Assembly (NCBI GenBank): GCA_902774145.1
Contig: CACYHC010000015.1
Location: 24,536 to 88,535 of the forward strand
From: an uncultured Bacteroidia bacterium
Lineage (GTDB): Bacteria > Bacteroidota > Bacteroidia > Bacteroidales > UBA932
Direction of reading: 5' to 3'
Length of the DNA stretch: 64,000 nucleotides
In this document: piece by piece, positions 1 to 64,000 of the stretch
How the letters are laid out: each line of letters opens with the position of its first letter
How positions within the stretch are numbered: position 1 is the stretch's first letter
Translations under genes and position numbers: made by a program
Notes under the pieces: model-generated
Database searches by the model: none
What the model was told of the DNA's origin: nothing
The model's input: the letters and a program-made list of their open reading frames with translations, nothing else

Positions 1-1
1 C

Positions 2-877
2 GTCTTTACCGGCGCCGATGTGGAAATCCGCCGCGGCGACAAGGTGGCCTTCATCGGCCGGAACGGCGAGGGCAAGACGACCCTGATGCGCGTCATCACC
101 GGAGAATTGGATCCGCTTGCCGGGGAGGTCTTTCACGGCTACAATGTGGATTTGGGCTATTTTGCCCAGAACCAGGAGGACGTGCTGGACGGGAAGGATA
201 CCGTGTTCGGTACCCTGGACCGCATCGCCGTGGGGGATGTCCGCACGAAACTGCGCGATATCCTGGCGCAGTTCCTTTTCCGCGGCGAGGATATCGACAA
301 GCGCGTGAGCGTGCTCAGCGGCGGCGAACGCGCCCGGCTGGGCATGGCGAAGTTGATGCTCCAGCGCTACAACCTGCTCTGTCTGGACGAGCCGACCAAC
401 CATATGGACATCAAGTCCAAGGACATCCTCAAAGGGGCGCTCCAATCTTATGACGGGACGCTGATTATCGTCTCCCACGACCGGGATTTCCTGGACGGCC
501 TGGTCGATAAACTTTACGAATTCCGCGACGGCCGCGTGCGGGAGTTCCTCGGCACGGTGCAGGAATATCTGGAGAAACGCCGGCTGGAATCCCTGCGGGA
601 ACTGGAGCGCAGCGCGGCTGCTCCTGTGGCGGAGAAGCCTGCCAAACCCGCGAAGCCGGCCGCTCCGGCGCCGCCCAAACAGGACCGAAAGACGCGCAAC
701 CGCATCTCCTGGCTGGAATGCGAGATTGAAAAACTCGAAACGCGGATGAAGGAAATCGAAACGGTCCTTTCCGCCCCCGGCCCCGAGGACGACATCATGG
801 ACCTCACCCGCGAATACCTCGAATGCAAGCGCGACCTCGACGCCAAAACCGACGAGTGGGGCAGTTTGAGTCTGTAG
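2..877 (+). CDS. ABC-F family ATPase, C-terminal part (5' end outside window)
   Basis: This is the second nucleotide-binding domain and tail of an ABC-F protein, a soluble ATPase family that acts on ribosomes rather than as a transporter. The frame is open to the window edge, so the first ATP-binding domain is missing; the GTG at 20 is internal. Visible motifs are Walker A GRNGEGKTT, signature LSGGERARLGMAK and Walker B LLCLDEPTNHMD, followed by the H-loop histidine in IIVSHDRDF. A Pro/Ala/Lys-rich linker then leads to a C-terminal charged coiled coil, as in Uup/YdiF-like members. It ends one base before the stop of the convergent DUF234 ATPase. The subfamily cannot be fixed from half a protein. 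Confidence 0.9.
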   Translation, partial: VFTGADVEIRRGDKVAFIGRNGEGKTTLMRVITGELDPLAGEVFHGYNVDLGYFAQNQEDVLDGKDTVFGTLDRIAVGDVRTKLRDILAQFLFRGEDIDKRVSVLSGGERARLGMAKLMLQRYNLLCLDEPTNHMDIKSKDILKGALQSYDGTLIIVSHDRDFLDGLVDKLYEFRDGRVREFLGTVQEYLEKRRLESLRELERSAAAPVAEKPAKPAKPAAPAPPKQDRKTRNRISWLECEIEKLETRMKEIETVLSAPGPEDDIMDLTREYLECKRDLDAKTDEWGSLSL

Positions 878-2302
878 TTACAAGTCCGCCAGGGTAATGA
901 CTTTCTGGAAGGCGCCGGCATATTCATTCAGGGATAGCCCCTCTGTCGTAACCAATGTCATATGAACCACCTTTCGACGGGGGAGCCTTTCTTGAAGAAG
1001 GTTAAGCCGATGTGTCAGTTTCTTGTCGTATTCCTTTGTTACGCGAAATTCCTCATTGTAGAATTTCATCTCGCAGAGGTTCACGACATTATCCGCCCGG
1101 TCGATAATCAAGTCGATTTGCGTTCCTTCCTGTTCGTCGTCTCCCCGGAGCGCCCATTGCGACTCGATGGAATTTACGCCACTTACTCCCAAAGCGTTCT
1201 TGATTTCATCAATATGGTTCAAGCAGAGTTCTTCAAATGCATGGCCCTTCCACGCGTTTAATGTAGGCGATTTGAGATTATTCGTCCAGAAATGCCTGTC
1301 TGTGACTTTCTTCTTGTCCAGAAAATATAACCAGAAACGGCAGAAACTGTCGCAGAGCCGATAGCGTATGACTTTTTTCTCTCCAAAGGGAGAATATTTT
1401 ACGATAAAGTTGCTGGCTATGAGGGCATTAAGTTGTTTGGTGAAGTTATTGCCACCAGGATTGCCTGTCAGTTTCAATAGTTCATCGCGTGTGTATCCGG
1501 CGTGTCTGCCTGCAAGGATACTGATAATGCTTTTGTATTCTTCCGGATTGACAAACAGTGAACCGAACAACAGGTCAAATTCGTCCTCTAATTTAGCGTC
1601 CTTGGCAAAAAACAGGCTGTCAATATTCTGCGCCAGCGACCATTCCGGCTCCAACATCCCCAGATAATATGGAATTCCCCCCAGTACCATATAGGACTGG
1701 GCGATATCATAGAGCGACATTTTTATCCCTGCCGCCTTGTAAAATGCCTTGCATTCCGACAATGTGAAAGGATGTAGATGAATTTTACGGGTAAGCCGTC
1801 CGTATAATCCGCCCTTGCTGTTGATCAGGTTGTCCTCAATCCAGGAGGTGGCGCTTCCACAAACAATCAGCAGGATATCATCGCGTTTTGAAGCCCAGCC
1901 ATTCCAGAAGTTCTCGAAGGCGGAGATGAATCTGGAGCGTGCCGTATCCATCCAGGGAAGTTCATCGATAAAAATGACTTTCTTCCCGCCGGTGCCTTGT
2001 TTTTCCATCAACTGCTCCAGCAGAAAGAACGCATCCATCCACGATTTAGGGGCGGGGGAGTCTTTCAGCCCGTATCTCATCAACGTAATGTGGAATGCCT
2101 TGAGCTGGTCCTGAAGAAGGTTCTTTTTCTCCCTGTCGTACGGCGACAGGCCGGTATGCCAGAAAGCAAACTTCCCCTTGAAATGCTCTTTGACCAGGAA
2201 GGTCTTTCCTACTCGTCTGCGTCCGTAAATGGCGACAAACTCGGATTTGTCGCTGTGGAATAACTTGTCAAGTTGTGTTTGCTCGGCTTTTCTCCCTACC
2301 AT
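878..2302 (-). CDS. AAA ATPase with DUF234 nuclease-like C-terminus
   Basis: The 474-aa protein has an N-terminal P-loop ATPase (Walker A YGRRRVGKTFLV near residue 27, Walker B VIFIDELPWMD near 110) and a DUF234-type C-terminus. That C-terminus contains IDLIIDRADNVVNLCEMKF, a D...ExK pattern typical of restriction-endonuclease-like folds. Members are scattered through archaea and anaerobic bacteria; their role is unknown, but the ATPase plus nuclease layout suggests action on nucleic acid. The gene is clearly poorer in GC than its neighbours, which suggests horizontal transfer. A TAnnTTTG promoter lies 19 bases upstream of the ATG. Its stop codon abuts that of the ABC-F gene. Confidence 0.88.
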   Translation of the reverse strand: MVGRKAEQTQLDKLFHSDKSEFVAIYGRRRVGKTFLVKEHFKGKFAFWHTGLSPYDREKKNLLQDQLKAFHITLMRYGLKDSPAPKSWMDAFFLLEQLMEKQGTGGKKVIFIDELPWMDTARSRFISAFENFWNGWASKRDDILLIVCGSATSWIEDNLINSKGGLYGRLTRKIHLHPFTLSECKAFYKAAGIKMSLYDIAQSYMVLGGIPYYLGMLEPEWSLAQNIDSLFFAKDAKLEDEFDLLFGSLFVNPEEYKSIISILAGRHAGYTRDELLKLTGNPGGNNFTKQLNALIASNFIVKYSPFGEKKVIRYRLCDSFCRFWLYFLDKKKVTDRHFWTNNLKSPTLNAWKGHAFEELCLNHIDEIKNALGVSGVNSIESQWALRGDDEQEGTQIDLIIDRADNVVNLCEMKFYNEEFRVTKEYDKKLTHRLNLLQERLPRRKVVHMTLVTTEGLSLNEYAGAFQKVITLADL

Positions 2303-2320
2303 AGGTCGTTATGTTTTCTG

Positions 2321-2351
2321 CAAATATAGATTTATTTTCCCAAACCCGCAA
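2321..2351 (-). promoter_or_regulatory. Bacteroidota-type promoter of the DUF234 ATPase gene
   Basis: On the minus strand TTG (2349-2351), 20 bases, then TATATTTG (2321-2328) match the Bacteroidota -33/-7 pattern. The ATG at 2302 follows closely, giving a short leader. The promoter overlaps the nearer copy of the direct repeat described at 2331-2422. Confidence 0.55.
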
Positions 2352-2422
2352 TAATTTGTAAGTTCTTGGAGAAATAAACATTCTTTATTTTCCCAAAACA
2401 TGTGTAATTCATAAGTGCTTGG
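2331..2422. repeat. Two 39-bp imperfect direct repeats
   Basis: Two related stretches (2331-2369 and 2384-2422) each begin TTTATTTTCCCAAA and end with a TAAGTnCTTGG-like block, separated by 14 bp. They fill the gap between umuC and the DUF234 ATPase start, and the nearer copy covers the ATPase promoter. They could be operator repeats or a small AT-rich tandem duplication that came with the ATPase gene. Confidence 0.6.
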
Positions 2423-2426
2423 GGCT

Positions 2427-3689
2427 TTAAACCCTGACTTTCGGAAGGTCTTCCCAGCGGGTGGTGTAGTGGGGGGACTGGTGGTCGCGGGCGGCTTTGA
2501 CGATGCCGTCGCCCTGGGCGCCGAAGCGGATGGCCCCCGGTCCGAAGGCCTTGGTGATGCTGTCGATGGACTGCGAGAGGCGCGATTCCCGCTGCACCGC
2601 CCCGTCGTCTTCCCAGAGCGAGCGGACGAAATCGGCTTCCTGAACGATTTTGGTGATGATGACGCCGGCCCGTTTGTAGCCGAAACCCGGCCGCCAGAGT
2701 TTCCGGCAGGTGTCGACGGCGGCAAGGACGAGTGTGCGGTGGTCCGCAGTAGCGTCGATGAACGGTACACAAATCCCGGCGGAAGTCTGCGGGGCGCTCT
2801 CCTTGAAACGGTTGGTCGATGCGAAGACCACCATTTCCAGGGCCAGGGAATGTTGCCTGCGCAGTTTCTGCACCGCGCTTTCGGCGAAATTGGCCACCTG
2901 CTCGCAGAGTTCGGGCATCGCTTCGATTTCGTGCGCGAAGGAGCGCGACACGCAGATGCTCTGCTTCGGCTCCACCAGGTCTTCGAACTCGATGCAGGGG
3001 ATGCCCTGCAGTTCCTTCCAGGTGTGGAAGCCGGGCTGGAAAAAGAGCTTTCGCACGGTTGTTTCGCTCAGTTGTACATAGTCCCAGGCGCTGCGCACGC
3101 CCATCTGCTCCATTTTTTTCAGGGACCGGCGGCCGATGCCCCAGACATCGCCGACAGGGAACTTGCGCAGCACTTTTTCAATGTCCTTGGGACGGTGCAG
3201 GTAGCAGCCGCCCTGCAGCTTGGGGTACTGCTTGCAGAGTTTCGAAGCGATTTTCGCGAGCGTCTTCGTCGGCGCGATGCCTACGGATACGGGAATGGCG
3301 GTCCATTTCAGGCAGGTGGCGGAAATGCGCTTGGCGTAGGCGTCGAAGTCGATGTTGTCCATCCCGCTCAGGTCGAGGAAGGCTTCGTCGATGGAATACT
3401 GCTCTACGCTCGGCGCGAAGCTGCGGAGTACTTCCTGCACGCGGCGGGACATATCGCCGTACAGGGGAAAATTGCCGGAGAATACCGCGACGCCGTTGCG
3501 CTCCACGATGTCGCGGATTTTGAAGTAGGGGTCGCCCATTTTGATGCCGAGGGCCTTCGCTTCGTTGGAACGGGCCACCGCGCAGCCGTCGTTGTTGGAC
3601 AGTACGATGACCGGCTTCCCGTTCAGTTCCGGACGGAAAACCCGTTCGCAGGACGCGAAAAAGTTGTTGCAGTCGGCCAGGGCGTACAT
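2427..3689 (-). CDS. umuC: Y-family DNA polymerase V catalytic subunit
   Basis: The 420-aa protein is the error-prone translesion polymerase that acts with processed UmuD. The N-terminus shows [13 protein letters not shown], and [11 protein letters not shown] carries catalytic acidic residues near 100. An HhH region follows around [15 protein letters not shown], and a C-terminal little-finger domain completes the usual length of about 420 aa. It starts immediately after the umuD stop (TAG then ATG), so the two form one operon. Regulation is probably by DNA damage, but no LexA box could be recognised. Confidence 0.95.
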
Positions 3690-4109
3690 CTACGCTTTCT
3701 TGATCACCCAGGTGACGACGCCCCAGATCAGGAACTGGTTGTCCGGCCCTACGGGAATGGGCTTGTAGCGCTTGTTCTTCGCATTGCAGGGCAGCAGGAC
3801 GGCCCCTTCCGCGCCGATTTCCACGCGTTTGACGGTGTATTCCCCGTCGATGAAGCAGACGGCCTTGCAGCCGTTGTAGGGGTCCAGCGCACGGTCCACG
3901 ATGATGATGTCGCCTTCGTCCATATCGGCGTCCACCATCGAAACGCCGTCCACGCGGAAGAAAAAGGTCGATGCAGAATGCCGGACCAGGAGTTTGACCA
4001 GGTCCAGACGCTCGCGTACATCCTCGGCGGGCGAGGGGAAGCCGGCCTTCACTTCCCCCAGGAAGGAAAATTCTTGAAGTCCGGACTCGGGAATCGGATA
4101 GGGTTGCAT
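3690..4109 (-). CDS. umuD: UmuD-type autocleaving mutagenesis protein
   Basis: This 139-aa S24-type peptidase-like protein matches UmuD in length. The Ala-Gly cleavage site is in [11 protein letters not shown] near residue 20. The catalytic serine is in [11 protein letters not shown] and the lysine in [10 protein letters not shown], the usual Ser-Lys dyad. The start is the ATG at 4109; the open frame runs much further upstream, but only as a shadow across obg. The real start is supported by a TATCTTTG box just upstream and by homology beginning at [10 protein letters not shown]. It is the first gene of umuDC. Confidence 0.93.
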
Positions 4110-4113
4110 ATGC

Positions 4114-4144
4114 GCAAAGATAAAAAAAGAATCACTATCTTTGC
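4114..4144. promoter_or_regulatory. Back-to-back promoters of umuDC and obg forming an inverted repeat
   Basis: In the 39-bp gap between the divergent genes, CAAAGATA (4115-4122) is the minus-strand -7 box TATCTTTG for umuD. TATCTTTG (4136-4143) is the plus-strand -7 box for obg. Together they form a 9-bp inverted repeat (GCAAAGATA and TATCTTTGC) with a 13-base spacer. Each box lies within 6 bases of the start codon it serves, so leaders are very short or absent. Confidence 0.6.
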
Positions 4145-4148
4145 ATCT

Positions 4149-5141
4149 ATGGCAGAAAGTAACTTCATAGACTACGTAAAAATATTCTGCGCTTCCGGAC
4201 ACGGGGGAGCGGGGTCGATGCACCTGCACCGCGCGAAGTATATTCCCAAGGGCGGGCCCGACGGGGGAGACGGCGGGCGCGGCGGCCACGTCATCCTGCG
4301 CGTCAATCCGCAGTTCTGGACGCTGATTCACCTGAAATACCGCAAGCATGTCAAGGCGGAGGACGGGGCGCCCGGCAGCGGCGCGCTCCGCAAGGGGAAG
4401 AACGGCGCCGACATTGTCCTGGAGGTGCCCGCCGGAACGGTCGTGAAGAACGCCGAGACCGGGGAGCAGCTTTTCGAGCTGACGGAAGCGGGCCAGGAGC
4501 ACATCCTTTGCAGGGGTGGCCGCGGCGGCCTGGGCAACGACAATTTCAAAAGCGCCACCAACCAGACGCCGCGTTATGCGCAGCCCGGCGAAGAAGGGGA
4601 AGAAGGCTGGTTCGTGCTGGAACTCAAACTGCTGGCGGATGTCGGTCTCGTCGGTTTCCCGAACGCGGGCAAATCGACGCTGCTTTCGGTGCTGACCGCG
4701 GCGAAGCCCAAAATCGCCGATTATGCTTTTACGACGCTGGAACCGAATCTCGGCATCGTGAATTACCGCGACGGCCGTTCCTTCGTGATGGCGGACATTC
4801 CGGGCATTATCGAGGGCGCGCACGAGGGCAAGGGAATCGGCATCCGCTTTTTACGGCATATCGAGCGCAATGCGGTGCTGCTGTTCCTGGTGAGCGTGGA
4901 AGAAGAAGACATCGCCGCGGCCTATAAAACGCTGCTCGCGGAACTGAAGCAGTACAATCCGGAGCTGCTGACCAAACAGCGCGTCCTGGCCATTACCAAA
5001 TGCGATTGCGTCGATGCGGACATCGAGCGCGAAATCGCGCCGCACCTGCCGCGCAAACTTCCGCACGTCTTCATCTCTTCCGTCAGCGGTGAAGGCCTGG
5101 AACAACTCAAAGACATCCTTTGGAAAGCCCTGCAACAATGA
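4149..5141 (+). CDS. obg: Obg family GTPase
   Basis: The 330-aa essential GTPase is involved in large-subunit ribosome assembly and stress control. The glycine-rich Obg fold fills the first ~160 residues ([20 protein letters not shown] and [13 protein letters not shown]). The GTPase domain follows with G1 GFPNAGKST, switch region [12 protein letters not shown]3 DIPGIIEGA and G4 TKCD. The frame is open far upstream, but conserved sequence begins at the ATG at 4149, directly after a TATCTTTG promoter box. It overlaps the next gene by 4 bases (ATGA), implying translational coupling. Confidence 0.96.
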
Positions 5142-5737
5142 CTCTGATTGAACATCTCCACTTCGTGGACCGGGACCTGACCCTGGCCATCAATTCCCTG
5201 CACTGCACCCAGACGGATTACCTCTGGCTGCTCTTCTCGAACAAATCCGTCTGGTTCGTGATGTACGCGATTGTCGCCTTCTTCCTGTTCCGGCGGCTGG
5301 GCTGGCGTCGCGCCTTGCTCTGGATTGTGGCTATTGTATTGATGATTACCTGCTGCGACCAGTTCTCCAATTTCATCAAGGACCTGGTGGCGCGCTGGCG
5401 TCCCTGCAAAGATCCTTATATGCTTAATAATGGGCTCTGGGTGTTGGAAGGCGGCGGCAACTACGGCTTCTATTCCGCCCACGCAGCCAACACGATGGCC
5501 TTTGCGGTGGGGTCCCTGATGGCCTTCCGCTCCGACGGCAGCCGTTGCCGTCCCTATGCGATTTGGATTTTCAGCTGGGCCTTCCTCGTGGGCATCAGCC
5601 GCATTTTCGTCGGCAAACACTTCCTGGGCGACGTGCTGGTGGGCTTCCTCGTCGGCGCTGTTATTGCGCAACTGATTGGCTTGATGGCGCTTTGGCTGAC
5701 AAAACGTTTAGTCTTCTTCCGTCCAGCGATACACTGA
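5138..5737 (+). CDS. PAP2 family membrane phosphatase
   Basis: The 199-aa integral membrane protein has the three PAP2 signature motifs: KDLVARWRP (KX6RP), YSAHAANTM (the SxH motif) and [12 protein letters not shown] (SRX5HX3D). Several hydrophobic helices precede and separate them. The family removes phosphate from lipid phosphates such as undecaprenyl diphosphate, phosphatidate or lipid A. The exact substrate cannot be read from the sequence. Translation is coupled to obg by an ATGA overlap. Its 3' end overlaps the convergent lipid kinase gene by 77 bp. Confidence 0.85.
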
Positions 5738-6629
5738 CGGGCAGGCGTCCCTCGATTTCGCCGTCCACTTCCACGATGTCCCGCGACGCTTCGTCCAGCG
5801 GCTCGATGCGCAGTTCCCGGCAGCGGAAACTCAGGGCCAGCGCCGATTCGTAAATCGTTCCGCCGAAGAGGCGGGGGACTTCCGCCACCAGCTTCGAGAG
5901 TTTCGCCTTCGGCACCACCAGTACGTCGATGAGGCCGTCGTCGGGCTCCGCGAGCGGTACCTGGCGCATACCGCCGCCGCTGTATTTTCCGTTGCCGACG
6001 GCAATCGAATAGCATTCTCCACAGAAGCGTTCCTCTCCGTCGCCGGTAACGCGCACGCGGATGGCCTTGATATGGAAAATCGTGTGCATCAGCGCGTCCA
6101 GATAAATCATCTTGCTGCGAAGGCCGGCCTCTTTCTGCCGATTGACCCGTTCGCAGACGTGCGCGTCGAAGCCGGTGCCCGCGCCGTTCGCCATCCAGCT
6201 GTGGCTTCCTTCGCCGCCGAACTCCACGCGGACGACATCCTCGCCGCCCGTCGCCTTGACCGCCATCAGCGGGATAACCTTGAAGGCATCGTCGGACAGG
6301 CCGAAGGACTTGATCCAGTCGTTCCCGGAGCCGATGGGCGCTACGCCGAGGGTGAATTCCGCCGGATCCGCGCCGGTGTCGGCGCAGCCCTCGAGTACGC
6401 CGCCCAGGACTTCGTGGATGCTGCCGTCGCCGCCCACCGCGAGCAGTTTCCGCCAGCCGAGCGCGACCGCTTCGCGCGCCAGTTCCCGGGCGTGTCCCTT
6501 GTGCGCCGTGCGGACGATTTTGTAGCCGATGCCGTGCGCGTCGATCTCCTTCTGCGCTTTTTCCCAGAGGCCGATGGTCTTGCTCGACCCCGCGTGGGCG
6601 TTGGCGATAATGTACCAGTCGCCGCTCAT
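5661..6629 (-). CDS. Diacylglycerol/sphingosine kinase-like lipid kinase (YegS/BmrU type)
   Basis: The 322-aa protein starts MSGDWYIIANAHAGS, the usual N-terminus of the DAGK catalytic domain. The nucleotide-binding motif GGDGSIHEVLGG lies near residue 63 and PIGSGNDWIKSFG further on. A C-terminal beta-rich domain with VPLAEPDDGLIDV completes the fold. It probably phosphorylates a membrane lipid. The start at 6629 overlaps the stop of the LacI-type regulator by 4 bases (ATGA), so the two are co-translated. The longer open frame to 6839 lies inside the regulator and is not coding. Confidence 0.87.
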   Translation of the reverse strand: MSGDWYIIANAHAGSSKTIGLWEKAQKEIDAHGIGYKIVRTAHKGHARELAREAVALGWRKLLAVGGDGSIHEVLGGVLEGCADTGADPAEFTLGVAPIGSGNDWIKSFGLSDDAFKVIPLMAVKATGGEDVVRVEFGGEGSHSWMANGAGTGFDAHVCERVNRQKEAGLRSKMIYLDALMHTIFHIKAIRVRVTGDGEERFCGECYSIAVGNGKYSGGGMRQVPLAEPDDGLIDVLVVPKAKLSKLVAEVPRLFGGTIYESALALSFRCRELRIEPLDEASRDIVEVDGEIEGRLPVSVSLDGRRLNVLSAKAPSSQSVAQ

Positions 6630-7711
6630 GCGATAGGGAAAATGTTGATGCCGCTGCCGAAGGTGGCGCTGTAGTAGGGGAGGTTTTCCGCCAGGACGAT
6701 GTCGATGGGGGAGTAGCTGACTTTCTTCACGCCGGGCCGCTTGTAGAGCATATATTCCAGGATGGCGGTGACCGCCTGGTAGCCTTGGAGTTCCGGGTTC
6801 TGGCAAATCAGGGCGGAGATTTCGCGGTTGCGCAGGCATTCCGCATTGCGCTGCGTAAGGTCGAACCCGACGACGGAAATATCGCAGATGCCCAGGTTGT
6901 TGAGCAATTCCGCGAGCAGATAGGCGCGCGAGTTCTGGAGCGCAATCCCGCCGATGTCCGGATGCTGCTCAAAGACCCGGGCGAAGGTGTCGTCGTTGCC
7001 GGCCAGGACGGAATACTTGCTGGTGAAGGTTTCCCTTCCGGCGCCCCGCTGTGAAAAAAACTCCGTCCAGCCCTCTTTGCGCCGGGTGGTGTTGACGGGC
7101 TCCCGTTTGTTTACCGGATCCGCCTCGAACAGGATAATGCTTTTGCCCGGAGGCGTGATGCGGTGCAGGATTTCCGCCTGGATGCGGCCGGCGGCGTGGG
7201 CGTCGGCGCACAGGAAGGTGAGGGGACGCGTACCGGTGACCTCCGAATCTACCATGACATAGGGGGTGTGATGCGCGTCCAGTTCCCGGCACAGTTCCCG
7301 TGTCTCTTCACTGAAAGACGGGCCGATAATCACGGCGTCCGGCCGGGCGGCCAGGATTTTTTTATAGGCGTTCCGGTAGGAACGGATATCGAACTGGTTG
7401 TAGTAGAAGGTTTCCAGTTCGACGCTTACGTCGTTGTATTCGTCGATGGCGCGGCGGATGCCTTCTTCGATGAGCCACCAGTAGTCGCCCTGCGTCGTCT
7501 GGGGCATCGTGACGGCAATCTTCAGCTGTTTGAAAAAACCGACGGCCGAATTGTGGATATTGGAACGGTAGCCGACCTCCTTGAGGACCTTCTCCACCGC
7601 CTCCATATTCTTCTCCGACACCTTGCCCCGGTTGTGGATAATCCGGTCCACTGTGCCCGCGGACACGCCGGCCATCTCGGCGATTTGCTTGATACTGAAC
7701 TTTTTTCCCAT
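6626..7711 (-). CDS. LacI family transcriptional regulator
   Basis: The 361-aa protein has an N-terminal LacI helix-turn-helix (FSIKQIAEMAGVSAGTVDRI, residues 5-24) and hinge, then a periplasmic-binding-protein-like sensor domain (residues ~60-350). The ligand is probably a sugar or related small molecule but is not identifiable. The ATG at 7711 is chosen because the HTH begins there; the open frame extends to 7810 without conserved sequence. It is the first gene of a two-gene unit with the lipid kinase, an unusual partner for a LacI regulator. Confidence 0.88.
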   Translation of the reverse strand: MGKKFSIKQIAEMAGVSAGTVDRIIHNRGKVSEKNMEAVEKVLKEVGYRSNIHNSAVGFFKQLKIAVTMPQTTQGDYWWLIEEGIRRAIDEYNDVSVELETFYYNQFDIRSYRNAYKKILAARPDAVIIGPSFSEETRELCRELDAHHTPYVMVDSEVTGTRPLTFLCADAHAAGRIQAEILHRITPPGKSIILFEADPVNKREPVNTTRRKEGWTEFFSQRGAGRETFTSKYSVLAGNDDTFARVFEQHPDIGGIALQNSRAYLLAELLNNLGICDISVVGFDLTQRNAECLRNREISALICQNPELQGYQAVTAILEYMLYKRPGVKKVSYSPIDIVLAENLPYYSATFGSGINIFPIA

Positions 7712-7727
7712 TGTACAGGCGGGCGTT

Positions 7728-7737
7728 CGGGCGCCCG
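7728..7737. promoter_or_regulatory. CGGGCGCCCG palindrome upstream of the LacI-type gene
   Basis: A perfect 10-bp GC palindrome lies 16 bases upstream of the regulator start codon, within a GC-rich leader. LacI regulators bind CG-centred palindromes and often autoregulate, so this is a candidate operator. No second copy was seen nearby and the assignment is tentative. Confidence 0.3.
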
Positions 7738-7764
7738 TTCCCGGAGAACAAAGTAAATAAATAA

Positions 7765-7795
7765 TTGGAAATGTTGCAAGGGTTTTGTAATTTTG
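7765..7795 (+). promoter_or_regulatory. Bacteroidota-type promoter of the outer-membrane barrel gene
   Basis: TTG (7765-7767), 20 bases, then TAATTTTG (7788-7795) match the -33/-7 pattern. The ATG at 7816 follows 20 bases later. This promoter probably also serves dut and murF. Confidence 0.6.
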
Positions 7796-7815
7796 AAAAT
7801 CTAAAAACAACGATT

Positions 7816-8622
7816 ATGAAAAAACTGTTCGTCGCCCTGGTCCTTTGTGCTGCAACGGGCGGCAGTCTCTTCGCCCAGGAACTTCCCCAGGAGCCTCCGC
7901 AGGCACCTGTACAGGAAGAAAAAGTCCCCTTCAGTGAAAGGTTTGCCCAGAAGCTGCTTACCGGCCCGAGCAAGAGCTGGTTTGCCAAGCATTTCTTCAT
8001 CGGCGCCAAATTCGGCCTTTTCAATGACTGGGCACAGGGTGGGAATATGAATTTTTCTTATATCCTGCGTCCCTCGTTCGGCTATTATATCAATGACCGC
8101 TGGGCCGTCGGACTGAAATTGAAATTTATCGACAGCCGGCTGAAAAGGAGTGAAACCGGCAGCGGCGCGGTGTCCTTTTTCGACAACCTCAATTACTCCA
8201 TCGCCACGCTGCTCATGGGAAAAGGGCTCGCCAATAATTTCATGTCCTGGCAGGTGAACGAGTTCGCCCGTTACCGCGCGACCAAACTCTTCTGGGACAA
8301 ATTGAACCTCTGGATCGAGTTCAATGTCTACCAGGGAATGAAATGGGAGCGCATGGACAACGGGGCGCTGGACGGCGCTTCCCGCCAATTCATCTATGGC
8401 GCGGGCCTCTATCCGGCCATTACCTACAATATCACGAACAAGTGGATGCTCTACACCTCTTTTGAGCTCCTTTCGTTCGCCTATGACGGTGCCGTTAAGC
8501 CCCAGTTCGATCTGTCTGGTGTCACCACCAGGGTCAATCAAGGGACCTTTACTTTCCAGGCCAACCCCCTGTATGCCATTGCCAAAGGCATCGTGAACAT
8601 CAGCATCGTAAAGAGTTTCTAA
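7816..8622 (+). CDS. Secreted outer-membrane beta-barrel protein, function unknown
   Basis: The 268-aa protein has a clear signal peptide ([20 protein letters not shown], then Q) and a Pro/Gln/Glu-rich segment. A mature region of alternating aromatic strands follows (for example [26 protein letters not shown]) and ends in a phenylalanine (IVKSF), as expected for a small barrel inserted by BAM. No catalytic motif was recognised. The ATG at 7816 is preferred over upstream codons because it begins the signal peptide downstream of a good promoter. Its stop overlaps the dut start by one base. Confidence 0.7.
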
Positions 8623-9056
8623 TGACGGTTAAAGTTGTCAACAGGAGCGGGGGAGCGCTACCTGCCTATGCGACGGCGCTTTCCGCCGGAATGGACGTGC
8701 GGGCTTTTCTGGAAAGTCCCGTCGTGCTGAAGCCCCTGGAGCGGGCGATGATTCCCACGGGCCTCTACCTGGAGATTCCCGCTGGTTATGAAGTGCAGGT
8801 GCGTCCCCGCAGCGGTCTGGCCGCGAAGAAGGGGATTACGGTGCTCAATGCGCCCGGCACCATCGACGCGGATTATCGCGGGGAAGTGAAGGTGATTCTG
8901 GTCAACCTTTCCGACGAACCTTTTACCGTGGAAAACGGCGAGCGCATTGCCCAGCTGGTGCTTGCGAGGCACGAGAGCATCGAGTGGGAAAGTGTTGAGG
9001 AACTCGCGTCGACGGAGCGCGGCGAGGGGGGATTCGGCAGCACGGGAAGACAGTAG
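8622..9056 (+). CDS. dut: Deoxyuridine 5'-triphosphate nucleotidohydrolase
   Basis: The 144-aa trimeric dUTPase converts dUTP to dUMP and pyrophosphate, keeping uracil out of DNA and supplying dTMP synthesis. The family motifs are all present: AGMDVRAF, the [11 protein letters not shown] loop, [21 protein letters not shown], and the C-terminal P-loop-like [11 protein letters not shown] that closes over substrate. Length is typical. It overlaps the preceding gene by one base (TAATG) and is followed three bases later by murF. Confidence 0.97.
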
Positions 9057-9059
9057 CGT

Positions 9060-10364
9060 ATGGAACTCTATGACAAGTATTTGGCTTGCGGCGGCGTGGT
9101 AGCCACCGATAGCCGTACCCTAAAGGGCGGGGAGTTGTTTTTTGCCCTGAAAGGAGAGAATTTCGACGGAAACGCGTATGCGATGAAAGCGCTGGAGGCG
9201 GGTGCTGCGTATGCGGTGGTGAATGCGTCGGCTGACCTCCCGGGTGACCCTCGGCTCATCAAGGTCCCGGACACTTTTGTAGCGTTGCAGGAACTGGCAA
9301 TCTATCACCGGGAGAATGTGAAGCCCGGCGGAGCGCTGCCCGTTATCGGCCTCACGGGGACCAACGGAAAGACCACCACGAAAGAGCTGGTTTCCGCCGT
9401 GCTCTCCAAAAAGTTTTGCGTGACGGCCACCAAAGGCAATTTCAACAATGATATCGGCGTGCCCCTGAGCCTGCTTTCGATTACCCCGGAAACGCAGATT
9501 GCGGTCATTGAGATGGGCGCGAACCATCCCGACGACATCGCCAAACTGGTGCGCGTGTCGCGGCCGGATTACGGGCTGATTACCAATGTCGGCAAGGCGC
9601 ACCTGCTGGGTTTCGGCTCTTTCGAAGGCGTCAAGGCGGCCAAAGGGGAACTGTATAAGTGGCTCGCTTCGCGCGACGGTTCGGTCATCTTCCTGAACGC
9701 CGACGACCCCGATCTTACGCAGATGGCCCGTGAATGCGCCTGCCACGTCTGGTCCTACGGCATTCGCTACGAAGGGGTGGAAATCCTGCCCACGGATGCA
9801 GAGCATCCTTTCCTGCGGCTCGTGATCGAAGGAACGACGGTGGAAACCTCCCTTGTCGGCGCCTATAACGCGACGAATGTCCTTGCGGCAATCGCCGTCG
9901 GCCGCTATTTTGGCGTGCCGCTCGCCGATGCCTTTGCGGCGATATCGGCGTACGTGCCTTCGAACCAGCGTTCGCAAATGCTTCGTACGCAGCGCAATAC
10001 CCTTATCGTCGATGCCTACAACGCCAATCCTTCGTCGATGGCGGTAGCGTTGGACAATTTTTTGGCGATGCGTTCTGCGCGCAAACTTGCCCTGCTCGGC
10101 GAAATGCGGGAACTGGGCGAAGCATCGGCGGAAGAGCATTTGAAGCTGGTTCGCCGACTCTCGGAGGCCGGGGTTGATGCCTGCTTTGTGGGTGAGGAAT
10201 TTGGCCGGGCGCTGGATGCGGCCGGACTGGACCGTGCCCGCTGGTACCCCGATTCCGTTTCGCTCGCCGCGGCACTCTCTGGGGATGATTCCCCCTCCGA
10301 TACCCTCATCCTGGTCAAGGGCTCCCGCGGAACCAAAATGGAGACCGTCATTTCCAGTCTGTAA
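9060..10364 (+). CDS. murF: UDP-N-acetylmuramoyl-tripeptide--D-alanyl-D-alanine ligase
   Basis: The 434-aa Mur ligase adds D-Ala-D-Ala to the UDP-MurNAc tripeptide in the cytoplasm, the last soluble step of peptidoglycan precursor synthesis. The N-terminal domain shows TDSRTLKGGELFFAL. The ATP-binding motif GLTGTNGKTTTKEL lies near residue 96, the central domain has GANHPDDIAKLV and TNVGKAHL, and the C-terminal domain has DAYNANPSSM. The gene sits away from a mur cluster, linked here to dut. It is followed by the first copy of the intergenic repeat. Confidence 0.96.
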   Translation: MELYDKYLACGGVVATDSRTLKGGELFFALKGENFDGNAYAMKALEAGAAYAVVNASADLPGDPRLIKVPDTFVALQELAIYHRENVKPGGALPVIGLTGTNGKTTTKELVSAVLSKKFCVTATKGNFNNDIGVPLSLLSITPETQIAVIEMGANHPDDIAKLVRVSRPDYGLITNVGKAHLLGFGSFEGVKAAKGELYKWLASRDGSVIFLNADDPDLTQMARECACHVWSYGIRYEGVEILPTDAEHPFLRLVIEGTTVETSLVGAYNATNVLAAIAVGRYFGVPLADAFAAISAYVPSNQRSQMLRTQRNTLIVDAYNANPSSMAVALDNFLAMRSARKLALLGEMRELGEASAEEHLKLVRRLSEAGVDACFVGEEFGRALDAAGLDRARWYPDSVSLAAALSGDDSPSDTLILVKGSRGTKMETVISSL

Positions 10365-10402
10365 TCACGTTGCAATCCCGTCTGGTCAGCCTGCGAGCCC
10401 AG

Positions 10403-10509
10403 GCAGGGCACGATTTTTCGAAATTTTGGCCGTTTTTGAGCAAAAATCTGCCCCGGCGGGCACATTTTTCCGCAAAATCAAGGGTTTTTGAGCAAAAACC
10501 TGCCCCCTA
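10403..10509 (+). repeat. Intergenic repeat, copy A (two 52-bp units, each with a hairpin)
   Basis: This ~107-bp sequence lies between murF and the transposase and is repeated almost exactly at 12295-12401 and, inverted, at 15316-15420. It contains two related units of about 52 bp. Each unit holds a near-perfect hairpin of the form GTTTTTG-AG-CAAAAAC flanked by CCCC/GGGG blocks. The remaining ~115 bp up to the transposase gene holds no recognisable gene; GAAAATATTTTC (10584-10595) is a palindrome there. Confidence 0.85.
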
Positions 10510-10624
10510 TGACAGGACACGCTAAAGTCCATCAGCATATTCCGGATTCAAAAAATGTGAAGACGGAGTGCAAATAGTCGTTGGAAAATATTTTCAACGG
10601 CACATTATGCCCCATCTTTGCATT

Positions 10625-11539
10625 ATGAGAAAATTACGGAAGATTTGTCAAGCGTATCGGGCGCTCCCCATCGGCTATTATCACTTGTGCACGGATGGGT
10701 GGAAAGAGGGGGTATTGTTCAACAACGACCATCAGTATGTCGCCGGCGTGACGAGTATTGCATTGATGAAGTTGAAATACAATGTCGAAATTTATGCTTA
10801 TGTCTTGATGCCCAATCACGTGCATATCATATTATCGGGGACTGGAAGCGATTGTACGGACGCTTTCAAACTATTGGTTCGCAGATGTTCCCTGATGCGC
10901 AAAAAGGCCGGGGCTCCCCCCATCCCGAAAGATTATGGATTCAAATTGATTCCTATTGATACCCCGGAATCGTTTCGTTCCCATATCCTTTATGTCGCGC
11001 GAAACCCATACGAAAAAGGACTGAGCGTTCCTGGCGGATATCTTTGGGGAAGTGACCACCTCTTGTTTAACCCGCACGGAGAAAGAATCCGGGGAATTAG
11101 GGCGGACTCGATAGCAATGAATGAGATTTTGCGTATTGCGGAATGTCCGGACAAACTCCCGGGCCACTGGGAAATTCATCCGGAGTTCGGCATTCTGCCC
11201 CGGAATTTTGTGAAGACGGACAAAGTGAAGGCGCTGTTCCGTACGCCAAAGAATTTTGTCACAAGACTGGTGAAGGACTATGAAACGCTGCTGCATATTT
11301 CGTCTGACTTAAAGGATGAGATAATGCTCAGCGATATGGAGATTGACGATATATTCTACCTTCAGATTCGAAAGATGTTTCCTGGAAAGACGTTATACAA
11401 CTTGAGCATCGAAGAAAAATATCGTTTGGCTAAGCATTTAAAAGAACAATTTCCCATTGAACCCGCTGAACTGGCTGTTCGCCTAAAGCTGAGTGAGCGC
11501 ACCGTCAACCAGGCCCTTAATGCCAAGGAACACTGGTAG
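10625..11539 (+). CDS. REP-associated tyrosine transposase-like protein (Y1/HUH family)
   Basis: The 304-aa protein belongs to the Y1 transposase (IS200/RAYT) family of single-strand DNA nucleases. The HUH metal motif is in MPNHVHIIL (residues ~62-70) and the candidate catalytic tyrosine in YVARNPYEKG near residue 123. A C-terminal extension of ~180 aa ends in a helix-turn-helix-like segment (LAVRLKLSERTVNQAL). Such stand-alone genes, lacking IS ends, mobilise short palindromic repeats. A copy of a hairpin repeat lies just upstream and two more lie within 4 kb. A CATCTTTG box (10613-10620) supports the ATG at 10625 over the GTG at 10568. GC is lower than in the neighbours. Confidence 0.87.
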   Translation: MRKLRKICQAYRALPIGYYHLCTDGWKEGVLFNNDHQYVAGVTSIALMKLKYNVEIYAYVLMPNHVHIILSGTGSDCTDAFKLLVRRCSLMRKKAGAPPIPKDYGFKLIPIDTPESFRSHILYVARNPYEKGLSVPGGYLWGSDHLLFNPHGERIRGIRADSIAMNEILRIAECPDKLPGHWEIHPEFGILPRNFVKTDKVKALFRTPKNFVTRLVKDYETLLHISSDLKDEIMLSDMEIDDIFYLQIRKMFPGKTLYNLSIEEKYRLAKHLKEQFPIEPAELAVRLKLSERTVNQALNAKEHW

Positions 11540-11580
11540 CCCCTCCATTGAAATATTTTTTCTAACTTCGCGGGAATGGT

Positions 11581-12285
11581 ATGAATCCTCTGATGACAGA
11601 AATGCTTTCCCAAGCCGACGCTGTACAGGCAGTCGGTCTTTCTCGCTTCTTCAAAACCGGCCTTGGACAGTATGGAGAGGGAGACCGGTTTCTGGGAATC
11701 AAAGTCCCTGTGACGCGGAAAATCGTTGAACGGCATTGGCGCAATATCGGATTTCACGAATTGGAAGAATGCCTTGCCAGTGATTATCACGAGATTCGCC
11801 TGGCCGGTCTCCTCGCCCTGGTCAGGATTTTTGCTCACGCCCGGACAATCCATGAGCGGAAACGGGACTGCGTTGCTTTTTATCTGTCACACACAGACCG
11901 CATCAATAATTGGGACCTGGTGGATTTATCGTGCTACTCACTGCTGGGAGAATGGCTGCTGGACAAGGATCGGACTATCCTGTATGATCTGGCCCGTAGC
12001 GGGAAAACGATCTGGGAACAGCGTATCGGTATTGTCAGTACGATGGCATTCCTGCGGCACGGTCAATGGGAGGATACTTTTTCTATCGCCGACCTCTTGT
12101 TGCATCATCCGCACGATTTGATCCAAAAGGCCGTCGGCTGGCTGCTGCGCGAAGCCGGAAAACGAAACAAGACGGCACTGACCGCCTATCTGCTTCCACG
12201 ATCTCGTGAAATGCCCCGCACGATGCTCCGTTACGCTATTGAAAAATATCCGGAAGATGAGCGCCGAAAGTTTCTACAGCGTTGA
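11581..12285 (+). CDS. DNA alkylation repair protein (AlkD-like)
   Basis: The 234-aa all-helical HEAT-like repeat protein resembles AlkD, a DNA glycosylase that removes bulky or positively charged alkyl-purines without flipping the base. Family signatures include GVKVP-like LGIKVPVTRKI, WRNIGFHELEECL and the INNWDLVDLS block containing the conserved Trp-Asp. The length matches single-domain members. It follows the transposase by 41 bp and is followed 9 bp later by repeat copy B, so transposase and glycosylase sit together between two repeat copies. Confidence 0.88.
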   Translation: MNPLMTEMLSQADAVQAVGLSRFFKTGLGQYGEGDRFLGIKVPVTRKIVERHWRNIGFHELEECLASDYHEIRLAGLLALVRIFAHARTIHERKRDCVAFYLSHTDRINNWDLVDLSCYSLLGEWLLDKDRTILYDLARSGKTIWEQRIGIVSTMAFLRHGQWEDTFSIADLLLHHPHDLIQKAVGWLLREAGKRNKTALTAYLLPRSREMPRTMLRYAIEKYPEDERRKFLQR

Positions 12286-12294
12286 GCTAGGAGC

Positions 12295-12401
12295 GCAGGG
12301 CACGATTTTTCGAAATTTTGGCCGTTTTTGAGCAAAAATCTGCCCCGGCGGGCACATTTTTCCGCAAAATCAAGGGTTTTTGAGCAAAAACCGGCCCCCT
12401 A
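12295..12401 (+). repeat. Intergenic repeat, copy B
   Basis: This copy is nearly identical to copy A over ~107 bp; the only clear difference is CCTGCCCC versus CCGGCCCC near the right end. It fills the gap between the convergent AlkD-like gene and adk, where its hairpins could also act as a bidirectional terminator. Confidence 0.85.
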
Positions 12402-12412
12402 CACAAAAACAG

Positions 12413-12985
12413 TTAGAGCGACGAGACGAGGGCGTCGATGCGGGCGGAGACTTCGGTGACGGAGCCCTCGCCGGAAATTTCGTGGTAGAGGCCGCGCTCC
12501 CGGTAGAACTGGATGAGCGGTTCGGTCTTCTGGTGGTAGGTGCGGATACGGTTGGCGATAATGCTGTCATCGGCATCGTCAGCGCGGTTCTCCAGCATCG
12601 CGCGGTGCTTGATGCGCTGATAAATCAGTTCGTCCGGGATATGCAGCGACAACACGGCGGTTACCCGTTCGCCCGCTTTCCCCAGCCGTTTTTCCAGGGC
12701 TTGCGCCTGCTCCAGGGTACGCGGGAAACCGTCCAGCAGAAAGCCGTCCACGCCCTTTGCGGCATCGAAAGTGGAAAAGAGCATATCTTCCACCACCTGG
12801 TCAGGCACGAAATTGCCCTTGTCAATGAGTTCCTCTGCAATCTTTCCCAGCGGCGTACCTGCGGCAATCTCATGGCGGAGCATATCGCCGGTAGAGATGT
12901 GCAACAAATTGTATTTCTGAGACATCGGCTCAGCCTGCGTGCCTTTTCCCGCACCGGGAGGGCCAAATATAATATAGTATTTCAT
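12413..12985 (-). CDS. adk: Adenylate kinase
   Basis: The 190-aa enzyme interconverts ATP + AMP and 2 ADP. It begins with the P-loop FGPPGAGKGTQAE, followed by the AMP-binding region STGDMLRHEI and GFLLDGFPRT, then a short lid RADDADDSIIANR without the zinc cysteines. This is the short form common in Bacteroidota. The start overlaps the stop of hpt by 4 bases (ATGA), so the two purine genes are co-translated. Confidence 0.97.
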   Translation of the reverse strand: MKYYIIFGPPGAGKGTQAEPMSQKYNLLHISTGDMLRHEIAAGTPLGKIAEELIDKGNFVPDQVVEDMLFSTFDAAKGVDGFLLDGFPRTLEQAQALEKRLGKAGERVTAVLSLHIPDELIYQRIKHRAMLENRADDADDSIIANRIRTYHQKTEPLIQFYRERGLYHEISGEGSVTEVSARIDALVSSL

Positions 12986-13527
12986 TGCTGGTCAAGTGCG
13001 TAAATGTCCTTGTAATTGCGGCCGATACCGTCGTAATCCAGCCCGAAACCCACGATGAAGCGGTTGGGAATTTCCATTCCTACATAATCGAGCTTTACAT
13101 CCTTTTTATAAACCTCGGGTTTGAGCAACATCGTGCAGACCTTATAATCCGCCGCCTTGATTTCTTTCATATAATCACTCAGCGCGACGATGGTGTTGCC
13201 TGTATCGACGATGTCTTCCACCACGATGACCCGCCTGCCGGAAAGGTCCGAGGTCGGCCCCAGCAGATTGCGGACGACACCCGTCGAAATCGTCCCGGAG
13301 TAGGAGGACAACTTCATGGAAACCAACTCGCAGTTGAACTCCAGGCGTTTCATCAGTTCGGCGGTAAACAGCACCGAGCCGTTGAGAATGCAGAGGATGA
13401 CGGGAATATCCGTGGAATCCTTGAAATCCGCGTTGATTTTGTCCGCTACGCCGTCAATCGCTTCACTGATTCGGTCATAGGGAATAAACAAGCGGAACGT
13501 TTTGTCGTAAAGCTTGATTTTATCCAT
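12982..13527 (-). CDS. hpt: Hypoxanthine phosphoribosyltransferase
   Basis: The 181-aa purine salvage enzyme makes IMP (and GMP) from the base and PRPP. The PRPP motif VIVVEDIVDTGNT lies near residues 105-117, and LNGSVLFTAELM and VGFGLDYDG are the other family blocks. The ATG at 13527 is chosen because the conserved sequence begins there and a TAAATTTG promoter box lies 23 bases upstream. The open frame continues to 13614 through AT-rich non-coding sequence. It is the first gene of an hpt-adk pair. Confidence 0.95.
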   Translation of the reverse strand: MDKIKLYDKTFRLFIPYDRISEAIDGVADKINADFKDSTDIPVILCILNGSVLFTAELMKRLEFNCELVSMKLSSYSGTISTGVVRNLLGPTSDLSGRRVIVVEDIVDTGNTIVALSDYMKEIKAADYKVCTMLLKPEVYKKDVKLDYVGMEIPNRFIVGFGLDYDGIGRNYKDIYALDQQ

Positions 13528-13550
13528 TTCCAACCAACAATTTCGGAGGC

Positions 13551-13558
13551 CAAATTTA
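13551..13558 (-). promoter_or_regulatory. -7 box of the hpt-adk promoter
   Basis: TAAATTTG on the minus strand matches TAnnTTTG and gives a leader of about 20 bases to the hpt start. A T-rich stretch occupies the -33 region. The rest of the 119-bp gap between hpt and the next gene is AT-rich without other recognisable features. Confidence 0.55.
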
Positions 13559-13646
13559 CAAAAAAAACATTCGAAAAATCGTAAAAAAATGTCAATAAAA
13601 GATAAAAACGTCATTTTTTTACAAGATTGTATCCGAAATTGCGGCC

Positions 13647-15302
13647 ATGAGACGGTTGATCAGCCTGATGGAAGCCATTCTACTGCTCACGGGAGCCCTC
13701 GGCGAAGAAGAACTGGAAGAGAGTATCGTGGAGCGTTTCGAGCGCTATGTGAGCGCTCCGCTGCACCTCAATACGGCGGGGCGGACCCGTCTGCTGGAAA
13801 GCAGCCTGCTGAGCGAATACCAGGTTGCCGTGTTGCTTGATCACAGGCAGCGTTCCGGCACAATCCGTTCGTATACGGAACTGGCGCTGCTGGACGGATT
13901 CGGCGAACGGACAGCGGAAGCGCTCCGGTATTTTACGACGCTGGAAGACGAGGTCGTCCGCAGCGGGACCGTCCGGGGAGAGGCGCTGCTCCGGGGTTCC
14001 CTACGGGCGCGTGACGGTACGGTCCAGGGTGCAGGCGGAGCGAAGGTTTACCTGGAACTTCCGGAGCGTGCCGGTATCTTCTGGGGCTCCCGCTATGCCT
14101 ACGGCGACAAACGCTTTTCTCCGGGCAGTTTCAGCGCCGAGTACCGCGCCAGGAACGGTCGCTGGAAATTGCTGGCCGGCGATTATCATGCCCGCTTCGG
14201 GCAGGGGCTCTGCTGCTGGAGCGGTTTTTCCCTGAGCGGCTTCGGGACGACGGGCGCCTTCGGACGGCAGGCGCAGGGCGTCACGGCCTCCCACTCGTTT
14301 TCCGCCGCTTTGCGCGGGGCGGCGGCGAGCGGGGACATCGGGCCGGTCAGCCTGAGCGGCGGCGTGTTCATCGACGGGCTACGGGAACGGATGGATGGAA
14401 AATCCGGCGCAAAAATCGGCCTGGGCTATTGCGCAAATGCCGTTTATCGCTGGCGATGGGGGCACGCGGGACTGAGTGCCGCAGGGTTAAGCGGACTTCC
14501 CGCGCTCTCGACGGACTGGCGCATCGGCGGACACGGACTGTCCTGGAGTGGAGAAGCCGCGTGGGATTTCGCCGGTAAAGATATCGCCGCGTATACGTCC
14601 CTGCTCTGGAAGCCGCGCTATGGCCTGGAAGCGGCGATGAACCTTCGTTATTACGGTAAGGAATACCGCAGTCCGGCTTCCGGGGCGCCGCGTGCATCCG
14701 GCAGTGCCAATCGCGACGAAGCCGGGGGCGCGGTCGCTCTCGGTACGAAGTGGGGTTCAATAAGTTACGACCTCTGCACAAAGCCATCGACGGGTGGCCT
14801 GGGGCACAAGGCCGTACTGACGGCAACGCACGGATGGCTGGTGGGACCGGTGACGCTGAAGCCCGCGTTACGTGCGGTACTTTCACATCGCAGCTGGAAC
14901 GGCATCCCCTTGCGGACGGACCTTCGCGGAGATATCGGCGCGTCTTATGGAAAATGGGCGCTGAACCTGCGCTACAACACGGTTTTTTGCCGGGAACGAT
15001 CCTGGCTGGCGTACGCGGAAACGGGATATGACGGAAGTTGGCTGCGCTTTGCCCTTTTCAAAATCGACAACTGGGACGACCGGATTTACGTTTATGAGCG
15101 CGACCTGCGCGGCTCCTTCAGCGTGCCGGCCTACTATGGCCGGGGCTGGAGTCTTTCGCTGAGCAGCAACCAGACGCTCCGGGGCGGGCGGCTTACCCAT
15201 AAATTCGGCCTGCGTGCTTCCTATATATATTATTATCCCTCAGGCGCCGGGCGCAGCAGTGTCCTCGAAGCAAAACTGCAATACAGCATCGCGTTCCGAT
15301 AA
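13647..15302 (+). CDS. Helix-hairpin-helix protein with C-terminal outer-membrane barrel
   Basis: The 551-aa protein starts with a short hydrophobic leader (LMEAILLLTGALG). A region with two ComEA-like HhH elements follows (residues ~25-100; LNTAGRTRLLESSLLSEYQV and LALLDGFGERTAEALRYF). The remaining ~430 residues are glycine- and aromatic-rich alternating strands (WKLLAGDYHARFGQGLCCW, INLGYCANAVYRW-like), ending in a phenylalanine-arginine (YSIAFR), consistent with a barrel. The pairing of a DNA-binding-type HhH with an outer-membrane barrel suggests a DNA-uptake or surface DNA role, but this is inference. No phage-related genes are near. Confidence 0.7.
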   Translation: MRRLISLMEAILLLTGALGEEELEESIVERFERYVSAPLHLNTAGRTRLLESSLLSEYQVAVLLDHRQRSGTIRSYTELALLDGFGERTAEALRYFTTLEDEVVRSGTVRGEALLRGSLRARDGTVQGAGGAKVYLELPERAGIFWGSRYAYGDKRFSPGSFSAEYRARNGRWKLLAGDYHARFGQGLCCWSGFSLSGFGTTGAFGRQAQGVTASHSFSAALRGAAASGDIGPVSLSGGVFIDGLRERMDGKSGAKIGLGYCANAVYRWRWGHAGLSAAGLSGLPALSTDWRIGGHGLSWSGEAAWDFAGKDIAAYTSLLWKPRYGLEAAMNLRYYGKEYRSPASGAPRASGSANRDEAGGAVALGTKWGSISYDLCTKPSTGGLGHKAVLTATHGWLVGPVTLKPALRAVLSHRSWNGIPLRTDLRGDIGASYGKWALNLRYNTVFCRERSWLAYAETGYDGSWLRFALFKIDNWDDRIYVYERDLRGSFSVPAYYGRGWSLSLSSNQTLRGGRLTHKFGLRASYIYYYPSGAGRSSVLEAKLQYSIAFR

Positions 15303-15315
15303 ATGATTGCCCAGC

Positions 15316-15420
15316 CGGGGCAGGTTTTTGCTCAAAAACCCTTGATTTTGCGGAAAAATGTGCCCGCCGGGGCAGATTTTTGCTCAAAAACGGCCAAAAT
15401 TTTGAAAAATCGTGCCCCCC
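15316..15420 (-). repeat. Intergenic repeat, copy C (inverted)
   Basis: This is the reverse complement of copies A and B over ~105 bp, with a change near its right end (TTTTGAAAAA for TTTCGAAAAA) and altered outer bases. It lies between the HhH/barrel gene and hydB. Immediately to the right, a degenerate third unit with a GGGGCA...TTTTTC...GAAAAACCCC layout can be seen. Confidence 0.82.
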
Positions 15421-15455
15421 TGCGGGGGCAATCTTTTTCGTAGAAAAACCCCGCA
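15421..15455. terminator. Strong hairpin next to repeat copy C
   Basis: TGCGGGG (15421-15427) pairs with CCCCGCA (15449-15455), and inside this TTTTTC pairs with GAAAAA around a short loop. The hairpin resembles a degenerate unit of the neighbouring repeat. It could terminate transcription of the upstream gene; no clear T-run follows, so this is uncertain. Confidence 0.35.
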
Positions 15456-15496
15456 CATTGTTCGCATTTTATGCAGAAAAAGTCCGCGAAAATTCG

Positions 15497-15504
15497 TAAA
15501 TTTG
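15497..15504 (+). promoter_or_regulatory. -7 box of the hydrogenase operon promoter
   Basis: TAAATTTG matches TAnnTTTG and lies 31 bases upstream of the hydB ATG at 15536, giving a leader of about 25 bases. No clear -33 element was found. Confidence 0.5.
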
Positions 15505-15535
15505 CAGACTATTATTACTCTAACCGCTATAACGA

Positions 15536-17440
15536 ATGATAATCACATCACCCGATGCTCTTGAGAGCATTCGACAGGAAGCCGCCAAGTCCCTCTCTAT
15601 CAGGGAAGGAAGCAACAACGGCAACTCCGCCGAGCCTGCCGGACTGGAAAAGGGGGCGCCGCATCTGCAGATTCTCTGCTGTGGCGGAACTGGTTGCAAA
15701 GCCTCCGAAAGTGCAAAGATCGTCGATAATTTTCGCGAGAGCCTGAAGGCGCACGGCATTGCCGACAAGGTGGATGTCGTCGTGCCCGGTTGTTTCGGAT
15801 TCTGCGAGAAGGGTCCCATCGTCAAGATTATCCCCGACAATACGTTCTACACCTCCGTTCGCCCCGACGACGTGGAAGAGATTGTCACTTCCCACATCAT
15901 CGCCGGCAACCGGGTGGAGCGCCTGCTCTATCAGGATCCCGTCACGGGCCAGCACATCAGCGACTCCCAGCATATGAATTTTTACCGCAAGCAAATGCGC
16001 ATCGCATTGCGCAACTGCGGTTTCATCAATCCTGAGGATATCCGCGAGTACATCGCCCGCGACGGCTACAAGGCCCTGGCCGACAGCCTGAAGCGCGACA
16101 GCCTCGAGGTGCTCGCCGACATCAAGGCTTCCGGTCTTCGCGGCCGCGGCGGCGCCGGTTTCCCCACGGGAATGAAGTGGGAAATCGCCCGCAAGTTCGA
16201 CGCGCCGGACAAGTATGTCGTCTGCAACGCCGACGAAGGCGACCCGGGGGCCTTTATGGACCGTTCCATTATGGAAGGCGACCCCAATTCCGTCATCGAG
16301 GCGATGATGATTTGCGGCTACTGTATCAATGCGCACAACGGCCTCATTTACATCCGCGCGGAATATCCGCTGGCCGTTCACCGGCTGAAGGTGGCCATCG
16401 AACAGGCGCGCGAATACGGGCTGCTCGGCAAGAATATCCTCGGTACGGGCTTCGACTTCGACATTGAAATCCGCTACGGCGCCGGCGCTTTCGTCTGCGG
16501 CGAGGAAACCGCGCTGATTCACTCGATGGAAGGGAAGCGCGGCGAGCCCACGCTCAAACCCCCGTTCCCTGCGGAAGCCGGCTATTTCGGCCATCCGACC
16601 AATGTGAATAACGTCGAGACGCTGGCCAACGTGCCGATTATCCTCACGAAGGGCCCGCAGTGGTTCGCGTCGATTGGTACGGAAAAATCCAAAGGTACGA
16701 AGGTCTTCGCCCTTGCCGGAAAAATCAACAATGTCGGCCTCATCGAAGTGCCGATGGGAACGACGCTCCGCGAAATCATTTATGACATCGGCGGCGGCGT
16801 GAAGGGCGGCAAGAATTTCAAGGCCATCCAGACCGGCGGCCCCTCCGGCGGCTGCCTGACCGAAAAGCATCTGGATATTCCCATCGACTACGAATCCCTC
16901 TCTGCAGCGGGTTCCATGATGGGCTCCGGCGGTATGATTGTAATGGATGAAGAGGACTGTATGGTCTCCGTGGCCAAGTTCTTCCTCGAATTCACGGTAG
17001 GCGAGTCCTGCGGAAAGTGTACGCCTTGCCGTATCGGCAACAAGCGGATGCTGGAAATCCTGGACCGCATCACCGAAGGAAGGGGAACGGAGGAAGACCT
17101 CGAGACCCTGGAAAATCTTGCGAAGACCATCAAGGACACCGCGCTCTGCGGCCTTGGACAGACTTCGCCGAATCCCGTGCTTTCGACGCTCTCCAATTTC
17201 CGCGTAGAGTATGAGGAACATGTACGCGACCATATCTGCCGTGCGCACAAGTGCAAGTCCCTGCTTACCTATTCGATTGACCCGGCCCTCTGCAAGGGCT
17301 GCAGCGCCTGCGCCCGGGGATGCCCCGTCAGCGCCATCGAAGGCGAAGTCCGCAAGCCGTTTGTCATCCATTCCGAAAAGTGCATCCGCTGCGGGATGTG
17401 TATCTCGCGCTGTAAGTTCGGTGCCATTAACGTTCATTAA
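15536..17440 (+). CDS. hydB: [FeFe] hydrogenase NADH-binding flavoprotein subunit
   Basis: The 634-aa NuoF-like subunit carries FMN and iron-sulfur clusters and links NAD(H) to the hydrogenase. Residues ~40-130 form a thioredoxin-like [2Fe-2S] domain (CCGGTGCKAS, CFGFCEKGP). The NuoF core has GRGGAGFPTGMKWE near 202, the NADH-site GAGAFVCGEETALI near 316 and the cluster motif ESCGKCTPCRIG near 491. Two C-terminal [4Fe-4S] motifs end the protein (CKGCSACARGCP, CIRCGMCISRCK). This layout matches the HydB/HndC subunit of multimeric, often electron-bifurcating, hydrogenases. The stop overlaps the hydA start by one base. Confidence 0.95.
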   Translation: MIITSPDALESIRQEAAKSLSIREGSNNGNSAEPAGLEKGAPHLQILCCGGTGCKASESAKIVDNFRESLKAHGIADKVDVVVPGCFGFCEKGPIVKIIPDNTFYTSVRPDDVEEIVTSHIIAGNRVERLLYQDPVTGQHISDSQHMNFYRKQMRIALRNCGFINPEDIREYIARDGYKALADSLKRDSLEVLADIKASGLRGRGGAGFPTGMKWEIARKFDAPDKYVVCNADEGDPGAFMDRSIMEGDPNSVIEAMMICGYCINAHNGLIYIRAEYPLAVHRLKVAIEQAREYGLLGKNILGTGFDFDIEIRYGAGAFVCGEETALIHSMEGKRGEPTLKPPFPAEAGYFGHPTNVNNVETLANVPIILTKGPQWFASIGTEKSKGTKVFALAGKINNVGLIEVPMGTTLREIIYDIGGGVKGGKNFKAIQTGGPSGGCLTEKHLDIPIDYESLSAAGSMMGSGGMIVMDEEDCMVSVAKFFLEFTVGESCGKCTPCRIGNKRMLEILDRITEGRGTEEDLETLENLAKTIKDTALCGLGQTSPNPVLSTLSNFRVEYEEHVRDHICRAHKCKSLLTYSIDPALCKGCSACARGCPVSAIEGEVRKPFVIHSEKCIRCGMCISRCKFGAINVH

Positions 17441-19212
17441 TGTTGCACGCTATGGAAAATTTGATTACCCTTACCATTGATAACAGGCCCGTTAGCGTGC
17501 CCAAAGGTACGAACCTCCTGGATGCGGCCGCTTCTATCAGTATTGACATTCCCGCCCTCTGCCACATGGACCTCAAGGGCACCTGCGTCAAGAACGCGCC
17601 GGCGTCCTGCCGTCTTTGTGTCGTCGAGGTGGAAGGCCGCCGCAACCTGGCGCCTGCCTGTGCGACGATGGTCGCCGAGGGAATGGTCGTCCACACCAAT
17701 ACGGCGCGCGTCATCCGCGCCCGGAAAACTGTTGCGGAGCTCATTCTTTCCGACCATCCCAACGACTGTCTGACCTGCCCCAAATGCAGCGACTGCGAAC
17801 TTCAGCGGCTCGTCAAGCGCTTCAATATCCGCAAGATGACCTACGAGGGAGCCCAGTCCGAACGCAAACACGAGCAGACCGCCGCCATCACCCGCAATAT
17901 GGACAAGTGCATCCTTTGCCGCCGATGCGAAACGGTGTGCAACCAGGTGCAGACCGTCGGGGTGCTGGGGGCCGTCCGTCGCGGTTTCGACTCCACCATC
18001 GCGCCGACCTTCGACCGGATGTTCAAGGATACCGACTGTACCTACTGCGGCCAGTGCGTCGCCGTCTGTCCGACCGGTGCCCTGATGGAGCGGGACAACA
18101 CCGACCGTCTGCTCGACGACCTTTACGATCCCGAAAAGATTGTCATCGCCCAGCCTGCACCGGCCGTCCGCGTGGCGCTCGGCGAGGAGTTCGGCTACGA
18201 GCCCGGCACCATCGTGACCGGCAAACTGGCCACGTCGCTGCGCTATCTCGGCTTCAATTATGTGTTTGACACCGATTTCGGCGCGGACCTGACGATTATG
18301 GAAGAAGGCGCGGAAATCCTGCACCGTCTCAGGGCATACCTCGGCGGGGACAAGAGCGTCAAACTGCCGATTATGACCTCCTGCTGTCCTGCTTGGGTCA
18401 ATTTCTTTGAGCACAACTATCCGGACCTGCTGGAGTATCCCTCTACGGCGAAGTCTCCTGCGCAGATGTTCGGCGCCATCGCCAAGACCTACTGGGCGGA
18501 AAAGATGGGCATCCCGCGCGAGAAACTCGTCGTCGTGTCCATTATGCCCTGCCTGGCAAAGAAGTACGAGTGCGGCCGCGAGGAATTCTCCGTGAACGGC
18601 AACCCGGACGTGGATTATTCCCTGTCCACCCGCGAACTCGCGCATTTGCTCAAGCGCGCCAACATCGACTTCCGGACCCTTCCGGACAGCGATTTCGACA
18701 AGCCGATGGGCGAATCCTCCGGTGCTGCGGCCATCTTCGGCGCGACCGGCGGCGTGATGGAAGCGGCCCTGCGTACCGTCTATGAGGTGTACACCGGCCA
18801 GACGCTTCCGCGCATCGAATTCCGCGACGTCCGCGGCCTGGAAGGCATCAAGGAAGCCACTATCGACCTGAACGGTTTCGACCTCAAGGTCTGCGTGGCC
18901 CACACCCTCGGCAACGCCCGCATCCTGATGGACAAACTCAGGGCAGGGGAGTTGAATTACCACGTGGTGGAAGTGATGGCCTGTCCCGGCGGCTGCATCG
19001 GCGGTGCCGGACAGCCTTACCACCACGGCAACGTGGAGATTCTCAAGGCGCGTACCCGCGCGATCTATCGGGAGGATGAGGGCAAACCCGTCCGCAAGAG
19101 CCACGGCAACCCCGACATCCAGGAACTTTACAAAGTCTTCCTCGGCGAGCCGCTGGGCGAGCGCTCTGAAAAACTTCTCCATACCCATTATTTCAACAAA
19201 TCGTCCAAGTAG
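17440..19212 (+). CDS. hydA: [FeFe] hydrogenase catalytic subunit
   Basis: The 590-aa enzyme reduces protons to H2 at the H-cluster. Domains in order are an N-terminal [2Fe-2S] ferredoxin-like domain (CHMDLKGTC...CRLCVVEVEG), a His/Cys cluster region (CLTCPKCSDCELQ), two [4Fe-4S] motifs (CILCRRCETVC, CTYCGQCVAVCP) and the H domain. The three H-cluster signatures are TSCCPAW near 315, MPCLAKKYE near 369 and MACPGGCIGGAGQP near 512. The ATG at 17440 overlaps the hydB stop; the ATG at 17452 (MENLITLTI) is an equally good start. It is the middle gene of a hydB-hydA-hydC operon and probably disposes of reductant from fermentation. Confidence 0.96.
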   Translation: MLHAMENLITLTIDNRPVSVPKGTNLLDAAASISIDIPALCHMDLKGTCVKNAPASCRLCVVEVEGRRNLAPACATMVAEGMVVHTNTARVIRARKTVAELILSDHPNDCLTCPKCSDCELQRLVKRFNIRKMTYEGAQSERKHEQTAAITRNMDKCILCRRCETVCNQVQTVGVLGAVRRGFDSTIAPTFDRMFKDTDCTYCGQCVAVCPTGALMERDNTDRLLDDLYDPEKIVIAQPAPAVRVALGEEFGYEPGTIVTGKLATSLRYLGFNYVFDTDFGADLTIMEEGAEILHRLRAYLGGDKSVKLPIMTSCCPAWVNFFEHNYPDLLEYPSTAKSPAQMFGAIAKTYWAEKMGIPREKLVVVSIMPCLAKKYECGREEFSVNGNPDVDYSLSTRELAHLLKRANIDFRTLPDSDFDKPMGESSGAAAIFGATGGVMEAALRTVYEVYTGQTLPRIEFRDVRGLEGIKEATIDLNGFDLKVCVAHTLGNARILMDKLRAGELNYHVVEVMACPGGCIGGAGQPYHHGNVEILKARTRAIYREDEGKPVRKSHGNPDIQELYKVFLGEPLGERSEKLLHTHYFNKSSK

Positions 19213-19214
19213 TT

Positions 19215-19679
19215 ATGAAAGTGTCTTGTGAGGCCCTCCGTCAGGTTGAGGCCATTTGCGAAAAGTTCAATAATGATCCCGGAGAACTGATTACCATTCT
19301 CCACGAAACCCAGAACACCCTCGGTTATCTCCCCGAAGAGGTGCAGGCGGTGATTGCGCGCTGCCTGGGCATTCCCGCCCAGAAGGTGTATGGCGTGGTG
19401 ACCTTCTATTCCTTCTTCTCGATGGTGCCGAAGGGGAAATATCCCGTTTCGGTCTGTTTGGGAACGGCCTGCTATGTCCGCGGCTCGGACAAAGTGCTGG
19501 AAGAGTTCAAGCGTGTGCTCGGCATCGAGGTCGGCGAGGCGACCCCGGACGGCAAGTTCTCGCTGGACTGCCTGCGCTGCGTGGGCGCCTGCGGCCTGGC
19601 GCCGGTGGCCACCATCGGCGAGAGGGTGTACGGAAGGCTCAATCCCTCCGATATCAAGAAGATTATCGACGAATACTAG
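19215..19679 (+). CDS. hydC: [FeFe] hydrogenase NuoE-like [2Fe-2S] subunit
   Basis: The 154-aa thioredoxin-like ferredoxin subunit completes the HydABC complex. The four cluster cysteines are in CLGTACYVRG and CLRCVGACGLAP, the usual NuoE pattern. The helical N-terminus (ELITILHETQNTLGYLPEEV) is typical. It follows hydA after two bases. Its 3' end overlaps the convergent hydF by 17 bp, placing structural and maturation genes tail to tail. Confidence 0.95.
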   Translation: MKVSCEALRQVEAICEKFNNDPGELITILHETQNTLGYLPEEVQAVIARCLGIPAQKVYGVVTFYSFFSMVPKGKYPVSVCLGTACYVRGSDKVLEEFKRVLGIEVGEATPDGKFSLDCLRCVGACGLAPVATIGERVYGRLNPSDIKKIIDEY

Positions 19680-20739
19680 GGATAGAAACTCGTCCGAGAA
19701 TACCCTGTAAGGCCGCAATCGCGAGCCCATAATTGGTGATAGGCACTCCCGCGCGGAGTGCCTTTTCCGTTCTTGCGCGAACCAGCGCGCTGCCGGCTAC
19801 ACAGGCGCCGCAGTGGATGATGAGGTCATAGCCGCCGAGGTCTTCGGGAAAATCGTTTCCCGCGGCAATCTCCACTTGTAAGTCCGGCACGTTCCTGCGG
19901 AGAAGCGCCGGAATTTTTTCCCGGCCGATGTCCTCCGTATTGGGTACGTGGGTGCAGGCCTCCGCGATGAGGATGCGCGCCCCCGGTTGCAGGCCGTCAA
20001 TGGCCCTGGCGCCTTCCAGAAACACCTGGATATCGCCTTTGGAAGCAGCCAGGAGGATGGAAAAGGAGGTGAGGGGACAGTCCGCCGGGATGGCGGCAGC
20101 CACCTGCCGGAATACCTGGGAATCGGTGATGACGAGGTCCGGCCTGCGGAGCATTGCCCCTTGAACCGATGCCGGCGTGCAGCAGACCGGGATGCAGCCC
20201 CGGTCCAGCAATTCCCGAATCAACTGCACCTGGGGGAGGATGAGTCGCCCTTTGGGCGCCTCGCTGTCCTGCGGCATCACCAGTACAACCGTATCTCCCG
20301 GACGCACGAGGTCGCCGGTGAGGTAGCGCTGCGCCTCTGCGGGAAGGGCTTCCCGGATGCGTTTCAGCAGGATTTCCCGTTCGGGCAGGGAATGCCGCTC
20401 CAGCGTCACGACCGGAATTCCGGCGTCCTTGAGCCGCGCTTCCCATTTCACATCTTCCGGATGGGCGGAAAGCAGCAGCAGGGCGACATCCGTACTTTCC
20501 ACGACGCCGCGCGTCAGTCGTTCCCGCTCGGCGCCCAGGGCACCTTCATCCCCGTATCCGGCAGTGTCCACCAGTACGCAGGCGCCGATATCCGGCAGTT
20601 CAATGAACTTGCGTACCGGGTCCGTGGTCGTGCCCGGCTTGTCGCTGACCAGGGCGACCTGCTGTCCGCACAAGGTGTTGACCAGCGTGGATTTTCCGCT
20701 GTTCGTCGCCCCGAAAACGCTGATTTGGATTCGTTCCAT
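19663..20739 (-). CDS. hydF: [FeFe] hydrogenase maturation GTPase HydF
   Basis: The 358-aa scaffold protein carries the [2Fe] subcluster precursor and delivers it to apo-HydA. The GTPase domain has the P-loop GATNSGKST (residues 10-18), switch segment DKPGTTTDP and DTAGYGDEGA. The C-terminal [4Fe-4S] ligands follow the HydF pattern CxH (CTHVP) then ~44 residues then HCxxC (HCGACV). It lies two bases downstream of hydG in the same operon. Confidence 0.95.
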   Translation of the reverse strand: MERIQISVFGATNSGKSTLVNTLCGQQVALVSDKPGTTTDPVRKFIELPDIGACVLVDTAGYGDEGALGAERERLTRGVVESTDVALLLLSAHPEDVKWEARLKDAGIPVVTLERHSLPEREILLKRIREALPAEAQRYLTGDLVRPGDTVVLVMPQDSEAPKGRLILPQVQLIRELLDRGCIPVCCTPASVQGAMLRRPDLVITDSQVFRQVAAAIPADCPLTSFSILLAASKGDIQVFLEGARAIDGLQPGARILIAEACTHVPNTEDIGREKIPALLRRNVPDLQVEIAAGNDFPEDLGGYDLIIHCGACVAGSALVRARTEKALRAGVPITNYGLAIAALQGILGRVSIPSIRR

Positions 20740-20741
20740 CG

Positions 20742-22157
20742 CTAAAAGCGGAAGTCCCGTTCACCGGCGGCGATGCGGGAGAGCCGCTCCAGGGTCACTT
20801 CACGCACACGGCCCTCGGGAATGTCGCCCAGGGACCGGGCAATCAGGCGTTCACCGGCTTCCCGTGTCTGCTCCGATGCATAGTCCATCAGGTATTCCTT
20901 CAGGGTCATCAGGGCGTTCGGTGTGCAGCAGAGGCTGATTTTTCCGCTCTTGCAGAGGCTCATGAACCGGTCGCCCGTCCGTCCTTCCCGGTAACAGGCC
21001 GTGCAGAAACTGGGAATATGGTCGTTTTCCAGCAGCCAGCGGACCACTTCGTCCAGGGAACGGGTGTCGGAAACGTCGAACTGGGCGGTCTCGTCGTGCC
21101 GTTCAGCTGTGGTGTAGCCACCTACGCTGGTACGTGAACCGCCGCTGATCTGGGAAATGCCGCAGTGCAGCAGTTGTTCCCGCATCCGGGCGGATTCGCG
21201 CGTGGAAATGATCATTCCGGTGTAGGGGACGGCCACGCGGAGCACAGCCACCAGTTTGCGGAAAATTTCATCCGGCAGGGCATCCTTGAAATCTTCGACG
21301 GAGATGTCGTCGGCGGGGCAGATGCGCGGGACGCTGATGGTGTGCGGCCCTACGCCGAAGCGGGCTTCCAGATGCTCTGCGTGCATCAGCAGGGCGGTCA
21401 GTTCGTATTTGTAGCCGGACAGGCCGAAGAGTACGCCCACCCCGACATCGTCGCAGCCGCCTTCCTGTGCGCGGTCCATCGCTTCCGTATGCCAGGCATA
21501 ATTGCTCTTGGGTCCGGTCGGATGAAGCCGTTCGTACTGTTCCTTGTTGTAGGTCTCCTGGAAGAGGATATAGGTGCCGATGCCGGCCGCCTTGAGTTTC
21601 CGATAGGACTCGACATCCGTCGCGGCGATATTGACGTTGACCCGCCGGATGGAATTGCCGCCTTCCCGCACGGAATAGATGGTCCGGATGGAATCCAGGA
21701 TGTATTCGAGCGGGTTGCGGACCGGATCCTCGCCGGCTTCCACGGCCAGACGCTTGTGCCCCATGCGAATCAGCGCCTGCACCTCGCCGGCAATTTCCTC
21801 CTGGGAAAGTTTCCGCCGGGGAATGGTCCGGTTCTTGGCGTGGTAGGGGCAATAGACGCAGCCGTTGATGCAATAATTGGACAGATACAACGGCGCAAAA
21901 AGCACGATGCGGTTGCCGTAGAAGCGGTGTTTGATTTCTTCGGCGAGCGCGAACACCTTCTGCTCCACCGCAGGGTCGCTGCATTCCATCAGCACGGCCG
22001 CTTCGCGGTGGCTGAGGCCTTTGCAGCGGGCGGCTTTTTCCAGAATTTCCTTGATGCGGGAAGCATTCCCGCTCTGCAGGTGCGCTTCCTCGAGCGTCTC
22101 CAGCACTTCTTCGTGGCAGATGAATTCTTCTGCCTTATGGGATAAAGGATTGTACAT
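20742..22157 (-). CDS. hydG: [FeFe] hydrogenase maturase HydG (radical SAM tyrosine lyase)
   Basis: The 471-aa radical SAM enzyme splits tyrosine to give the CO and CN- ligands of the H-cluster. The SAM cluster motif CX3CX2C is seen in NYCINGCVYCPY. The C-terminal auxiliary cluster motif CX2CX22C is seen from FCTACYREG to SLCC. The sequence matches HydG over its full usual length. It starts 17 bp downstream of the lyase-CobW fusion gene, so hydG-hydF may now be expressed from promoters inside or upstream of that gene. The third maturase, hydE, is not in the window. Confidence 0.95.
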   Translation of the reverse strand: MYNPLSHKAEEFICHEEVLETLEEAHLQSGNASRIKEILEKAARCKGLSHREAAVLMECSDPAVEQKVFALAEEIKHRFYGNRIVLFAPLYLSNYCINGCVYCPYHAKNRTIPRRKLSQEEIAGEVQALIRMGHKRLAVEAGEDPVRNPLEYILDSIRTIYSVREGGNSIRRVNVNIAATDVESYRKLKAAGIGTYILFQETYNKEQYERLHPTGPKSNYAWHTEAMDRAQEGGCDDVGVGVLFGLSGYKYELTALLMHAEHLEARFGVGPHTISVPRICPADDISVEDFKDALPDEIFRKLVAVLRVAVPYTGMIISTRESARMREQLLHCGISQISGGSRTSVGGYTTAERHDETAQFDVSDTRSLDEVVRWLLENDHIPSFCTACYREGRTGDRFMSLCKSGKISLCCTPNALMTLKEYLMDYASEQTREAGERLIARSLGDIPEGRVREVTLERLSRIAAGERDFRF

Positions 22158-22174
22158 TTGGTTTTCCTATGTCT

Positions 22175-24187
22175 TCAGCGCCTGAATTCCGTCAGGCAGC
22201 GGTCCAGGACCGCGTCGATTGCCGCCGTATCCAGATGCTGTCCGATAAAGACGATTTTCTGCATCCGGTCCCCATAAACGGGATCCCAGTCCCGGCGGAG
22301 CTGGGCGTCGCGCTCCAGCTGGTCCGACAGTTCGTCGGCGGGCATCATCGCATACCAGAGCCCCGCTTCGCGGACGTGCTTCTGGCGGCCCGCCTGCTCG
22401 AAAAGCCAGCACTTGCCGGGTTCGTCGGCGAACCAGCAGAGACCCTTTGCGCGGATGATGCCGGCCGGCCACTTGCGGAAGACCGCATCGTCGAAAAGGC
22501 CGAAATCAAAGGGTTCCCGGCGCGTATAGACATAGGTCTGAATGCCGTATTCGAGCGCTTCGCCCTCCGGTTCTTCCTCCTCTTCTTCGCCTTCGATGGC
22601 CGCAATCCACGCGGCGGATGTCGCGACGGCGTCGAAATCGAACATTCCCGTATAGATAATTTCGTCGAGGTCGATATCCCCGTAATTGCATTCCAGGATT
22701 TTCGCACCGGGATTGATGCCGTGCACAATCGCGCGCAGCCGGCCCAGTTCTTCCGGCGACACCTCCGCCGCCTTGTTGAGCAGCACGATGTTGCAGAACT
22801 CCACCTGCTCGATGAGGAGCCTTTCCAGGTCGTCTTCATCCAGGTCCGGCCGGTTCAGGGCTTCTCCTGCGCCGAATTCGTCGCGCATACGCAGCGCGTC
22901 CACCACTGTCACGATGCAGTCCAGGTAAGGCATGTCGCCCATAACATACTGATCGGCGAAAGAGGGGAGCGTGCTGATTGTCTGCGCAATCGGGGCGGGC
23001 TCGCAAATGCCGCTCGCTTCGATGACGATATAGTCGAATTTCCGCATCGTCGTCAGCTCGGCGATCTGGGCAATTAAATCCGATTTGAGCGTGCAGCAGA
23101 TGCAGCCGTTCTGGAGGGCTACCAGCGAGCTGTCGATCTGGCTCGCGACGCCCCCTTTTTCGATGAGCGAAGCGTCGATGTTGACCGAGCCTATATCATT
23201 GACTATCACCGCAAACTTGATGCCTTTGCGGTTGGCGAGAATCCGATTGAGCAGGGTCGTTTTTCCGCTGCCCAGATAGCCGGTTAAAAAAAAATCGGCA
23301 AAACTTAACACTTCGTCGCGCAGCAGGTAGGAGAGGCTGCGGTCCGTCCCGAAATTGCGGTAAAGCCCCCACTTGGGCCGCATGCCGGTGGTGCCGGTGC
23401 GCCAGAGGGACAGGCCCTTCTCGTCGATGCTGACCAGCGTTTTCCCGTCGCTGATGCGGGTGATGAGCAGCTTGTAACTGCCGTTGTCGTCGAAGGTGAC
23501 GGTCTCCTCGACGCTGACCCATTGCCCGAGGAAGGCGCCCAGGTCGGTTTTGGCGAGGTACACGTTTCCGGAGCCCTGTTCGGTGGGCGGGACGAAGCGG
23601 ACCTGGAACTGCTGCTTGCCGTTGGAAAGGCTCACGCAGGTAAAGGTGACCGACGGCAGGGAGATGTCCGCCGTGCCTTCTTTGTTGTCGAGCCCCTTGA
23701 GCTGGTGGACGTGCGCGAATTTATTCGTGGTCTGCATCCCTTCCGGCAGACGGAATTTCCAGCTGAAATGCATCGTTTCTCCCTTCTGCGCCACCATGTC
23801 GGAGGGGGAGTGGGCGTCGGTCTTGATTTCATTGCGCTGACGGTCCCGTACGTTGGCCTTGCCGCGGTCGTCGTCATTGTCGATGTGCATGTAGAAATCG
23901 AATACAAATTTTCCCAGCGCCACGTCAAAGCGCTGGCGGATATGGCGGAACGGAGCCTGCGCGTGCGCTCCGGATTTGTCCGGAGTCTCATAATTATAGC
24001 CGCTGGCGGTAATCAGCGCGTAGGTGCCTTCGTCATTGCCGTCGGCGGCGAGCATCCCGGCGGGGACGGACGGGGAAGGGGGTGTGACGGGAACGGTACC
24101 TTGTCCGGCCGGCGTGCAGGAAATCAGTCCGCCGAAAAGAAGCGTCAGTATGGGGAACATATCGGTAAATATTTTATATATTTGCAT
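22175..24187 (-). CDS. Chimeric ORF: secreted jelly-roll lyase-like domain fused to a CobW/G3E GTPase
   Basis: One 670-aa frame joins two unlikely partners. The N-terminal part (to residue ~300) has a lipoprotein signal (LTLLFGGLISC) and a jelly-roll polysaccharide-lyase-like domain with RQRNEIKT, HVHQLKG and RPKWGLYRNFG. The rest is a cytoplasmic CobW-type metal-chaperone GTPase: LTGYLGSGKTTLLNRIL, the metal motif GCICC, DYIVIEASG and LNKAAE, then a CobW C-terminal domain. The join is at a run of nine T (minus strand) at 23286-23294, where the lyase loses its last few residues and CobW its own start. The ATG at 24187 is used because the promoter box (24211-24218) lies between it and the upstream codon at 24229. 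A functional single protein is doubtful. Confidence 0.8.
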   Translation of the reverse strand: MQIYKIFTDMFPILTLLFGGLISCTPAGQGTVPVTPPSPSVPAGMLAADGNDEGTYALITASGYNYETPDKSGAHAQAPFRHIRQRFDVALGKFVFDFYMHIDNDDDRGKANVRDRQRNEIKTDAHSPSDMVAQKGETMHFSWKFRLPEGMQTTNKFAHVHQLKGLDNKEGTADISLPSVTFTCVSLSNGKQQFQVRFVPPTEQGSGNVYLAKTDLGAFLGQWVSVEETVTFDDNGSYKLLITRISDGKTLVSIDEKGLSLWRTGTTGMRPKWGLYRNFGTDRSLSYLLRDEVLSFADFFLTGYLGSGKTTLLNRILANRKGIKFAVIVNDIGSVNIDASLIEKGGVASQIDSSLVALQNGCICCTLKSDLIAQIAELTTMRKFDYIVIEASGICEPAPIAQTISTLPSFADQYVMGDMPYLDCIVTVVDALRMRDEFGAGEALNRPDLDEDDLERLLIEQVEFCNIVLLNKAAEVSPEELGRLRAIVHGINPGAKILECNYGDIDLDEIIYTGMFDFDAVATSAAWIAAIEGEEEEEEPEGEALEYGIQTYVYTRREPFDFGLFDDAVFRKWPAGIIRAKGLCWFADEPGKCWLFEQAGRQKHVREAGLWYAMMPADELSDQLERDAQLRRDWDPVYGDRMQKIVFIGQHLDTAAIDAVLDRCLTEFRR
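23145..23289 (-). repeat. 145-bp direct repeat, left copy (inside cobW)
   Basis: This segment encodes the CobW P-loop region (LLTGYLGSGKTTLLNRIL to EKGGVA). It matches 45547-45691 at 142 of 145 positions in the same orientation, 22,402 bp away. The two copies bracket the alginate locus. Confidence 0.9.
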
Positions 24188-24218
24188 GGATGAAATTGGT
24201 CCACCAATCGCAAATATA
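24177..24218. promoter_or_regulatory. Face-to-face promoters with a shared TTGGT-N2-ACCAA operator
   Basis: TATATTTG on + (24177-24184) is the -7 box for the esterase, and CAAATATA (24211-24218) is the minus-strand -7 box for the lyase-CobW gene. Between them lies TTGGTCCACCAA (24196-24207), an inverted repeat matching the TGGT-Nx-ACCA sites bound by FadR-type GntR regulators and the two sites at susC (45286-45310). Binding there would block both start regions. Confidence 0.6.
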
Positions 24219-24242
24219 CTGATTTTCACATATTATCCCACC

Positions 24243-25229
24243 ATGAAAAGGATTTTTTTACTCGCCTTGTTGACGCTTGCAGCTGCGTTGCCGCTCGGCG
24301 CCCAGCAGGTAACCAACCGCTACGCCATGAAACTCATGCAGAATGAGGACGGCACTTATTCCCTGCTCAAGGAAAAGAATTACCGGATGATCGAGGGTCT
24401 GGACCTGGACGCCATCCCGGACCTCCTCACACCCTATACGCATCAGAACGACAGGCTTACGGGCAAATTATACAATAAGGTCGAAACCGAGGAAATCGTT
24501 TATAAGACGGAAAACGGCCGCGAACTGAAAATCGCCGTTGACAAGGCGCTCGACCCCGCCGGTCCCGCTCCGGTGATGTTTTTCTGCCACGGCGGCGGCT
24601 GGGCCCGCGGAAACTTTGACGCCAGCCGCTCTCTGTCGAAGTATCTCGCGCAGCAGCACGGCATTACCGGTGTGCGCATCGAATATTCCCTGGCCGGCCC
24701 CGAAGACGTGAATGTCAACGTTTCCCTGCAGGATGTGCTGGACGCGATGGCGTATGTGTCCGCCCATGCCGCTGAGCTGGGCGTTGACGTGAAGCGCATG
24801 GGGATGCTCGGGACATCGGCCGGCGGCCACCTGGGCGCCTGCGCGGCCATCAGGTTCCCCGATACGAAACTGTTCGTGGGCTACAGCGGCATTTATGACC
24901 TGACAGCGGCGGCCATCGTCCAGAAAACGAAGGACCCGGTGCGCATCGCCTATTTCTGTGACCGCGATCCCGACGTCCTGCGCGCCGTCTCTCCGCTGCT
25001 GATGCTGCCCAAGCGTACGTCCCTGAAGGCCCTTTTGGTCTGTGGAACCGCCGATATTACCGTAGAATGCAGCCAGAGCCGCGATTTCGCCGATGCGCTG
25101 AAGCGCCGCAAAGGCATCGCGGAACTGCTCTGCTATCCCAATTACGATCACAACCTTTCCTCCAAGACTTCCGACAAGATGGAGGAAATCTTCTTCAAGA
25201 CGGTCGATTATATCGTGGAAAATCTCTAA
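24243..25229 (+). CDS. Secreted alpha/beta-hydrolase, probable carbohydrate esterase
   Basis: The 328-aa protein has a cleavable signal peptide (FLLALLTLAAALPLGAQQ). Its hydrolase fold resembles hormone-sensitive-lipase and acetyl-esterase families: oxyanion motif FFCHGGGWARG near residue 117, nucleophile elbow GTSAGGH near 200, acid in TADITVE and histidine in YDHNLSSK. Because it shares a candidate operator with the alginate genes, it may remove O-acetyl groups from alginate; the substrate is not shown by the sequence. The ATG at 24243 begins the signal peptide; the longer frame to 24024 is antisense to the lyase gene. It overlaps the convergent GntR gene by 4 bp. Confidence 0.78.
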   Translation: MKRIFLLALLTLAAALPLGAQQVTNRYAMKLMQNEDGTYSLLKEKNYRMIEGLDLDAIPDLLTPYTHQNDRLTGKLYNKVETEEIVYKTENGRELKIAVDKALDPAGPAPVMFFCHGGGWARGNFDASRSLSKYLAQQHGITGVRIEYSLAGPEDVNVNVSLQDVLDAMAYVSAHAAELGVDVKRMGMLGTSAGGHLGACAAIRFPDTKLFVGYSGIYDLTAAAIVQKTKDPVRIAYFCDRDPDVLRAVSPLLMLPKRTSLKALLVCGTADITVECSQSRDFADALKRRKGIAELLCYPNYDHNLSSKTSDKMEEIFFKTVDYIVENL

Positions 25230-25942
25230 ATCCCGATTCTGGGAACGTCCGCCAACATTTTTTCGGCCAGGCGGGTAATGGCTTGAAAATGCTGCTCGAT
25301 GCACTGCCCGGCTGCATCCGCGTCCTGTGCGCGGATGCAGTCGAGCATTTTTTTATGCTCGAGGTAAATCTGCTGCGCGGGCATCGCGCAGGCGCTGTAA
25401 TGGCGGTAATATTTCAGCACTTCGGGCGTAATGGTCAGCAGCAGGGAGGCGATGACCGGATTGTGTGAGGCCTTGGCTATCGTGAGATGGAAGGCGAGGT
25501 CCTTTTCATCGCGCAGCGGCGTTTCCATATTGGCCTGGAAATCCGCAAGGGCGCGCTCAAGGCGCAGCAGGTCCTCTTCTGTACGCAGCGTGGCGCAGCG
25601 CCGGATGGCCTCCTTTTCAAGCAGGACGCGGACGCTGACCAGGGACCTGAAATCGAAGCTGCCCGCTTCCCGCATTTCCCGGATCTGGTTGCGCAATACG
25701 GAAGGGGAGTAGTCGGCGAGCACCGATCCGCTTTGCGGGTAGGTGTGCAGGATGCCGTAAAACTCCATCCGCTGCAGGGCAAGGCGCACGTTGGAACGGC
25801 TGACGCCGAGCATCTCGGCGAGTCTCCGTTCGGACGGGATGCGCTCTCCCGGAATCAGCCTTCCGGCATCCAGGAGAGTGATCATTCCGTCCAGAATGGC
25901 AGCAATATGGTCGTCTTGTTTATGCAGTACCGCTCTGTTCAT
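25226..25942 (-). CDS. GntR family regulator, FadR subfamily
   Basis: The 238-aa regulator has an N-terminal winged helix (IPSERRLAEMLGVSRSNVRLAL, residues ~34-55) and an all-helical FCD ligand domain. Metal-site histidines can be seen in AFHLTIAKASHNPV and IEQHFQAI. FadR-type GntR proteins often sense sugar acids, and related regulators control alginate genes in marine Bacteroidota. By position it is the likely controller of this locus, sensing an alginate breakdown product. A TATCTTTG promoter overlapped by a palindrome precedes it. Confidence 0.88.
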   Translation of the reverse strand: MNRAVLHKQDDHIAAILDGMITLLDAGRLIPGERIPSERRLAEMLGVSRSNVRLALQRMEFYGILHTYPQSGSVLADYSPSVLRNQIREMREAGSFDFRSLVSVRVLLEKEAIRRCATLRTEEDLLRLERALADFQANMETPLRDEKDLAFHLTIAKASHNPVIASLLLTITPEVLKYYRHYSACAMPAQQIYLEHKKMLDCIRAQDADAAGQCIEQHFQAITRLAEKMLADVPRIGI

Positions 25943-25945
25943 ATC

Positions 25946-25961
25946 TACTACAAAGATAGTA
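25946..25961 (-). promoter_or_regulatory. Promoter of the GntR gene overlapped by a TACTA-N6-TAGTA palindrome
   Basis: TATCTTTG on the minus strand (25951-25958) fits the -7 box. The arms TACTA (25946-25950) and TAGTA (25957-25961) enclose it. A regulator bound here would block the promoter. It does not match the TTGGT-N2-ACCAA sites, so it may be chance. The rest of the 102-bp gap to 26045 holds nothing recognisable. Confidence 0.4.
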
Positions 25962-26044
25962 AAATTTCTAAAAATCCTGCGGCGTTAGGGCGCATTTACC
26001 CGGATAGGGTTGCGCAGCAACAAGCGACCGTTGCCGCAGGATTT

Positions 26045-26848
26045 TTAATGTGCCGAAACTGAAAAATCGGCGAACCATAACGTTTCGTCCCGGAGTTGGG
26101 AGGCCGCAGAGCGACCTTCCCCGAACCAGCGGTAGATTCCCCACTTGGGCCGCATTCCCTGCGCGCCGCTTCTCCACATGCAGGCGGGGGCGTCCTGGAT
26201 GTTCACCAGCGTTTTCGCATCCCGGATTCTCCGGATGCTTACGCTGTAGGACCCGGATGCGGAACAGACCATACGCTCCGTCACGCTTACCCATTCTCCA
26301 AGAAAATCGGAAAGGTTCACTTTCGCAAGGTATTTGAGCGTGCTCCCTTCCGACGACGGGGATACGTGGATCACCTGGAACTCCTGGCCGCTTCCTGCCG
26401 TCCGGCAGGTAAAGGTGATGAGCGGCTGGCTTATATCCGCCGTGCCCGCGCTGTTGTCCACGCCCTTTATCTGGTGTACGTGCGTGAAGGCCGTGGTGGT
26501 CTTCATCCCTTCCGGCAGCCGGAAGAGCCAGCTGTTTTCCAGCGTCTGCCCCTGCGCGGCGACCATTGAGGCCGGGGAGGAGTTGTCGGTTTTCAGTTCA
26601 TTGCGCTGCCGGTCAATATCCTCGCCCTTGTTGGTATCCGTATCGATGTGGATGTCGAAGGCGAAGACGTAGCGTCCCAGACTGCCGTCATATTCCTGGC
26701 GGATATGCTTGACTGCGGGACTGTGGTCCGCGTCCGGAGTCTCGTAATTATAGCCCTTCGCCCGGATGAGGCTGTAGGTGCCCCCGTCGTCACCATTGGC
26801 GACGAGGGTACCTTCAGCCGTGGGGTCAACCGAGGGGACCGAAATCCT
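26045..26848 (-). pseudogene. Jelly-roll lyase-like domain lacking its own start, in frame after a TGA
   Basis: These 267 codons encode a close relative of the lyase-like domain of the 22175-24187 gene: GTYSLIRAKGYNYETPD, RQRNELKTD, THVHQIKGVD and RPKWGIYRWFG, ending FADFSVSAH. The frame begins right after the TGA stop (26849-26851) of the fimbrillin-like gene and continues that gene's frame. There is no signal peptide, and the first ATG (26566) lies inside the domain. Either a nonsense change split a two-domain protein, or a deletion removed the start of a separate lyase gene. The fold resembles heparin-lyase-I and alginate lyase families, but the exact family is not assignable here. Confidence 0.75.
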
Positions 26849-28783
26849 TCATAGCGGTTGGATTTGCGGGCCGAATTCCTTGTACTCATCCACAAGGGTG
26901 AATGCTCCGGTAGCGGTGTCGAAACTCGCAATCGGATTCATATCGAGCGTGGTGACATTGCTCAGGCCGCTCTTGTCCTTGGCGTCCGATATGGTCCAAC
27001 TCTTGCCTCCGGCAAGTGTTCCGTAGCAGTAATTGTCGGAGGCCGTACCCTCATAGTTGGCTTTGTTGTCGTCGGTAGGCTGTCCGAATTTCAGGAACTT
27101 GGCATTGCTGCCAATGTTGGTGCCGTCTGCAACCCATGCGATATTGCCCGTTACTTCGGCGGAAGAAATGTTCCACGAGCGGAAGTAGCCGTTGGATGCC
27201 GCGATATTATAGAACAGGTTGTTGCTCAGGAAGAGCGCCTGGGTGCCTGAATCATCGGTGATGGAGGCACTGGTGTCGAATATCTGGCTGTTCAGGGCTG
27301 TTGCGCTGGAGGTGTAGAACACGTTGTCCGTAAAAGCGAAAAACTCATAGCTTGCAAGGCTTGTTGCCCCGGAACTGATGGCAATAAGTTTTACCGATGC
27401 CGCATCGAACTCGAAACGGTTTCCCGTGAACAAGATATTCTTTACCCCCTTGGCGAGGTAGGAGCTGTTGGGGGTATAGACGGACCTTGTAATGTTCCGT
27501 ACATCGCAGCTATAGAAGCTCAGTTCATCCGCGTCAGAGTCGTTGTCTTTCTTGGTGATGAATTGTCCGCTTGTCATAGCCGCCATATCCACAATGAGGT
27601 TGTCGAAGATCAGCGACCCTGATTTCAGCAGGAAGGATTTGCCGCTTGTCCCGGTATATGTGGCTGGATGTGCGGGGTCGTTGCTGGCAAGAACCACTCT
27701 ATCCGTAACGGTGACTTCCGAGCTGTTCGTGATGCTCGCGGAGGCTTCCAGGAAGATGACCCCCGTGATTCCGGTCTTGAAATTCGTGCCCGTTTTAAGC
27801 AGCGTCGCATCTCCGTCCGTCGCCTTGTTGTAGGTCATGCCGGCAATGAGGACATCGAATCCGGCATTGTACACGGCGTACCGGTCATAAGCGAAGGTGA
27901 CGTTTGCATCGCTGAAACGTCCCAGGGGATAGAGGGTCTTCCGGGCGATTTGAAGGTCACGGCTTCCCGTGCGGCTTGCCACCTGGGCATCCTCGGTGAT
28001 AAGTTTTGCCGTAAAGCCTTCCTGGGAATTGCTCCCCGTATGGCGCACGCTCACATAATAAGTTTCCCCTTTCACAAAAGCGGAGCCCTTTTCAGCCTTG
28101 AGACTCACATCCTTGTAATTCGGGGTCCCGGTACTAACACTGCTGGGACCGGAAGCACCTACGGGATTATTAAAAGTCGTCCGTCCAGTCATCGGACGGC
28201 TTCCGGAAAATTCCGCATAGACCACATTGTCATAATCCACGCTGAAACTCAGCAGCGCGCCGATCAGGCGGAAGCGGATGGAAGGATTCGGCGTCTCTCC
28301 GGTAATCTCTGCGGAGCCGACCGACACGAGCGCCTCCGGGTCGAAACTTCCTGCGACTGCCGTCTGCTCCCGGGGAAAATCTATCTCGCATGCACCTGTC
28401 TCGACATTGGCACTGATCGCCGCGGAATAGGGATAAATGGCGATAAAGCGGGTGGCACCCTCGCTCACCGTACCGGAGAAGGAGGTCCGGGCTCCGTCTT
28501 CGTCCGCCGTAAATACATTGGGCGTGGAGGACAGGTTGTCATAGACGGCAATCCTGTCGCCCTTCTTCCATGCAAAAGTGAGTTTTTTGTTTTCGGTATC
28601 GACCGTCCCCACCTCCAGTTTTGAAGCGTCCGCGTTTTCCAGTTCTTCGTCCAGACTGATGGTCGCGTTGAACGTCATGGGGACTTTGGCCGTCTCGGGG
28701 CCGTAGGGATTCTCCTTTTCAACGGTCTGGCAGGAAACGAATGCCGCCAGCACCAGGGCTGAGAATAAATAAATCTTTTTCAT
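26849..28783 (-). CDS. Fimbrillin-like lipoprotein with C-terminal parallel beta-helix-like region
   Basis: The 644-aa protein has a lipoprotein signal (YLFSALVLAAFVSC). A fimbrillin-like N-terminal region follows (FAWKKGDRIAVYDN, FIAIYPYSAAI). The C-terminal ~300 residues are short repeated beta strands (ILFTGNRFEFD, ALFLSNNLFYNI, VTGNIAWVADG), like the DUF4957/DUF5123 region found in Bacteroidota polysaccharide loci. It is probably a surface glycan-binding protein. The ATG at 28783 is preferred; the ATG at 28813 overlaps the preceding 44-aa gene. The stop TGA is followed in frame by a lyase-like domain (26045-26848). Confidence 0.72.
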   Translation of the reverse strand: MKKIYLFSALVLAAFVSCQTVEKENPYGPETAKVPMTFNATISLDEELENADASKLEVGTVDTENKKLTFAWKKGDRIAVYDNLSSTPNVFTADEDGARTSFSGTVSEGATRFIAIYPYSAAISANVETGACEIDFPREQTAVAGSFDPEALVSVGSAEITGETPNPSIRFRLIGALLSFSVDYDNVVYAEFSGSRPMTGRTTFNNPVGASGPSSVSTGTPNYKDVSLKAEKGSAFVKGETYYVSVRHTGSNSQEGFTAKLITEDAQVASRTGSRDLQIARKTLYPLGRFSDANVTFAYDRYAVYNAGFDVLIAGMTYNKATDGDATLLKTGTNFKTGITGVIFLEASASITNSSEVTVTDRVVLASNDPAHPATYTGTSGKSFLLKSGSLIFDNLIVDMAAMTSGQFITKKDNDSDADELSFYSCDVRNITRSVYTPNSSYLAKGVKNILFTGNRFEFDAASVKLIAISSGATSLASYEFFAFTDNVFYTSSATALNSQIFDTSASITDDSGTQALFLSNNLFYNIAASNGYFRSWNISSAEVTGNIAWVADGTNIGSNAKFLKFGQPTDDNKANYEGTASDNYCYGTLAGGKSWTISDAKDKSGLSNVTTLDMNPIASFDTATGAFTLVDEYKEFGPQIQPL

Positions 28784-28796
28784 AGCTGCATTCATT

Positions 28797-28931
28797 TTAC
28801 CATTCATATTCATCTTCGATGGTCACGTCTTCCACGGCGCTGTTCGTATAGTTGCCGCTCGTACAGCTGATAGCCTTATTCCCGATAATCAGAGGATTGG
28901 CATCAGGACTCTGGTATTCTTTTCTTTTCAT
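28797..28931 (-). CDS. Small protein, 44 aa, YQSP...EW type
   Basis: This unannotated short frame (MKRKEYQSPDANPLIIG..., ending DEYEW) fills the gap between the SDR gene and the fimbrillin-like gene. Its stop lies 13 bp before the preferred fimbrillin start. A second frame at 58669-58794 has the same layout: YQSP at residues 6-9, a hydrophobic stretch, an acidic tail, a final Glu-Trp, and a position directly upstream of another fimbrillin-like lipoprotein gene. It has no signal peptide or cysteine motif and the function is unknown. The shared features at two separate loci make coding likely. Confidence 0.62.
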   Translation of the reverse strand: MKRKEYQSPDANPLIIGNKAISCTSGNYTNSAVEDVTIEDEYEW

Positions 28932-28943
28932 GTCCGGATGGGA

Positions 28944-29699
28944 TTACGAGAAGAGGACTCCTCCGTTGATGTCGATGGCGGTGCCGGTAATGTATGAGGA
29001 TTCTTCGCAGGCGAGGAAGCAGACCAGGTCGGCGACTTCGCGGGCTTCGCCTTCGCGCCGCAGGGGAGCGGTATTGTGCAGGTTCTGACGGGCTTCGGGT
29101 TTGGTAAAGCGGTCGTGGAACGAGGTATTGATCATACCGGGGGCGAGCGCATTCACGCGGATGCCCTGGGGGCCGAGTTCCTTGGCCATGGAGCGGGTGT
29201 GGCACATGACGGCCGCCTTCGCGGTAGCGTACATGGATGCGCCCGGACCGCCGCCGTCGCGTGCAGCCTGCGACGAGAAGTTGACGATGGAACCGCCTTC
29301 GGTCATCATGGGAACGGCCTCGCGGGTGCAGAGGAATACGCTGCGCATATTCACGTCCATCAGGAAATCATACCATTTCTCGTCCTGCTCGGTGATGAGT
29401 TTGCGTCCGACGATGCCGCCCACCACGTTCACCAGCACATGCAGGGTAGGGCCGAATGCTTCGGCGGCCTTGGCGAAGAGATTCTTCACGTCGGCGGCCT
29501 TGGTCATGTCGCCCTGTACGGCGATGGCCTGCCCGCCGTCCTTCTTGATCATTTCGAGGGTTTCCTTGGCATCGGCTTCATTGTCGAAGTAATTGAGGCA
29601 TACCTTTGCCCCTTCCAATGCAAGTTTCACAGAGATTGCCCGCCCCAGATCGCGGGCGCCACCGGTCACGATGGCTACTTTTCCTTCAAGTCTTTTCAT
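28944..29699 (-). CDS. SDR family oxidoreductase, probable alginate-monomer (DEH) reductase
   Basis: The 251-aa classical short-chain dehydrogenase has the cofactor motif VTGGARDLGRAI, a conserved Ser in VNFSSQAA and the catalytic YATAK. The C-terminus ends with the usual TGTAIDINGG. In alginate loci an SDR reduces 4-deoxy-L-erythro-5-hexoseulose uronate to 2-keto-3-deoxygluconate, and this gene lies with the transporter, cupin and lyases. The cofactor (NADH or NADPH) cannot be decided. The ATG at 29699 starts the conserved sequence. The 79-bp gap upstream contains ACCAAACCAATT half-sites. Confidence 0.82.
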   Translation of the reverse strand: MKRLEGKVAIVTGGARDLGRAISVKLALEGAKVCLNYFDNEADAKETLEMIKKDGGQAIAVQGDMTKAADVKNLFAKAAEAFGPTLHVLVNVVGGIVGRKLITEQDEKWYDFLMDVNMRSVFLCTREAVPMMTEGGSIVNFSSQAARDGGGPGASMYATAKAAVMCHTRSMAKELGPQGIRVNALAPGMINTSFHDRFTKPEARQNLHNTAPLRREGEAREVADLVCFLACEESSYITGTAIDINGGVLFS

Positions 29700-29778
29700 T
29701 TTTTTATCTTTAATTGGTTTGGTTGTATCTTGATTTCTGCTAGGTACGCAAATGGCTGAAGCCTCGGTGCCCGGCGAT

Positions 29779-31086
29779 TTACTGCCGGTCTGCATCATGC
29801 TGGATTTTTCCGCCGAAGCAGAACACGCAGATCAGGCTCAGCGGCACGAGGGAGGCCCCCATGATGAAGAAGGGCGTCCAGTTGTCTCCCGCCGTCAGCA
29901 TCGGGATAAAGACCATCGTAAGGATGGTGCCGAGGACGGCGGCCGCACCGCCGAGCCCGGCCAGCGAGCCGATGCTCTTTCCCGTGTACATGTCACCGGG
30001 GAGCGTCTGGATATTGTTGATGGTGAACTGGTAGCCGAAAAGGATGACCGCCATCACGCTCACCGCCACCATGGGCTCCTGCACGAAGGCCACATAAATC
30101 AGCGACGGCAGCAGGATCACCGCACCGATCAGGATGGCAGCCTTGCGGGCGAATCCCACGCTGCGCCCCTTGTGGATAAAGTGGCTTGAGACCCAGCCTC
30201 CGGCAAGCGACCCCAGCGCGGCTCCTACATAGGGAATCCACATGTGGGTTGCCAGTTGTTTGATATCCATCCCGTATTTCTGTCCCAGATAGATGGGCAG
30301 CCAGGTGACGAACATCCACCAGATGGGATCCAGGAAGAAACGGCCGAGAATCACGGCGTAGCTTTTGCGGCGGGACAGCAGCTGTCCCCAGCTCAGGCCC
30401 TTGTCGTTGCTTACCTTGCATTCGGGCTGGCCGTTGACGATATACTCCTTCTCCTCTTCCGTAATCCAGGGATGCTCCTTGGGGCCTTTCTTATTGACCA
30501 GCAGCCACGGAACCACCCAGAGGGGAGCAAGCACGCCGATGGCGACAAAGGTCCACTTCCAGCCCACGGCGGCATAGATAAGCGCGATGAGGATGGGCGC
30601 AAGGATGGCACCGAGGGAGGCTCCTGCATTGAAGAATCCCTGGGCCATGGCCCTCTCTTTCTGCGGGAACCACTCGGCATTGCTCTTGACGGCTCCGGGC
30701 CACGGGCCAGCGACGCCGAGTCCCAGGCCGGCGCGGAATCCGGCGATCGACTTCACGCCTCCGGCGAAGGAAGTGAGCAGGTCGGAGATACCCCACACAA
30801 TCGCCGAGATCGTGAATCCCTTGCGCGTACCGATCTTGTCGTACAGTTTTCCGGAGAAAAGCTGCGACAGGCCGTACGCAACCATGAACACCATATTGAT
30901 GTCGCGGAAAAGTTTCTTGCTGAGGTCGTTGAACTCGGTTTCGCTCAGCCCTTCGGTGTTGATGAGCCCCAAATCTTCCACGATTTTGGCCCACATGATG
31001 CCGAGGGTGTTGCGGTCCAGGTAGTTAATGATGGTGACGAGCACGATAAGGCCCAGGACCCACCATCTCATTCCTTTGATTTTCAT
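29779..31086 (-). CDS. MFS transporter, hexuronate (ACS/ExuT) type
   Basis: The 435-aa inner-membrane protein has about 12 hydrophobic helices. It starts WWVLGLIVLVTIINYLDRN, with the family's NYLDR signature in helix 1, and GKLYDKIGTRKGF is the loop 2-3 motif. The anion:cation symporter branch includes glucuronate and galacturonate carriers. In alginate loci such a carrier moves unsaturated uronate monomers or their linear form into the cytoplasm. It lies 4 bp downstream of the cupin in the operon. Confidence 0.88.
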   Translation of the reverse strand: MKIKGMRWWVLGLIVLVTIINYLDRNTLGIMWAKIVEDLGLINTEGLSETEFNDLSKKLFRDINMVFMVAYGLSQLFSGKLYDKIGTRKGFTISAIVWGISDLLTSFAGGVKSIAGFRAGLGLGVAGPWPGAVKSNAEWFPQKERAMAQGFFNAGASLGAILAPILIALIYAAVGWKWTFVAIGVLAPLWVVPWLLVNKKGPKEHPWITEEEKEYIVNGQPECKVSNDKGLSWGQLLSRRKSYAVILGRFFLDPIWWMFVTWLPIYLGQKYGMDIKQLATHMWIPYVGAALGSLAGGWVSSHFIHKGRSVGFARKAAILIGAVILLPSLIYVAFVQEPMVAVSVMAVILFGYQFTINNIQTLPGDMYTGKSIGSLAGLGGAAAVLGTILTMVFIPMLTAGDNWTPFFIMGASLVPLSLICVFCFGGKIQHDADRQ

Positions 31087-31090
31087 ACCC

Positions 31091-31435
31091 TTACTTCTTT
31101 AGGAAGTCCGCCCGGTGGGGCGAGAAGATATCGATGAGCACGCCTTCCTCGAGGCAGACGCATCCGTGCAGTTCGTCGGGGGCCACATAATACCCGTCGC
31201 CCGCCTTCAGCACTTTCTTCTTGCGTCCGATGGTGAGTTCGAACTTGCCGCTCTCCACATAGGTGGCCTGGCTGTGATAATGCTCGTGCATCTGGCCTAT
31301 GGCACCCTTGTCAAAGTGCACCTTGACCACCATCAACTGGCCGTCATAACCCATAATCTGGCGTTTTACGCCCTCGCCGGCCTTCTCCCAGGGGAGGTTG
31401 GCGCCGATCTGAAAAGTTTCGCTTCTCGTCTTCAT
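31091..31435 (-). CDS. kdgF: KdgF-like cupin
   Basis: The 114-aa single-domain cupin has the metal ligands in HEHYHSQATYVESGKFEL and the second histidine in PDELHGCVC. KdgF proteins convert the 4,5-unsaturated monouronate made by PL17-type lyases to its linear ketone, speeding alginate and pectin catabolism. A paralogue with roughly 85% identical residues lies at 45715-46062, outside the locus. It is 9 bp from the PL17 gene. Confidence 0.85.
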   Translation of the reverse strand: MKTRSETFQIGANLPWEKAGEGVKRQIMGYDGQLMVVKVHFDKGAIGQMHEHYHSQATYVESGKFELTIGRKKKVLKAGDGYYVAPDELHGCVCLEEGVLIDIFSPHRADFLKK

Positions 31436-31444
31436 AATAAAAAG

Positions 31445-33583
31445 TTAATAATTGATTTTCATCGTATTTGTCGCGTAATCGACCGTGGCGGTTACGCTGT
31501 TTCCTCCCTTGAAGTCATAGCGGACCTTCATGCCGGAAGCGTCGTCGCTCAGGACGGTGACTCCCGTGCAGGAACGCTCCATGTCGGAGGCCAGTTCCAC
31601 CTGCAGGTCATAGTGCCCGTGCGTTTCGATGCAGGAGGCGAAGAGGTGGTTCCCGCGCCCCGTTTCCCGCAACAGGAAGGAGGGCTCGCTGCGCAGGTTG
31701 AAGTCCGGGTCGTTCGCGCCGGAGCGCAGCAGGTAAATCTGCGAGTCCATCGTCGTGGCGGTGGTGATGCTGTAGAGTTTCGTGCCGCAGATCCAGGTGT
31801 AGGAAGTGCAGTCCTTGCCGCCCTTCGCTTCGGCTTCCACCCACAGGTGTTTGTATCCGGGGGCGCTGCCCATCGTCCGCATCGTCTCCATCGCCCGCTG
31901 ATAGGGAACGGAAAGGCTGACCATGTGCCCGTTGTAGTGGATGGGGTAGTCATAACTGTGGCTGCCTGCGCTTTCGGCCTTCAGCAGGTCGATGATCAGC
32001 GGACCGCTGAGGAAGGGAATCCGGGCGAGGCCCATCCAGCGCTGCATGCGCACGCCCGGCGTGGCCGCGGTGTCGAGGGCGGCCACATACTGGAACGCCC
32101 TGTCGTCGTCCGAATAGGCGAGCAGGACGGGGGAGTAGCGCTCGGAGATGCTGATTTTCCCCTGGAAATGGGAGGTCTCGTCCACCACCAGCGTATTGTG
32201 CGCGACGGTGGTCATCGCGTAACTCTTGTTCTCCCGGGTATAGTGGCCCTTGTTTTTGGCTTCGATGTTTAGGAAACGGGATGCGCCATAATCGCTGATG
32301 ACCTCGTTGCCGCTGTCGTACCAGGCAAAGGTGAGTTTGTCATAATGCCCGTGGCTCAGGCCGTGCGAAGTGGCCTTGAAAGTAAGGGCATCGTCATCTC
32401 CGCAGCGCAGGACGGCAAAGGCGCCGTCATGGCCCTCAGGCCCGTCGGTATATAGTCCACTGCGGAAAACGGGATCTTTTGCCTGTCCGGCGGCAAGGTC
32501 CAACGCGGTACGGAAGCCCGCATCGGAGACGTTGACCTGTTTCTGATAGTCCCGTACGATGCTGAGCAGATAATCCTTGGAGGGGCAGTTGGCATAGACC
32601 ACATCCGTGGCGCAAATCAGTTCCTGCGCCCAGTATCCTTTCTGTAGGGCGTCGTTGAAATGGAAGAATTCTCCGTGATAGGCGAGTTGTACCAGCACAT
32701 CCATCGCCTTGAAAAGGATGCCGTCGCGGTATTCGAACACTTTCAGTTCCGGACGGTTGTGCTGCAGGCTCTCGGCAAAGAGCATGAAGGGCCAGATGGC
32801 ATAGCGCAGATAGTAGGCGCCTTCGGTGAAATAGCCTTCCGGCGAGAAGAGACTGTCCATCTGGCGGAGGAATCCGCCGCCGGGGCGGCTGCCGTACAGG
32901 GCCTTGTCCAAAAGGGCGTCGTCGCCCATCACGATGGCCGCCATGCCCACCGCGGCCTGGGCCCAGGTGCCGTGATTGTGCATTTTGTTGAAGGTGTCCT
33001 CATTGGCGCGGTTTTCCGGCGTGCCTTCCATGATGAAGGAACAGGCGGGGCGGAATACCCCGTTCTCAATGACCTTGCGCCCGGCCGGCTTGATGGCGTC
33101 ATAGACGCAGTCGTAAGCCATGGAGAGATGCACCAGCCATACGCTCTCGTTGAGCGTCTGCCAGAACAGGCGGCCGCGGACGGGGGAGTTGGTCAGGGGA
33201 TGCCAGTCCAGGGTGGGGTAGAGCTGCGCGTAGGCAAGCAGCATCTCTTCCACCTTGCGGGCGTATTTCTTGTCTCCGCTTACCTGATAGGCAAGCCCGC
33301 AATAATACATGTCATAATAATTGCGCTTGTGCGCCTCGTGCGTGTAGCCGCCGCCCCCGTCTTTCGGGACGGGCATTTCGAGCGGACGCCCAAGGGCGGT
33401 CTGCGCCTCCGCCATGACGCGCTCGAGCGAAGCGTCGAAGAGCGGCGCCTTGTCTGCGCGCTTGCGGATGGCTTTTACGCCGTCCCGGGTAAGGGTCAGC
33501 GAGGGATGCTCCACGGATGCCGCAAGGGTGCCGAGACTCAGCGTGCCGAACAGGAGAGTAAGGATAAAGTGCTTGATTTTCAT
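31445..33583 (-). CDS. PL17-type oligoalginate lyase (heparinase II/III-like)
   Basis: The 712-aa secreted enzyme has a signal peptide (FILTLLFGTLSLGTLAA). An alpha/alpha-toroid follows with the catalytic-type Asn-His in KMHNHGTWAQ and Tyr in GAYYLRYAIW. The C-terminal heparinase II/III beta-sandwich has SHGLSHGHYDKLTFAWY and the metal/histidine region VAHNTLVVDE. PL17 enzymes work exolytically on alginate oligomers, releasing unsaturated monomer. The start overlaps the PL6 stop (TAATG), so it is translationally coupled. Confidence 0.88.
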   Translation of the reverse strand: MKIKHFILTLLFGTLSLGTLAASVEHPSLTLTRDGVKAIRKRADKAPLFDASLERVMAEAQTALGRPLEMPVPKDGGGGYTHEAHKRNYYDMYYCGLAYQVSGDKKYARKVEEMLLAYAQLYPTLDWHPLTNSPVRGRLFWQTLNESVWLVHLSMAYDCVYDAIKPAGRKVIENGVFRPACSFIMEGTPENRANEDTFNKMHNHGTWAQAAVGMAAIVMGDDALLDKALYGSRPGGGFLRQMDSLFSPEGYFTEGAYYLRYAIWPFMLFAESLQHNRPELKVFEYRDGILFKAMDVLVQLAYHGEFFHFNDALQKGYWAQELICATDVVYANCPSKDYLLSIVRDYQKQVNVSDAGFRTALDLAAGQAKDPVFRSGLYTDGPEGHDGAFAVLRCGDDDALTFKATSHGLSHGHYDKLTFAWYDSGNEVISDYGASRFLNIEAKNKGHYTRENKSYAMTTVAHNTLVVDETSHFQGKISISERYSPVLLAYSDDDRAFQYVAALDTAATPGVRMQRWMGLARIPFLSGPLIIDLLKAESAGSHSYDYPIHYNGHMVSLSVPYQRAMETMRTMGSAPGYKHLWVEAEAKGGKDCTSYTWICGTKLYSITTATTMDSQIYLLRSGANDPDFNLRSEPSFLLRETGRGNHLFASCIETHGHYDLQVELASDMERSCTGVTVLSDDASGMKVRYDFKGGNSVTATVDYATNTMKINY

Positions 33584-35610
33584 TATCTTCCATTTTTAAG
33601 GATGGGGCCGGATTGGAAGAACCGGTTCCCCTTCAATGTAATCTTTTCCCAGGGGGCTTCGTCAAGCCGTATGCTGTAGCCGCCCCTGCCGCTGGCGTTA
33701 AAACGGCAGGAACTGATTTCCAGCACCTGTGCACCGATAATCTGGAGCACGGACCCGCGCACCTTGTTGCAGCAGTCGTCGAAACTGCAATCCCGGACCG
33801 TGACATACGGACCGGCGGTGCTCTCATCGCTTCCGCCGCGCCGGATATTCACCGGAATGCCGAGGATCCGTTCGAAGTGACAGCCTTCAATCAGCATATC
33901 GTCCGCATTGTATCTGCCTTTGTCCTCCGTTTCAGCGGCAAAGTTGACCGCATCTCCGCTGAGGGCGCTGAAATGGCAGTTCCGCAGGGTTACGGAGGTG
34001 GCAAAGGTCCCTTTCCCGCCCTTTACGGGCACGAATCCGCTTTCTCCGCAGTTGCTGAAACTGCAATCCTCGATCGTGAGGCTGTAGGGGCGGATCATCT
34101 TGGGCGCGGTGGTCACGATGGCCGATGCCAGGCTGTATCCGGGGAAGGCCTCTCCGCTGAACGAAAGTCCGCGGAGGACCGGTTCTCCGCCGTCCGCGAT
34201 GGTAATGAAATTGTCTTTCGAGCGCCCTTTATACACGAATCTGGGCGAGGCGCCGTCGGCCGCGCGGATTTCCAGGGGCTTGTCGATGACGAGCGCCCTC
34301 TCAAGGACATAGAGGCCGTCTTCCAGCAGGAGGGTCGAGCCCGCGGGGGCTTCTTCCACGAGGGTGGCAAGGGCCCCTGACGGTGATGCGTTCAGGATTT
34401 TGCCCGAAGTCCGGTCGGGGGAGGGTGCCCAGTCATACCACTTGGCGCCCCTGCCGGCGGCGAGTTCTTCCAGGGAGGGTTCCTCCGCGCAGGCCTGCGG
34501 GCACACGGTATTGTCCTTCCACAGGGTGCCTGCAGGCGGAAGCGTGCGTTCAAAGTCTTCGCCCGTATTGAATTCTATGCTTTTGCAGGCGGCGAAGGTA
34601 TTACCTTCGATAAGGGTGTTCTTTACCTGCATATAGCGGTTGGGGAGGGAGTTCGGCACGCCGTACATAAGCGCGAGCGCAGAGAAGAAACGGTCTCCGG
34701 CGAGCCCCTGGAAGAGGTTGCCCAGCACCTTCTGGTCTTCGCCCACGATACGGATGCCGCCGGTATTGCGCTTCCCGTGTCCGAAGAAACGGTTGCCCTG
34801 CGCGACGTTCCGGTCTCCGTGGCGCAGCGCCAGCACGCCCTCGCACTCGTAGAAGTCGTTGCGGGCGATCAGGTTTTCGGAAGATTTGATTGAAACTACC
34901 TCCACCTCGCCGTTGCAGCGCAGGAACAGATTGTCGCAGATACGGCTGCGGGAATTCTGCATGCACTGGTGCGATGTGCCGACACGGATCGTCTCGGCGC
35001 CGTTGGAACCGTAAACCGGACGGGGGCCGAAGATATTGTGGTCTATGTTGTGGAAGTTCTCGTCGCATCCGTCATAATTGAGCATGACGATGAGGGTTAC
35101 GCCGAGATTGAGTTTCCCGAGCAGGGAACAATGGTCCACGCTGTTGAACCTTCCGTAGAGATGTACGTAACTGTAGGCGGTCTGGCGCGAGGCCGGGTTG
35201 CAGTCGTCCAGCACGCAGTCGTGCATGCGGCAGTGCCGGGCCAGGGAATCCCCGTCGCGGAATTCGACGATGGCGCCCGAAGATGCGGTGCAGCCCTTGA
35301 AGAGCAGTCCGCTCACTTCGAGCCCCGTTCCGCTGATGTGCAGGGAACTTTCCCCGCTGAACTGCGCTCCTCCGGGTGTGCGGGGCATCACGACGACGGG
35401 ATTGTCGGCCGTCCCGCGCCCTCTCCATCTCAGATCCAGGTCCGCGTAGTCGCCGTCTTTGAGGATAATCGTATCTCCCGGCGACGCGCTCTCCAGGACC
35501 TTGCCCGCCCGTTCGGCGGAAACGGGACATTTCCGGTCCGAACATCCGGCCGCCGCCAGCAACAGGGCCCAGAGGACGCCTGTGCGTATGATAATATGCT
35601 TTCTTACCAT
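33583..35610 (-). CDS. PL6 family alginate lyase, long form
   Basis: The 675-aa lipoprotein (LLLAAAGCSD) is a parallel beta-helix lyase of the chondroitinase-B/alginate lyase family. The catalytic-type lysine is in VVSIKSSENL and the arginine in LALRHGDRN, about 22 residues later, with calcium-site acidic residues in NGEVEVVS. A C-terminal second beta-helix (residues ~400-675) matches two-domain PL6 members. It overlaps the next PL6 gene by 7 bp. Probably acts at the cell surface or in the periplasm on alginate polymer. Confidence 0.9.
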   Translation of the reverse strand: MVRKHIIIRTGVLWALLLAAAGCSDRKCPVSAERAGKVLESASPGDTIILKDGDYADLDLRWRGRGTADNPVVVMPRTPGGAQFSGESSLHISGTGLEVSGLLFKGCTASSGAIVEFRDGDSLARHCRMHDCVLDDCNPASRQTAYSYVHLYGRFNSVDHCSLLGKLNLGVTLIVMLNYDGCDENFHNIDHNIFGPRPVYGSNGAETIRVGTSHQCMQNSRSRICDNLFLRCNGEVEVVSIKSSENLIARNDFYECEGVLALRHGDRNVAQGNRFFGHGKRNTGGIRIVGEDQKVLGNLFQGLAGDRFFSALALMYGVPNSLPNRYMQVKNTLIEGNTFAACKSIEFNTGEDFERTLPPAGTLWKDNTVCPQACAEEPSLEELAAGRGAKWYDWAPSPDRTSGKILNASPSGALATLVEEAPAGSTLLLEDGLYVLERALVIDKPLEIRAADGASPRFVYKGRSKDNFITIADGGEPVLRGLSFSGEAFPGYSLASAIVTTAPKMIRPYSLTIEDCSFSNCGESGFVPVKGGKGTFATSVTLRNCHFSALSGDAVNFAAETEDKGRYNADDMLIEGCHFERILGIPVNIRRGGSDESTAGPYVTVRDCSFDDCCNKVRGSVLQIIGAQVLEISSCRFNASGRGGYSIRLDEAPWEKITLKGNRFFQSGPILKNGR

Positions 35611-36956
35611 TTTGTTCCGGCTTTTTCCCTTACGGCGGCCATGGATTCCGTATCATCCTTCACCTCCGGCTTCACCGTTGTCTTGTCAAGGCTGACGCCC
35701 TTGACGCTGCCTCCCCAGATGGTGTTATTCTCCCAAAAGATGGCGGAGGCGGGGGTGCCTTCCAGCACCTGGACGGGGATCATATACGATTTGGACGATA
35801 CAAAAATATTGCCGCTGACTTTCAGATTCTGCGGTGCGCTGTCCTGGGTGGAGCGGGTGCCGTAATTGACGAAAAGCCCGTAGCGGCAGTCCACAAAGAC
35901 GTTGTCCCGGACCGTCGCATCCTTTACCGTCCAGTATCCGTTGAGCGCCGCTTCGCTTTCGCCTTTCACGACGCACAGGGCGCTTTTATAGTTCGTCCCC
36001 GTGAGGTTCAGGAACGTGTTTTTCTCCACGAGGTGGCCTTCGCCGATAATCCGCACTCCGCCGACTTCCGTCTTTCCGCCGGAAAGGAAATAATTCCCGC
36101 GAACGATGCAGTTGTTCCCGTGACGCAGTGTCAGGGTGCCTTCCCCTTCTTCGAAAAGGTTCCCCTCATAGAGGTTTCCGCAACTCTTGTTGGAGATGAT
36201 TTCAGCCAGTTCACCGTTGCAGCGCTGGAAATGGTTGCCGCTCACGGTGCAGCAGGCGTCGGACATGGAAAAATCACTGGTCCCGATGCGCAGGGCCTCC
36301 TGGCCGTTGCGTGCTTTCCCGGCGTCGTCGTAATGGGTATAGGGGCGCGTGAAATAGTTGTTCCTGATGATATGGCGGGGGACAATGCCGTCCTCCATCC
36401 ATACCACCATGAGGCAGCCCATGTTCCGCTTGTCGATGAAGGTGCAGGAGGAAATTTCATTGTGCTGCCCGTACAGGGAAACCCACTTCGTATCGACGGT
36501 GGAGGCTTTGCTGCCGCTCCCGTCGATTTTGCAGTCCGAAATCCTGCAGTGGCTGCTTCCTTTGGCGAAGGTCAGGACGGAGCCTTTGACCGAGGTGTCG
36601 AGCCCCTTGAAGCAAAAGCCCTCCGCGACGAGCCAGCTGCCCTGCAACTGGATGGACGATACGCCCGTAAAGATGACTTTCCCGGGGGTGCGGGCCTTCA
36701 GCGTAACCGGGGCGCCTTCCTTCCCGTTGCAGGTCATTTTGAGCGCTACGGCATCATAGGTGCCGTCTTCCCAGACGATGACCGTTCCCGGGACCGCCCC
36801 GCTCACCGCCTTCTTGAAAGAGGCGGCGTCGCTGACGGAGATGACGCTCTCGCCGGCGGGCAGGGGACCGGGGGTTGCGGAACCGGCATCCTGGCAGGCC
36901 CCCAGAAGGAGACCTGCCAGGACGGCGGCGTATTTGATGGACTGCTGATGCATCAT
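35604..36956 (-). CDS. PL6 family alginate lyase, short form
   Basis: The 450-aa lipoprotein (VLAGLLLGACQD) is a single-domain PL6 enzyme. It shares the family core with its neighbour: NGELAEIISNKSCGNLYEGN with the catalytic lysine, TLTLRHGNN with the arginine, and VGGVRIIGEGH. It lacks the second beta-helix. One long and one short PL6 often occur together and differ in preference for mannuronate or guluronate blocks. It overlaps the upstream IPT gene by 4 bp (ATGA). Confidence 0.9.
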   Translation of the reverse strand: MMHQQSIKYAAVLAGLLLGACQDAGSATPGPLPAGESVISVSDAASFKKAVSGAVPGTVIVWEDGTYDAVALKMTCNGKEGAPVTLKARTPGKVIFTGVSSIQLQGSWLVAEGFCFKGLDTSVKGSVLTFAKGSSHCRISDCKIDGSGSKASTVDTKWVSLYGQHNEISSCTFIDKRNMGCLMVVWMEDGIVPRHIIRNNYFTRPYTHYDDAGKARNGQEALRIGTSDFSMSDACCTVSGNHFQRCNGELAEIISNKSCGNLYEGNLFEEGEGTLTLRHGNNCIVRGNYFLSGGKTEVGGVRIIGEGHLVEKNTFLNLTGTNYKSALCVVKGESEAALNGYWTVKDATVRDNVFVDCRYGLFVNYGTRSTQDSAPQNLKVSGNIFVSSKSYMIPVQVLEGTPASAIFWENNTIWGGSVKGVSLDKTTVKPEVKDDTESMAAVREKAGTKW

Positions 36957-38869
36957 TCCCCTGAAGCCTGGGACCAGTAGAGGTCGATTTCAATATAGCC
37001 CTCGCGGCTGGCGAGCGCAAGCCCCGTGGCGGGGTCCGCGCAGGTGATGTCGCGTATATACAGGTAACCGGAGCGCATGACATCGTCCGCCGAGGTGGTC
37101 TTTCCACCCGTGGCTCCCACTTCGTATTTTACATACTGGACGGCGATGACGCTGCCTTTCACCCAGGTCGAGCCCTCGGCCGTGCCGAAGGCGGGCGCGC
37201 TGGTCGAGGCGTTCTGGAAACCTTCCAGGATGTCTTCAAGGCTGCCGGAGGCCACGGCGGTCTTCAGCTCGCCTTCTCCCATAATCTTCATGTACAGGAT
37301 GGGCGTGCCGAAGGTGGAAGGCAGGGCGGTGTTGCTGGAGAGGACATGGGTCTTCAGCTGGGAGGCGGAGTTCGCCGGGTTCTGGAAAGCCAGTTTGTGC
37401 GCGCTGGAAGCCGTTGCAAACAGGTAGGGCCGGGCGGCATAGTAGTCGTCCTTGCTGCCGTTGATTTTGTTGGACGAGGTCACGGTGTTGCTGCCGCTTG
37501 CGGCGGGCGCATCGACGGGGGTGTCGAACCATTCGTCAACCGAGATGACCCGTCCTTCATTGAGCAGGATGAAGGCGTTCTGGCGGTTATAGTCGGGATA
37601 GGTGCTCTTGGAATTGGAGCCGATGCCGATGCGCAGCCCCTTCGTATAATAGAAGGGATGTACCTTGAGGGTGCCGAAGTCGGCTTTGTTGCCTCCGTTC
37701 CAGATGGCGGTGAGCGTTATTTCCCGCGCGGCGGAACCGTCCATGCCTGCGGGAATCACGAAGGCGGCTTTCACATCGTCGGCGGGGGAACTGAGTTCCA
37801 CTTCCTTGCCGTCCAGTTCAAATTTCTCGATGCTTGCGAAGTTTTCTCCGCGCACGACGACTTCGCGGCCGAGATAGAATCCGTCATAACCCTCGTCGGC
37901 GGGTGTCGCGGAAACGAATATCGGAGCCGCCGGGCCGATGGGCGTGGTGTCGATGGTGAATCCGGCGCATACCGAAGCCTGCTGTCCGGGAGTTCCGTAC
38001 ACCGCGATGAGGGCCTTCGTCGCAATGGCGGGGTCCTGCAGGGCGAGTCCGGAAGGAATCTTGGCCTCGATGGCGGCGGCGCTGGAAGAAACGATGAGAA
38101 TCTGCTCGTCGCCCCAGAGGAGCGCCTGCACGAGGTCGAGGTTCTGCCCGTTGAAGGTAATTTCATCGCCGAGGTGCAGCGCTGCGGTCTGGGTATAGGC
38201 CTCGAACACGGGAATCCGGTATTTGAACGTTCCCTCGAAAGGGATTTCGCCGCCGGCCCAGAGGGCGGTGGCGCCCACTTCGGTGTCCGCTTCCGTCACC
38301 GTCATCGCGGGGATGTTGAAACTGAGTGCGTTGCCTGCCTGAGCGGTGAAATCGGAGGCGGGAATGTTCACGCTGCCCAGGGATACGGCGGTGATGCAGT
38401 CCAGGTTGCGTCCGCTGACGGTAATGCCCGTCCCGGCGGTCCCTTCCTTCGGCTCCCAGCTGCTGACGGACGGGTCGGTGACGGGAACGGTGATGAAGTA
38501 ATCATAAAGGAATACCACCGTTTCCCGGTCCGCGTCATATACGCGGAGTTCCACCAGCTGGGGATCGTCCTTTTGGGGAAGCCCCAGATCCGGAACGATG
38601 AAACTCAGGGTCTTGAATTCCTGTAATGCGATTTCGGCTTCCGTTTCATTCAGGGTCACCTTGCCCGCCTTGTCCAGGTTCACGCCCTTCATCGTGACCG
38701 TGGTGCCGGTATATGCCCGCACAGTTCCGCTCTCGTTCGTATTGGGACTCAACACCTCCGTGGTGACGTTTACGGCAGGGGTATTTTTGATTTCCCGGCC
38801 CTGGGGGGTGCAGCATACCGCAAGCAGCAATGCCGCACCGACGGCCTGTATTGAAAATATGCGTTTCAT
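36953..38869 (-). CDS. IPT/TIG-domain surface lipoprotein (SusE/F position)
   Basis: The 638-aa protein has a lipoprotein signal (ALLLAVCCTPQ) and several IPT/TIG immunoglobulin-like repeats (TGTTVTMKGVNLDKAG, GTAGTGITVSGRNLDC, YLGREVVVRGENFAS). A C-terminal ~200-residue domain is probably carbohydrate-binding. Its place after SusC/SusD matches surface glycan-binding proteins that hold polysaccharide for uptake. The ATG at 38869 begins the signal peptide, one base after the preceding stop. Confidence 0.78.
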   Translation of the reverse strand: MKRIFSIQAVGAALLLAVCCTPQGREIKNTPAVNVTTEVLSPNTNESGTVRAYTGTTVTMKGVNLDKAGKVTLNETEAEIALQEFKTLSFIVPDLGLPQKDDPQLVELRVYDADRETVVFLYDYFITVPVTDPSVSSWEPKEGTAGTGITVSGRNLDCITAVSLGSVNIPASDFTAQAGNALSFNIPAMTVTEADTEVGATALWAGGEIPFEGTFKYRIPVFEAYTQTAALHLGDEITFNGQNLDLVQALLWGDEQILIVSSSAAAIEAKIPSGLALQDPAIATKALIAVYGTPGQQASVCAGFTIDTTPIGPAAPIFVSATPADEGYDGFYLGREVVVRGENFASIEKFELDGKEVELSSPADDVKAAFVIPAGMDGSAAREITLTAIWNGGNKADFGTLKVHPFYYTKGLRIGIGSNSKSTYPDYNRQNAFILLNEGRVISVDEWFDTPVDAPAASGSNTVTSSNKINGSKDDYYAARPYLFATASSAHKLAFQNPANSASQLKTHVLSSNTALPSTFGTPILYMKIMGEGELKTAVASGSLEDILEGFQNASTSAPAFGTAEGSTWVKGSVIAVQYVKYEVGATGGKTTSADDVMRSGYLYIRDITCADPATGLALASREGYIEIDLYWSQASGE

Positions 38870-38870
38870 G

Positions 38871-40577
38871 TCAAATCTTGGTATAATCGTAATCATACTT
38901 CTGCCAGTAGCAGTTGAAGCTTATCCTGGAGCCGCCGTAGTTGCTGTTGTTATAAACGCCCCAGTCGATTCCGGTAATGTGGAGTATGCCAAGCCGTTTG
39001 ATGTTGGCGGCGGGATTACTCTTTATATAACCGTTGTTGCGGTAGTAGGCGACCAGCAGCACCGCATCCGGCTTGTAGCCGTCCTCATCGGCCATCTTTT
39101 CCGTCTGGTGATCGCACCAGGCACTGGACTTCAGGCCTCCGGCAAAGGAAGATACGGAGATTCCGGCAATCGTATTCTCTTCCACATTGACAGGGAAGAG
39201 CGCTTCGTTGATGTTTTCGATTTCACCGGCCTTTACCTTCGCCACCAGGTCGCGCTCGGCGGCCGACGACGCCTCGGGGTTGAGGTAGCGGAACGCCAGG
39301 ATCGGCGTGCCGGGGAGCGTCGTGTTCCCGCCGGGCACGCGGTAATCATTGGCCGGCGTGCCACTGAAACTGATGAAGAAATTCTTGAGCTGGCTGTTGG
39401 AATTGGCCGGGGAGTTGAGCTGAAGGACATTGCCGCTGACCGCGGAAATGAAGAAGTAGGGGAGTACGGAATCGTATTCCTCGTCACTCACTACGCCGGG
39501 CTTGGGATTGTTGGCTTCATTCCACTGGGAATTCGTGTATTTGAGTGCAACGGGATCCAGCACATCCTTCCATTTCGCGTTTTCGTAGGCCTTTCCGTTT
39601 TCGGGGGAGAAGAAGGAGACGTATTCATTCTTCTCCGTACGTCCCTGGGCCCATACAATCACATTCTCCCAGAACTTGACGAAGGGAACGAATACGGTGA
39701 AATCCTCGGCGATCACGATGGATTCGTTGCCTGCAAAGAACCACACGGTAAGGGGTACCGACGTGTCTCCGTCCTGAAAATCTCCGGCCGGCACGGTGAA
39801 ACTGAGCTTGCCGCTCTCCTTGAAGAATACGGCTTCCCAGTCGCCTACCATGACCTTTTCAATGTTCCCGAGGTTCTCTCCCGTAAGGGTGACGCTCTTG
39901 CCGACGGCGGTGCGCCCGAGCGTCACCGCATCGAATTTCGGGACATATTTGATGACCTCGATGGACGGCGCTCCCGCCAGCGGGGTATAGACGGTGGCGC
40001 TGCCGTCGAAGTAGCCGAGCGTGATACGCGCCGCGGTCCCTTCGACGTAAGGGACCTTCAGGACCAGTTCTTCGTCGGTTGCGGAAATGATCGTTGCCTC
40101 ATGGCCGTTTTCATATCCGTCGGAGGTAAAGCGGACGGAAGTGACCGCGCCGAGTCCGGTCCCGGCCACCAGGATTTCCTCGCCCATCTCCGCGCTCGCC
40201 TGAAGCAGGCTTGCGGTGAGTGAGGGAACGACGAGGGTGCAGGTGAACGAGGCCTCGGACACGCCGCTGCCGATACTGTTATACAGGGTGATTTTTCCGG
40301 ACGTAACATCCTTTCCGACCCTTACGGAGAGCCGGGAAGGGGAAACCTTTTCCGATATTTCCACCTCGACTTCGCCGATTTTGGCCTTGTTTACCGCATT
40401 CAGGTGTTCCCCTGTAATGACAATCACGGACCCGGCGGGGCCGGACAGGGGGCTGAACGAACTGATGGTCGGGGCGGCGTCGGAAACTTCGTCTATGCTG
40501 AGGTTCTCGCAGGAACTCAGGCTGAAGAAGATTCCAAGCATGGCGGCCGCGCCGTACAGATAGCTATATGCTTTCAT
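38871..40577 (-). CDS. IPT/TIG-domain surface lipoprotein (SusE/F position)
   Basis: The 568-aa lipoprotein (MLGIFFSLSSCEN) has at least three TIG-type repeats (GPAGSVIVITGEHLNAV, EMGEEILVAGTGLGAV, AVGKSVTLTGENLGNIE). The C-terminal region parallels the neighbouring 638-aa protein (both contain NSNSQLK or a SQLKTHV-like block before PGTPIL), so the two are paralogues. The likely role is alginate binding at the surface. The ATG at 40577 is used in preference to the TTG three codons upstream. Confidence 0.78.
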   Translation of the reverse strand: MKAYSYLYGAAAMLGIFFSLSSCENLSIDEVSDAAPTISSFSPLSGPAGSVIVITGEHLNAVNKAKIGEVEVEISEKVSPSRLSVRVGKDVTSGKITLYNSIGSGVSEASFTCTLVVPSLTASLLQASAEMGEEILVAGTGLGAVTSVRFTSDGYENGHEATIISATDEELVLKVPYVEGTAARITLGYFDGSATVYTPLAGAPSIEVIKYVPKFDAVTLGRTAVGKSVTLTGENLGNIEKVMVGDWEAVFFKESGKLSFTVPAGDFQDGDTSVPLTVWFFAGNESIVIAEDFTVFVPFVKFWENVIVWAQGRTEKNEYVSFFSPENGKAYENAKWKDVLDPVALKYTNSQWNEANNPKPGVVSDEEYDSVLPYFFISAVSGNVLQLNSPANSNSQLKNFFISFSGTPANDYRVPGGNTTLPGTPILAFRYLNPEASSAAERDLVAKVKAGEIENINEALFPVNVEENTIAGISVSSFAGGLKSSAWCDHQTEKMADEDGYKPDAVLLVAYYRNNGYIKSNPAANIKRLGILHITGIDWGVYNNSNYGGSRISFNCYWQKYDYDYTKI

Positions 40578-40596
40578 GGTGTTCAAACTTATAGGT

Positions 40597-42105
40597 CTAA
40601 TATCCGGGATTCTGGGCCACGGTTTTGTTGATGTTCGTTACTGAAACGGGAATGGGAAGCAGCGTCTGCCATTCCGAGATCGGATTTACGATATAGTCGT
40701 ATCCGGCGTAGAAGGCTTCCGATTCGAGGTAGGCATTGACGGTCGCTACGGCCACGCCCCAGCGCATCAGGTCCATCCAGCGCTGATTCTCAAAGGCCAG
40801 TTCGAGGCGGCGTTCGTTCCGTACGGCCTGGCGGAAGAGGTACTTCGAGGCGAGCTGGTCCGTGCTGTACGGGGCAATGCCGGCCCTCTCCCTGACGGCG
40901 TTGAGCCGGGCCAGGGCGTCTGCGCCGGGACCGGAAATCTCGTTGCTCATCTCGGCCCAGAGCAGCATGACGTCCGCAAGGCGGATGACGGGAAAATCGT
41001 TCTCCGCATCAAACTCGCTGGTCATGGCGGGGTCGATGAATTTGTTGCAGTAGCGCCCGTTTGCGCCTTCCACCCACAGTCCCGTGGTGCTGTTATAGTA
41101 AGTCTCCCGCAGGCAGACATCCTTGCGAAGGTCGGTGCCGCCCGCATTGAAGGCGGCGATCAGGTTGTCGGAAGGATAATTGTAGTGCTTTGGAGCCCCG
41201 ACGGCCACGTTTCCTCCATTGTTGATGGGGGCGTAGAGCGTGGTGAAGGGGGAGCCGATACCCAGTTTCCCGCTGCGGTAGCGGACGGCGAAGATGATTT
41301 CCGGATTGTACTCATTTCCAGTGTCGAAAATCTCCGCATAGGGCACCAGCGCCGCACCGCTCATGGGATTTCCGCATTCTTCGAGTACTTCGCCGAGAAG
41401 TTTCAGTCCGAGCGCGTATTTGTCATCTCCGGGCTTATAGCGGGTGGCATAAACCTTGGCGAGCATCGCCTTTGCGGTTTTGAGGTCGGCACGTCCGGTC
41501 TCGGAGGCAGGGACGGCTGCGGGAAGGAGTTCACCGTCCACAACGGCCTCAAGGTCCTTTTCGATGAAATCCCAGACCGTTTCGGCCGGGCTGCGCTGCA
41601 TGTGCCGGGCTTCGTCGGCCCCGGTCTTCTTTTCCACGATGAAAACAGGACCCCAGAGGCGCACGAGGTTGAAATACATCCATGCGCGGAGGAACCGGGC
41701 TTCTCCTTCGAAGCGGGCGTGCAGCACCTTGTCATCCACGACGCCGAGATTCTCCAGTACGTTGTTGGCCCTGTTGATTACGACATAGGAGGCATCCCAG
41801 TAATCCTGGACCCAGGCATTGGCCGTGAGGACCACATTCTGGTCGAACTGCTCGATCAGTTTTGTGTCGGAGGACGTGGAGCCGGTGCCCCGCATGCGCA
41901 CGTTGTCGCTGCGCAGGTCCGTCATCGCCCATTCGTTGTAGAGTACGTCGTACAGTCCGTTGTAAACACCTGTCACGAGATTGTTTACGGAAGAAGCGTC
42001 TTTTACGTAAACGGCTGCCGCAACCTCGGAGTAGGGTGCCTTGTCAAGATTGCAGGAAGAGGCAATCGCGGCAAAGACTGTCAGAATGAAGATATATCTT
42101 TTCAT
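40597..42105 (-). CDS. SusD family alginate-binding lipoprotein
   Basis: The 502-aa surface lipoprotein (FAAIASSCNLDK) has the SusD/RagB helical fold: AWVQDYWDASYVVINRANNV, the TPR-like FEGEARFLRAWMYFNLVRLWG, and the C-terminal LAFENQRWMDLMRWG. SusD proteins cap the SusC channel and hand over oligosaccharides. It lies 12 bp after susC and is probably specific for alginate oligomers, judging from its operon. Confidence 0.93.
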   Translation of the reverse strand: MKRYIFILTVFAAIASSCNLDKAPYSEVAAAVYVKDASSVNNLVTGVYNGLYDVLYNEWAMTDLRSDNVRMRGTGSTSSDTKLIEQFDQNVVLTANAWVQDYWDASYVVINRANNVLENLGVVDDKVLHARFEGEARFLRAWMYFNLVRLWGPVFIVEKKTGADEARHMQRSPAETVWDFIEKDLEAVVDGELLPAAVPASETGRADLKTAKAMLAKVYATRYKPGDDKYALGLKLLGEVLEECGNPMSGAALVPYAEIFDTGNEYNPEIIFAVRYRSGKLGIGSPFTTLYAPINNGGNVAVGAPKHYNYPSDNLIAAFNAGGTDLRKDVCLRETYYNSTTGLWVEGANGRYCNKFIDPAMTSEFDAENDFPVIRLADVMLLWAEMSNEISGPGADALARLNAVRERAGIAPYSTDQLASKYLFRQAVRNERRLELAFENQRWMDLMRWGVAVATVNAYLESEAFYAGYDYIVNPISEWQTLLPIPVSVTNINKTVAQNPGY

Positions 42106-42117
42106 CTCGGTTCAGAT

Positions 42118-45100
42118 TTAGAATTTCACGTCGATTCCGAAAGTGTAGGTGGAGGTGATGGGGAATCCGCCCCTCTGGTAGCCGGAGATCATCGGCGAGG
42201 AATAGACTCCGCCGGTGTAGCGGGATTCGGGATTCACGCCCTTGTAATCCGGAGCCCAGATGTAGGCCAGGTTGTTCCCGGTGAGGTAGAGCCGCAGGCC
42301 TCCGAGTTTGCCCTTGAAGACCTTGCTGTTGAAGGTGTACCCGACAGTCGCGTTGCGGAGGCAGACATAGGAGCCGTCCTGGAGCGGATAGTCGGTGAAC
42401 ATGATGTCGTAGCCGTTCTTGCCGTAAGGCACGCGCCCGTTTCCGGGGTGTTCTTCGCTCACCCAGCGGTCCTTTAGGTATGCGGCGTTGTATTTATGCG
42501 TTTCATTGTAGAACACGTCCCCGTTGAAGACCGTCACGCCCTGCACGCCCTGGATGAGGAAGGAAATGTCCAGGCCCTTATACTTAAAGGTGTTGGTCAT
42601 GCCATAGGTGAACATGGGGTAGGGGTTGCCGAGGGGGACGCGGTCGTTGTCGTCCAGTTTCCCGTCGCCGTTGGCATCCCATATCCTGAGCCCTCCCGGG
42701 ACATCATTGGCGAAGTGGGGATTGGCCTGGATTTCCGCCAGGCTGTTCCACACGCCCAGGGTCTTGAAGCCGTAATACTGGATAAGCGGTTCGCCCACCT
42801 GCGCAATGTAATTCTCATTGCGTTCTCCCTGGGTGATCTTGTTGCTCTCCCCGCCGATTTCGAGAAGTCTGTTGCGGGAGAGCGAGAAGTTGATGTCCGT
42901 GCCCCAGCTGAATTCGCGTTTCTTAATGTTGAGCGTATTCAACTGGATTTCGACGCCGGCGTTGCGCACGCGGCCGATATTGTTCCAGTAATGGGTGAAT
43001 CCGGTGAACGACTGCGTCGGCTGCTGGAACAGGAGGGCCCGGGTGATGGAATAGTATCCGTCCAGGGTCAGGTTGATCCTGTCTTTGAGAACGCTGAAGT
43101 CGATACCGACGTTGAATTCATCGGTCTGCTCCCAGGTGATATTGGGATTGGCCAGGGTGCTAGAGATGTTGGCGGTTCCGGTGGCGAGCGTTCCATTGCC
43201 GCTGCCGAAGGCGTAATTCGCACCTCCGAGTACTTCCAGGGCGGACCAGTAGTCCACGTTGTTGTTTCCCGTGACACCGTAGGATGCCCTGAGTTTCAGG
43301 GTGTTGATCCAGCCCACATGCTGCATCCACGGCTCCTGGGAAATTCTCCATCCCGCCGATACCGAGGGGAACCAGGCATTGCGGTGGCCTTCCGTGAAAA
43401 GGGAAGAGCGGTCCAGACGGATGGAAGCCGAAATCAGATATTTGTCGGCATAACTGTAACTTGCCCTGGCAAGTGCGGATTCAAGGATCTTGTCGGGGTA
43501 GCGGAAAGTGCCGGTTCCGGCGCCGTTGCCGTTGTTTTCAGCTGCCAGCGTGAAAATCGTCGCGGCATTCAGGGTGTGGATGTCGTCGGTGGGGAAGCCG
43601 CTTCCTTCGAGAGAAACCCGCTGCACGCGCGTATTCTCGATGGTATAGCCGGCCAGCAGGTCCAGTTTGTGGCGGCCCTTCACGAGATTGTAGGTGAGGG
43701 TGTTCTCGCTGAGCAGATCGACATAGAGGAGGCTGTTGAAGGTCGCCGTACTCGGATTGCCGTCCTTGCGCGCGTTTGCGTTCTCATAGGTGTAGGAAGG
43801 TGCGTAGCGCACGTTGAATCCGTTGGAGGTCTTGAATTTCAAGCCCTTGACGATGTTGATTTCCAGATAGACGTTGCCCAGTCCGCTGAACGACTCGCCC
43901 CAGCGCTCGGTATTGGCCATGATGCTCTTGGGGTTGTTGTTGGCGGAATTGAACGGGCTTACGTTGCGGTCCCAGCCGGGATTGCCGTAGGCATCTTCGG
44001 TCCCGGTAGGGGTGGTGATGCTGTTGAAGTGGCTTCCGCGCGCATATCCCGTATATCCTCCGGTAAAGGCGGTCGTCCAGTCGTTATGCATGACCGGCAG
44101 GAAGGAAGGCGTGCGGTAGAAATCGATGAAGTTGTTCATCGGCCGCTCGGTCTTCTGGTAACTGGCGGAAATGTTGTACCCGAAACTGAAGTGCCTGGAA
44201 AGGTCCACGTCCATTTTCGTGCGGAACTGGATTTTCTGCACGGAGTTCTGGAGCATGATACCCTGGTCCCTGGTGTAGGCGGCGGAAGTGTAGTAGCGCA
44301 TGGCCTTGCGTCCGCCGGAAACGGTGAATTGGGCGTTGGTGATGCCGGCGAAGTCGCGCAGGGCCTCCCGCTGCCAGTCCGTGGCGCCGATATTCCGCTC
44401 AATCCAGGCGGCGGCGCGGTCCTGGCCTTTTACGGCGGGACCTCCCACGGATTCCTCAAACTCCTGCAGGCGCAGATAGTCCGTCGCGCTGATGATGTCG
44501 TGCAGCTGGTAGGCCCGCTTGATGCCTTGGTAAACCTTTACCGAGTAGTGGGGCTCATCGGCCTTTCCGCTCTTGGTGGTCACCATGATGACGCCGTTGG
44601 CGGCACGGGAACCGTAGATGGCGGCCGAAGCGGCATCCTTCAGGATTTCAATGGACTTGATATCCGATGCGTTCACCGTGGAAAGGCCGTCCGGGACAGG
44701 GTAGCCGTCGATGATGATGAGCGGGCTGCTGTCCGCGGAAATGGACCCGGTGCCGCGGACGCGGATCGAGGGGGTCACGCCGACTTCCGATGTGGTGTTG
44801 GAGATGGTGAGTCCGGCAACCTGGCCCTGGAGGGCGGTGGTTACGTCGGAGACGGGCATATCCACAAAGGAGCCGTCCCCGCCGATTTTTGAGATGGAGC
44901 CGGTGAGGTGCGATTTCGCCTGCGTTCCGTAACCCACGACCACCACGTCGTCAAGCACCGTGGCATCGACGGAGAGTTTGACATTGATTTCCCGCTGGTT
45001 GCCGACGGGCATTTCCACGTTCCCGTATCCGAGGCTGGAAAAGACCAGGACCGTGTTGTTCGACGGGATGTCGATGGCATATTTCCCGTCCATGTCCGTA

Positions 45101-45261
45101 ACGGTCCCCGTGGTGGTACCCTTGATGACTACGGACGCCCCGGGCACCGGGCCGTCCTCGTCGGTAACGATACCGCGGACCGTCTTCCTGGGCGTCTGTG
45201 CGGCAGCCGTCAGGAAGGTCAGAAGCGCGATGAACAGCGCTGTCAATCTGAGTTTTGGCAT
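42118..45261 (-). CDS. SusC family TonB-dependent transporter for alginate oligomers
   Basis: The 1047-aa outer-membrane transporter has a signal peptide (FIALLTFLTAAAQ) and a carboxypeptidase-regulatory-like domain (VRGIVTDEDGPVPGASVVIK). The plug has IRVRGTGSISADSSPLIIID and ILKDAASAAIYGSRAANGV, and a 22-strand barrel ends YTFGIDVKF. It is the first gene of an alginate operon that runs on the minus strand to about 26 kb. A promoter and two candidate GntR operators precede it. Confidence 0.95.
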   Translation of the reverse strand: MPKLRLTALFIALLTFLTAAAQTPRKTVRGIVTDEDGPVPGASVVIKGTTTGTVTDMDGKYAIDIPSNNTVLVFSSLGYGNVEMPVGNQREINVKLSVDATVLDDVVVVGYGTQAKSHLTGSISKIGGDGSFVDMPVSDVTTALQGQVAGLTISNTTSEVGVTPSIRVRGTGSISADSSPLIIIDGYPVPDGLSTVNASDIKSIEILKDAASAAIYGSRAANGVIMVTTKSGKADEPHYSVKVYQGIKRAYQLHDIISATDYLRLQEFEESVGGPAVKGQDRAAAWIERNIGATDWQREALRDFAGITNAQFTVSGGRKAMRYYTSAAYTRDQGIMLQNSVQKIQFRTKMDVDLSRHFSFGYNISASYQKTERPMNNFIDFYRTPSFLPVMHNDWTTAFTGGYTGYARGSHFNSITTPTGTEDAYGNPGWDRNVSPFNSANNNPKSIMANTERWGESFSGLGNVYLEINIVKGLKFKTSNGFNVRYAPSYTYENANARKDGNPSTATFNSLLYVDLLSENTLTYNLVKGRHKLDLLAGYTIENTRVQRVSLEGSGFPTDDIHTLNAATIFTLAAENNGNGAGTGTFRYPDKILESALARASYSYADKYLISASIRLDRSSLFTEGHRNAWFPSVSAGWRISQEPWMQHVGWINTLKLRASYGVTGNNNVDYWSALEVLGGANYAFGSGNGTLATGTANISSTLANPNITWEQTDEFNVGIDFSVLKDRINLTLDGYYSITRALLFQQPTQSFTGFTHYWNNIGRVRNAGVEIQLNTLNIKKREFSWGTDINFSLSRNRLLEIGGESNKITQGERNENYIAQVGEPLIQYYGFKTLGVWNSLAEIQANPHFANDVPGGLRIWDANGDGKLDDNDRVPLGNPYPMFTYGMTNTFKYKGLDISFLIQGVQGVTVFNGDVFYNETHKYNAAYLKDRWVSEEHPGNGRVPYGKNGYDIMFTDYPLQDGSYVCLRNATVGYTFNSKVFKGKLGGLRLYLTGNNLAYIWAPDYKGVNPESRYTGGVYSSPMISGYQRGGFPITSTYTFGIDVKF

Positions 45262-45285
45262 AAAAAATGGCTATTAGTCTGTACT

Positions 45286-45351
45286 TTGGTTAACCAAATT
45301 GGTTGACCAGTTAAATTTTCGCAAATATAATCATAATCTCAAACAATGCAA
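45286..45351 (-). promoter_or_regulatory. susC promoter with two tandem TTGGT-N2-ACCAA operators
   Basis: On the minus strand TTG (45349-45351), 19 bases, then TATATTTG (45322-45329) form a good promoter. Directly downstream lie two inverted repeats: TTGGTTGACCAG (45299-45310) and the perfect TTGGTTAACCAA (45286-45297). They cover the transcription start and early leader, where a bound repressor would block transcription. The arms match the site between the esterase and lyase promoters. Confidence 0.65.
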
Positions 45352-45383
45352 GTATTTGAAAAAGAATTCCTAATTTTTCGGCC

Positions 45384-45461
45384 ATGACTCTTTCTAAAGC
45401 GACCGTCGAAAATCACATCTACAATGCGATGAAGCAGCTTAGGAGCAGGCTGCAAAAATAA
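45384..45461 (+). pseudogene. Remnant of an ECF sigma factor (region 4 end)
   Basis: Twenty-five codons (MTLSKATVENHIYNAMKQLR...) match the C-terminal helix-turn-helix of the ECF sigma factors that sit upstream of FecR/SusC genes in Bacteroidota. No upstream part of a sigma gene is present. It lies just inside the right boundary of the alginate locus and is probably left from an earlier rearrangement. The sequence that follows (to ~45530) contains no intact FecR gene. Confidence 0.6.
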
Positions 45462-45488
45462 TTTAGGTACTTTTCGTTTCTCGTGTCC

Positions 45489-45698
45489 TTATATTAAAAA
45501 AATGAACACGGAAAGCGTAATGAGACCATGACGTCGACAGGGCCTGGCGACGCCCCCTTTTTCGATAAGCGAAGCGTCGATGTTGACCGATTCTATATCA
45601 TTGACTATCACCGCAAACTTGATGCCTTTGCGGTTGGCGAGAATCCGATTGAGCAGGGTCGTTTTTCCGCTGCCCAGATAGCCGGTTAAAAGCCGCAA
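45489..45698 (-). pseudogene. 5' fragment of a cobW-type GTPase gene
   Basis: The frame encodes RLLTGYLGSGKTTLLNRILA through EKGGVA, almost identical to the CobW part of the chimeric gene at 22175-24187. It then turns into unrelated sequence and stops. Only the P-loop portion (about 50 residues) is retained. It lies 17 bp downstream of the second cupin gene on the same strand, which was probably the original setting of cobW. Confidence 0.75.
45547..45691 (-). repeat. 145-bp direct repeat, right copy
   Basis: This copy matches 23145-23289 at 142 of 145 positions in the same orientation. Recombination between the two copies would excise the alginate locus and rejoin the cobW 5' fragment to the rest of the gene in frame. 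Confidence 0.9.
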
Positions 45699-45714
45699 AT
45701 TTACGGCTAATTTT

Positions 45715-46062
45715 TCATTTTTCGGCTATAAAATCAGCCCGGTGCGGCGAGAAAACATCAATCAGATTTCCTTCCTCCAGACAGAGGCAGCCGTGCGGCT
45801 CGTCGGGCGCCACATAGTAGCCGTCGCCGGCCTTCAGCACCTTCTTTTTCCGGCCGATGGTGAGTTCGAACTTTCCGCTCTCTACATAGGTGGCCTGGCT
45901 GTGGTAGTGTTCGTGCAGCGTGCCTATGGCCCCTTTCTCGAAATGCACCTTGACAATCATCAACTGACCGTCGTAGCCCATAATCTGTCGTTTAACGCCC
46001 TCTCCGGCCTTCTCCCAGGGGATTCTGGCGCCGATTTGAAATGTTTTGCTTCTGGTTTTCAT
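45715..46062 (-). CDS. KdgF-like cupin, second copy
   Basis: The 115-aa cupin is closely related to the one at 31091-31435 (shared HEHYHSQATYVESGKFEL and GDGYYVAPDE). It differs at the N-terminus (GARIPWEK versus GANLPWEK) and in DEPHGCLC. It lies outside the right repeat and was probably the gene upstream of cobW before the locus was inserted. It has the same predicted ketone-forming activity on unsaturated uronates. It diverges from the second susC gene across a 119-bp gap, in which ATTGTTAACCAC (46168-46179) resembles the candidate operator weakly. Confidence 0.83.
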   Translation of the reverse strand: MKTRSKTFQIGARIPWEKAGEGVKRQIMGYDGQLMIVKVHFEKGAIGTLHEHYHSQATYVESGKFELTIGRKKKVLKAGDGYYVAPDEPHGCLCLEEGNLIDVFSPHRADFIAEK

Positions 46063-46181
46063 AGCAGTTTTCCGTTCAAATTTGCGTGGGCGAATTTAAA
46101 CAAATTTTCAACAGGTGGGATAATGTTGGCTTTTTTTTTCTATATTTCGACGGAATTTTATAACCATATTGTTAACCACAT

Positions 46182-49100
46182 ATGAAAAAGCTTCTTTGCA
46201 TCTTTGCTTTTCTGGTGTCGCTGTGCCTTGCTGCAGCGGCGCAGAATGCCGGCGCGAAGCAGACCCCCCCCATATGAAACCAAACCCTGGACGGGGGTTG
46301 TCGTCGACTCTGACGGCAATCCCATTCCGGGCGTCGCGGTCTTCGTAACGGGTGCGGTTTCCGCCGGTTCCATCACCAACGACAAAGGCGAATTTACCGT
46401 CAAGGCTGCGGCGGACGACGACATCCAGTTCTCCTGCCTCGGCTTCGAGTCCCTGGTCCTCAAGGCAAGTTCCGCGCAGCTCAAGCGCGTCGTCTTGAAG
46501 GACGAAGCGGAAGTCTTGCAGACGGCGGTCGTCACCGCCCTCGGTATCAAGCGCGACGAGAAGTCCATCGGCTACTCCGCGCAGAAGGTCGAGGGAGATA
46601 TGTTCGTCAGTTCCGCCACCACCGGCAACTGGATCAACGGTATGGCCGGACAGGTGGCCGGTCTGAACATCGACCGCGCCAGCGGTCCCGACGGCTCGAT
46701 GCGTGTCACGGTCCGCGGTGAAGCCTCCGCCGACCTGGAAAACAACACCGCACTCTTCGTCGTGGACGGCGTGCCGATGTACAATTCCGCCACGTCTTCC
46801 GATTCCGGCGAAGGCAGCATCTACGCCATCGACTATGGCAACGGTCTCGCCGATATCGACCCGAACAACATCGAGAACGTCACGGTGCTGAAGGGTGCCG
46901 CCGCTACGGCCCTCTACGGTTCGCAGGCGGCCAACGGCGCCATCATCATCACCACCAAGAGCGCCGAGCGCCAGGATGCGGTCTTCAGCGTCAGCATCAA
47001 GTCCAGCTTCGCGGCGGACAAGGTGCTTTGCTCGCCGGACCTGCAGTACACCTACGGCCAGGGCACGGCCGGGCTCCCGTACTACTACTACCTCGTCTCC
47101 GGCGAGGGTGAAGACGTCGCGGGCATCAACCCCCGTCCCGACTATATTTCCACCGCGGGTATGGAGTCCTGGGGTCCGAAACTGGACGGCACGCCCTACT
47201 ACCAGTACTACAACATCCAGCAGGGCATCGGCGGACACGTCAACGAATACGGCGACTTCATCCGCGAAGAGACCCCGTACATCAACCGCGGCGACTGGTT
47301 CAAGAACTACTTCCAGACGGGTCTCACCTTCTCCAACTCCATCGTGATGTCCGGAAAAATCGGCAAGGACAACAGCGTCCGCGTCAGTTACACCAACAAC
47401 ACCGTGAACGGCATCGTGCCCAATTCGCCGAGCATGACCAACTTCCTGGCGGTCCGTACCACGAGCCGTCTGGCCAAGTGGCTGCGCGTCGAGACCTCGG
47501 TGAACTACCGCAACACCCGCAAGGACAACATCCCCGTTTCCTCCGGTTACGGTTCCACGGCCATTATGTACAGCCTCTGGTGCTACGCGCCGAACATCGA
47601 TATGAGCTGGCCTTCTTACTACTGGAAGGACGAATCCGCGTTCCAGCAGGATGCGAGCCTCTCCGGCGGCAAGAACAACGCCTACTTCCTGGCCTACCAG
47701 TGTATCAACAACCAGAAGCGTGACCGCGTGTACGGCAACATCGTCTTCAACGCCGACCTTGCAAAGGGCCTTACGCTGATGGTCCGCGGCGGTCTGGATA
47801 TCATCACCGACTTCCGTACCCAGCGCCAGGCGACCTCCACCCAGGCCAAGCCCAACGGCTGGTACCGGGAGCAGGCCATCAATTCTAAGCAGTACAGCGG
47901 CGACTTCCTCCTGAAGTACAACACCCGCTTCGCCGGCGACTTCGAATTCACCGGCAATATCGGCGGCAGCATCATCTGGCGCAGTTACGCCAACCACGCG
48001 CAGACCGCCAGTGCCCTGAGCATTCCCGGCGTATATTCCCTGGTGAATACCTCCTACGAGCCCAAGACCGCGAACACGGCCTACTCGCGCCAGACCAATT
48101 CCCTCTACGGAATGCTCTCCCTGTCCTGGAAGAATGCGATTTTCCTCGACGTGACCGGACGTAACGACTGGTCCAGCACCCTGCCCGCGAGCACACGTTC
48201 GTTCTTCTATCCTTCGGTCTCCGGAAGCATCGCCCTGAACGACCTCTTCAACTTCGGTCGCCGGAACGGTCTCATCAACCTGATGAAGATCCGTGCTTCC
48301 TGGGCCCAGGTGGGTAACGATACCGCGCCTTACCGCGTGTCGAACTACCTGGTGGATACCGGATTTCCCGCCACCGTGGCCCTGCCCACGACGCGCGTGA
48401 ACCCCAACCTCCGGCCGGAAATCGTCTCCTCCTGGGAGGTCGGTCTGGAACTGCGGATGTTCAAGAACCGCTTCAACATGGACGTGGCCTACTATGACGC
48501 CACGACCAAGGACCTGATTTCCCAGATGCCGGTCTCCTATGCCAACGGCGTAAACTATATGTTCGTGAACGCCGGTTCCATCCGCAACCGGGGCGTGGAA
48601 CTCTCCGCCACCGGTACGCTGGTCAAGACCCGCGACCTGCAGTGGAAACTCGGCATCAACTACACGATGAACCGCAACACCGTTCTCTCGCTGGGCGAGG
48701 GGATTGATTCCTGGATCATCGCCTCCTACTCGACGCACGCCTATATGATTGCCTACGAAGGCGGCAGCCTGACGTCGATGTACGGCAAGGGCTATGTCCG
48801 CGCACAGGAAGGCTCCACCGCCATCACCCCGGACGGCAAGATGGTCGACGTTTCCGGCCTTCCCGTCCTGGACGCCCAGAACCTTTACCAGACCGGTACG
48901 GACCTCCAGTATCTGGGCGACTGCGCCCCTGACTGGAAGGGCGGTTTCAACACCACCCTCAAGTGGAAGGACCTGAGCTTCTACATCGGCTTTGACGGCC
49001 AGGTGGGCGGCCACGTCTATTCCTACACCAACTGGGTGCTCAACTACCGCGGTAAGGGCACCGCCACCCTGGCCGGCCGTGAAGGCGGTCTGGTCCCGGT

Positions 49101-49473
49101 GGGTGTCCGTTTGCTGCCGGACGGCAACTATGTGGTGAATACGGATGCCATTGCTCCGGCCTCCATTGCCACCTACTATCACAACAAGTACGAACAGACC
49201 AACGGCGAAGCGAACTTCGTCAGCACCCAGTTCCTGAAACTGCGTGAGGTGCGGCTCGAATATTCGCTCCCGCGCAAGCTCCTGGCCAAGACCAAGGTCC
49301 TGAGCGCGGTCAGCTTCTCCGTCTACGGCAACAACTTGTGGTGCTGGTCCGACTTCCCGGGCTTCGATCCCGAAGGCGTGACGATGCGCGGCAGCGCCGT
49401 CATCCCCGGCTTCGAAATCCTGCAGATGCCCTCGACGGCACAGTTCGGCGGCTCAGTCAGTCTTACATTCTAA
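46182..49473 (+). CDS. SusC family TonB-dependent transporter, frame broken at a C8 tract
   Basis: The signal peptide (MKKLLCIFAFLVSLCLAAAA) is encoded from the ATG at 46182. After ~30 codons that frame stops at a TGA just past a run of eight C (46264-46271). The rest of the protein continues in another frame from PYETKPWTGVVVDSDG: carboxypeptidase-regulatory-like domain, plug (VTVLKGAAATALYGSQAANG) and a full barrel ending FGGSVSLTF, about 1,060 residues. Seven C would restore one frame. Without the signal peptide the downstream frame could not reach the outer membrane. It heads a locus of BACON/GLUG proteins and phosphoesterases, so its substrate may be a phosphorylated glycan or polymer. 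Confidence 0.87.
46264..46271 (+). repeat. C8 homopolymer at the susC frameshift
   Basis: The eight C residues lie directly after the signal-peptide codons. Gain or loss of one C by slipped-strand replication would switch the transporter on or off. A sequencing or assembly error would look the same. Confidence 0.7.
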
Positions 49474-49488
49474 TCGGAGGGACGCGCT

Positions 49489-51228
49489 ATGAAAAATACA
49501 ATGAAATTTATTGCGGCGACAGCCCTTGCACTCTTCACGCTTTCTTGCTCGCATTTCGACGAAATGAGCAAGAATCCCTATGCGCTGGAAACGGCGCCGG
49601 CGGAAGCGTACGTGCATCCCATTATGTTCAAGACCCAGTACAACCTGATCAGCGTATTCCGGGGTACCACGGTCTTCCTTTCCCAGTACGCAGCGATGAC
49701 CAATTCCGAGGTCAGCTCCCGCGTCATCGGCAACTACAACATTCCTGAAGGCACCTCCGACGATGTCTGGACGGGCCTTTACATCCAGTACGGCGACGCG
49801 ATGGCGATGTATGACCAGGCGGTCAAGGAAAAGAACGACAAAATCAAGGCCGTCGCCCTGATCCTGCGTTCCTTCCTCATCACCCAGCTGACGGATACCT
49901 ATGGCGACATTCCTTTCAAGGATGCGGGGCTCCTTTCCCTGCGGAACGAGGAAGGACAGTATACCACCCGTTATGACAGCCAGAAGGAAATCTACAAGGC
50001 GGTGGTCGTGATGCTGGAAACCGCCAACTCCCTGCTGGCCAAGGACGAGGAGGACAATCCCGGCTTCAAGGCTGCCTGTGACAAAACCTATCTGGGGGTC
50101 TACGAAAAGTGGCGCCGCTTCGGCAATTCCCTCTATGCCCGCGTGCTGATGCGTATCGGCATGAAGGTCATCGAGGAGGACGGCGGCCTGCTGGAGACCG
50201 GCGACGAGACCGTGGGGGCCGTTTCCATTCCCAGGAAACTCTCAGAACTCTACAGCTGCTTTGTCAGCGGGTCCGGGGATTACCCGATGATGCGTTCCCG
50301 CGAGGATCGGCCGATGATTCAGTTCAGCGACCAGAACGAAACCGAGCACACGCCCTTCTACTCCACCACTTCCGGCAACTGGAATACGGTGGCGGTCTGC
50401 GATGTGCTGACCCGGCGTATGCTCTCCACCGTGCAGAAGGTGGATGAAAACGGGATTGTCTATTACGAATCGGTGCTCTCCACCAAGGGCGGTCACCGGG
50501 AGGATCCCCGCTACGACTGCTGGTGGCGCAAGGTACACGGCATGCCCAACCAGATGATTGGCTCCGACGTGACCAAGTTCCTGGCGACGCATCTTTCCAG
50601 CAGCGGTAACTCCGTCATCGGCCGTATGGTGTACGGCAAGAACGCGGGTTCGGGTATTACCGGTAAGGTGTATGACCTGCAGAACGCCCCTTATTATCCG
50701 CTGATGCAGTATTCCGAACTGCTCTTCATCTTTGCGGAAGCGGGAGCGCGCGGCTGGATCAGTTCCATCTCCAGCTTCGGTAATTATTTCCCCATCATCC
50801 GGCAGGCGGTGCTCGAGAGCATCCTGGAGTGGAATCCCTATGTCACCGAGGAGTCCGACGAGGTGGTGGAATACCTCACCTATGTGCTCAGCGAAGAAGA
50901 ATACAGCGGCAAGGCCCTTGACTCCGACAATGCCCTGGAGGCGATCCTGACCCAGAAGTGGCTGGGCACCTTCTTCATCGGCATCGAGTCCTGGTGCGAC
51001 TACCGCCGCACGGGCTATCCGCTGCTGCGGACCGACGGTCCCGCCGCCGGGAACGACCACATCCTGCCCACGCGTATGCGCTATCCTTCGGATGAGCAGT
51101 ACCGCAATACCGTTTACTACAAAGAGGCCGTCGATGGCTGGCTGGGTGGCACCAACAACATCCAGACCGACGTCTGGTGGGCCGATACGCAGGAAAGCAA
51201 AGCCATCCGGCTTCTTGGCAGAATTTAG
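49489..51228 (+). CDS. SusD family lipoprotein
   Basis: The 579-aa SusD/RagB-type lipoprotein (ALALFTLSCSHFDE) is of the SusD-like_2 kind: PIMFKTQYNLISVFRG, LTDTYGDIPFKDA and FIGIESWCDYRRTGYP near the C-terminus. It follows susC by 15 bp and has a rare clear Shine-Dalgarno (GGAGG at 49476-49480, 8 bases before the ATG). It partners the upstream SusC at the surface. The ligand is unknown. Confidence 0.9.
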   Translation: MKNTMKFIAATALALFTLSCSHFDEMSKNPYALETAPAEAYVHPIMFKTQYNLISVFRGTTVFLSQYAAMTNSEVSSRVIGNYNIPEGTSDDVWTGLYIQYGDAMAMYDQAVKEKNDKIKAVALILRSFLITQLTDTYGDIPFKDAGLLSLRNEEGQYTTRYDSQKEIYKAVVVMLETANSLLAKDEEDNPGFKAACDKTYLGVYEKWRRFGNSLYARVLMRIGMKVIEEDGGLLETGDETVGAVSIPRKLSELYSCFVSGSGDYPMMRSREDRPMIQFSDQNETEHTPFYSTTSGNWNTVAVCDVLTRRMLSTVQKVDENGIVYYESVLSTKGGHREDPRYDCWWRKVHGMPNQMIGSDVTKFLATHLSSSGNSVIGRMVYGKNAGSGITGKVYDLQNAPYYPLMQYSELLFIFAEAGARGWISSISSFGNYFPIIRQAVLESILEWNPYVTEESDEVVEYLTYVLSEEEYSGKALDSDNALEAILTQKWLGTFFIGIESWCDYRRTGYPLLRTDGPAAGNDHILPTRMRYPSDEQYRNTVYYKEAVDGWLGGTNNIQTDVWWADTQESKAIRLLGRI

Positions 51229-51240
51229 AATCCTACGCAT

Positions 51241-54141
51241 ATGAAACACCTATATATATATATTATCGCTATCCTGACCCTGCTGGTCTCCTGCGCGAAG
51301 GAAAAGCCCACGGATCAGGAAATCCTGGATTCCCGTTCGGTGAGGGACCTGGCGGTCTCCTACAGTGTAGGCGGCGTCGAGGTACAAGCCTTGAACTTCT
51401 CCCACTTTGCCGGGACCAAAACCATTGACGTAAACCTCAATGACGCGAACCTGGTCTGGTCCCTCGTGTCCAACCGGGACTGGTGTCAGGTCATTACTCC
51501 TTCCGGGAAAGGCCCCGGCCAGGCAGTGATCAAGGTCGACGCCAACGACGGCTTCGAGCCCCGCGAGAGTGCCACCCTGACCTTTGTGGCGGGTGACTTC
51601 AGCGGCTTCCGGGTGCCCGTCGCCCAGAGTGCAACGGCCTTCAGCCTGTCGCAATCCTACTATATTGCCCGCAAGGCGGGGCAAGGTTTTACAATGTCCG
51701 TAACCACGGAAGGAGAAACCGGGTGGACCATCACTTCCGACGACTTCCTGACCGTCGAGAAAGGCGAGGTCCAGGAAATCGGGGACTATAAAACCACGAC
51801 CCTGTACATTCTGGCGGCAGACAACGGTTCATCTTCCCGTATGGGTAAAATTACCCTCTCCAGCGGCGAGGAATACGAATATATCTATGTCTATCAGTTC
51901 GGTACGGAATATTCTTACTCCGAGGATGGCAGCATCCTGCTTCCGGGCACGGAATCGTCCGTTGCCGTGACGGTGCCGGAATTCGCCGTGGAAGAAGTCA
52001 TCGCTCCCGGCAAGTATGTCAGTTATCAGATGAGCGAGCCGAAGGACGGCTTCTGCACCTTGACGCTCACGATGGCGGATAACCTGAGCGACTGCTCCGA
52101 GCAGCGCGAAGTGGCGGCATCCCTCCTGCTTTCGGACGCATCCGCTTCCCTGGTGGAACTCCCCGTGATGGTGCAGGATTATATTCCGGCCCACGGTCTG
52201 GTGACCGCCCGGGGTATGCTGCTCTTCGCCGCCGCAGTCGAGGCAGGGGAGAGCACGGCTGTCTGGGAGACCGACGGTGTCGTTACCGTCAAAGGCGACA
52301 TCGATATGGAAGAGGCGATTGACTGGCCCGGTATCGGTTCCGATGCAACTCCTTTCACCGGCCGTTTCGACGGCGGGAACTTTACCATCGATAACCTGAA
52401 GGACACGCCGAACGGCCTGTTCAACTACTGCGAAGGCGCGAGTATCAAAAATGTCACCCTGGGCAAGGGCTGTTCCATCGTCAACAAACAGGCGTTTGGC
52501 ACGGTCGGCTGCTTCGGCGGCATCGTTTCCAAAGCAGTGAACACGGAAATGGCCAACTGCCGTCTGGCGGGCTCTGTCGAATTCTCGGGCGCAACGAACA
52601 GGGACGAAGCTACGCTTTATGTCGGCGGTATCGTCGGCTGGGCGGATGCGCAGACCCGCATTACCGGGGCCAAGGTGACGGGGAGCGTGACCCTTTCCAG
52701 CGCTACGGGCTCCGCTGACCTTTGCTGCCTCGGCGGTATCGCCGGACTTGCGGAAGGTACCCTTACCGGTGCGGAATTGACGGGCTCGGTGGTGTATGGC
52801 GGTGGTATCAATGAGGTCTATGTCGGTGGGATCCAGGCTATTCTGCCCGAAAGTGCGCAAGTGGGTGACAACTCCTTTATGGGGAAAATCACGCAGAAAG
52901 GAACGGGGACTTATTTGGCCCTGGGCGGGCTATACGGCTACCTGCAAAGCAGCCGCAGCTTCGATGCCGCCACGGACGTTTCTGTGTCCAATGGAACCAT
53001 TAATTTTGAGAATTTCGCAAAATCCGCTTCGACTTCAACCTTTGTGGGCGGCTTTGCCGGGCAGTTGGTTGGCGGTGCTTCCCTTGCTTTCAAGGGATAC
53101 AATGTCTTGACGAAGATTGCCGTGACCTCATCGAACCTGACCGGTATCTATGCCTGTATGGGTGGCTTTCTGGGCGGTTGCGACCCGCAGGAGAAGGCCG
53201 CTTCCCTGAGTTTTGAGGGGCTTACCTCTTCCGGTACGATCATTGGGAAGTATGCCAGCGGCACAACAATGACCATCCGGCGCTATTGGCTGGGGGGCAT
53301 TGCCGGTTATGTGAACGGCCCGGCTACTTTCGTTTCCTGTACAAACCAGGGTGCGGTCGGCGCTACGGACGGCGATGTCTGCTGCGCCAAGTCCAACGCT
53401 TATGGTGAAATTGCCGGCGGTATCGCCGGTTATGTCCACGGCGGCGATGCCTCGTTCACCAAGTGTACTAACCAAGCCGATATTGCCACTCGCCTTTACA
53501 ACAACAATGGCGTTACCGGCGTCTATGACGGTATGTACACACCTCCCGTGGGCGGCGGTATCCTCGGCGCCTTCAACTATGGAACGACCATCGAGCCCTA
53601 TAAGTTGACGATGACCGATTGTGTCAATACGAAGAATATCTTCGGCTATCGCGGTTATGACGGCGGTATCGTGGGCTATTGCTACAATGCCACCATCAGC
53701 GGCTGCAAGAACACCGGCCGCCTGAGCAACGGTGCCAACGACCTGGCTGCTTATCGCGGCGGCATCGCCGGTGCGGCGGGCAATGCCACCATTACCGATT
53801 GCCAGTCCAACAGCGACATTACTGCCTCTATTACCGGTAGTGCAAATTACGGCTGCGCAGGAGGTGTCGTCGGCTTGATTCGGGGTGACGAGAAGGTGGC
53901 CATCAGCGGCTGTTCCTGCTTCGGTACCCTCGAAATGGCAGACCCGAACAAAACTGGCCTTCCGTTATGCCCTGGTGGCATTGTGGGCCGTGGCTCGGAA
54001 GAGACCTCCATTACAAATTGCCGTTACGGTGGAAAAGTCTATGGTATCGAGATTACGGAAAACAACGTGGATAACCAGACGCTTGTCATCGGCAACGGAG
54101 AAGGTACGATTTCCGGTATCACTTATTGGAATGGAAAATAA
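51241..54141 (+). CDS. BACON/GLUG surface lipoprotein
   Basis: The 966-aa lipoprotein (IIAILTLLVSCAK) begins with two BACON-like immunoglobulin domains (LVWSLVSNRDWCQVITP; GWTITSDDFLTVEKG). After residue ~340 it is built of GLUG-type repeats of 30-60 residues (GGIVGWADAQTRITGAKVTG, GGIAGYVNGPATFVSCTNQG, GGIVGYCYNATISGCKNTG). These probably form a long beta-helical or adhesive surface. In the susCD operon it takes the place of SusE/F, so it may bind the substrate or a host surface. No enzyme motif was found. Confidence 0.75.
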   Translation: MKHLYIYIIAILTLLVSCAKEKPTDQEILDSRSVRDLAVSYSVGGVEVQALNFSHFAGTKTIDVNLNDANLVWSLVSNRDWCQVITPSGKGPGQAVIKVDANDGFEPRESATLTFVAGDFSGFRVPVAQSATAFSLSQSYYIARKAGQGFTMSVTTEGETGWTITSDDFLTVEKGEVQEIGDYKTTTLYILAADNGSSSRMGKITLSSGEEYEYIYVYQFGTEYSYSEDGSILLPGTESSVAVTVPEFAVEEVIAPGKYVSYQMSEPKDGFCTLTLTMADNLSDCSEQREVAASLLLSDASASLVELPVMVQDYIPAHGLVTARGMLLFAAAVEAGESTAVWETDGVVTVKGDIDMEEAIDWPGIGSDATPFTGRFDGGNFTIDNLKDTPNGLFNYCEGASIKNVTLGKGCSIVNKQAFGTVGCFGGIVSKAVNTEMANCRLAGSVEFSGATNRDEATLYVGGIVGWADAQTRITGAKVTGSVTLSSATGSADLCCLGGIAGLAEGTLTGAELTGSVVYGGGINEVYVGGIQAILPESAQVGDNSFMGKITQKGTGTYLALGGLYGYLQSSRSFDAATDVSVSNGTINFENFAKSASTSTFVGGFAGQLVGGASLAFKGYNVLTKIAVTSSNLTGIYACMGGFLGGCDPQEKAASLSFEGLTSSGTIIGKYASGTTMTIRRYWLGGIAGYVNGPATFVSCTNQGAVGATDGDVCCAKSNAYGEIAGGIAGYVHGGDASFTKCTNQADIATRLYNNNGVTGVYDGMYTPPVGGGILGAFNYGTTIEPYKLTMTDCVNTKNIFGYRGYDGGIVGYCYNATISGCKNTGRLSNGANDLAAYRGGIAGAAGNATITDCQSNSDITASITGSANYGCAGGVVGLIRGDEKVAISGCSCFGTLEMADPNKTGLPLCPGGIVGRGSEETSITNCRYGGKVYGIEITENNVDNQTLVIGNGEGTISGITYWNGK

Positions 54142-54144
54142 AAA

Positions 54145-55815
54145 ATGCTAAAGAGGTTTTGTTATTGTGTGTGCGCGCTTCTGGCGCTTGCGGCCTGCGG
54201 TGAGAAGGACCCCCAGCCGGGTCCCTGCCCCGTAGACCCGCCGGCCACCTGGACGGTGAGCGGTACCGTTACGCTGAGTGACGGTACCGCCCTCGCCGGG
54301 GTGACGGTATCGGACGGCTATGTCTGCACCGTGACGGACAAACAGGGAAACTATTACCTGAATTCCGATACGGAGGAGCGGGATTATGTCTTTGTTTCCA
54401 CCCCGTCGGAGGCGAGTGCGCCCGTCGTGGACGGTCTGCCCGTCTTTTGGCAGTGGTACAAGGATTACAAACCGGGGAGTGACGGCAAGTATACCGGGAT
54501 CAATTTCACCCTGAACAAGATTGCCAACCCGAACCGCTACACGGTCTTCATCTTTGCCGACCCGCAGCCCCGCGGCCGGACGGCGAACTTCGATAAGATG
54601 GGCTATCACGCGCTGGACTGCTGCGACGATATGTACAAGGATATGAAGGAGCTGCGCGCCACGATAACAGACCGTCCCGTCTATGGCATCGGCCTGGGGG
54701 ATATCGTGCATCGGGAGCTGAAACTCCTGCCCCAGTACAAGAAGGGGATGGCGGATGCCGGGGTGCTGAATTACAGCGTCATCGGCAACCACGACCATGA
54801 TACCAGCAAACCTGACGACAAGACGTCCTGCAAGACCTTCGAGTCCTATCTGGGCCCTACCAACTTTTCCTTCAATCTGGGCGGCATCCACTTCATCGTC
54901 CTGGATGATATGATTGCCCCGGACGAGAGTACGGGCAAGAGCCGCGACGAATGCGACACCGGTCTTACCGACGAAATCTGGCAGTGGCTGCAGAATGATC
55001 TTGAGAACGTCCCTGTCAGCACCACGCTGATGGTCTGCGCCCACTCGCCGATGTTCCGGCTACTGGGCGGCAAGAACCGCACCGGTGCAAGGCATTATGC
55101 CGACTATCGTTCCCTGCTGTCCCGATACCAGAAGGTCTATGCCTGGGCGGGCCACACCCACACCACCCTCAACTATGTGGACACGGACAGCCCCGTCATC
55201 GAATCCCACACGCTGACCCGCGTGACGGGCCCGCTCTGGACCAACGAATATATGGGGTCCAACGGCACCCCGCGCGGATACATCGTCTTCGACTTCGACA
55301 ATGGCGATGTCAGCTGGCGTTTCAAGCCTATCTTCTGGCAGAACGGCGCTTATTCGGCCACCTATCCCAATACCTATGCCGCACCCGCCTATACCTGGCG
55401 CGACTGGGACTATGTCAGCGGCAAGGCGGTGCTGCGCGCTTCCGAGAGCAAGCCCCTGGACGGCAGTTATCAGATGCAGGTCTTCCCTCCGGGCTCCTAT
55501 GGAGACAAGTATCTCTATGTCAATGTATTCCTCTGGGATGAACTGTGGAAGAAACCGACCTTCACTTCCGGCGGCGTTCCGGCGCAGATGACGCGTGTTA
55601 CGGACAAGAACTTTATGTATTCGCTTGCCGATGCGGAGATGCGGAAGTACTACCGTGAAAACAATTCGAAGCTCTCCGGTGAAGACTCCTTCGCCGAGAG
55701 TAAGAGCAACTGCGAATCGATGTTCCGGGTCTTCGTGGACCAGGTGCACGGCTCCGGTACCGTCAAGGTGACGGACCGCTTCGGTAACGAATATTCCTCT
55801 ACAATTACCTGGTAA
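54145..55815 (+). CDS. Secreted calcineurin-like phosphoesterase
   Basis: The 556-aa lipoprotein (CALLALAACGEK) has a MetallophosN-like beta domain (TVSGTVTLSDGTALAGVTVS, residues ~30-120). The metal-dependent phosphoesterase core follows, with FADPQPR near 139, GDIVHRE near 185, GNHDHD near 214, CAHSP near 297 and GHTHT near 335. A C-terminal domain ends TITW. The first motif is DPQ rather than the usual DxH, as in related Bacteroidota proteins. Substrates could be phosphodiesters or phosphomonoesters on glycans, teichoic acid-like polymers or lipids; the sequence does not say. The stop overlaps the next start (TAATG). Confidence 0.83.
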   Translation: MLKRFCYCVCALLALAACGEKDPQPGPCPVDPPATWTVSGTVTLSDGTALAGVTVSDGYVCTVTDKQGNYYLNSDTEERDYVFVSTPSEASAPVVDGLPVFWQWYKDYKPGSDGKYTGINFTLNKIANPNRYTVFIFADPQPRGRTANFDKMGYHALDCCDDMYKDMKELRATITDRPVYGIGLGDIVHRELKLLPQYKKGMADAGVLNYSVIGNHDHDTSKPDDKTSCKTFESYLGPTNFSFNLGGIHFIVLDDMIAPDESTGKSRDECDTGLTDEIWQWLQNDLENVPVSTTLMVCAHSPMFRLLGGKNRTGARHYADYRSLLSRYQKVYAWAGHTHTTLNYVDTDSPVIESHTLTRVTGPLWTNEYMGSNGTPRGYIVFDFDNGDVSWRFKPIFWQNGAYSATYPNTYAAPAYTWRDWDYVSGKAVLRASESKPLDGSYQMQVFPPGSYGDKYLYVNVFLWDELWKKPTFTSGGVPAQMTRVTDKNFMYSLADAEMRKYYRENNSKLSGEDSFAESKSNCESMFRVFVDQVHGSGTVKVTDRFGNEYSSTITW

Positions 55816-58649
55816 TGAGAAAATCTGCGTATATCCTCCTCCTGACGCTTACGTGCGCGCTCCTGCGTGCGCAGGGCATCGGCAATGCGGCCGACCTCAA
55901 GGCCTTCATCGACGCGGCGAATGCCGGAACGTCCCTGCTGCCCTGGTGCAATGCGGACAGCGTGGTGGTCCTGACCGCCGACATCGACCTTTCCAAAGCG
56001 AAAAAGCTTCCGCAGGTCAAGTCCTTCAGCGCCCGCTTCGACGGTCAGGGACATTCCCTCAAGGGCTGGAAAGCGACGGGCGGCCTGTTCCACGAACTCA
56101 CGCGCAAGGCGGAGGTGAGCGGCATCGTTATCGACGCGAGCTGTACGCTGAACGCGGTAGGGAAGGGCAATGCCTATTTCGCGGGCTTTATCGCCGATAC
56201 CAACTTCGGCACCATCAGCGACTGCGTCAATTACGGCAGTGTTACGCTCAAATGCGACTATGCGCTGGCGGAAGTGGCGGTCGGCGGGCTGGCGGGCTTC
56301 AACCGCTTCGTGATTAAGAACTCCAGCAATTACGGCAGCGTGACGGCGGATGCCGGCGGCGTTACCAAGGAGGAAGTTTACTTGAGCGTCGGCGGTATCG
56401 CCGGTCTGTGCGGTGCCAAGCCCAATACCCACAGCGTGATTGTCCATTGCACCAATTACGGCAATGTGACCGGTGTCAGCGCGCTCTTCTCGCAGTTTGT
56501 GGGCGGCATCACCGGCAACGCCAACCGCTCCACGGTCAAATACTGCGTCAACAAGGGGAATATCCGGTCGGAAATCCGCGCGGCGGAAGACGGCACCCTC
56601 CTCGGTATCGGCCGGGCGGGCGGTATCGCCGCGCAGACCAAAGCGCATATCCTGCGCTGCGACAACTTCGGCGAAGTGCGGTCCCTGGGGGCCTGCGGCA
56701 GCTATACCGCCGGCATCTGCGGAATGCCCCACGAATCGCTCGTAATCGCAGATTGCTGCAACTACGGCAAGATTGTTTCCGAAGGCGAACTGCCCTCGCA
56801 GACGGGCGGCATCGCCGGCAGCATCAGCCGTCCCGTGCACGTGAAGGGCTGCGTCAATTTCGGCGAAGTGCGCTTCGAAGGCGTCAGCTCCCGCGCACGC
56901 AGTACGGCAGGCGGCATCGTCGGCAACATTTTTACGCCCAAGAGCCAGACGGAAGGTGCCTATGTGCGCGATTGCATCAATCACGGCAGCATCTTCGCCG
57001 ATACGGGCGGCAACAAATACGATGCGAACAACCTCAACGCGATTCACGCGGCGGGGGTCGTGGCTTACACCGAATGCCGCCCGGGCATGCGCGCTTCCGT
57101 GCGCGACTGCTCCAACGACGGCAAGGTCGTCTGTAAATCCGGCCGGAAGGGGAGTGTCATCGGCTCTGCGGTGAATGTCCCCACCGGCGGCAGCGCTGCG
57201 GACGATTATGCCGTTCCCGTGGCCGCCGCCGCGGATGGCCTGAACGTGCACGGTAGCGTCAAGACGCCGGACGGAAAGCCCTGGGCGGGCATCCACGTGA
57301 CGGACGGACGCCAGTATGTCACCACCGCCGAGGACGGCAGTTTTGCGATGAAAAGCGATTTCGCCGAGGCGCGCTTCATTTATCTGAGCATTCCTGCAAA
57401 CGCCGATGCACCGCTGCGTGACGGTGTCCCGCAGTTCTTCCGCCGTATCCCGCGTTATGCGGAAGCGGTGACAGCGGATTTCGTGCTCACCCCCAAGACC
57501 CCTGAAAAGGACTATACCGTGATGATGGTGGCGGACCCGCAGGTGCGCCCTTACGGCTGGGATGAATCGATGGAACGCTGGAACGACACCGTGGCCCCCG
57601 ACATCGAGGCCTTCCGTGCTTCCTGCAGCGGCCCGGCCTATTCCATCAACCTGGGCGACCTGGTGTATAACGAGATGTACGCCTGGGACGACTATATGGA
57701 CATTGCCGCCAAGGTTAAGTGCCCGACTTTCAACGTCATCGGCAATCACGACTATGACCAGTTCACCCTCTTCGAGACGGAGCAGGGGAATATCTTCTAT
57801 GAATCTTACGTGGGCCCCGACCATTATTCCTTCGACATCGGGGATATCCACTACATCGTGCTGAACACGATTCTCTACGACCGGCCGACCGTGAACGCCA
57901 AGTATCACTACGGTCTGGACGACCGCCAGCTGGCCTGGGTGGAAGCGGATCTCTCCTTTGTCCCCAAAGAAAAGGTGGTGATGACCTGTTCCCACCACAA
58001 TCCCTTCAAGACGCCCAACACGTCGCCGCACGGCTCGCACAATGTCTATAGCCTGCACTATGCGGATTACCTGGCGCTCTTTACCCCGTACAAGGCGGTC
58101 TATGCCTGGAACGGCCACAACCACCAGAATTTCTATTACAACTACGCCGGGAAGGATACGCCCCACGGCTCTCCGAACATCCAGTGTATCAGCGTGGCCC
58201 GCGCCACGGGAGCGCTGCGTTTCAATCGGCCCATCGCCTCGTTTGGCGAACCCCAGGGCTATATGGTGATGAACGTGCACGGCAGCGACGTGGACTGGTA
58301 CTACAAGGGCGTCGGCCACGGAAAGGATTACCAGATGCGCGTCTATGCGCCGGAAACCACCGGCGACGGCACCGTCAAGGTGACCATCTGGAACTGGTCC
58401 GAGGGCTGGAGCACCCCCGCCTGGTATGAGAACGGCGTCAAGGTGGCCGATATGGCCTTCACCCCCGGGGTGGACCCGGCCTACTACGCCCTCTTCCAGA
58501 CCTATGACAACCAGACCAACCGCAAGTACTGCACGCCGGCCACTACGGCGCTCATCTTCAGCGCCACGCCTTCTCCGGGCAGCAAGGGCGGCGAAGTGCG
58601 CGTAACGGACTTATTCGGAAATTCCTATTCAGAAACAATTGAATGGTAA
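55815..58649 (+). CDS. GLUG-repeat protein fused to a calcineurin-like phosphoesterase
   Basis: The 944-aa secreted protein (ILLLTLTCALLRAQG) has GLUG-type repeats over residues ~100-470 (GGLAGFNRFVIKNSSNYG, GGIAGLCGAKPN, GGITGNANRSTVKYCVNKG). A MetallophosN-like domain (VHGSVKTPDGKPWAGIHV) follows. The phosphoesterase core has ADPQ near 573, GDLVYNE near 613, GNHDYD near 643, CSHHNP near 720 and GHNHQN near 766, and the C-terminal domain ends ETIEW. The GLUG part probably anchors or positions the enzyme on a surface. It is a paralogue of the upstream 556-aa enzyme with a swapped N-terminus. Confidence 0.82.
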   Translation: MRKSAYILLLTLTCALLRAQGIGNAADLKAFIDAANAGTSLLPWCNADSVVVLTADIDLSKAKKLPQVKSFSARFDGQGHSLKGWKATGGLFHELTRKAEVSGIVIDASCTLNAVGKGNAYFAGFIADTNFGTISDCVNYGSVTLKCDYALAEVAVGGLAGFNRFVIKNSSNYGSVTADAGGVTKEEVYLSVGGIAGLCGAKPNTHSVIVHCTNYGNVTGVSALFSQFVGGITGNANRSTVKYCVNKGNIRSEIRAAEDGTLLGIGRAGGIAAQTKAHILRCDNFGEVRSLGACGSYTAGICGMPHESLVIADCCNYGKIVSEGELPSQTGGIAGSISRPVHVKGCVNFGEVRFEGVSSRARSTAGGIVGNIFTPKSQTEGAYVRDCINHGSIFADTGGNKYDANNLNAIHAAGVVAYTECRPGMRASVRDCSNDGKVVCKSGRKGSVIGSAVNVPTGGSAADDYAVPVAAAADGLNVHGSVKTPDGKPWAGIHVTDGRQYVTTAEDGSFAMKSDFAEARFIYLSIPANADAPLRDGVPQFFRRIPRYAEAVTADFVLTPKTPEKDYTVMMVADPQVRPYGWDESMERWNDTVAPDIEAFRASCSGPAYSINLGDLVYNEMYAWDDYMDIAAKVKCPTFNVIGNHDYDQFTLFETEQGNIFYESYVGPDHYSFDIGDIHYIVLNTILYDRPTVNAKYHYGLDDRQLAWVEADLSFVPKEKVVMTCSHHNPFKTPNTSPHGSHNVYSLHYADYLALFTPYKAVYAWNGHNHQNFYYNYAGKDTPHGSPNIQCISVARATGALRFNRPIASFGEPQGYMVMNVHGSDVDWYYKGVGHGKDYQMRVYAPETTGDGTVKVTIWNWSEGWSTPAWYENGVKVADMAFTPGVDPAYYALFQTYDNQTNRKYCTPATTALIFSATPSPGSKGGEVRVTDLFGNSYSETIEW

Positions 58650-58668
58650 ATAATATAATCAAAAAAGT

Positions 58669-58794
58669 ATGTTAAAAAATCCTTATCAATCCCCGGAGAT
58701 GCTGATATGCATCGTTCCGCAGGACACGTTGCTCAATGAGAGCGGCGGAATGACAACCCCTGAAATTTATGAAGAAAATGTTAATGAGTGGTAG
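58669..58794 (+). CDS. Small protein, 41 aa, YQSP...EW type
   Basis: This short frame (MLKNPYQSPEMLICIVPQD..., ending ENVNEW) fills the 146-bp gap between the 944-aa phosphoesterase and the next fimbrillin-like gene; its stop is one base before the preferred ATG at 58796. It shares YQSP at residues 6-9, an acidic tail and a terminal Glu-Trp with the 44-aa frame at 28797-28931, which also precedes a fimbrillin-like gene. There is no signal peptide. Function unknown; a leader peptide, chaperone-like partner or secreted signal are all possible. Confidence 0.65.
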   Translation: MLKNPYQSPEMLICIVPQDTLLNESGGMTTPEIYEENVNEW

Positions 58795-58795
58795 T

Positions 58796-60001
58796 ATGAA
58801 GTTCAGATTTTTGATTTTGCTCGCCGTAGCGGGAGTGCTCGCGGCCTGCGCGAAAGAAGAGACCGGAACTTCCGAGTCCGGCAACAATGGAAAAGTGGTT
58901 GCGCAGTTTGGCGCAGGGATTTCCAATGTAAAAACCACCCTCAGCCCGGCGGAAAACGCCAAACGCAAGATTTTCTGGGCAGAAGGGGACTGCATCGCCA
59001 TCAATGGCCTTGCTTCCGAACCTCTGACCGAAGAAACGGCCGGCGGCGTTACGGCGGTCTTCGACTTTACCTCCTATTACACCACCCCGGGTAATGTGCT
59101 CTATCCGTCGGTGATGTACAAGGACGAAAACACCATTACGCTGCCCTCTTCTCAGGCGTATGTGGCAGACGGTTTTGCCAGCGGGGCCTATCCGATGGCC
59201 GCCCATTTCGAGAGCGGTTCGGATGCAACGCTTTCTGCGCTCTGCGCGATGATCAAGCTCCCGCTCAAGCAGGCTTCCGGGACTTCTCCGGATACCGACC
59301 GTATCTCCACCATTACCTTTAGCGGCAATGCCGGCGAACAGGTTCGCGGCGATTTCGTCATCGACTATGAAAATGCGACCCTCACGCCCGCTTCCGATGC
59401 GGAAGAGGACAAGAGCTTCACAATGAACGTCAACAAGACGCCCGGTACCGATCCGCTGCCCATCGTGCTGATTGTTCCTGCGGGGACTTATGCTTCGGGC
59501 TTCAGCCTGAAGATCATGGACGTGGCCGGCCATTATATGGTGATGTCCAAGGAGACCTCCTTCTCTGTCGAGGCCGGACACCTTTATGTAATGCCGGAAG
59601 TCGAATTTATCCCCACGGGCACCGAACTCGGCGTAGAGATTTCCTCTGCGGCGGACCTGATTGCCTTTGCACAGAATTACAACAGCAAGGCCATCACTCC
59701 CGAAGGGCTGATTGCCACGTTGACGGAGGACATCGTTTTCGATGAAACCAGCTCCGAGGCCTTCAACGCCACCGGCGGTATCGGTATGAAAACCGCTGCC
59801 GGAGATGAAGAAGACTATTATTTCAATGGCTTCTTTAACGGCAATGACAAGACCATCAGCGGCTTGCAGGCAACCGTGCCGCTCTTTACGGCGACTGGCG
59901 GTGCCGGAAAGATCCAGGACCTTACCGTTGACGGGTCCTGCTCCTTTACCTTTACGCAAGAATGTTACGGTGAATGCGGATGTGACGATTACCGCCGGTG
60001 A
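58796..60001 (+). CDS. Fimbrillin-like/GLUG lipoprotein, 5' part (frame broken near 59957)
   Basis: The 401 codons encode a lipoprotein signal (LLAVAGVLAACAKE) and a fimbrillin-like region (KIFWAEGDCIAINGLAS, VLYPSVMYKD). The start of a beta-helical domain follows (LTEDIVFDET, FNGFFNGNDKTISGL). After DGSCSFTFTQ the frame runs out of homology and stops at 60001, while the expected GLUG sequence continues in another frame from 59958. The start at 58796 is chosen over 58769 because the latter overlaps the 41-aa gene. Confidence 0.72.
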   Translation: MKFRFLILLAVAGVLAACAKEETGTSESGNNGKVVAQFGAGISNVKTTLSPAENAKRKIFWAEGDCIAINGLASEPLTEETAGGVTAVFDFTSYYTTPGNVLYPSVMYKDENTITLPSSQAYVADGFASGAYPMAAHFESGSDATLSALCAMIKLPLKQASGTSPDTDRISTITFSGNAGEQVRGDFVIDYENATLTPASDAEEDKSFTMNVNKTPGTDPLPIVLIVPAGTYASGFSLKIMDVAGHYMVMSKETSFSVEAGHLYVMPEVEFIPTGTELGVEISSAADLIAFAQNYNSKAITPEGLIATLTEDIVFDETSSEAFNATGGIGMKTAAGDEEDYYFNGFFNGNDKTISGLQATVPLFTATGGAGKIQDLTVDGSCSFTFTQECYGECGCDDYRR

Positions 60002-62045
60002 CATTGCCCAGGTGACGGCGCTGGGCGGTCTGGTGGGCCGTGAGACGGAAGGCCTTGTGCAGGATTGCGATTATACCGGAAACATTACGGTGCCCGCCGG
60101 GTTCCAATCTTCTGAAAAGAAGATTTATATAGGGGGCCTTGTCGGATACATCAGTAATGCTGACGGTGTTGTCAAGAATTCCGCTTTTGAGGGGACTATT
60201 GATAATCAGGGCCAGATGATTGCATCAACCGAGACTGATGACTTCAAATCGAACCCTCAATTAATGATTGGTGGGATTATTGGGCTCAACTCTGGGACGA
60301 TTCTCAACTGTACAGTTGCCAATCACGTTACAGGTATCACAGTTATCCTGACCGATGATAAAGGCGATCATCCGTACACTGGAACTGTTGTCACGCACTC
60401 TACGAATGCTTATCACTATGCTATTGCAGGGATTGCTGGCCGCAATAACGGCACAGTTCAGGATTGTACCAATAACGCAACGATTCTTAATGTTTTTTCC
60501 GCAGCGCGCGGAACTGGCGGGAATCTGAATGGCCGTTATCTTGAGGTTAGTGGTATAGTGGGGTACAATGCTTCCGGAAAAACTGTTTATGGATGCACAA
60601 ACAATGGCGCTATCATCAACCGTGCTAATCCTAAATTACATTATGTCGGGGGCATTGTTGCTTGGAATTATGGTATTGTCTCATCTTGCGTGAACGCATC
60701 TTCAGGCACTATTGCTATGGGAACGTCCCATACATCCCCTTATGGTGCGCGTATGTGCTGTGTCGGTGGCGTAATCGGTCACAATAGAGCATCTGCTGAA
60801 GTAAGTGATATTCAAAATGCGGCGAATATTACAGTCTCCCGTGTGGAAAATACAACAGGCGTTACCCATCGCATAGGTGGAGTCGTTGGATTGAATGATG
60901 CTGTGATTGACGGGGAAAGTGATGGCGGTGTTATCAATAACTCCGGCAATGTCACGCAATCGAATGCTGTGGGAATGTGCGCAACACCGACGGCTTCAAA
61001 TGATTATGGGTATTTCCTCGGCGGTATTGTAGGATATGCTACAAATGCTGTAAAAAATGTTTCCAATAGCGGAAACGTTACCTACACCTGCAGTGCTACA
61101 GGTATAGGCGCCCAATATGTGTATCTTGGTGGCGTAATTGGTAAAGTATTAGCTTCTTCTACCATTGATATTGAAAAGTGTACGAATACGGCAAATGTCA
61201 CCTTTACCGCGAGTGCAACGTATAGTGTTAATCCGGACACTAAATATTACTACAATTATCTTGGAGGTATTGTGGGGCATGCCCAGAATGCAGCCATTAA
61301 GGGAGAGTGCTCCAACAGCGGTATTATAAAAGGTGGCGACGGGAGTGCCAACAATAATCTGAAGGCTCAATCCTTTACAATCGGCGGCATCGTCGGTTGT
61401 TTGACTGGTGAATCTTCTATAGAGAATTGTGCACTTACAGGTACCGGACAAGTCTACAACGACCATTGGAGCAATCGCGGTATTGGAAGTTACGACTGCC
61501 CTATGGACGGTGGTATTGCTGGTTTGGTCATTGGCGAAGAGGGCGTCCCCATCACGATTACAAACTGTAGCGTTACCAGTACCAAAAAGGCCAAAGAGAC
61601 AGATCCTGATGGGAGTACAGCAATCTATGCAAGACGTGGTGCTGTCGGCGGGATCGTTGGGATGGCTAAGTATGCAATCATTTCCAATTGCACGGTTCCT
61701 GTACCTTTCACTGGGTCCGGCTATTTCTATGGCGGCATTGTTGCTGCAGCGCAGAACTCCGAGATTTCTTCATGCACTTATTCCGGGACCACTGTTCAAA
61801 GTTCGCAGATGCAGATAGGCGGTGGAATCATAGGACAACTTGATTCCGGAAGTACAATTGACGGCTGCTTCAGTTATGCGACAACGGTTGACAAGAACGG
61901 AACTGCTGTAGCAACTACTGGAGGAATTGCTGGAAAGTCTGTTGTTGGTACGACAATTTCAAATAGCCACTATACTGCCTCTATCGTAAAGATTTGTGGT
62001 GAAGGCGAATTCACCGACGGCGGTGGAAATGTCGCTGACCTGTAG
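59958..62045 (+). pseudogene. GLUG-repeat region, 3' part of the frameshifted gene
   Basis: From KNVTVNADVTITAGD this frame continues the protein begun at 58796 for ~695 residues. It consists of GLUG-type repeats (GGLVGRETEGLVQDCDYTG, GGIVAWNYGIVSSCVN, GGIVGHAQNAAIKGECSNSG) to the stop at 62045. It has no signal peptide of its own. One extra base or two missing bases near 59957 would explain the break. From about 60.1 kb the DNA is visibly richer in A/T than the flanking genes, suggesting the repeat region came from elsewhere. Confidence 0.7.
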
Positions 62046-62056
62046 AAAGACGAGAA

Positions 62057-63076
62057 ATGAAACTATATCGAATCATTGGGCTGGCAGTCCTGTCGCTAAT
62101 GGCGGCAGGCTGCCAGGTTACCCCGGTCGAAGAACCGAATGACGGGGAAGTGCTGCTGACCGTAGGACTTCCTGATTCCAAGACTTACTTCGGGCCTTCG
62201 TTGGACGGCAAGCGCGCCACCTATTGGAGCAACGGCGACCAACTCACGATGAATGGAGTAGCCTCCAAAGCGCTGAGCGGCATCGCCGAAGGCAGCAATA
62301 CGGCTACCTTCCGCTTTGAAGGCGAGTTTACCGCACCGTACAACGTGCTGTATCCGAGTTATATGTACAAGGATGCGACGACCATCACCCTGCCCCTGGA
62401 ACAGGAATTCTGCAGGGGAGGGGTGGCGGACAATGCCGCTCCTATGGCCGCGCAACTCACTTCGCTTTCCGGTGAAGGTTCCCTGAAGCATATCTGCTCT
62501 TTTATCGGCTTGAAGGTGCTGAAGGGGGCTGGTCAGAACGTTCCTGCGGAACTGGCCTCCCTGATGCTGACGGCAGGGGACAGGAGACAACTCTCCGGAG
62601 ATTTTTCCCTCAATTATGCGGATGCCGTGATTACCGGACAGGATCTTCGCAGTGAGACGGACTACATCAGTATGGTCCCTGAGGCGGCCCTCTCCGAGAC
62701 GGAGCCCCTGGAACTGGTACTCGCCGTTCCTGCCGGAACGTATGAAGAAGGGTTCACGGTAGCGCTTTTTGATGATGAGTCGGAAGTGCTTCGTATGACC
62801 CGCAGTTCCTCTATCGACCTCGAGGCCGGCCGGCTCTACTGGATGCCCGCGTTTACGATGGTTCCGTCCAGCGAGCCCGTCGAGTTCGGTCTTGCGGAAG
62901 TGGATGTGGACAAACTCATCCTCGATCCCTACAACGTGACCGGAAAGGTAACGGACAACGAAGGGAATCCGCTGGAGAATCTCGTTCTACCTGCAGAGCG
63001 ACCCTGCCTCTACGAAGTTCATCTTCGTGAGCACTCCGTCGGGCTATATGCCCCCGGTGGAAGGCGGCCTGCCTAA
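62057..63076 (+). pseudogene. Fimbrillin-like/phosphoesterase lipoprotein, 5' part (frame broken near 62986)
   Basis: The first ~310 codons encode a lipoprotein signal (LAVLSLMAAGCQV) and a fimbrillin-like region closely related to the preceding gene (YWSNGDQLTMNGVAS, VLYPSYMYKD). The beginning of a MetallophosN domain (VTGKVTDNEGNPLENL) follows. The frame then leaves the homology and stops at 63076. Compared with the 556-aa paralogue, about 16 codons of the domain are missing at the break, so a small deletion that is not a multiple of three is likely. Confidence 0.72.
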
Positions 63077-64000
63077 GTTCTACAAGCTGCTCTCGTCGGT
63101 TAGTCCTTCGAACGGTGTGTACAATATGGGGTCTTTCACCCTGAACGCAGTGGACAATCCGGACCGCTTTACGCTCCTGATCACCGCCGATCCGCAGCCC
63201 CGTTCCAATACCTGGAACCTGGACAAGACGGCGTTCAGGTCGCTGGAAATCTGCGAGGACCTTTACAAGGAACTCAAGGACGTGGCAGGCGATATTTCCG
63301 GCCGACAGGTGTACGGCATCTGCCTCGGAGACATCGTGCACGAGACCATGAAACTCTACGCCAATTACGTCAACGGTCTGGCCACCACCGGATTCCCGAC
63401 CTACAACATCATCGGCAATCACGACAACGATCCGACCGCCGAGGATGACGATAGCGGTGCCGCTACCTGGGAATCCTACTTCGGCCCCCGGAACTATTCG
63501 TTCAACATCGGCAAGATTCACTTCGTGATGCTGGACAACCTGATCATGAAGAAGGATTCCGGCGACGGCAACCAACTCACCGCTTACGACCAGGGCCTCA
63601 CCGACGAGGTCTGGGAGTGGCTGTGTGCGGATCTGTCCTACATCCCTACGTCCACGAAGCTGATGGTCTGTGCCCACTCGCCGATGTTCAAGCAACTCAG
63701 CGGCAGCGAGCGTACGAATACGGCCAAGCACGGCTCGGATTACGGAGATCTCATCAATAACTACGCTGAGATTCACGCCTGGGCCGGACATTCCCACGTC
63801 GGGTTCAACTATATCTACCCGGAGGATCACCGGCACAAACGCGTACAGGTGCATACCCTGGCCCGTTCCACCGGTGAACTCTGGACCAATGAATACCTGG
63901 CGAGCGGCACCCCGCGCGGCTTTACCATCGTGGAAGTGGACGGAGAAGAGATTACCTGGCGCTTCCATCCCACCAAGTATGAGCGCCCTTCCTGGATAGG
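62987..64000 (+). pseudogene. Calcineurin-like phosphoesterase, 3' part (runs off window)
   Basis: In the frame starting YLQSDPASTKFIFVSTPSGY the MetallophosN domain resumes and the phosphoesterase core follows: TADPQPRS, GDIVHETM, GNHDND, CAHSPMFKQ and GHSHVG. It continues towards the C-terminal domain at the window edge. It is the third phosphoesterase of the locus and the closest relative of the 556-aa enzyme. The catalytic part appears intact, but it lacks a start and signal peptide unless the frame is restored. Confidence 0.72.

Follow-up and report, generated by a model that had tools for sequence, protein, structure and literature searches.

How did a polysaccharide locus come to lie between two pieces of a gene for a CobW-type metal chaperone? 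In the window, the 64,000-nucleotide stretch of Bacteroidia DNA analysed here, a repeat search identified a 148-nt direct repeat with 97% identity, at 23142-23289 (copy R, the P-loop region) and 45544-45691 (copy R'), both on the minus strand. The original prediction of two same-orientation cobW P-loop copies with a start-to-start spacing of 22,402 bp was therefore borne out, at a length of 148 bp, with four mismatches and a longest identical run of 99 bp. The repeat is far beyond chance and occurs in these two places only, as found by a search across the whole assembly, while the other repeat families reported between 20000 and 50000 are either short or 60-80% identical, with the exception of the two cupin genes (84% over 300 nt). 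Since R and R' differ at four sites, they are not a fresh duplication. Both have the same starting base to within 1-2 nt, and R', in which the NDIG glycine has become Glu, is broken at both ends; it is only the 5' part of cobW, adjoining cupin B (PF07883), as had been predicted.

The stretch between the copies (23290 to about 45549, 22.26 kb) is about 98% identical at the DNA level to a locus in G078 (contig JAFSVL010000028.1, goat rumen), which belongs to another species of the genus, against a background of about 80%. At the left block edge (23290), a polysaccharide lyase gene (23290-24229, minus strand; PF14099; dS 0.023 to G078) has lost its last residues and is fused in frame into cobW, at a joint where G078 keeps the lyase end, a spacer and the cobW promoter. 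The following segment (24243-31435; Pfam assignments; 98% DNA identity to G078) comprises a plus-strand esterase gene and, on the minus strand, a GntR/FCD regulator, a second lyase-like stretch (at about 26063-26839; 56% to the first lyase), an ORF with no Pfam match (26849-28813), an SDR, an MFS transporter and cupin A. The genes from there to 45261 are also on the minus strand and include, at 31445-36956, an alginate lyase/heparinase-like gene (PF05426 and PF07940) and two chondroitinase-B-like genes (PF14592 twice), which we take to be PL17-like and PL6-like, respectively, in CAZy terms. They are followed by a TIG-domain protein (36953-38896; Pfam), an ORF that is similar to it in appearance and lies outside the Pfam scan (38871-40586), a SusD-like protein (40597-42105; Pfam) and a SusC-like protein (susC1, 42118-45261; Pfam plug family; dS 0.030). 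With a SusC/SusD pair accompanied by PL6- and PL17-like lyases, the block is predicted to be an alginate utilisation locus.

Divergence from G078 changes sharply at the borders of this block. Values of dS range from 0.023 to 0.110 in the 14 block genes computed (a set that omits ORF 26045-26566), versus 0.618-1.148 in 13 flanking genes, and the step in identity coincides with the inward-facing ends of R and R', in a profile built from matches longer than 100 bp and, for those under 450 bp, at least 84% identical. The position of this step indicates horizontal acquisition of the locus. Identity to G078 varies along the block, with one gene at a dS of 0.110 and one 500-bp step at 94.4%. Among 400 genomes of the genus, a tested 2.5-kb piece was found at 98% in its own genome and one other only, the next best match reaching 71% over most of the piece; most of the window genome's named relatives are ruminant MAGs. 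Further near-identical tracts shared by this genome and G078 are in line with transfer. Because G+C is nearly equal inside (57.9%) and outside (57.8-58.8%) the block, a test based on G+C would miss the transfer. G078 carries the same locus in the same gene neighbourhood, upstream of an intact cobW, and the direction of transfer rests on this intact arrangement; the donor may have been a third species. The same arrangement leads to rejection of a locus inside cobW as the ancestral state. The prediction of a polysaccharide locus inserted into a metal-chaperone gene thus holds in part: the locus did arrive at cobW, where recipient sequence was duplicated, but in G078 it lies upstream of, not inside, that gene.

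The left copy of cobW (22175-23289, minus strand; 84.8% DNA identity to G078) does continue into the rest of the gene, as expected, with both the GTPase domain that holds the P-loop (Pfam cobW, PF02492) and CobW_C (PF07683), but the promoter, the start codon and roughly the first 10 residues are gone, and it stands in frame behind the lyase in a single ORF of 684 aa (22175-24229). The start segment (ATG to PVL), including the first beta strand PVLLLTG, is present in all 40 relatives compared and missing from both R and R', and a search of the assembly for a further cobW copy found none beyond the two. Recombination between the copies, which had been proposed to rebuild cobW, would therefore not yield a normal gene; with the start codon and N-terminal strand gone from both copies, the sole start on offer in the loop-out product would be a TTG, and excision of the block would not restore an intact target. 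Judged from its sequence, cobW must be expressed, if at all, via the lyase fusion or from an internal start (e.g. GTG).

At the right edge, an ECF-type sigma remnant (45384-45461, plus strand; 25 aa, 84% to the G078 sigma) has its opening codons fused to the C-terminal helix-turn-helix, the middle being deleted, and is followed by anti-sigma remnants (45502-45549, plus strand), which mark the block edge and end in the CTGGCG common to the cobW copy. When the printed sequences were compared by eye, these fragments were seen to meet the partial cobW over this 6-bp microhomology. The left joint offers a T/A run only, no homologous joint was detected at either end, and no donor-type cobW remains, possibly through deletion. 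G078 departs from one or other copy at 22 sites; both copies are non-donor at 18 of these, R alone is donor-like at three and R' alone at one. R is recipient-type at most of them, and both copies are of the recipient rather than the donor type. Beyond R' lies a remnant of the cobW promoter and spacer (45692-45714, minus strand), with GTAAATTTGC at 45695-45704 and without the start codon region, recognised by alignment to the lyase-cobW spacer of G078; none of 5000 mononucleotide shuffles aligned as well as this remnant together with the cupin end. Cupin B itself (45715-46062, minus strand) has a dS of 1.14 to the G078 cupin, like the flanking genes, and is probably what is left of an earlier locus of the host itself; beyond it, the native susC2-susD2 (46204-51228, plus strand; dS 0.68-0.86 to G078) lies on the recipient side.

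We consider it likely that a lineage near G078 supplied the 22.26-kb alginate locus and that illegitimate (non-site-specific) recombination placed it at the 5' end of the recipient cobW. A break at the cobW start, with the loss of ~36-40 bp, may have produced an end that copied the donor locus; copying would then have switched back at CTGGCG, re-copying the broken end's own last 148 bp, and the re-copied end would have been joined to the other side. Such a single break, copy and switch would leave both cobW copies ending at the same base, and the shared endpoint is explained solely by this postulated event. Acquisition was probably a regain, since the original alginate locus of the host had decayed to cupin B. 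The deletions in sigma, anti-sigma and the cobW start may have arisen in any of several orders. The fuller reading is tentative: the locus could have been captured during repair of the broken cobW-start end, as 22 kb of foreign copy plus the end's own 148 bp, restoring it to the same site without a mobile element and leaving the lyase-cobW joint as a substitute start for the GTPase.

The geometry would also fit a Campbell-type integration, as implied by the original circle model, in which a circle excised from the donor and bearing part of cobW undergoes one recombination with the chromosomal cobW to give two partial copies; a report on E. coli conjugation explains partial target duplications in this way (PMC3240628). 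However, such an event would place a donor allele in at least one copy at every site that differs, whereas 18 of 22 are recipient-type in both, and the start is absent from both copies. Later gene conversion, or a donor with a recipient-like cobW, could hide the missing donor alleles, and the Campbell route is judged unlikely.

Slightly less credible is an assembly or binning artefact, by which DNA of a G078-like strain from the same sample was joined into the contig. Identity of 98% also occurs between strains of one species, the draft assembly comprises 76 contigs, and it shares other tracts of 98-99% identity with G078 (in a comparison of alignments of at least 500 bp covering part of each genome, with some stretches picked after the first blocks appeared). 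Nevertheless, the joints have no long shared word (an A run at the left, 6 bp at the right), which leaves a k-mer assembler no basis for joining them, and R, R' and the sigma/anti-sigma deletions are unlike G078 sequence. In addition, the block sits at the corresponding place in G078, and C26 passes from 98% to 78% identity within one contig.

Insertion by an integrase or transposon whose enzyme has since been lost, with the 148-bp repeat as target duplication or att site, is very unlikely, although the repeat flanks the block and the promoter motif might serve as a target. For a transposon target duplication 148 bp would be long, the repeated DNA belongs to the coding part of cobW, and the right joint falls inside the donor anti-sigma gene. 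In agreement with the original prediction that no integrase or transposase is left inside, Pfam detected no integrase, transposase or relaxase domains in 14 block proteins (a scan that omitted 38871-40586 and short ORFs) and no mobile-element domains in the 20 proteins scanned overall. Megablast returned no plasmid records matching the block, no tRNA was found in the window and a scan of 15000-52000 against Rfam gave nothing at the gathering score, and a mobile-element reading was rejected for the ranges scanned. Vertical inheritance in both species with local rearrangement only, to which the same site and order in both genomes would correspond, is scarcely tenable, as the step in dS, ~20-fold lower in the block than outside, already contradicts it.

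The neighbourhood in relatives was compared across 97 loci (80 around cobW and 17 around hydG), many of them truncated where a contig stops, with ~1.5 kb of flank on each side at the hydG loci. The uninterrupted cupin-cobW-hydG order predicted for relatives was not seen among these loci, many with short or contig-cut flanks. Apart from the window's locus (L109), L030 alone has cobW together with hydG, and there a lyase, not a cupin, precedes cobW. In L029, cobW adjoins sigma/anti-sigma/susC2 and the alginate locus is absent; the fragments at the right edge of the block in the window derive from this sigma/anti-sigma pair.

DNA transfer between Bacteroidales species was reportedly described by Coyne et al. 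in 2014. Exchange of polysaccharide loci between such species is already known (PMC13188876); in the window, by comparison, both joints are visible, part of a host gene is duplicated and the proteins scanned include none from a mobile element. A 2026 survey of alginate utilisation loci in rumen Bacteroidota describes little evidence for horizontal transfer and predicts one event, partly from G+C (PMC13377030). Its loci share with the window a SusC/SusD pair with PL6-like and PL17-like lyases, whereas the transfer described here is visible at the nucleotide level with G+C nearly unchanged, such that the G+C criterion, one argument of the survey, would miss it. Work on homology-facilitated illegitimate recombination in E. 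coli conjugation describes few-base joints and partial target-gene duplications (109-950 bp), as in the window (PMC3240628), while differing from it in that the window has no detected homologous joint and its duplicated DNA is recipient-type in both copies. Titles and abstract openings among the matches listed describe no polysaccharide locus bounded by a duplicated host-gene piece. Here the movement of an alginate locus from one species to another within a genus can be followed at single-base level. The joints point to a possible way for such loci to insert with no integrase, at some cost to a neighbouring gene, and since the recipient retains what seems to be a relic of its earlier locus at that site, loss and regain become directly testable.

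Decay of the left cobW was considered and rejected: changes confined to the window's lineage number 21 nonsynonymous and 66 synonymous, in proportions like those of L029 (18 and 52) and L030 (16 and 52), so no relaxation is visible. By sequence, the window cobW shares its P-loop GTPase domain with the CobW-type GTPase YjiA of E. coli (PDB 1nij), but unlike YjiA it is without its own start and first strand and stands in frame behind a lyase.

The locus for alginate utilisation was transferred into the window's lineage (the recipient), probably from a lineage close to G078, a relative of the same genus from the goat rumen (MAG RGIG3510, contig JAFSVL010000028.1; identified as G271 of a 400-genome set by identical contig number and coordinates). 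Identity to G078 was 98.0% across 23290-29765 and 98.5% across 29754-45404, versus 84.8% in the flanking cobW, 81.3% in hydG and 78.9% in susC2-susD2. In 500-bp steps it was 94-100% within the block and 66-89% in the aligning steps outside, changing at the edges, and dS was 0.023-0.110 in the 14 block genes computed versus 0.618-1.148 in 13 flanking genes. A 2.5-kb piece of the block had matches in 34 of 400 genomes of the genus, own genome included; a single other genome did so at 98%. Among the remaining matches, the highest identity across most of the piece was 71%, and shorter ones went up to 80%. The lyase at the block edge matched 16 of 250 as a query, the best apart from the own genome at 69% amino acid identity. 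G+C content was 57.9% in the block and 57.8% and 58.8% outside, and a G+C test would miss the present transfer. One study describes native PUL exchange between species as experimentally confirmed (PMC13188876), and another discusses ancient transfer of human gut alginate loci (PMC5966431).

In G078 the locus lies directly upstream of a complete cobW, beyond which come a hydE-like gene, hydG and hydF, while sigma, anti-sigma and susC2 genes occupy its far side. In another relative (L029, JAEEJZ010000021.1), which lacks an alginate locus at this site, cobW adjoins related sigma (65% amino acid identity) and anti-sigma (54%) genes and susC2. The two gene orders indicate that the interval between cobW and sigma holds the locus as a presence/absence segment. 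A diverged alginate locus was also found on the other strand about 4 kb downstream of cobW in L031 (JAFTEQ010000070.1, 14775-21065), so loci of this kind may tend to settle near cobW. Unlike G078, the window has no hydE-like gene between cobW and hydG (22158-22174); the best match in the own-genome stretches compared was on contig C29 (39%).

The block, 23290 to about 45549, is bracketed by a 148-nt direct repeat (97% identity, four mismatches, longest identical run 99 bp) of the P-loop region of a CobW GTPase gene (Pfam PF02492 and PF07683). As originally noted, there are two copies 22,402 bp apart, R (23142-23289) and R' (45544-45691), both on the minus strand; none was found elsewhere in the assembly (2.23 Mb, 76 contigs). 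R does continue through the remainder of cobW, but not as an intact gene, its frame being open upstream into a polysaccharide lyase as a single 684-aa ORF. R' is a fragment broken at both ends, in which the NDIG glycine, kept in R and in all eight relatives compared, is glutamate. The start segment from ATG to PVL, carried by all 40 relatives given (taken from the 80 loci compared), is missing from both copies, and no further cobW copy was found in the assembly. As the predicted loop-out product has only TTG in frame before a stop, recombination between the copies would not rebuild cobW, contrary to the original prediction. This structure was read from one draft assembly, that of one genome of the species. 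The left cobW no longer has a promoter and start of its own; the part downstream is complete, with no sign of relaxed selection in its changes relative to relatives. Over the 35 codons leading up to the P-loop motif, start-like codons in frame were one ATG, within the lyase, a pair of CTG and one GTG, the last of which would give VLSFADFFLTGYLG.

The joints were read by eye from the window and G078. At the left, the donor lyase (...GATTTTT) meets recipient cobW (TTTTAACCGG...); the same place in G078 holds the end of the lyase gene and then a spacer, a promoter and ATG with about ten codons. At the right, a donor sigma gene reduced to 25 residues by loss of its middle is followed by two fragments of the anti-sigma gene from the donor and by CTGGCG, common to that gene and cobW, which leads into the cobW fragment. 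Upstream of R' lie a cobW promoter and spacer resembling those of G078 (0 of 5000 mononucleotide shuffles aligned as well), with the start codon region missing. The promoter, GTAAATTTGC (45695-45704, minus strand), has counterparts GTATCTTTGC in G078 and GTAACTTTGC in L029, and appears consistent with the Bacteroidetes promoter motif as well as with the CTnDOT target core GTANNTTTGC. By eye, at 46180-46300, susC2 is without the N-terminal domain that precedes its plug region in both L029 and G078; with the accompanying sigma and anti-sigma genes also missing, this susC2 is probably under altered regulation.

R and R' end at the same base, which a single event would explain: a break at the start of cobW would have cost about 36-40 bp, and the end so exposed would have copied the donor block, changed template at CTGGCG back to the final 148 bp of its own sequence and, on reaching the same terminus again, been sealed to the other side. 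Alternatively, cobW may already have been shortened when the insertion occurred, making two separate events. Both copies are the recipient's own: across 22 sites differing between G078 and at least one copy, both were non-donor at 18, with donor-like bases at three in R alone and one in R' alone, and this pattern speaks against insertion of a donor circle that brought cobW with it. In an E. coli conjugation study, some integrants had the target partly duplicated, over 109-950 bp (PMC3240628).

A second cupin gene, outside the block (45715-46062), had a dS of 1.14 to the G078 cupin, the level of flanking genes, versus 0.074 for the cupin inside it. Its tail, with the spacer that comes after it, is similar to the lyase end and spacer in G078 (without the promoter, 6 of 5000 shuffles were as good). 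We infer that an earlier locus of the recipient's own at this site was mostly lost and then restored by transfer; possibly, this gene is instead a cupin paralogue of other origin.

Other near-identical tracts were found in a comparison of part of each genome, 804 kb of the window's genome outside the window against 1,018 kb of G078. Alignments at least 500 bp long formed 72 blocks totalling 260 kb; most were 70-89% identical, 18.3 kb reached 97.5% or above, and one mixed 9.5-kb block stood at 91.5%. These tracts, including those on contigs C26 and C19, show that gene flow between the two lineages extends beyond the alginate locus. C26:1-14500, matching G078 C54, is by eye a second carbohydrate locus with SusC/SusD and large surface proteins; within this contig, identity goes from 98% (94-100%, apart from a single 500-bp step at 88%) through a mosaic stretch to 78%. 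C19:6762-13107, by eye an RND-type efflux operon, matches G078 C21 at 99%; its left edge is sharp and its right edge is the G078 contig end.
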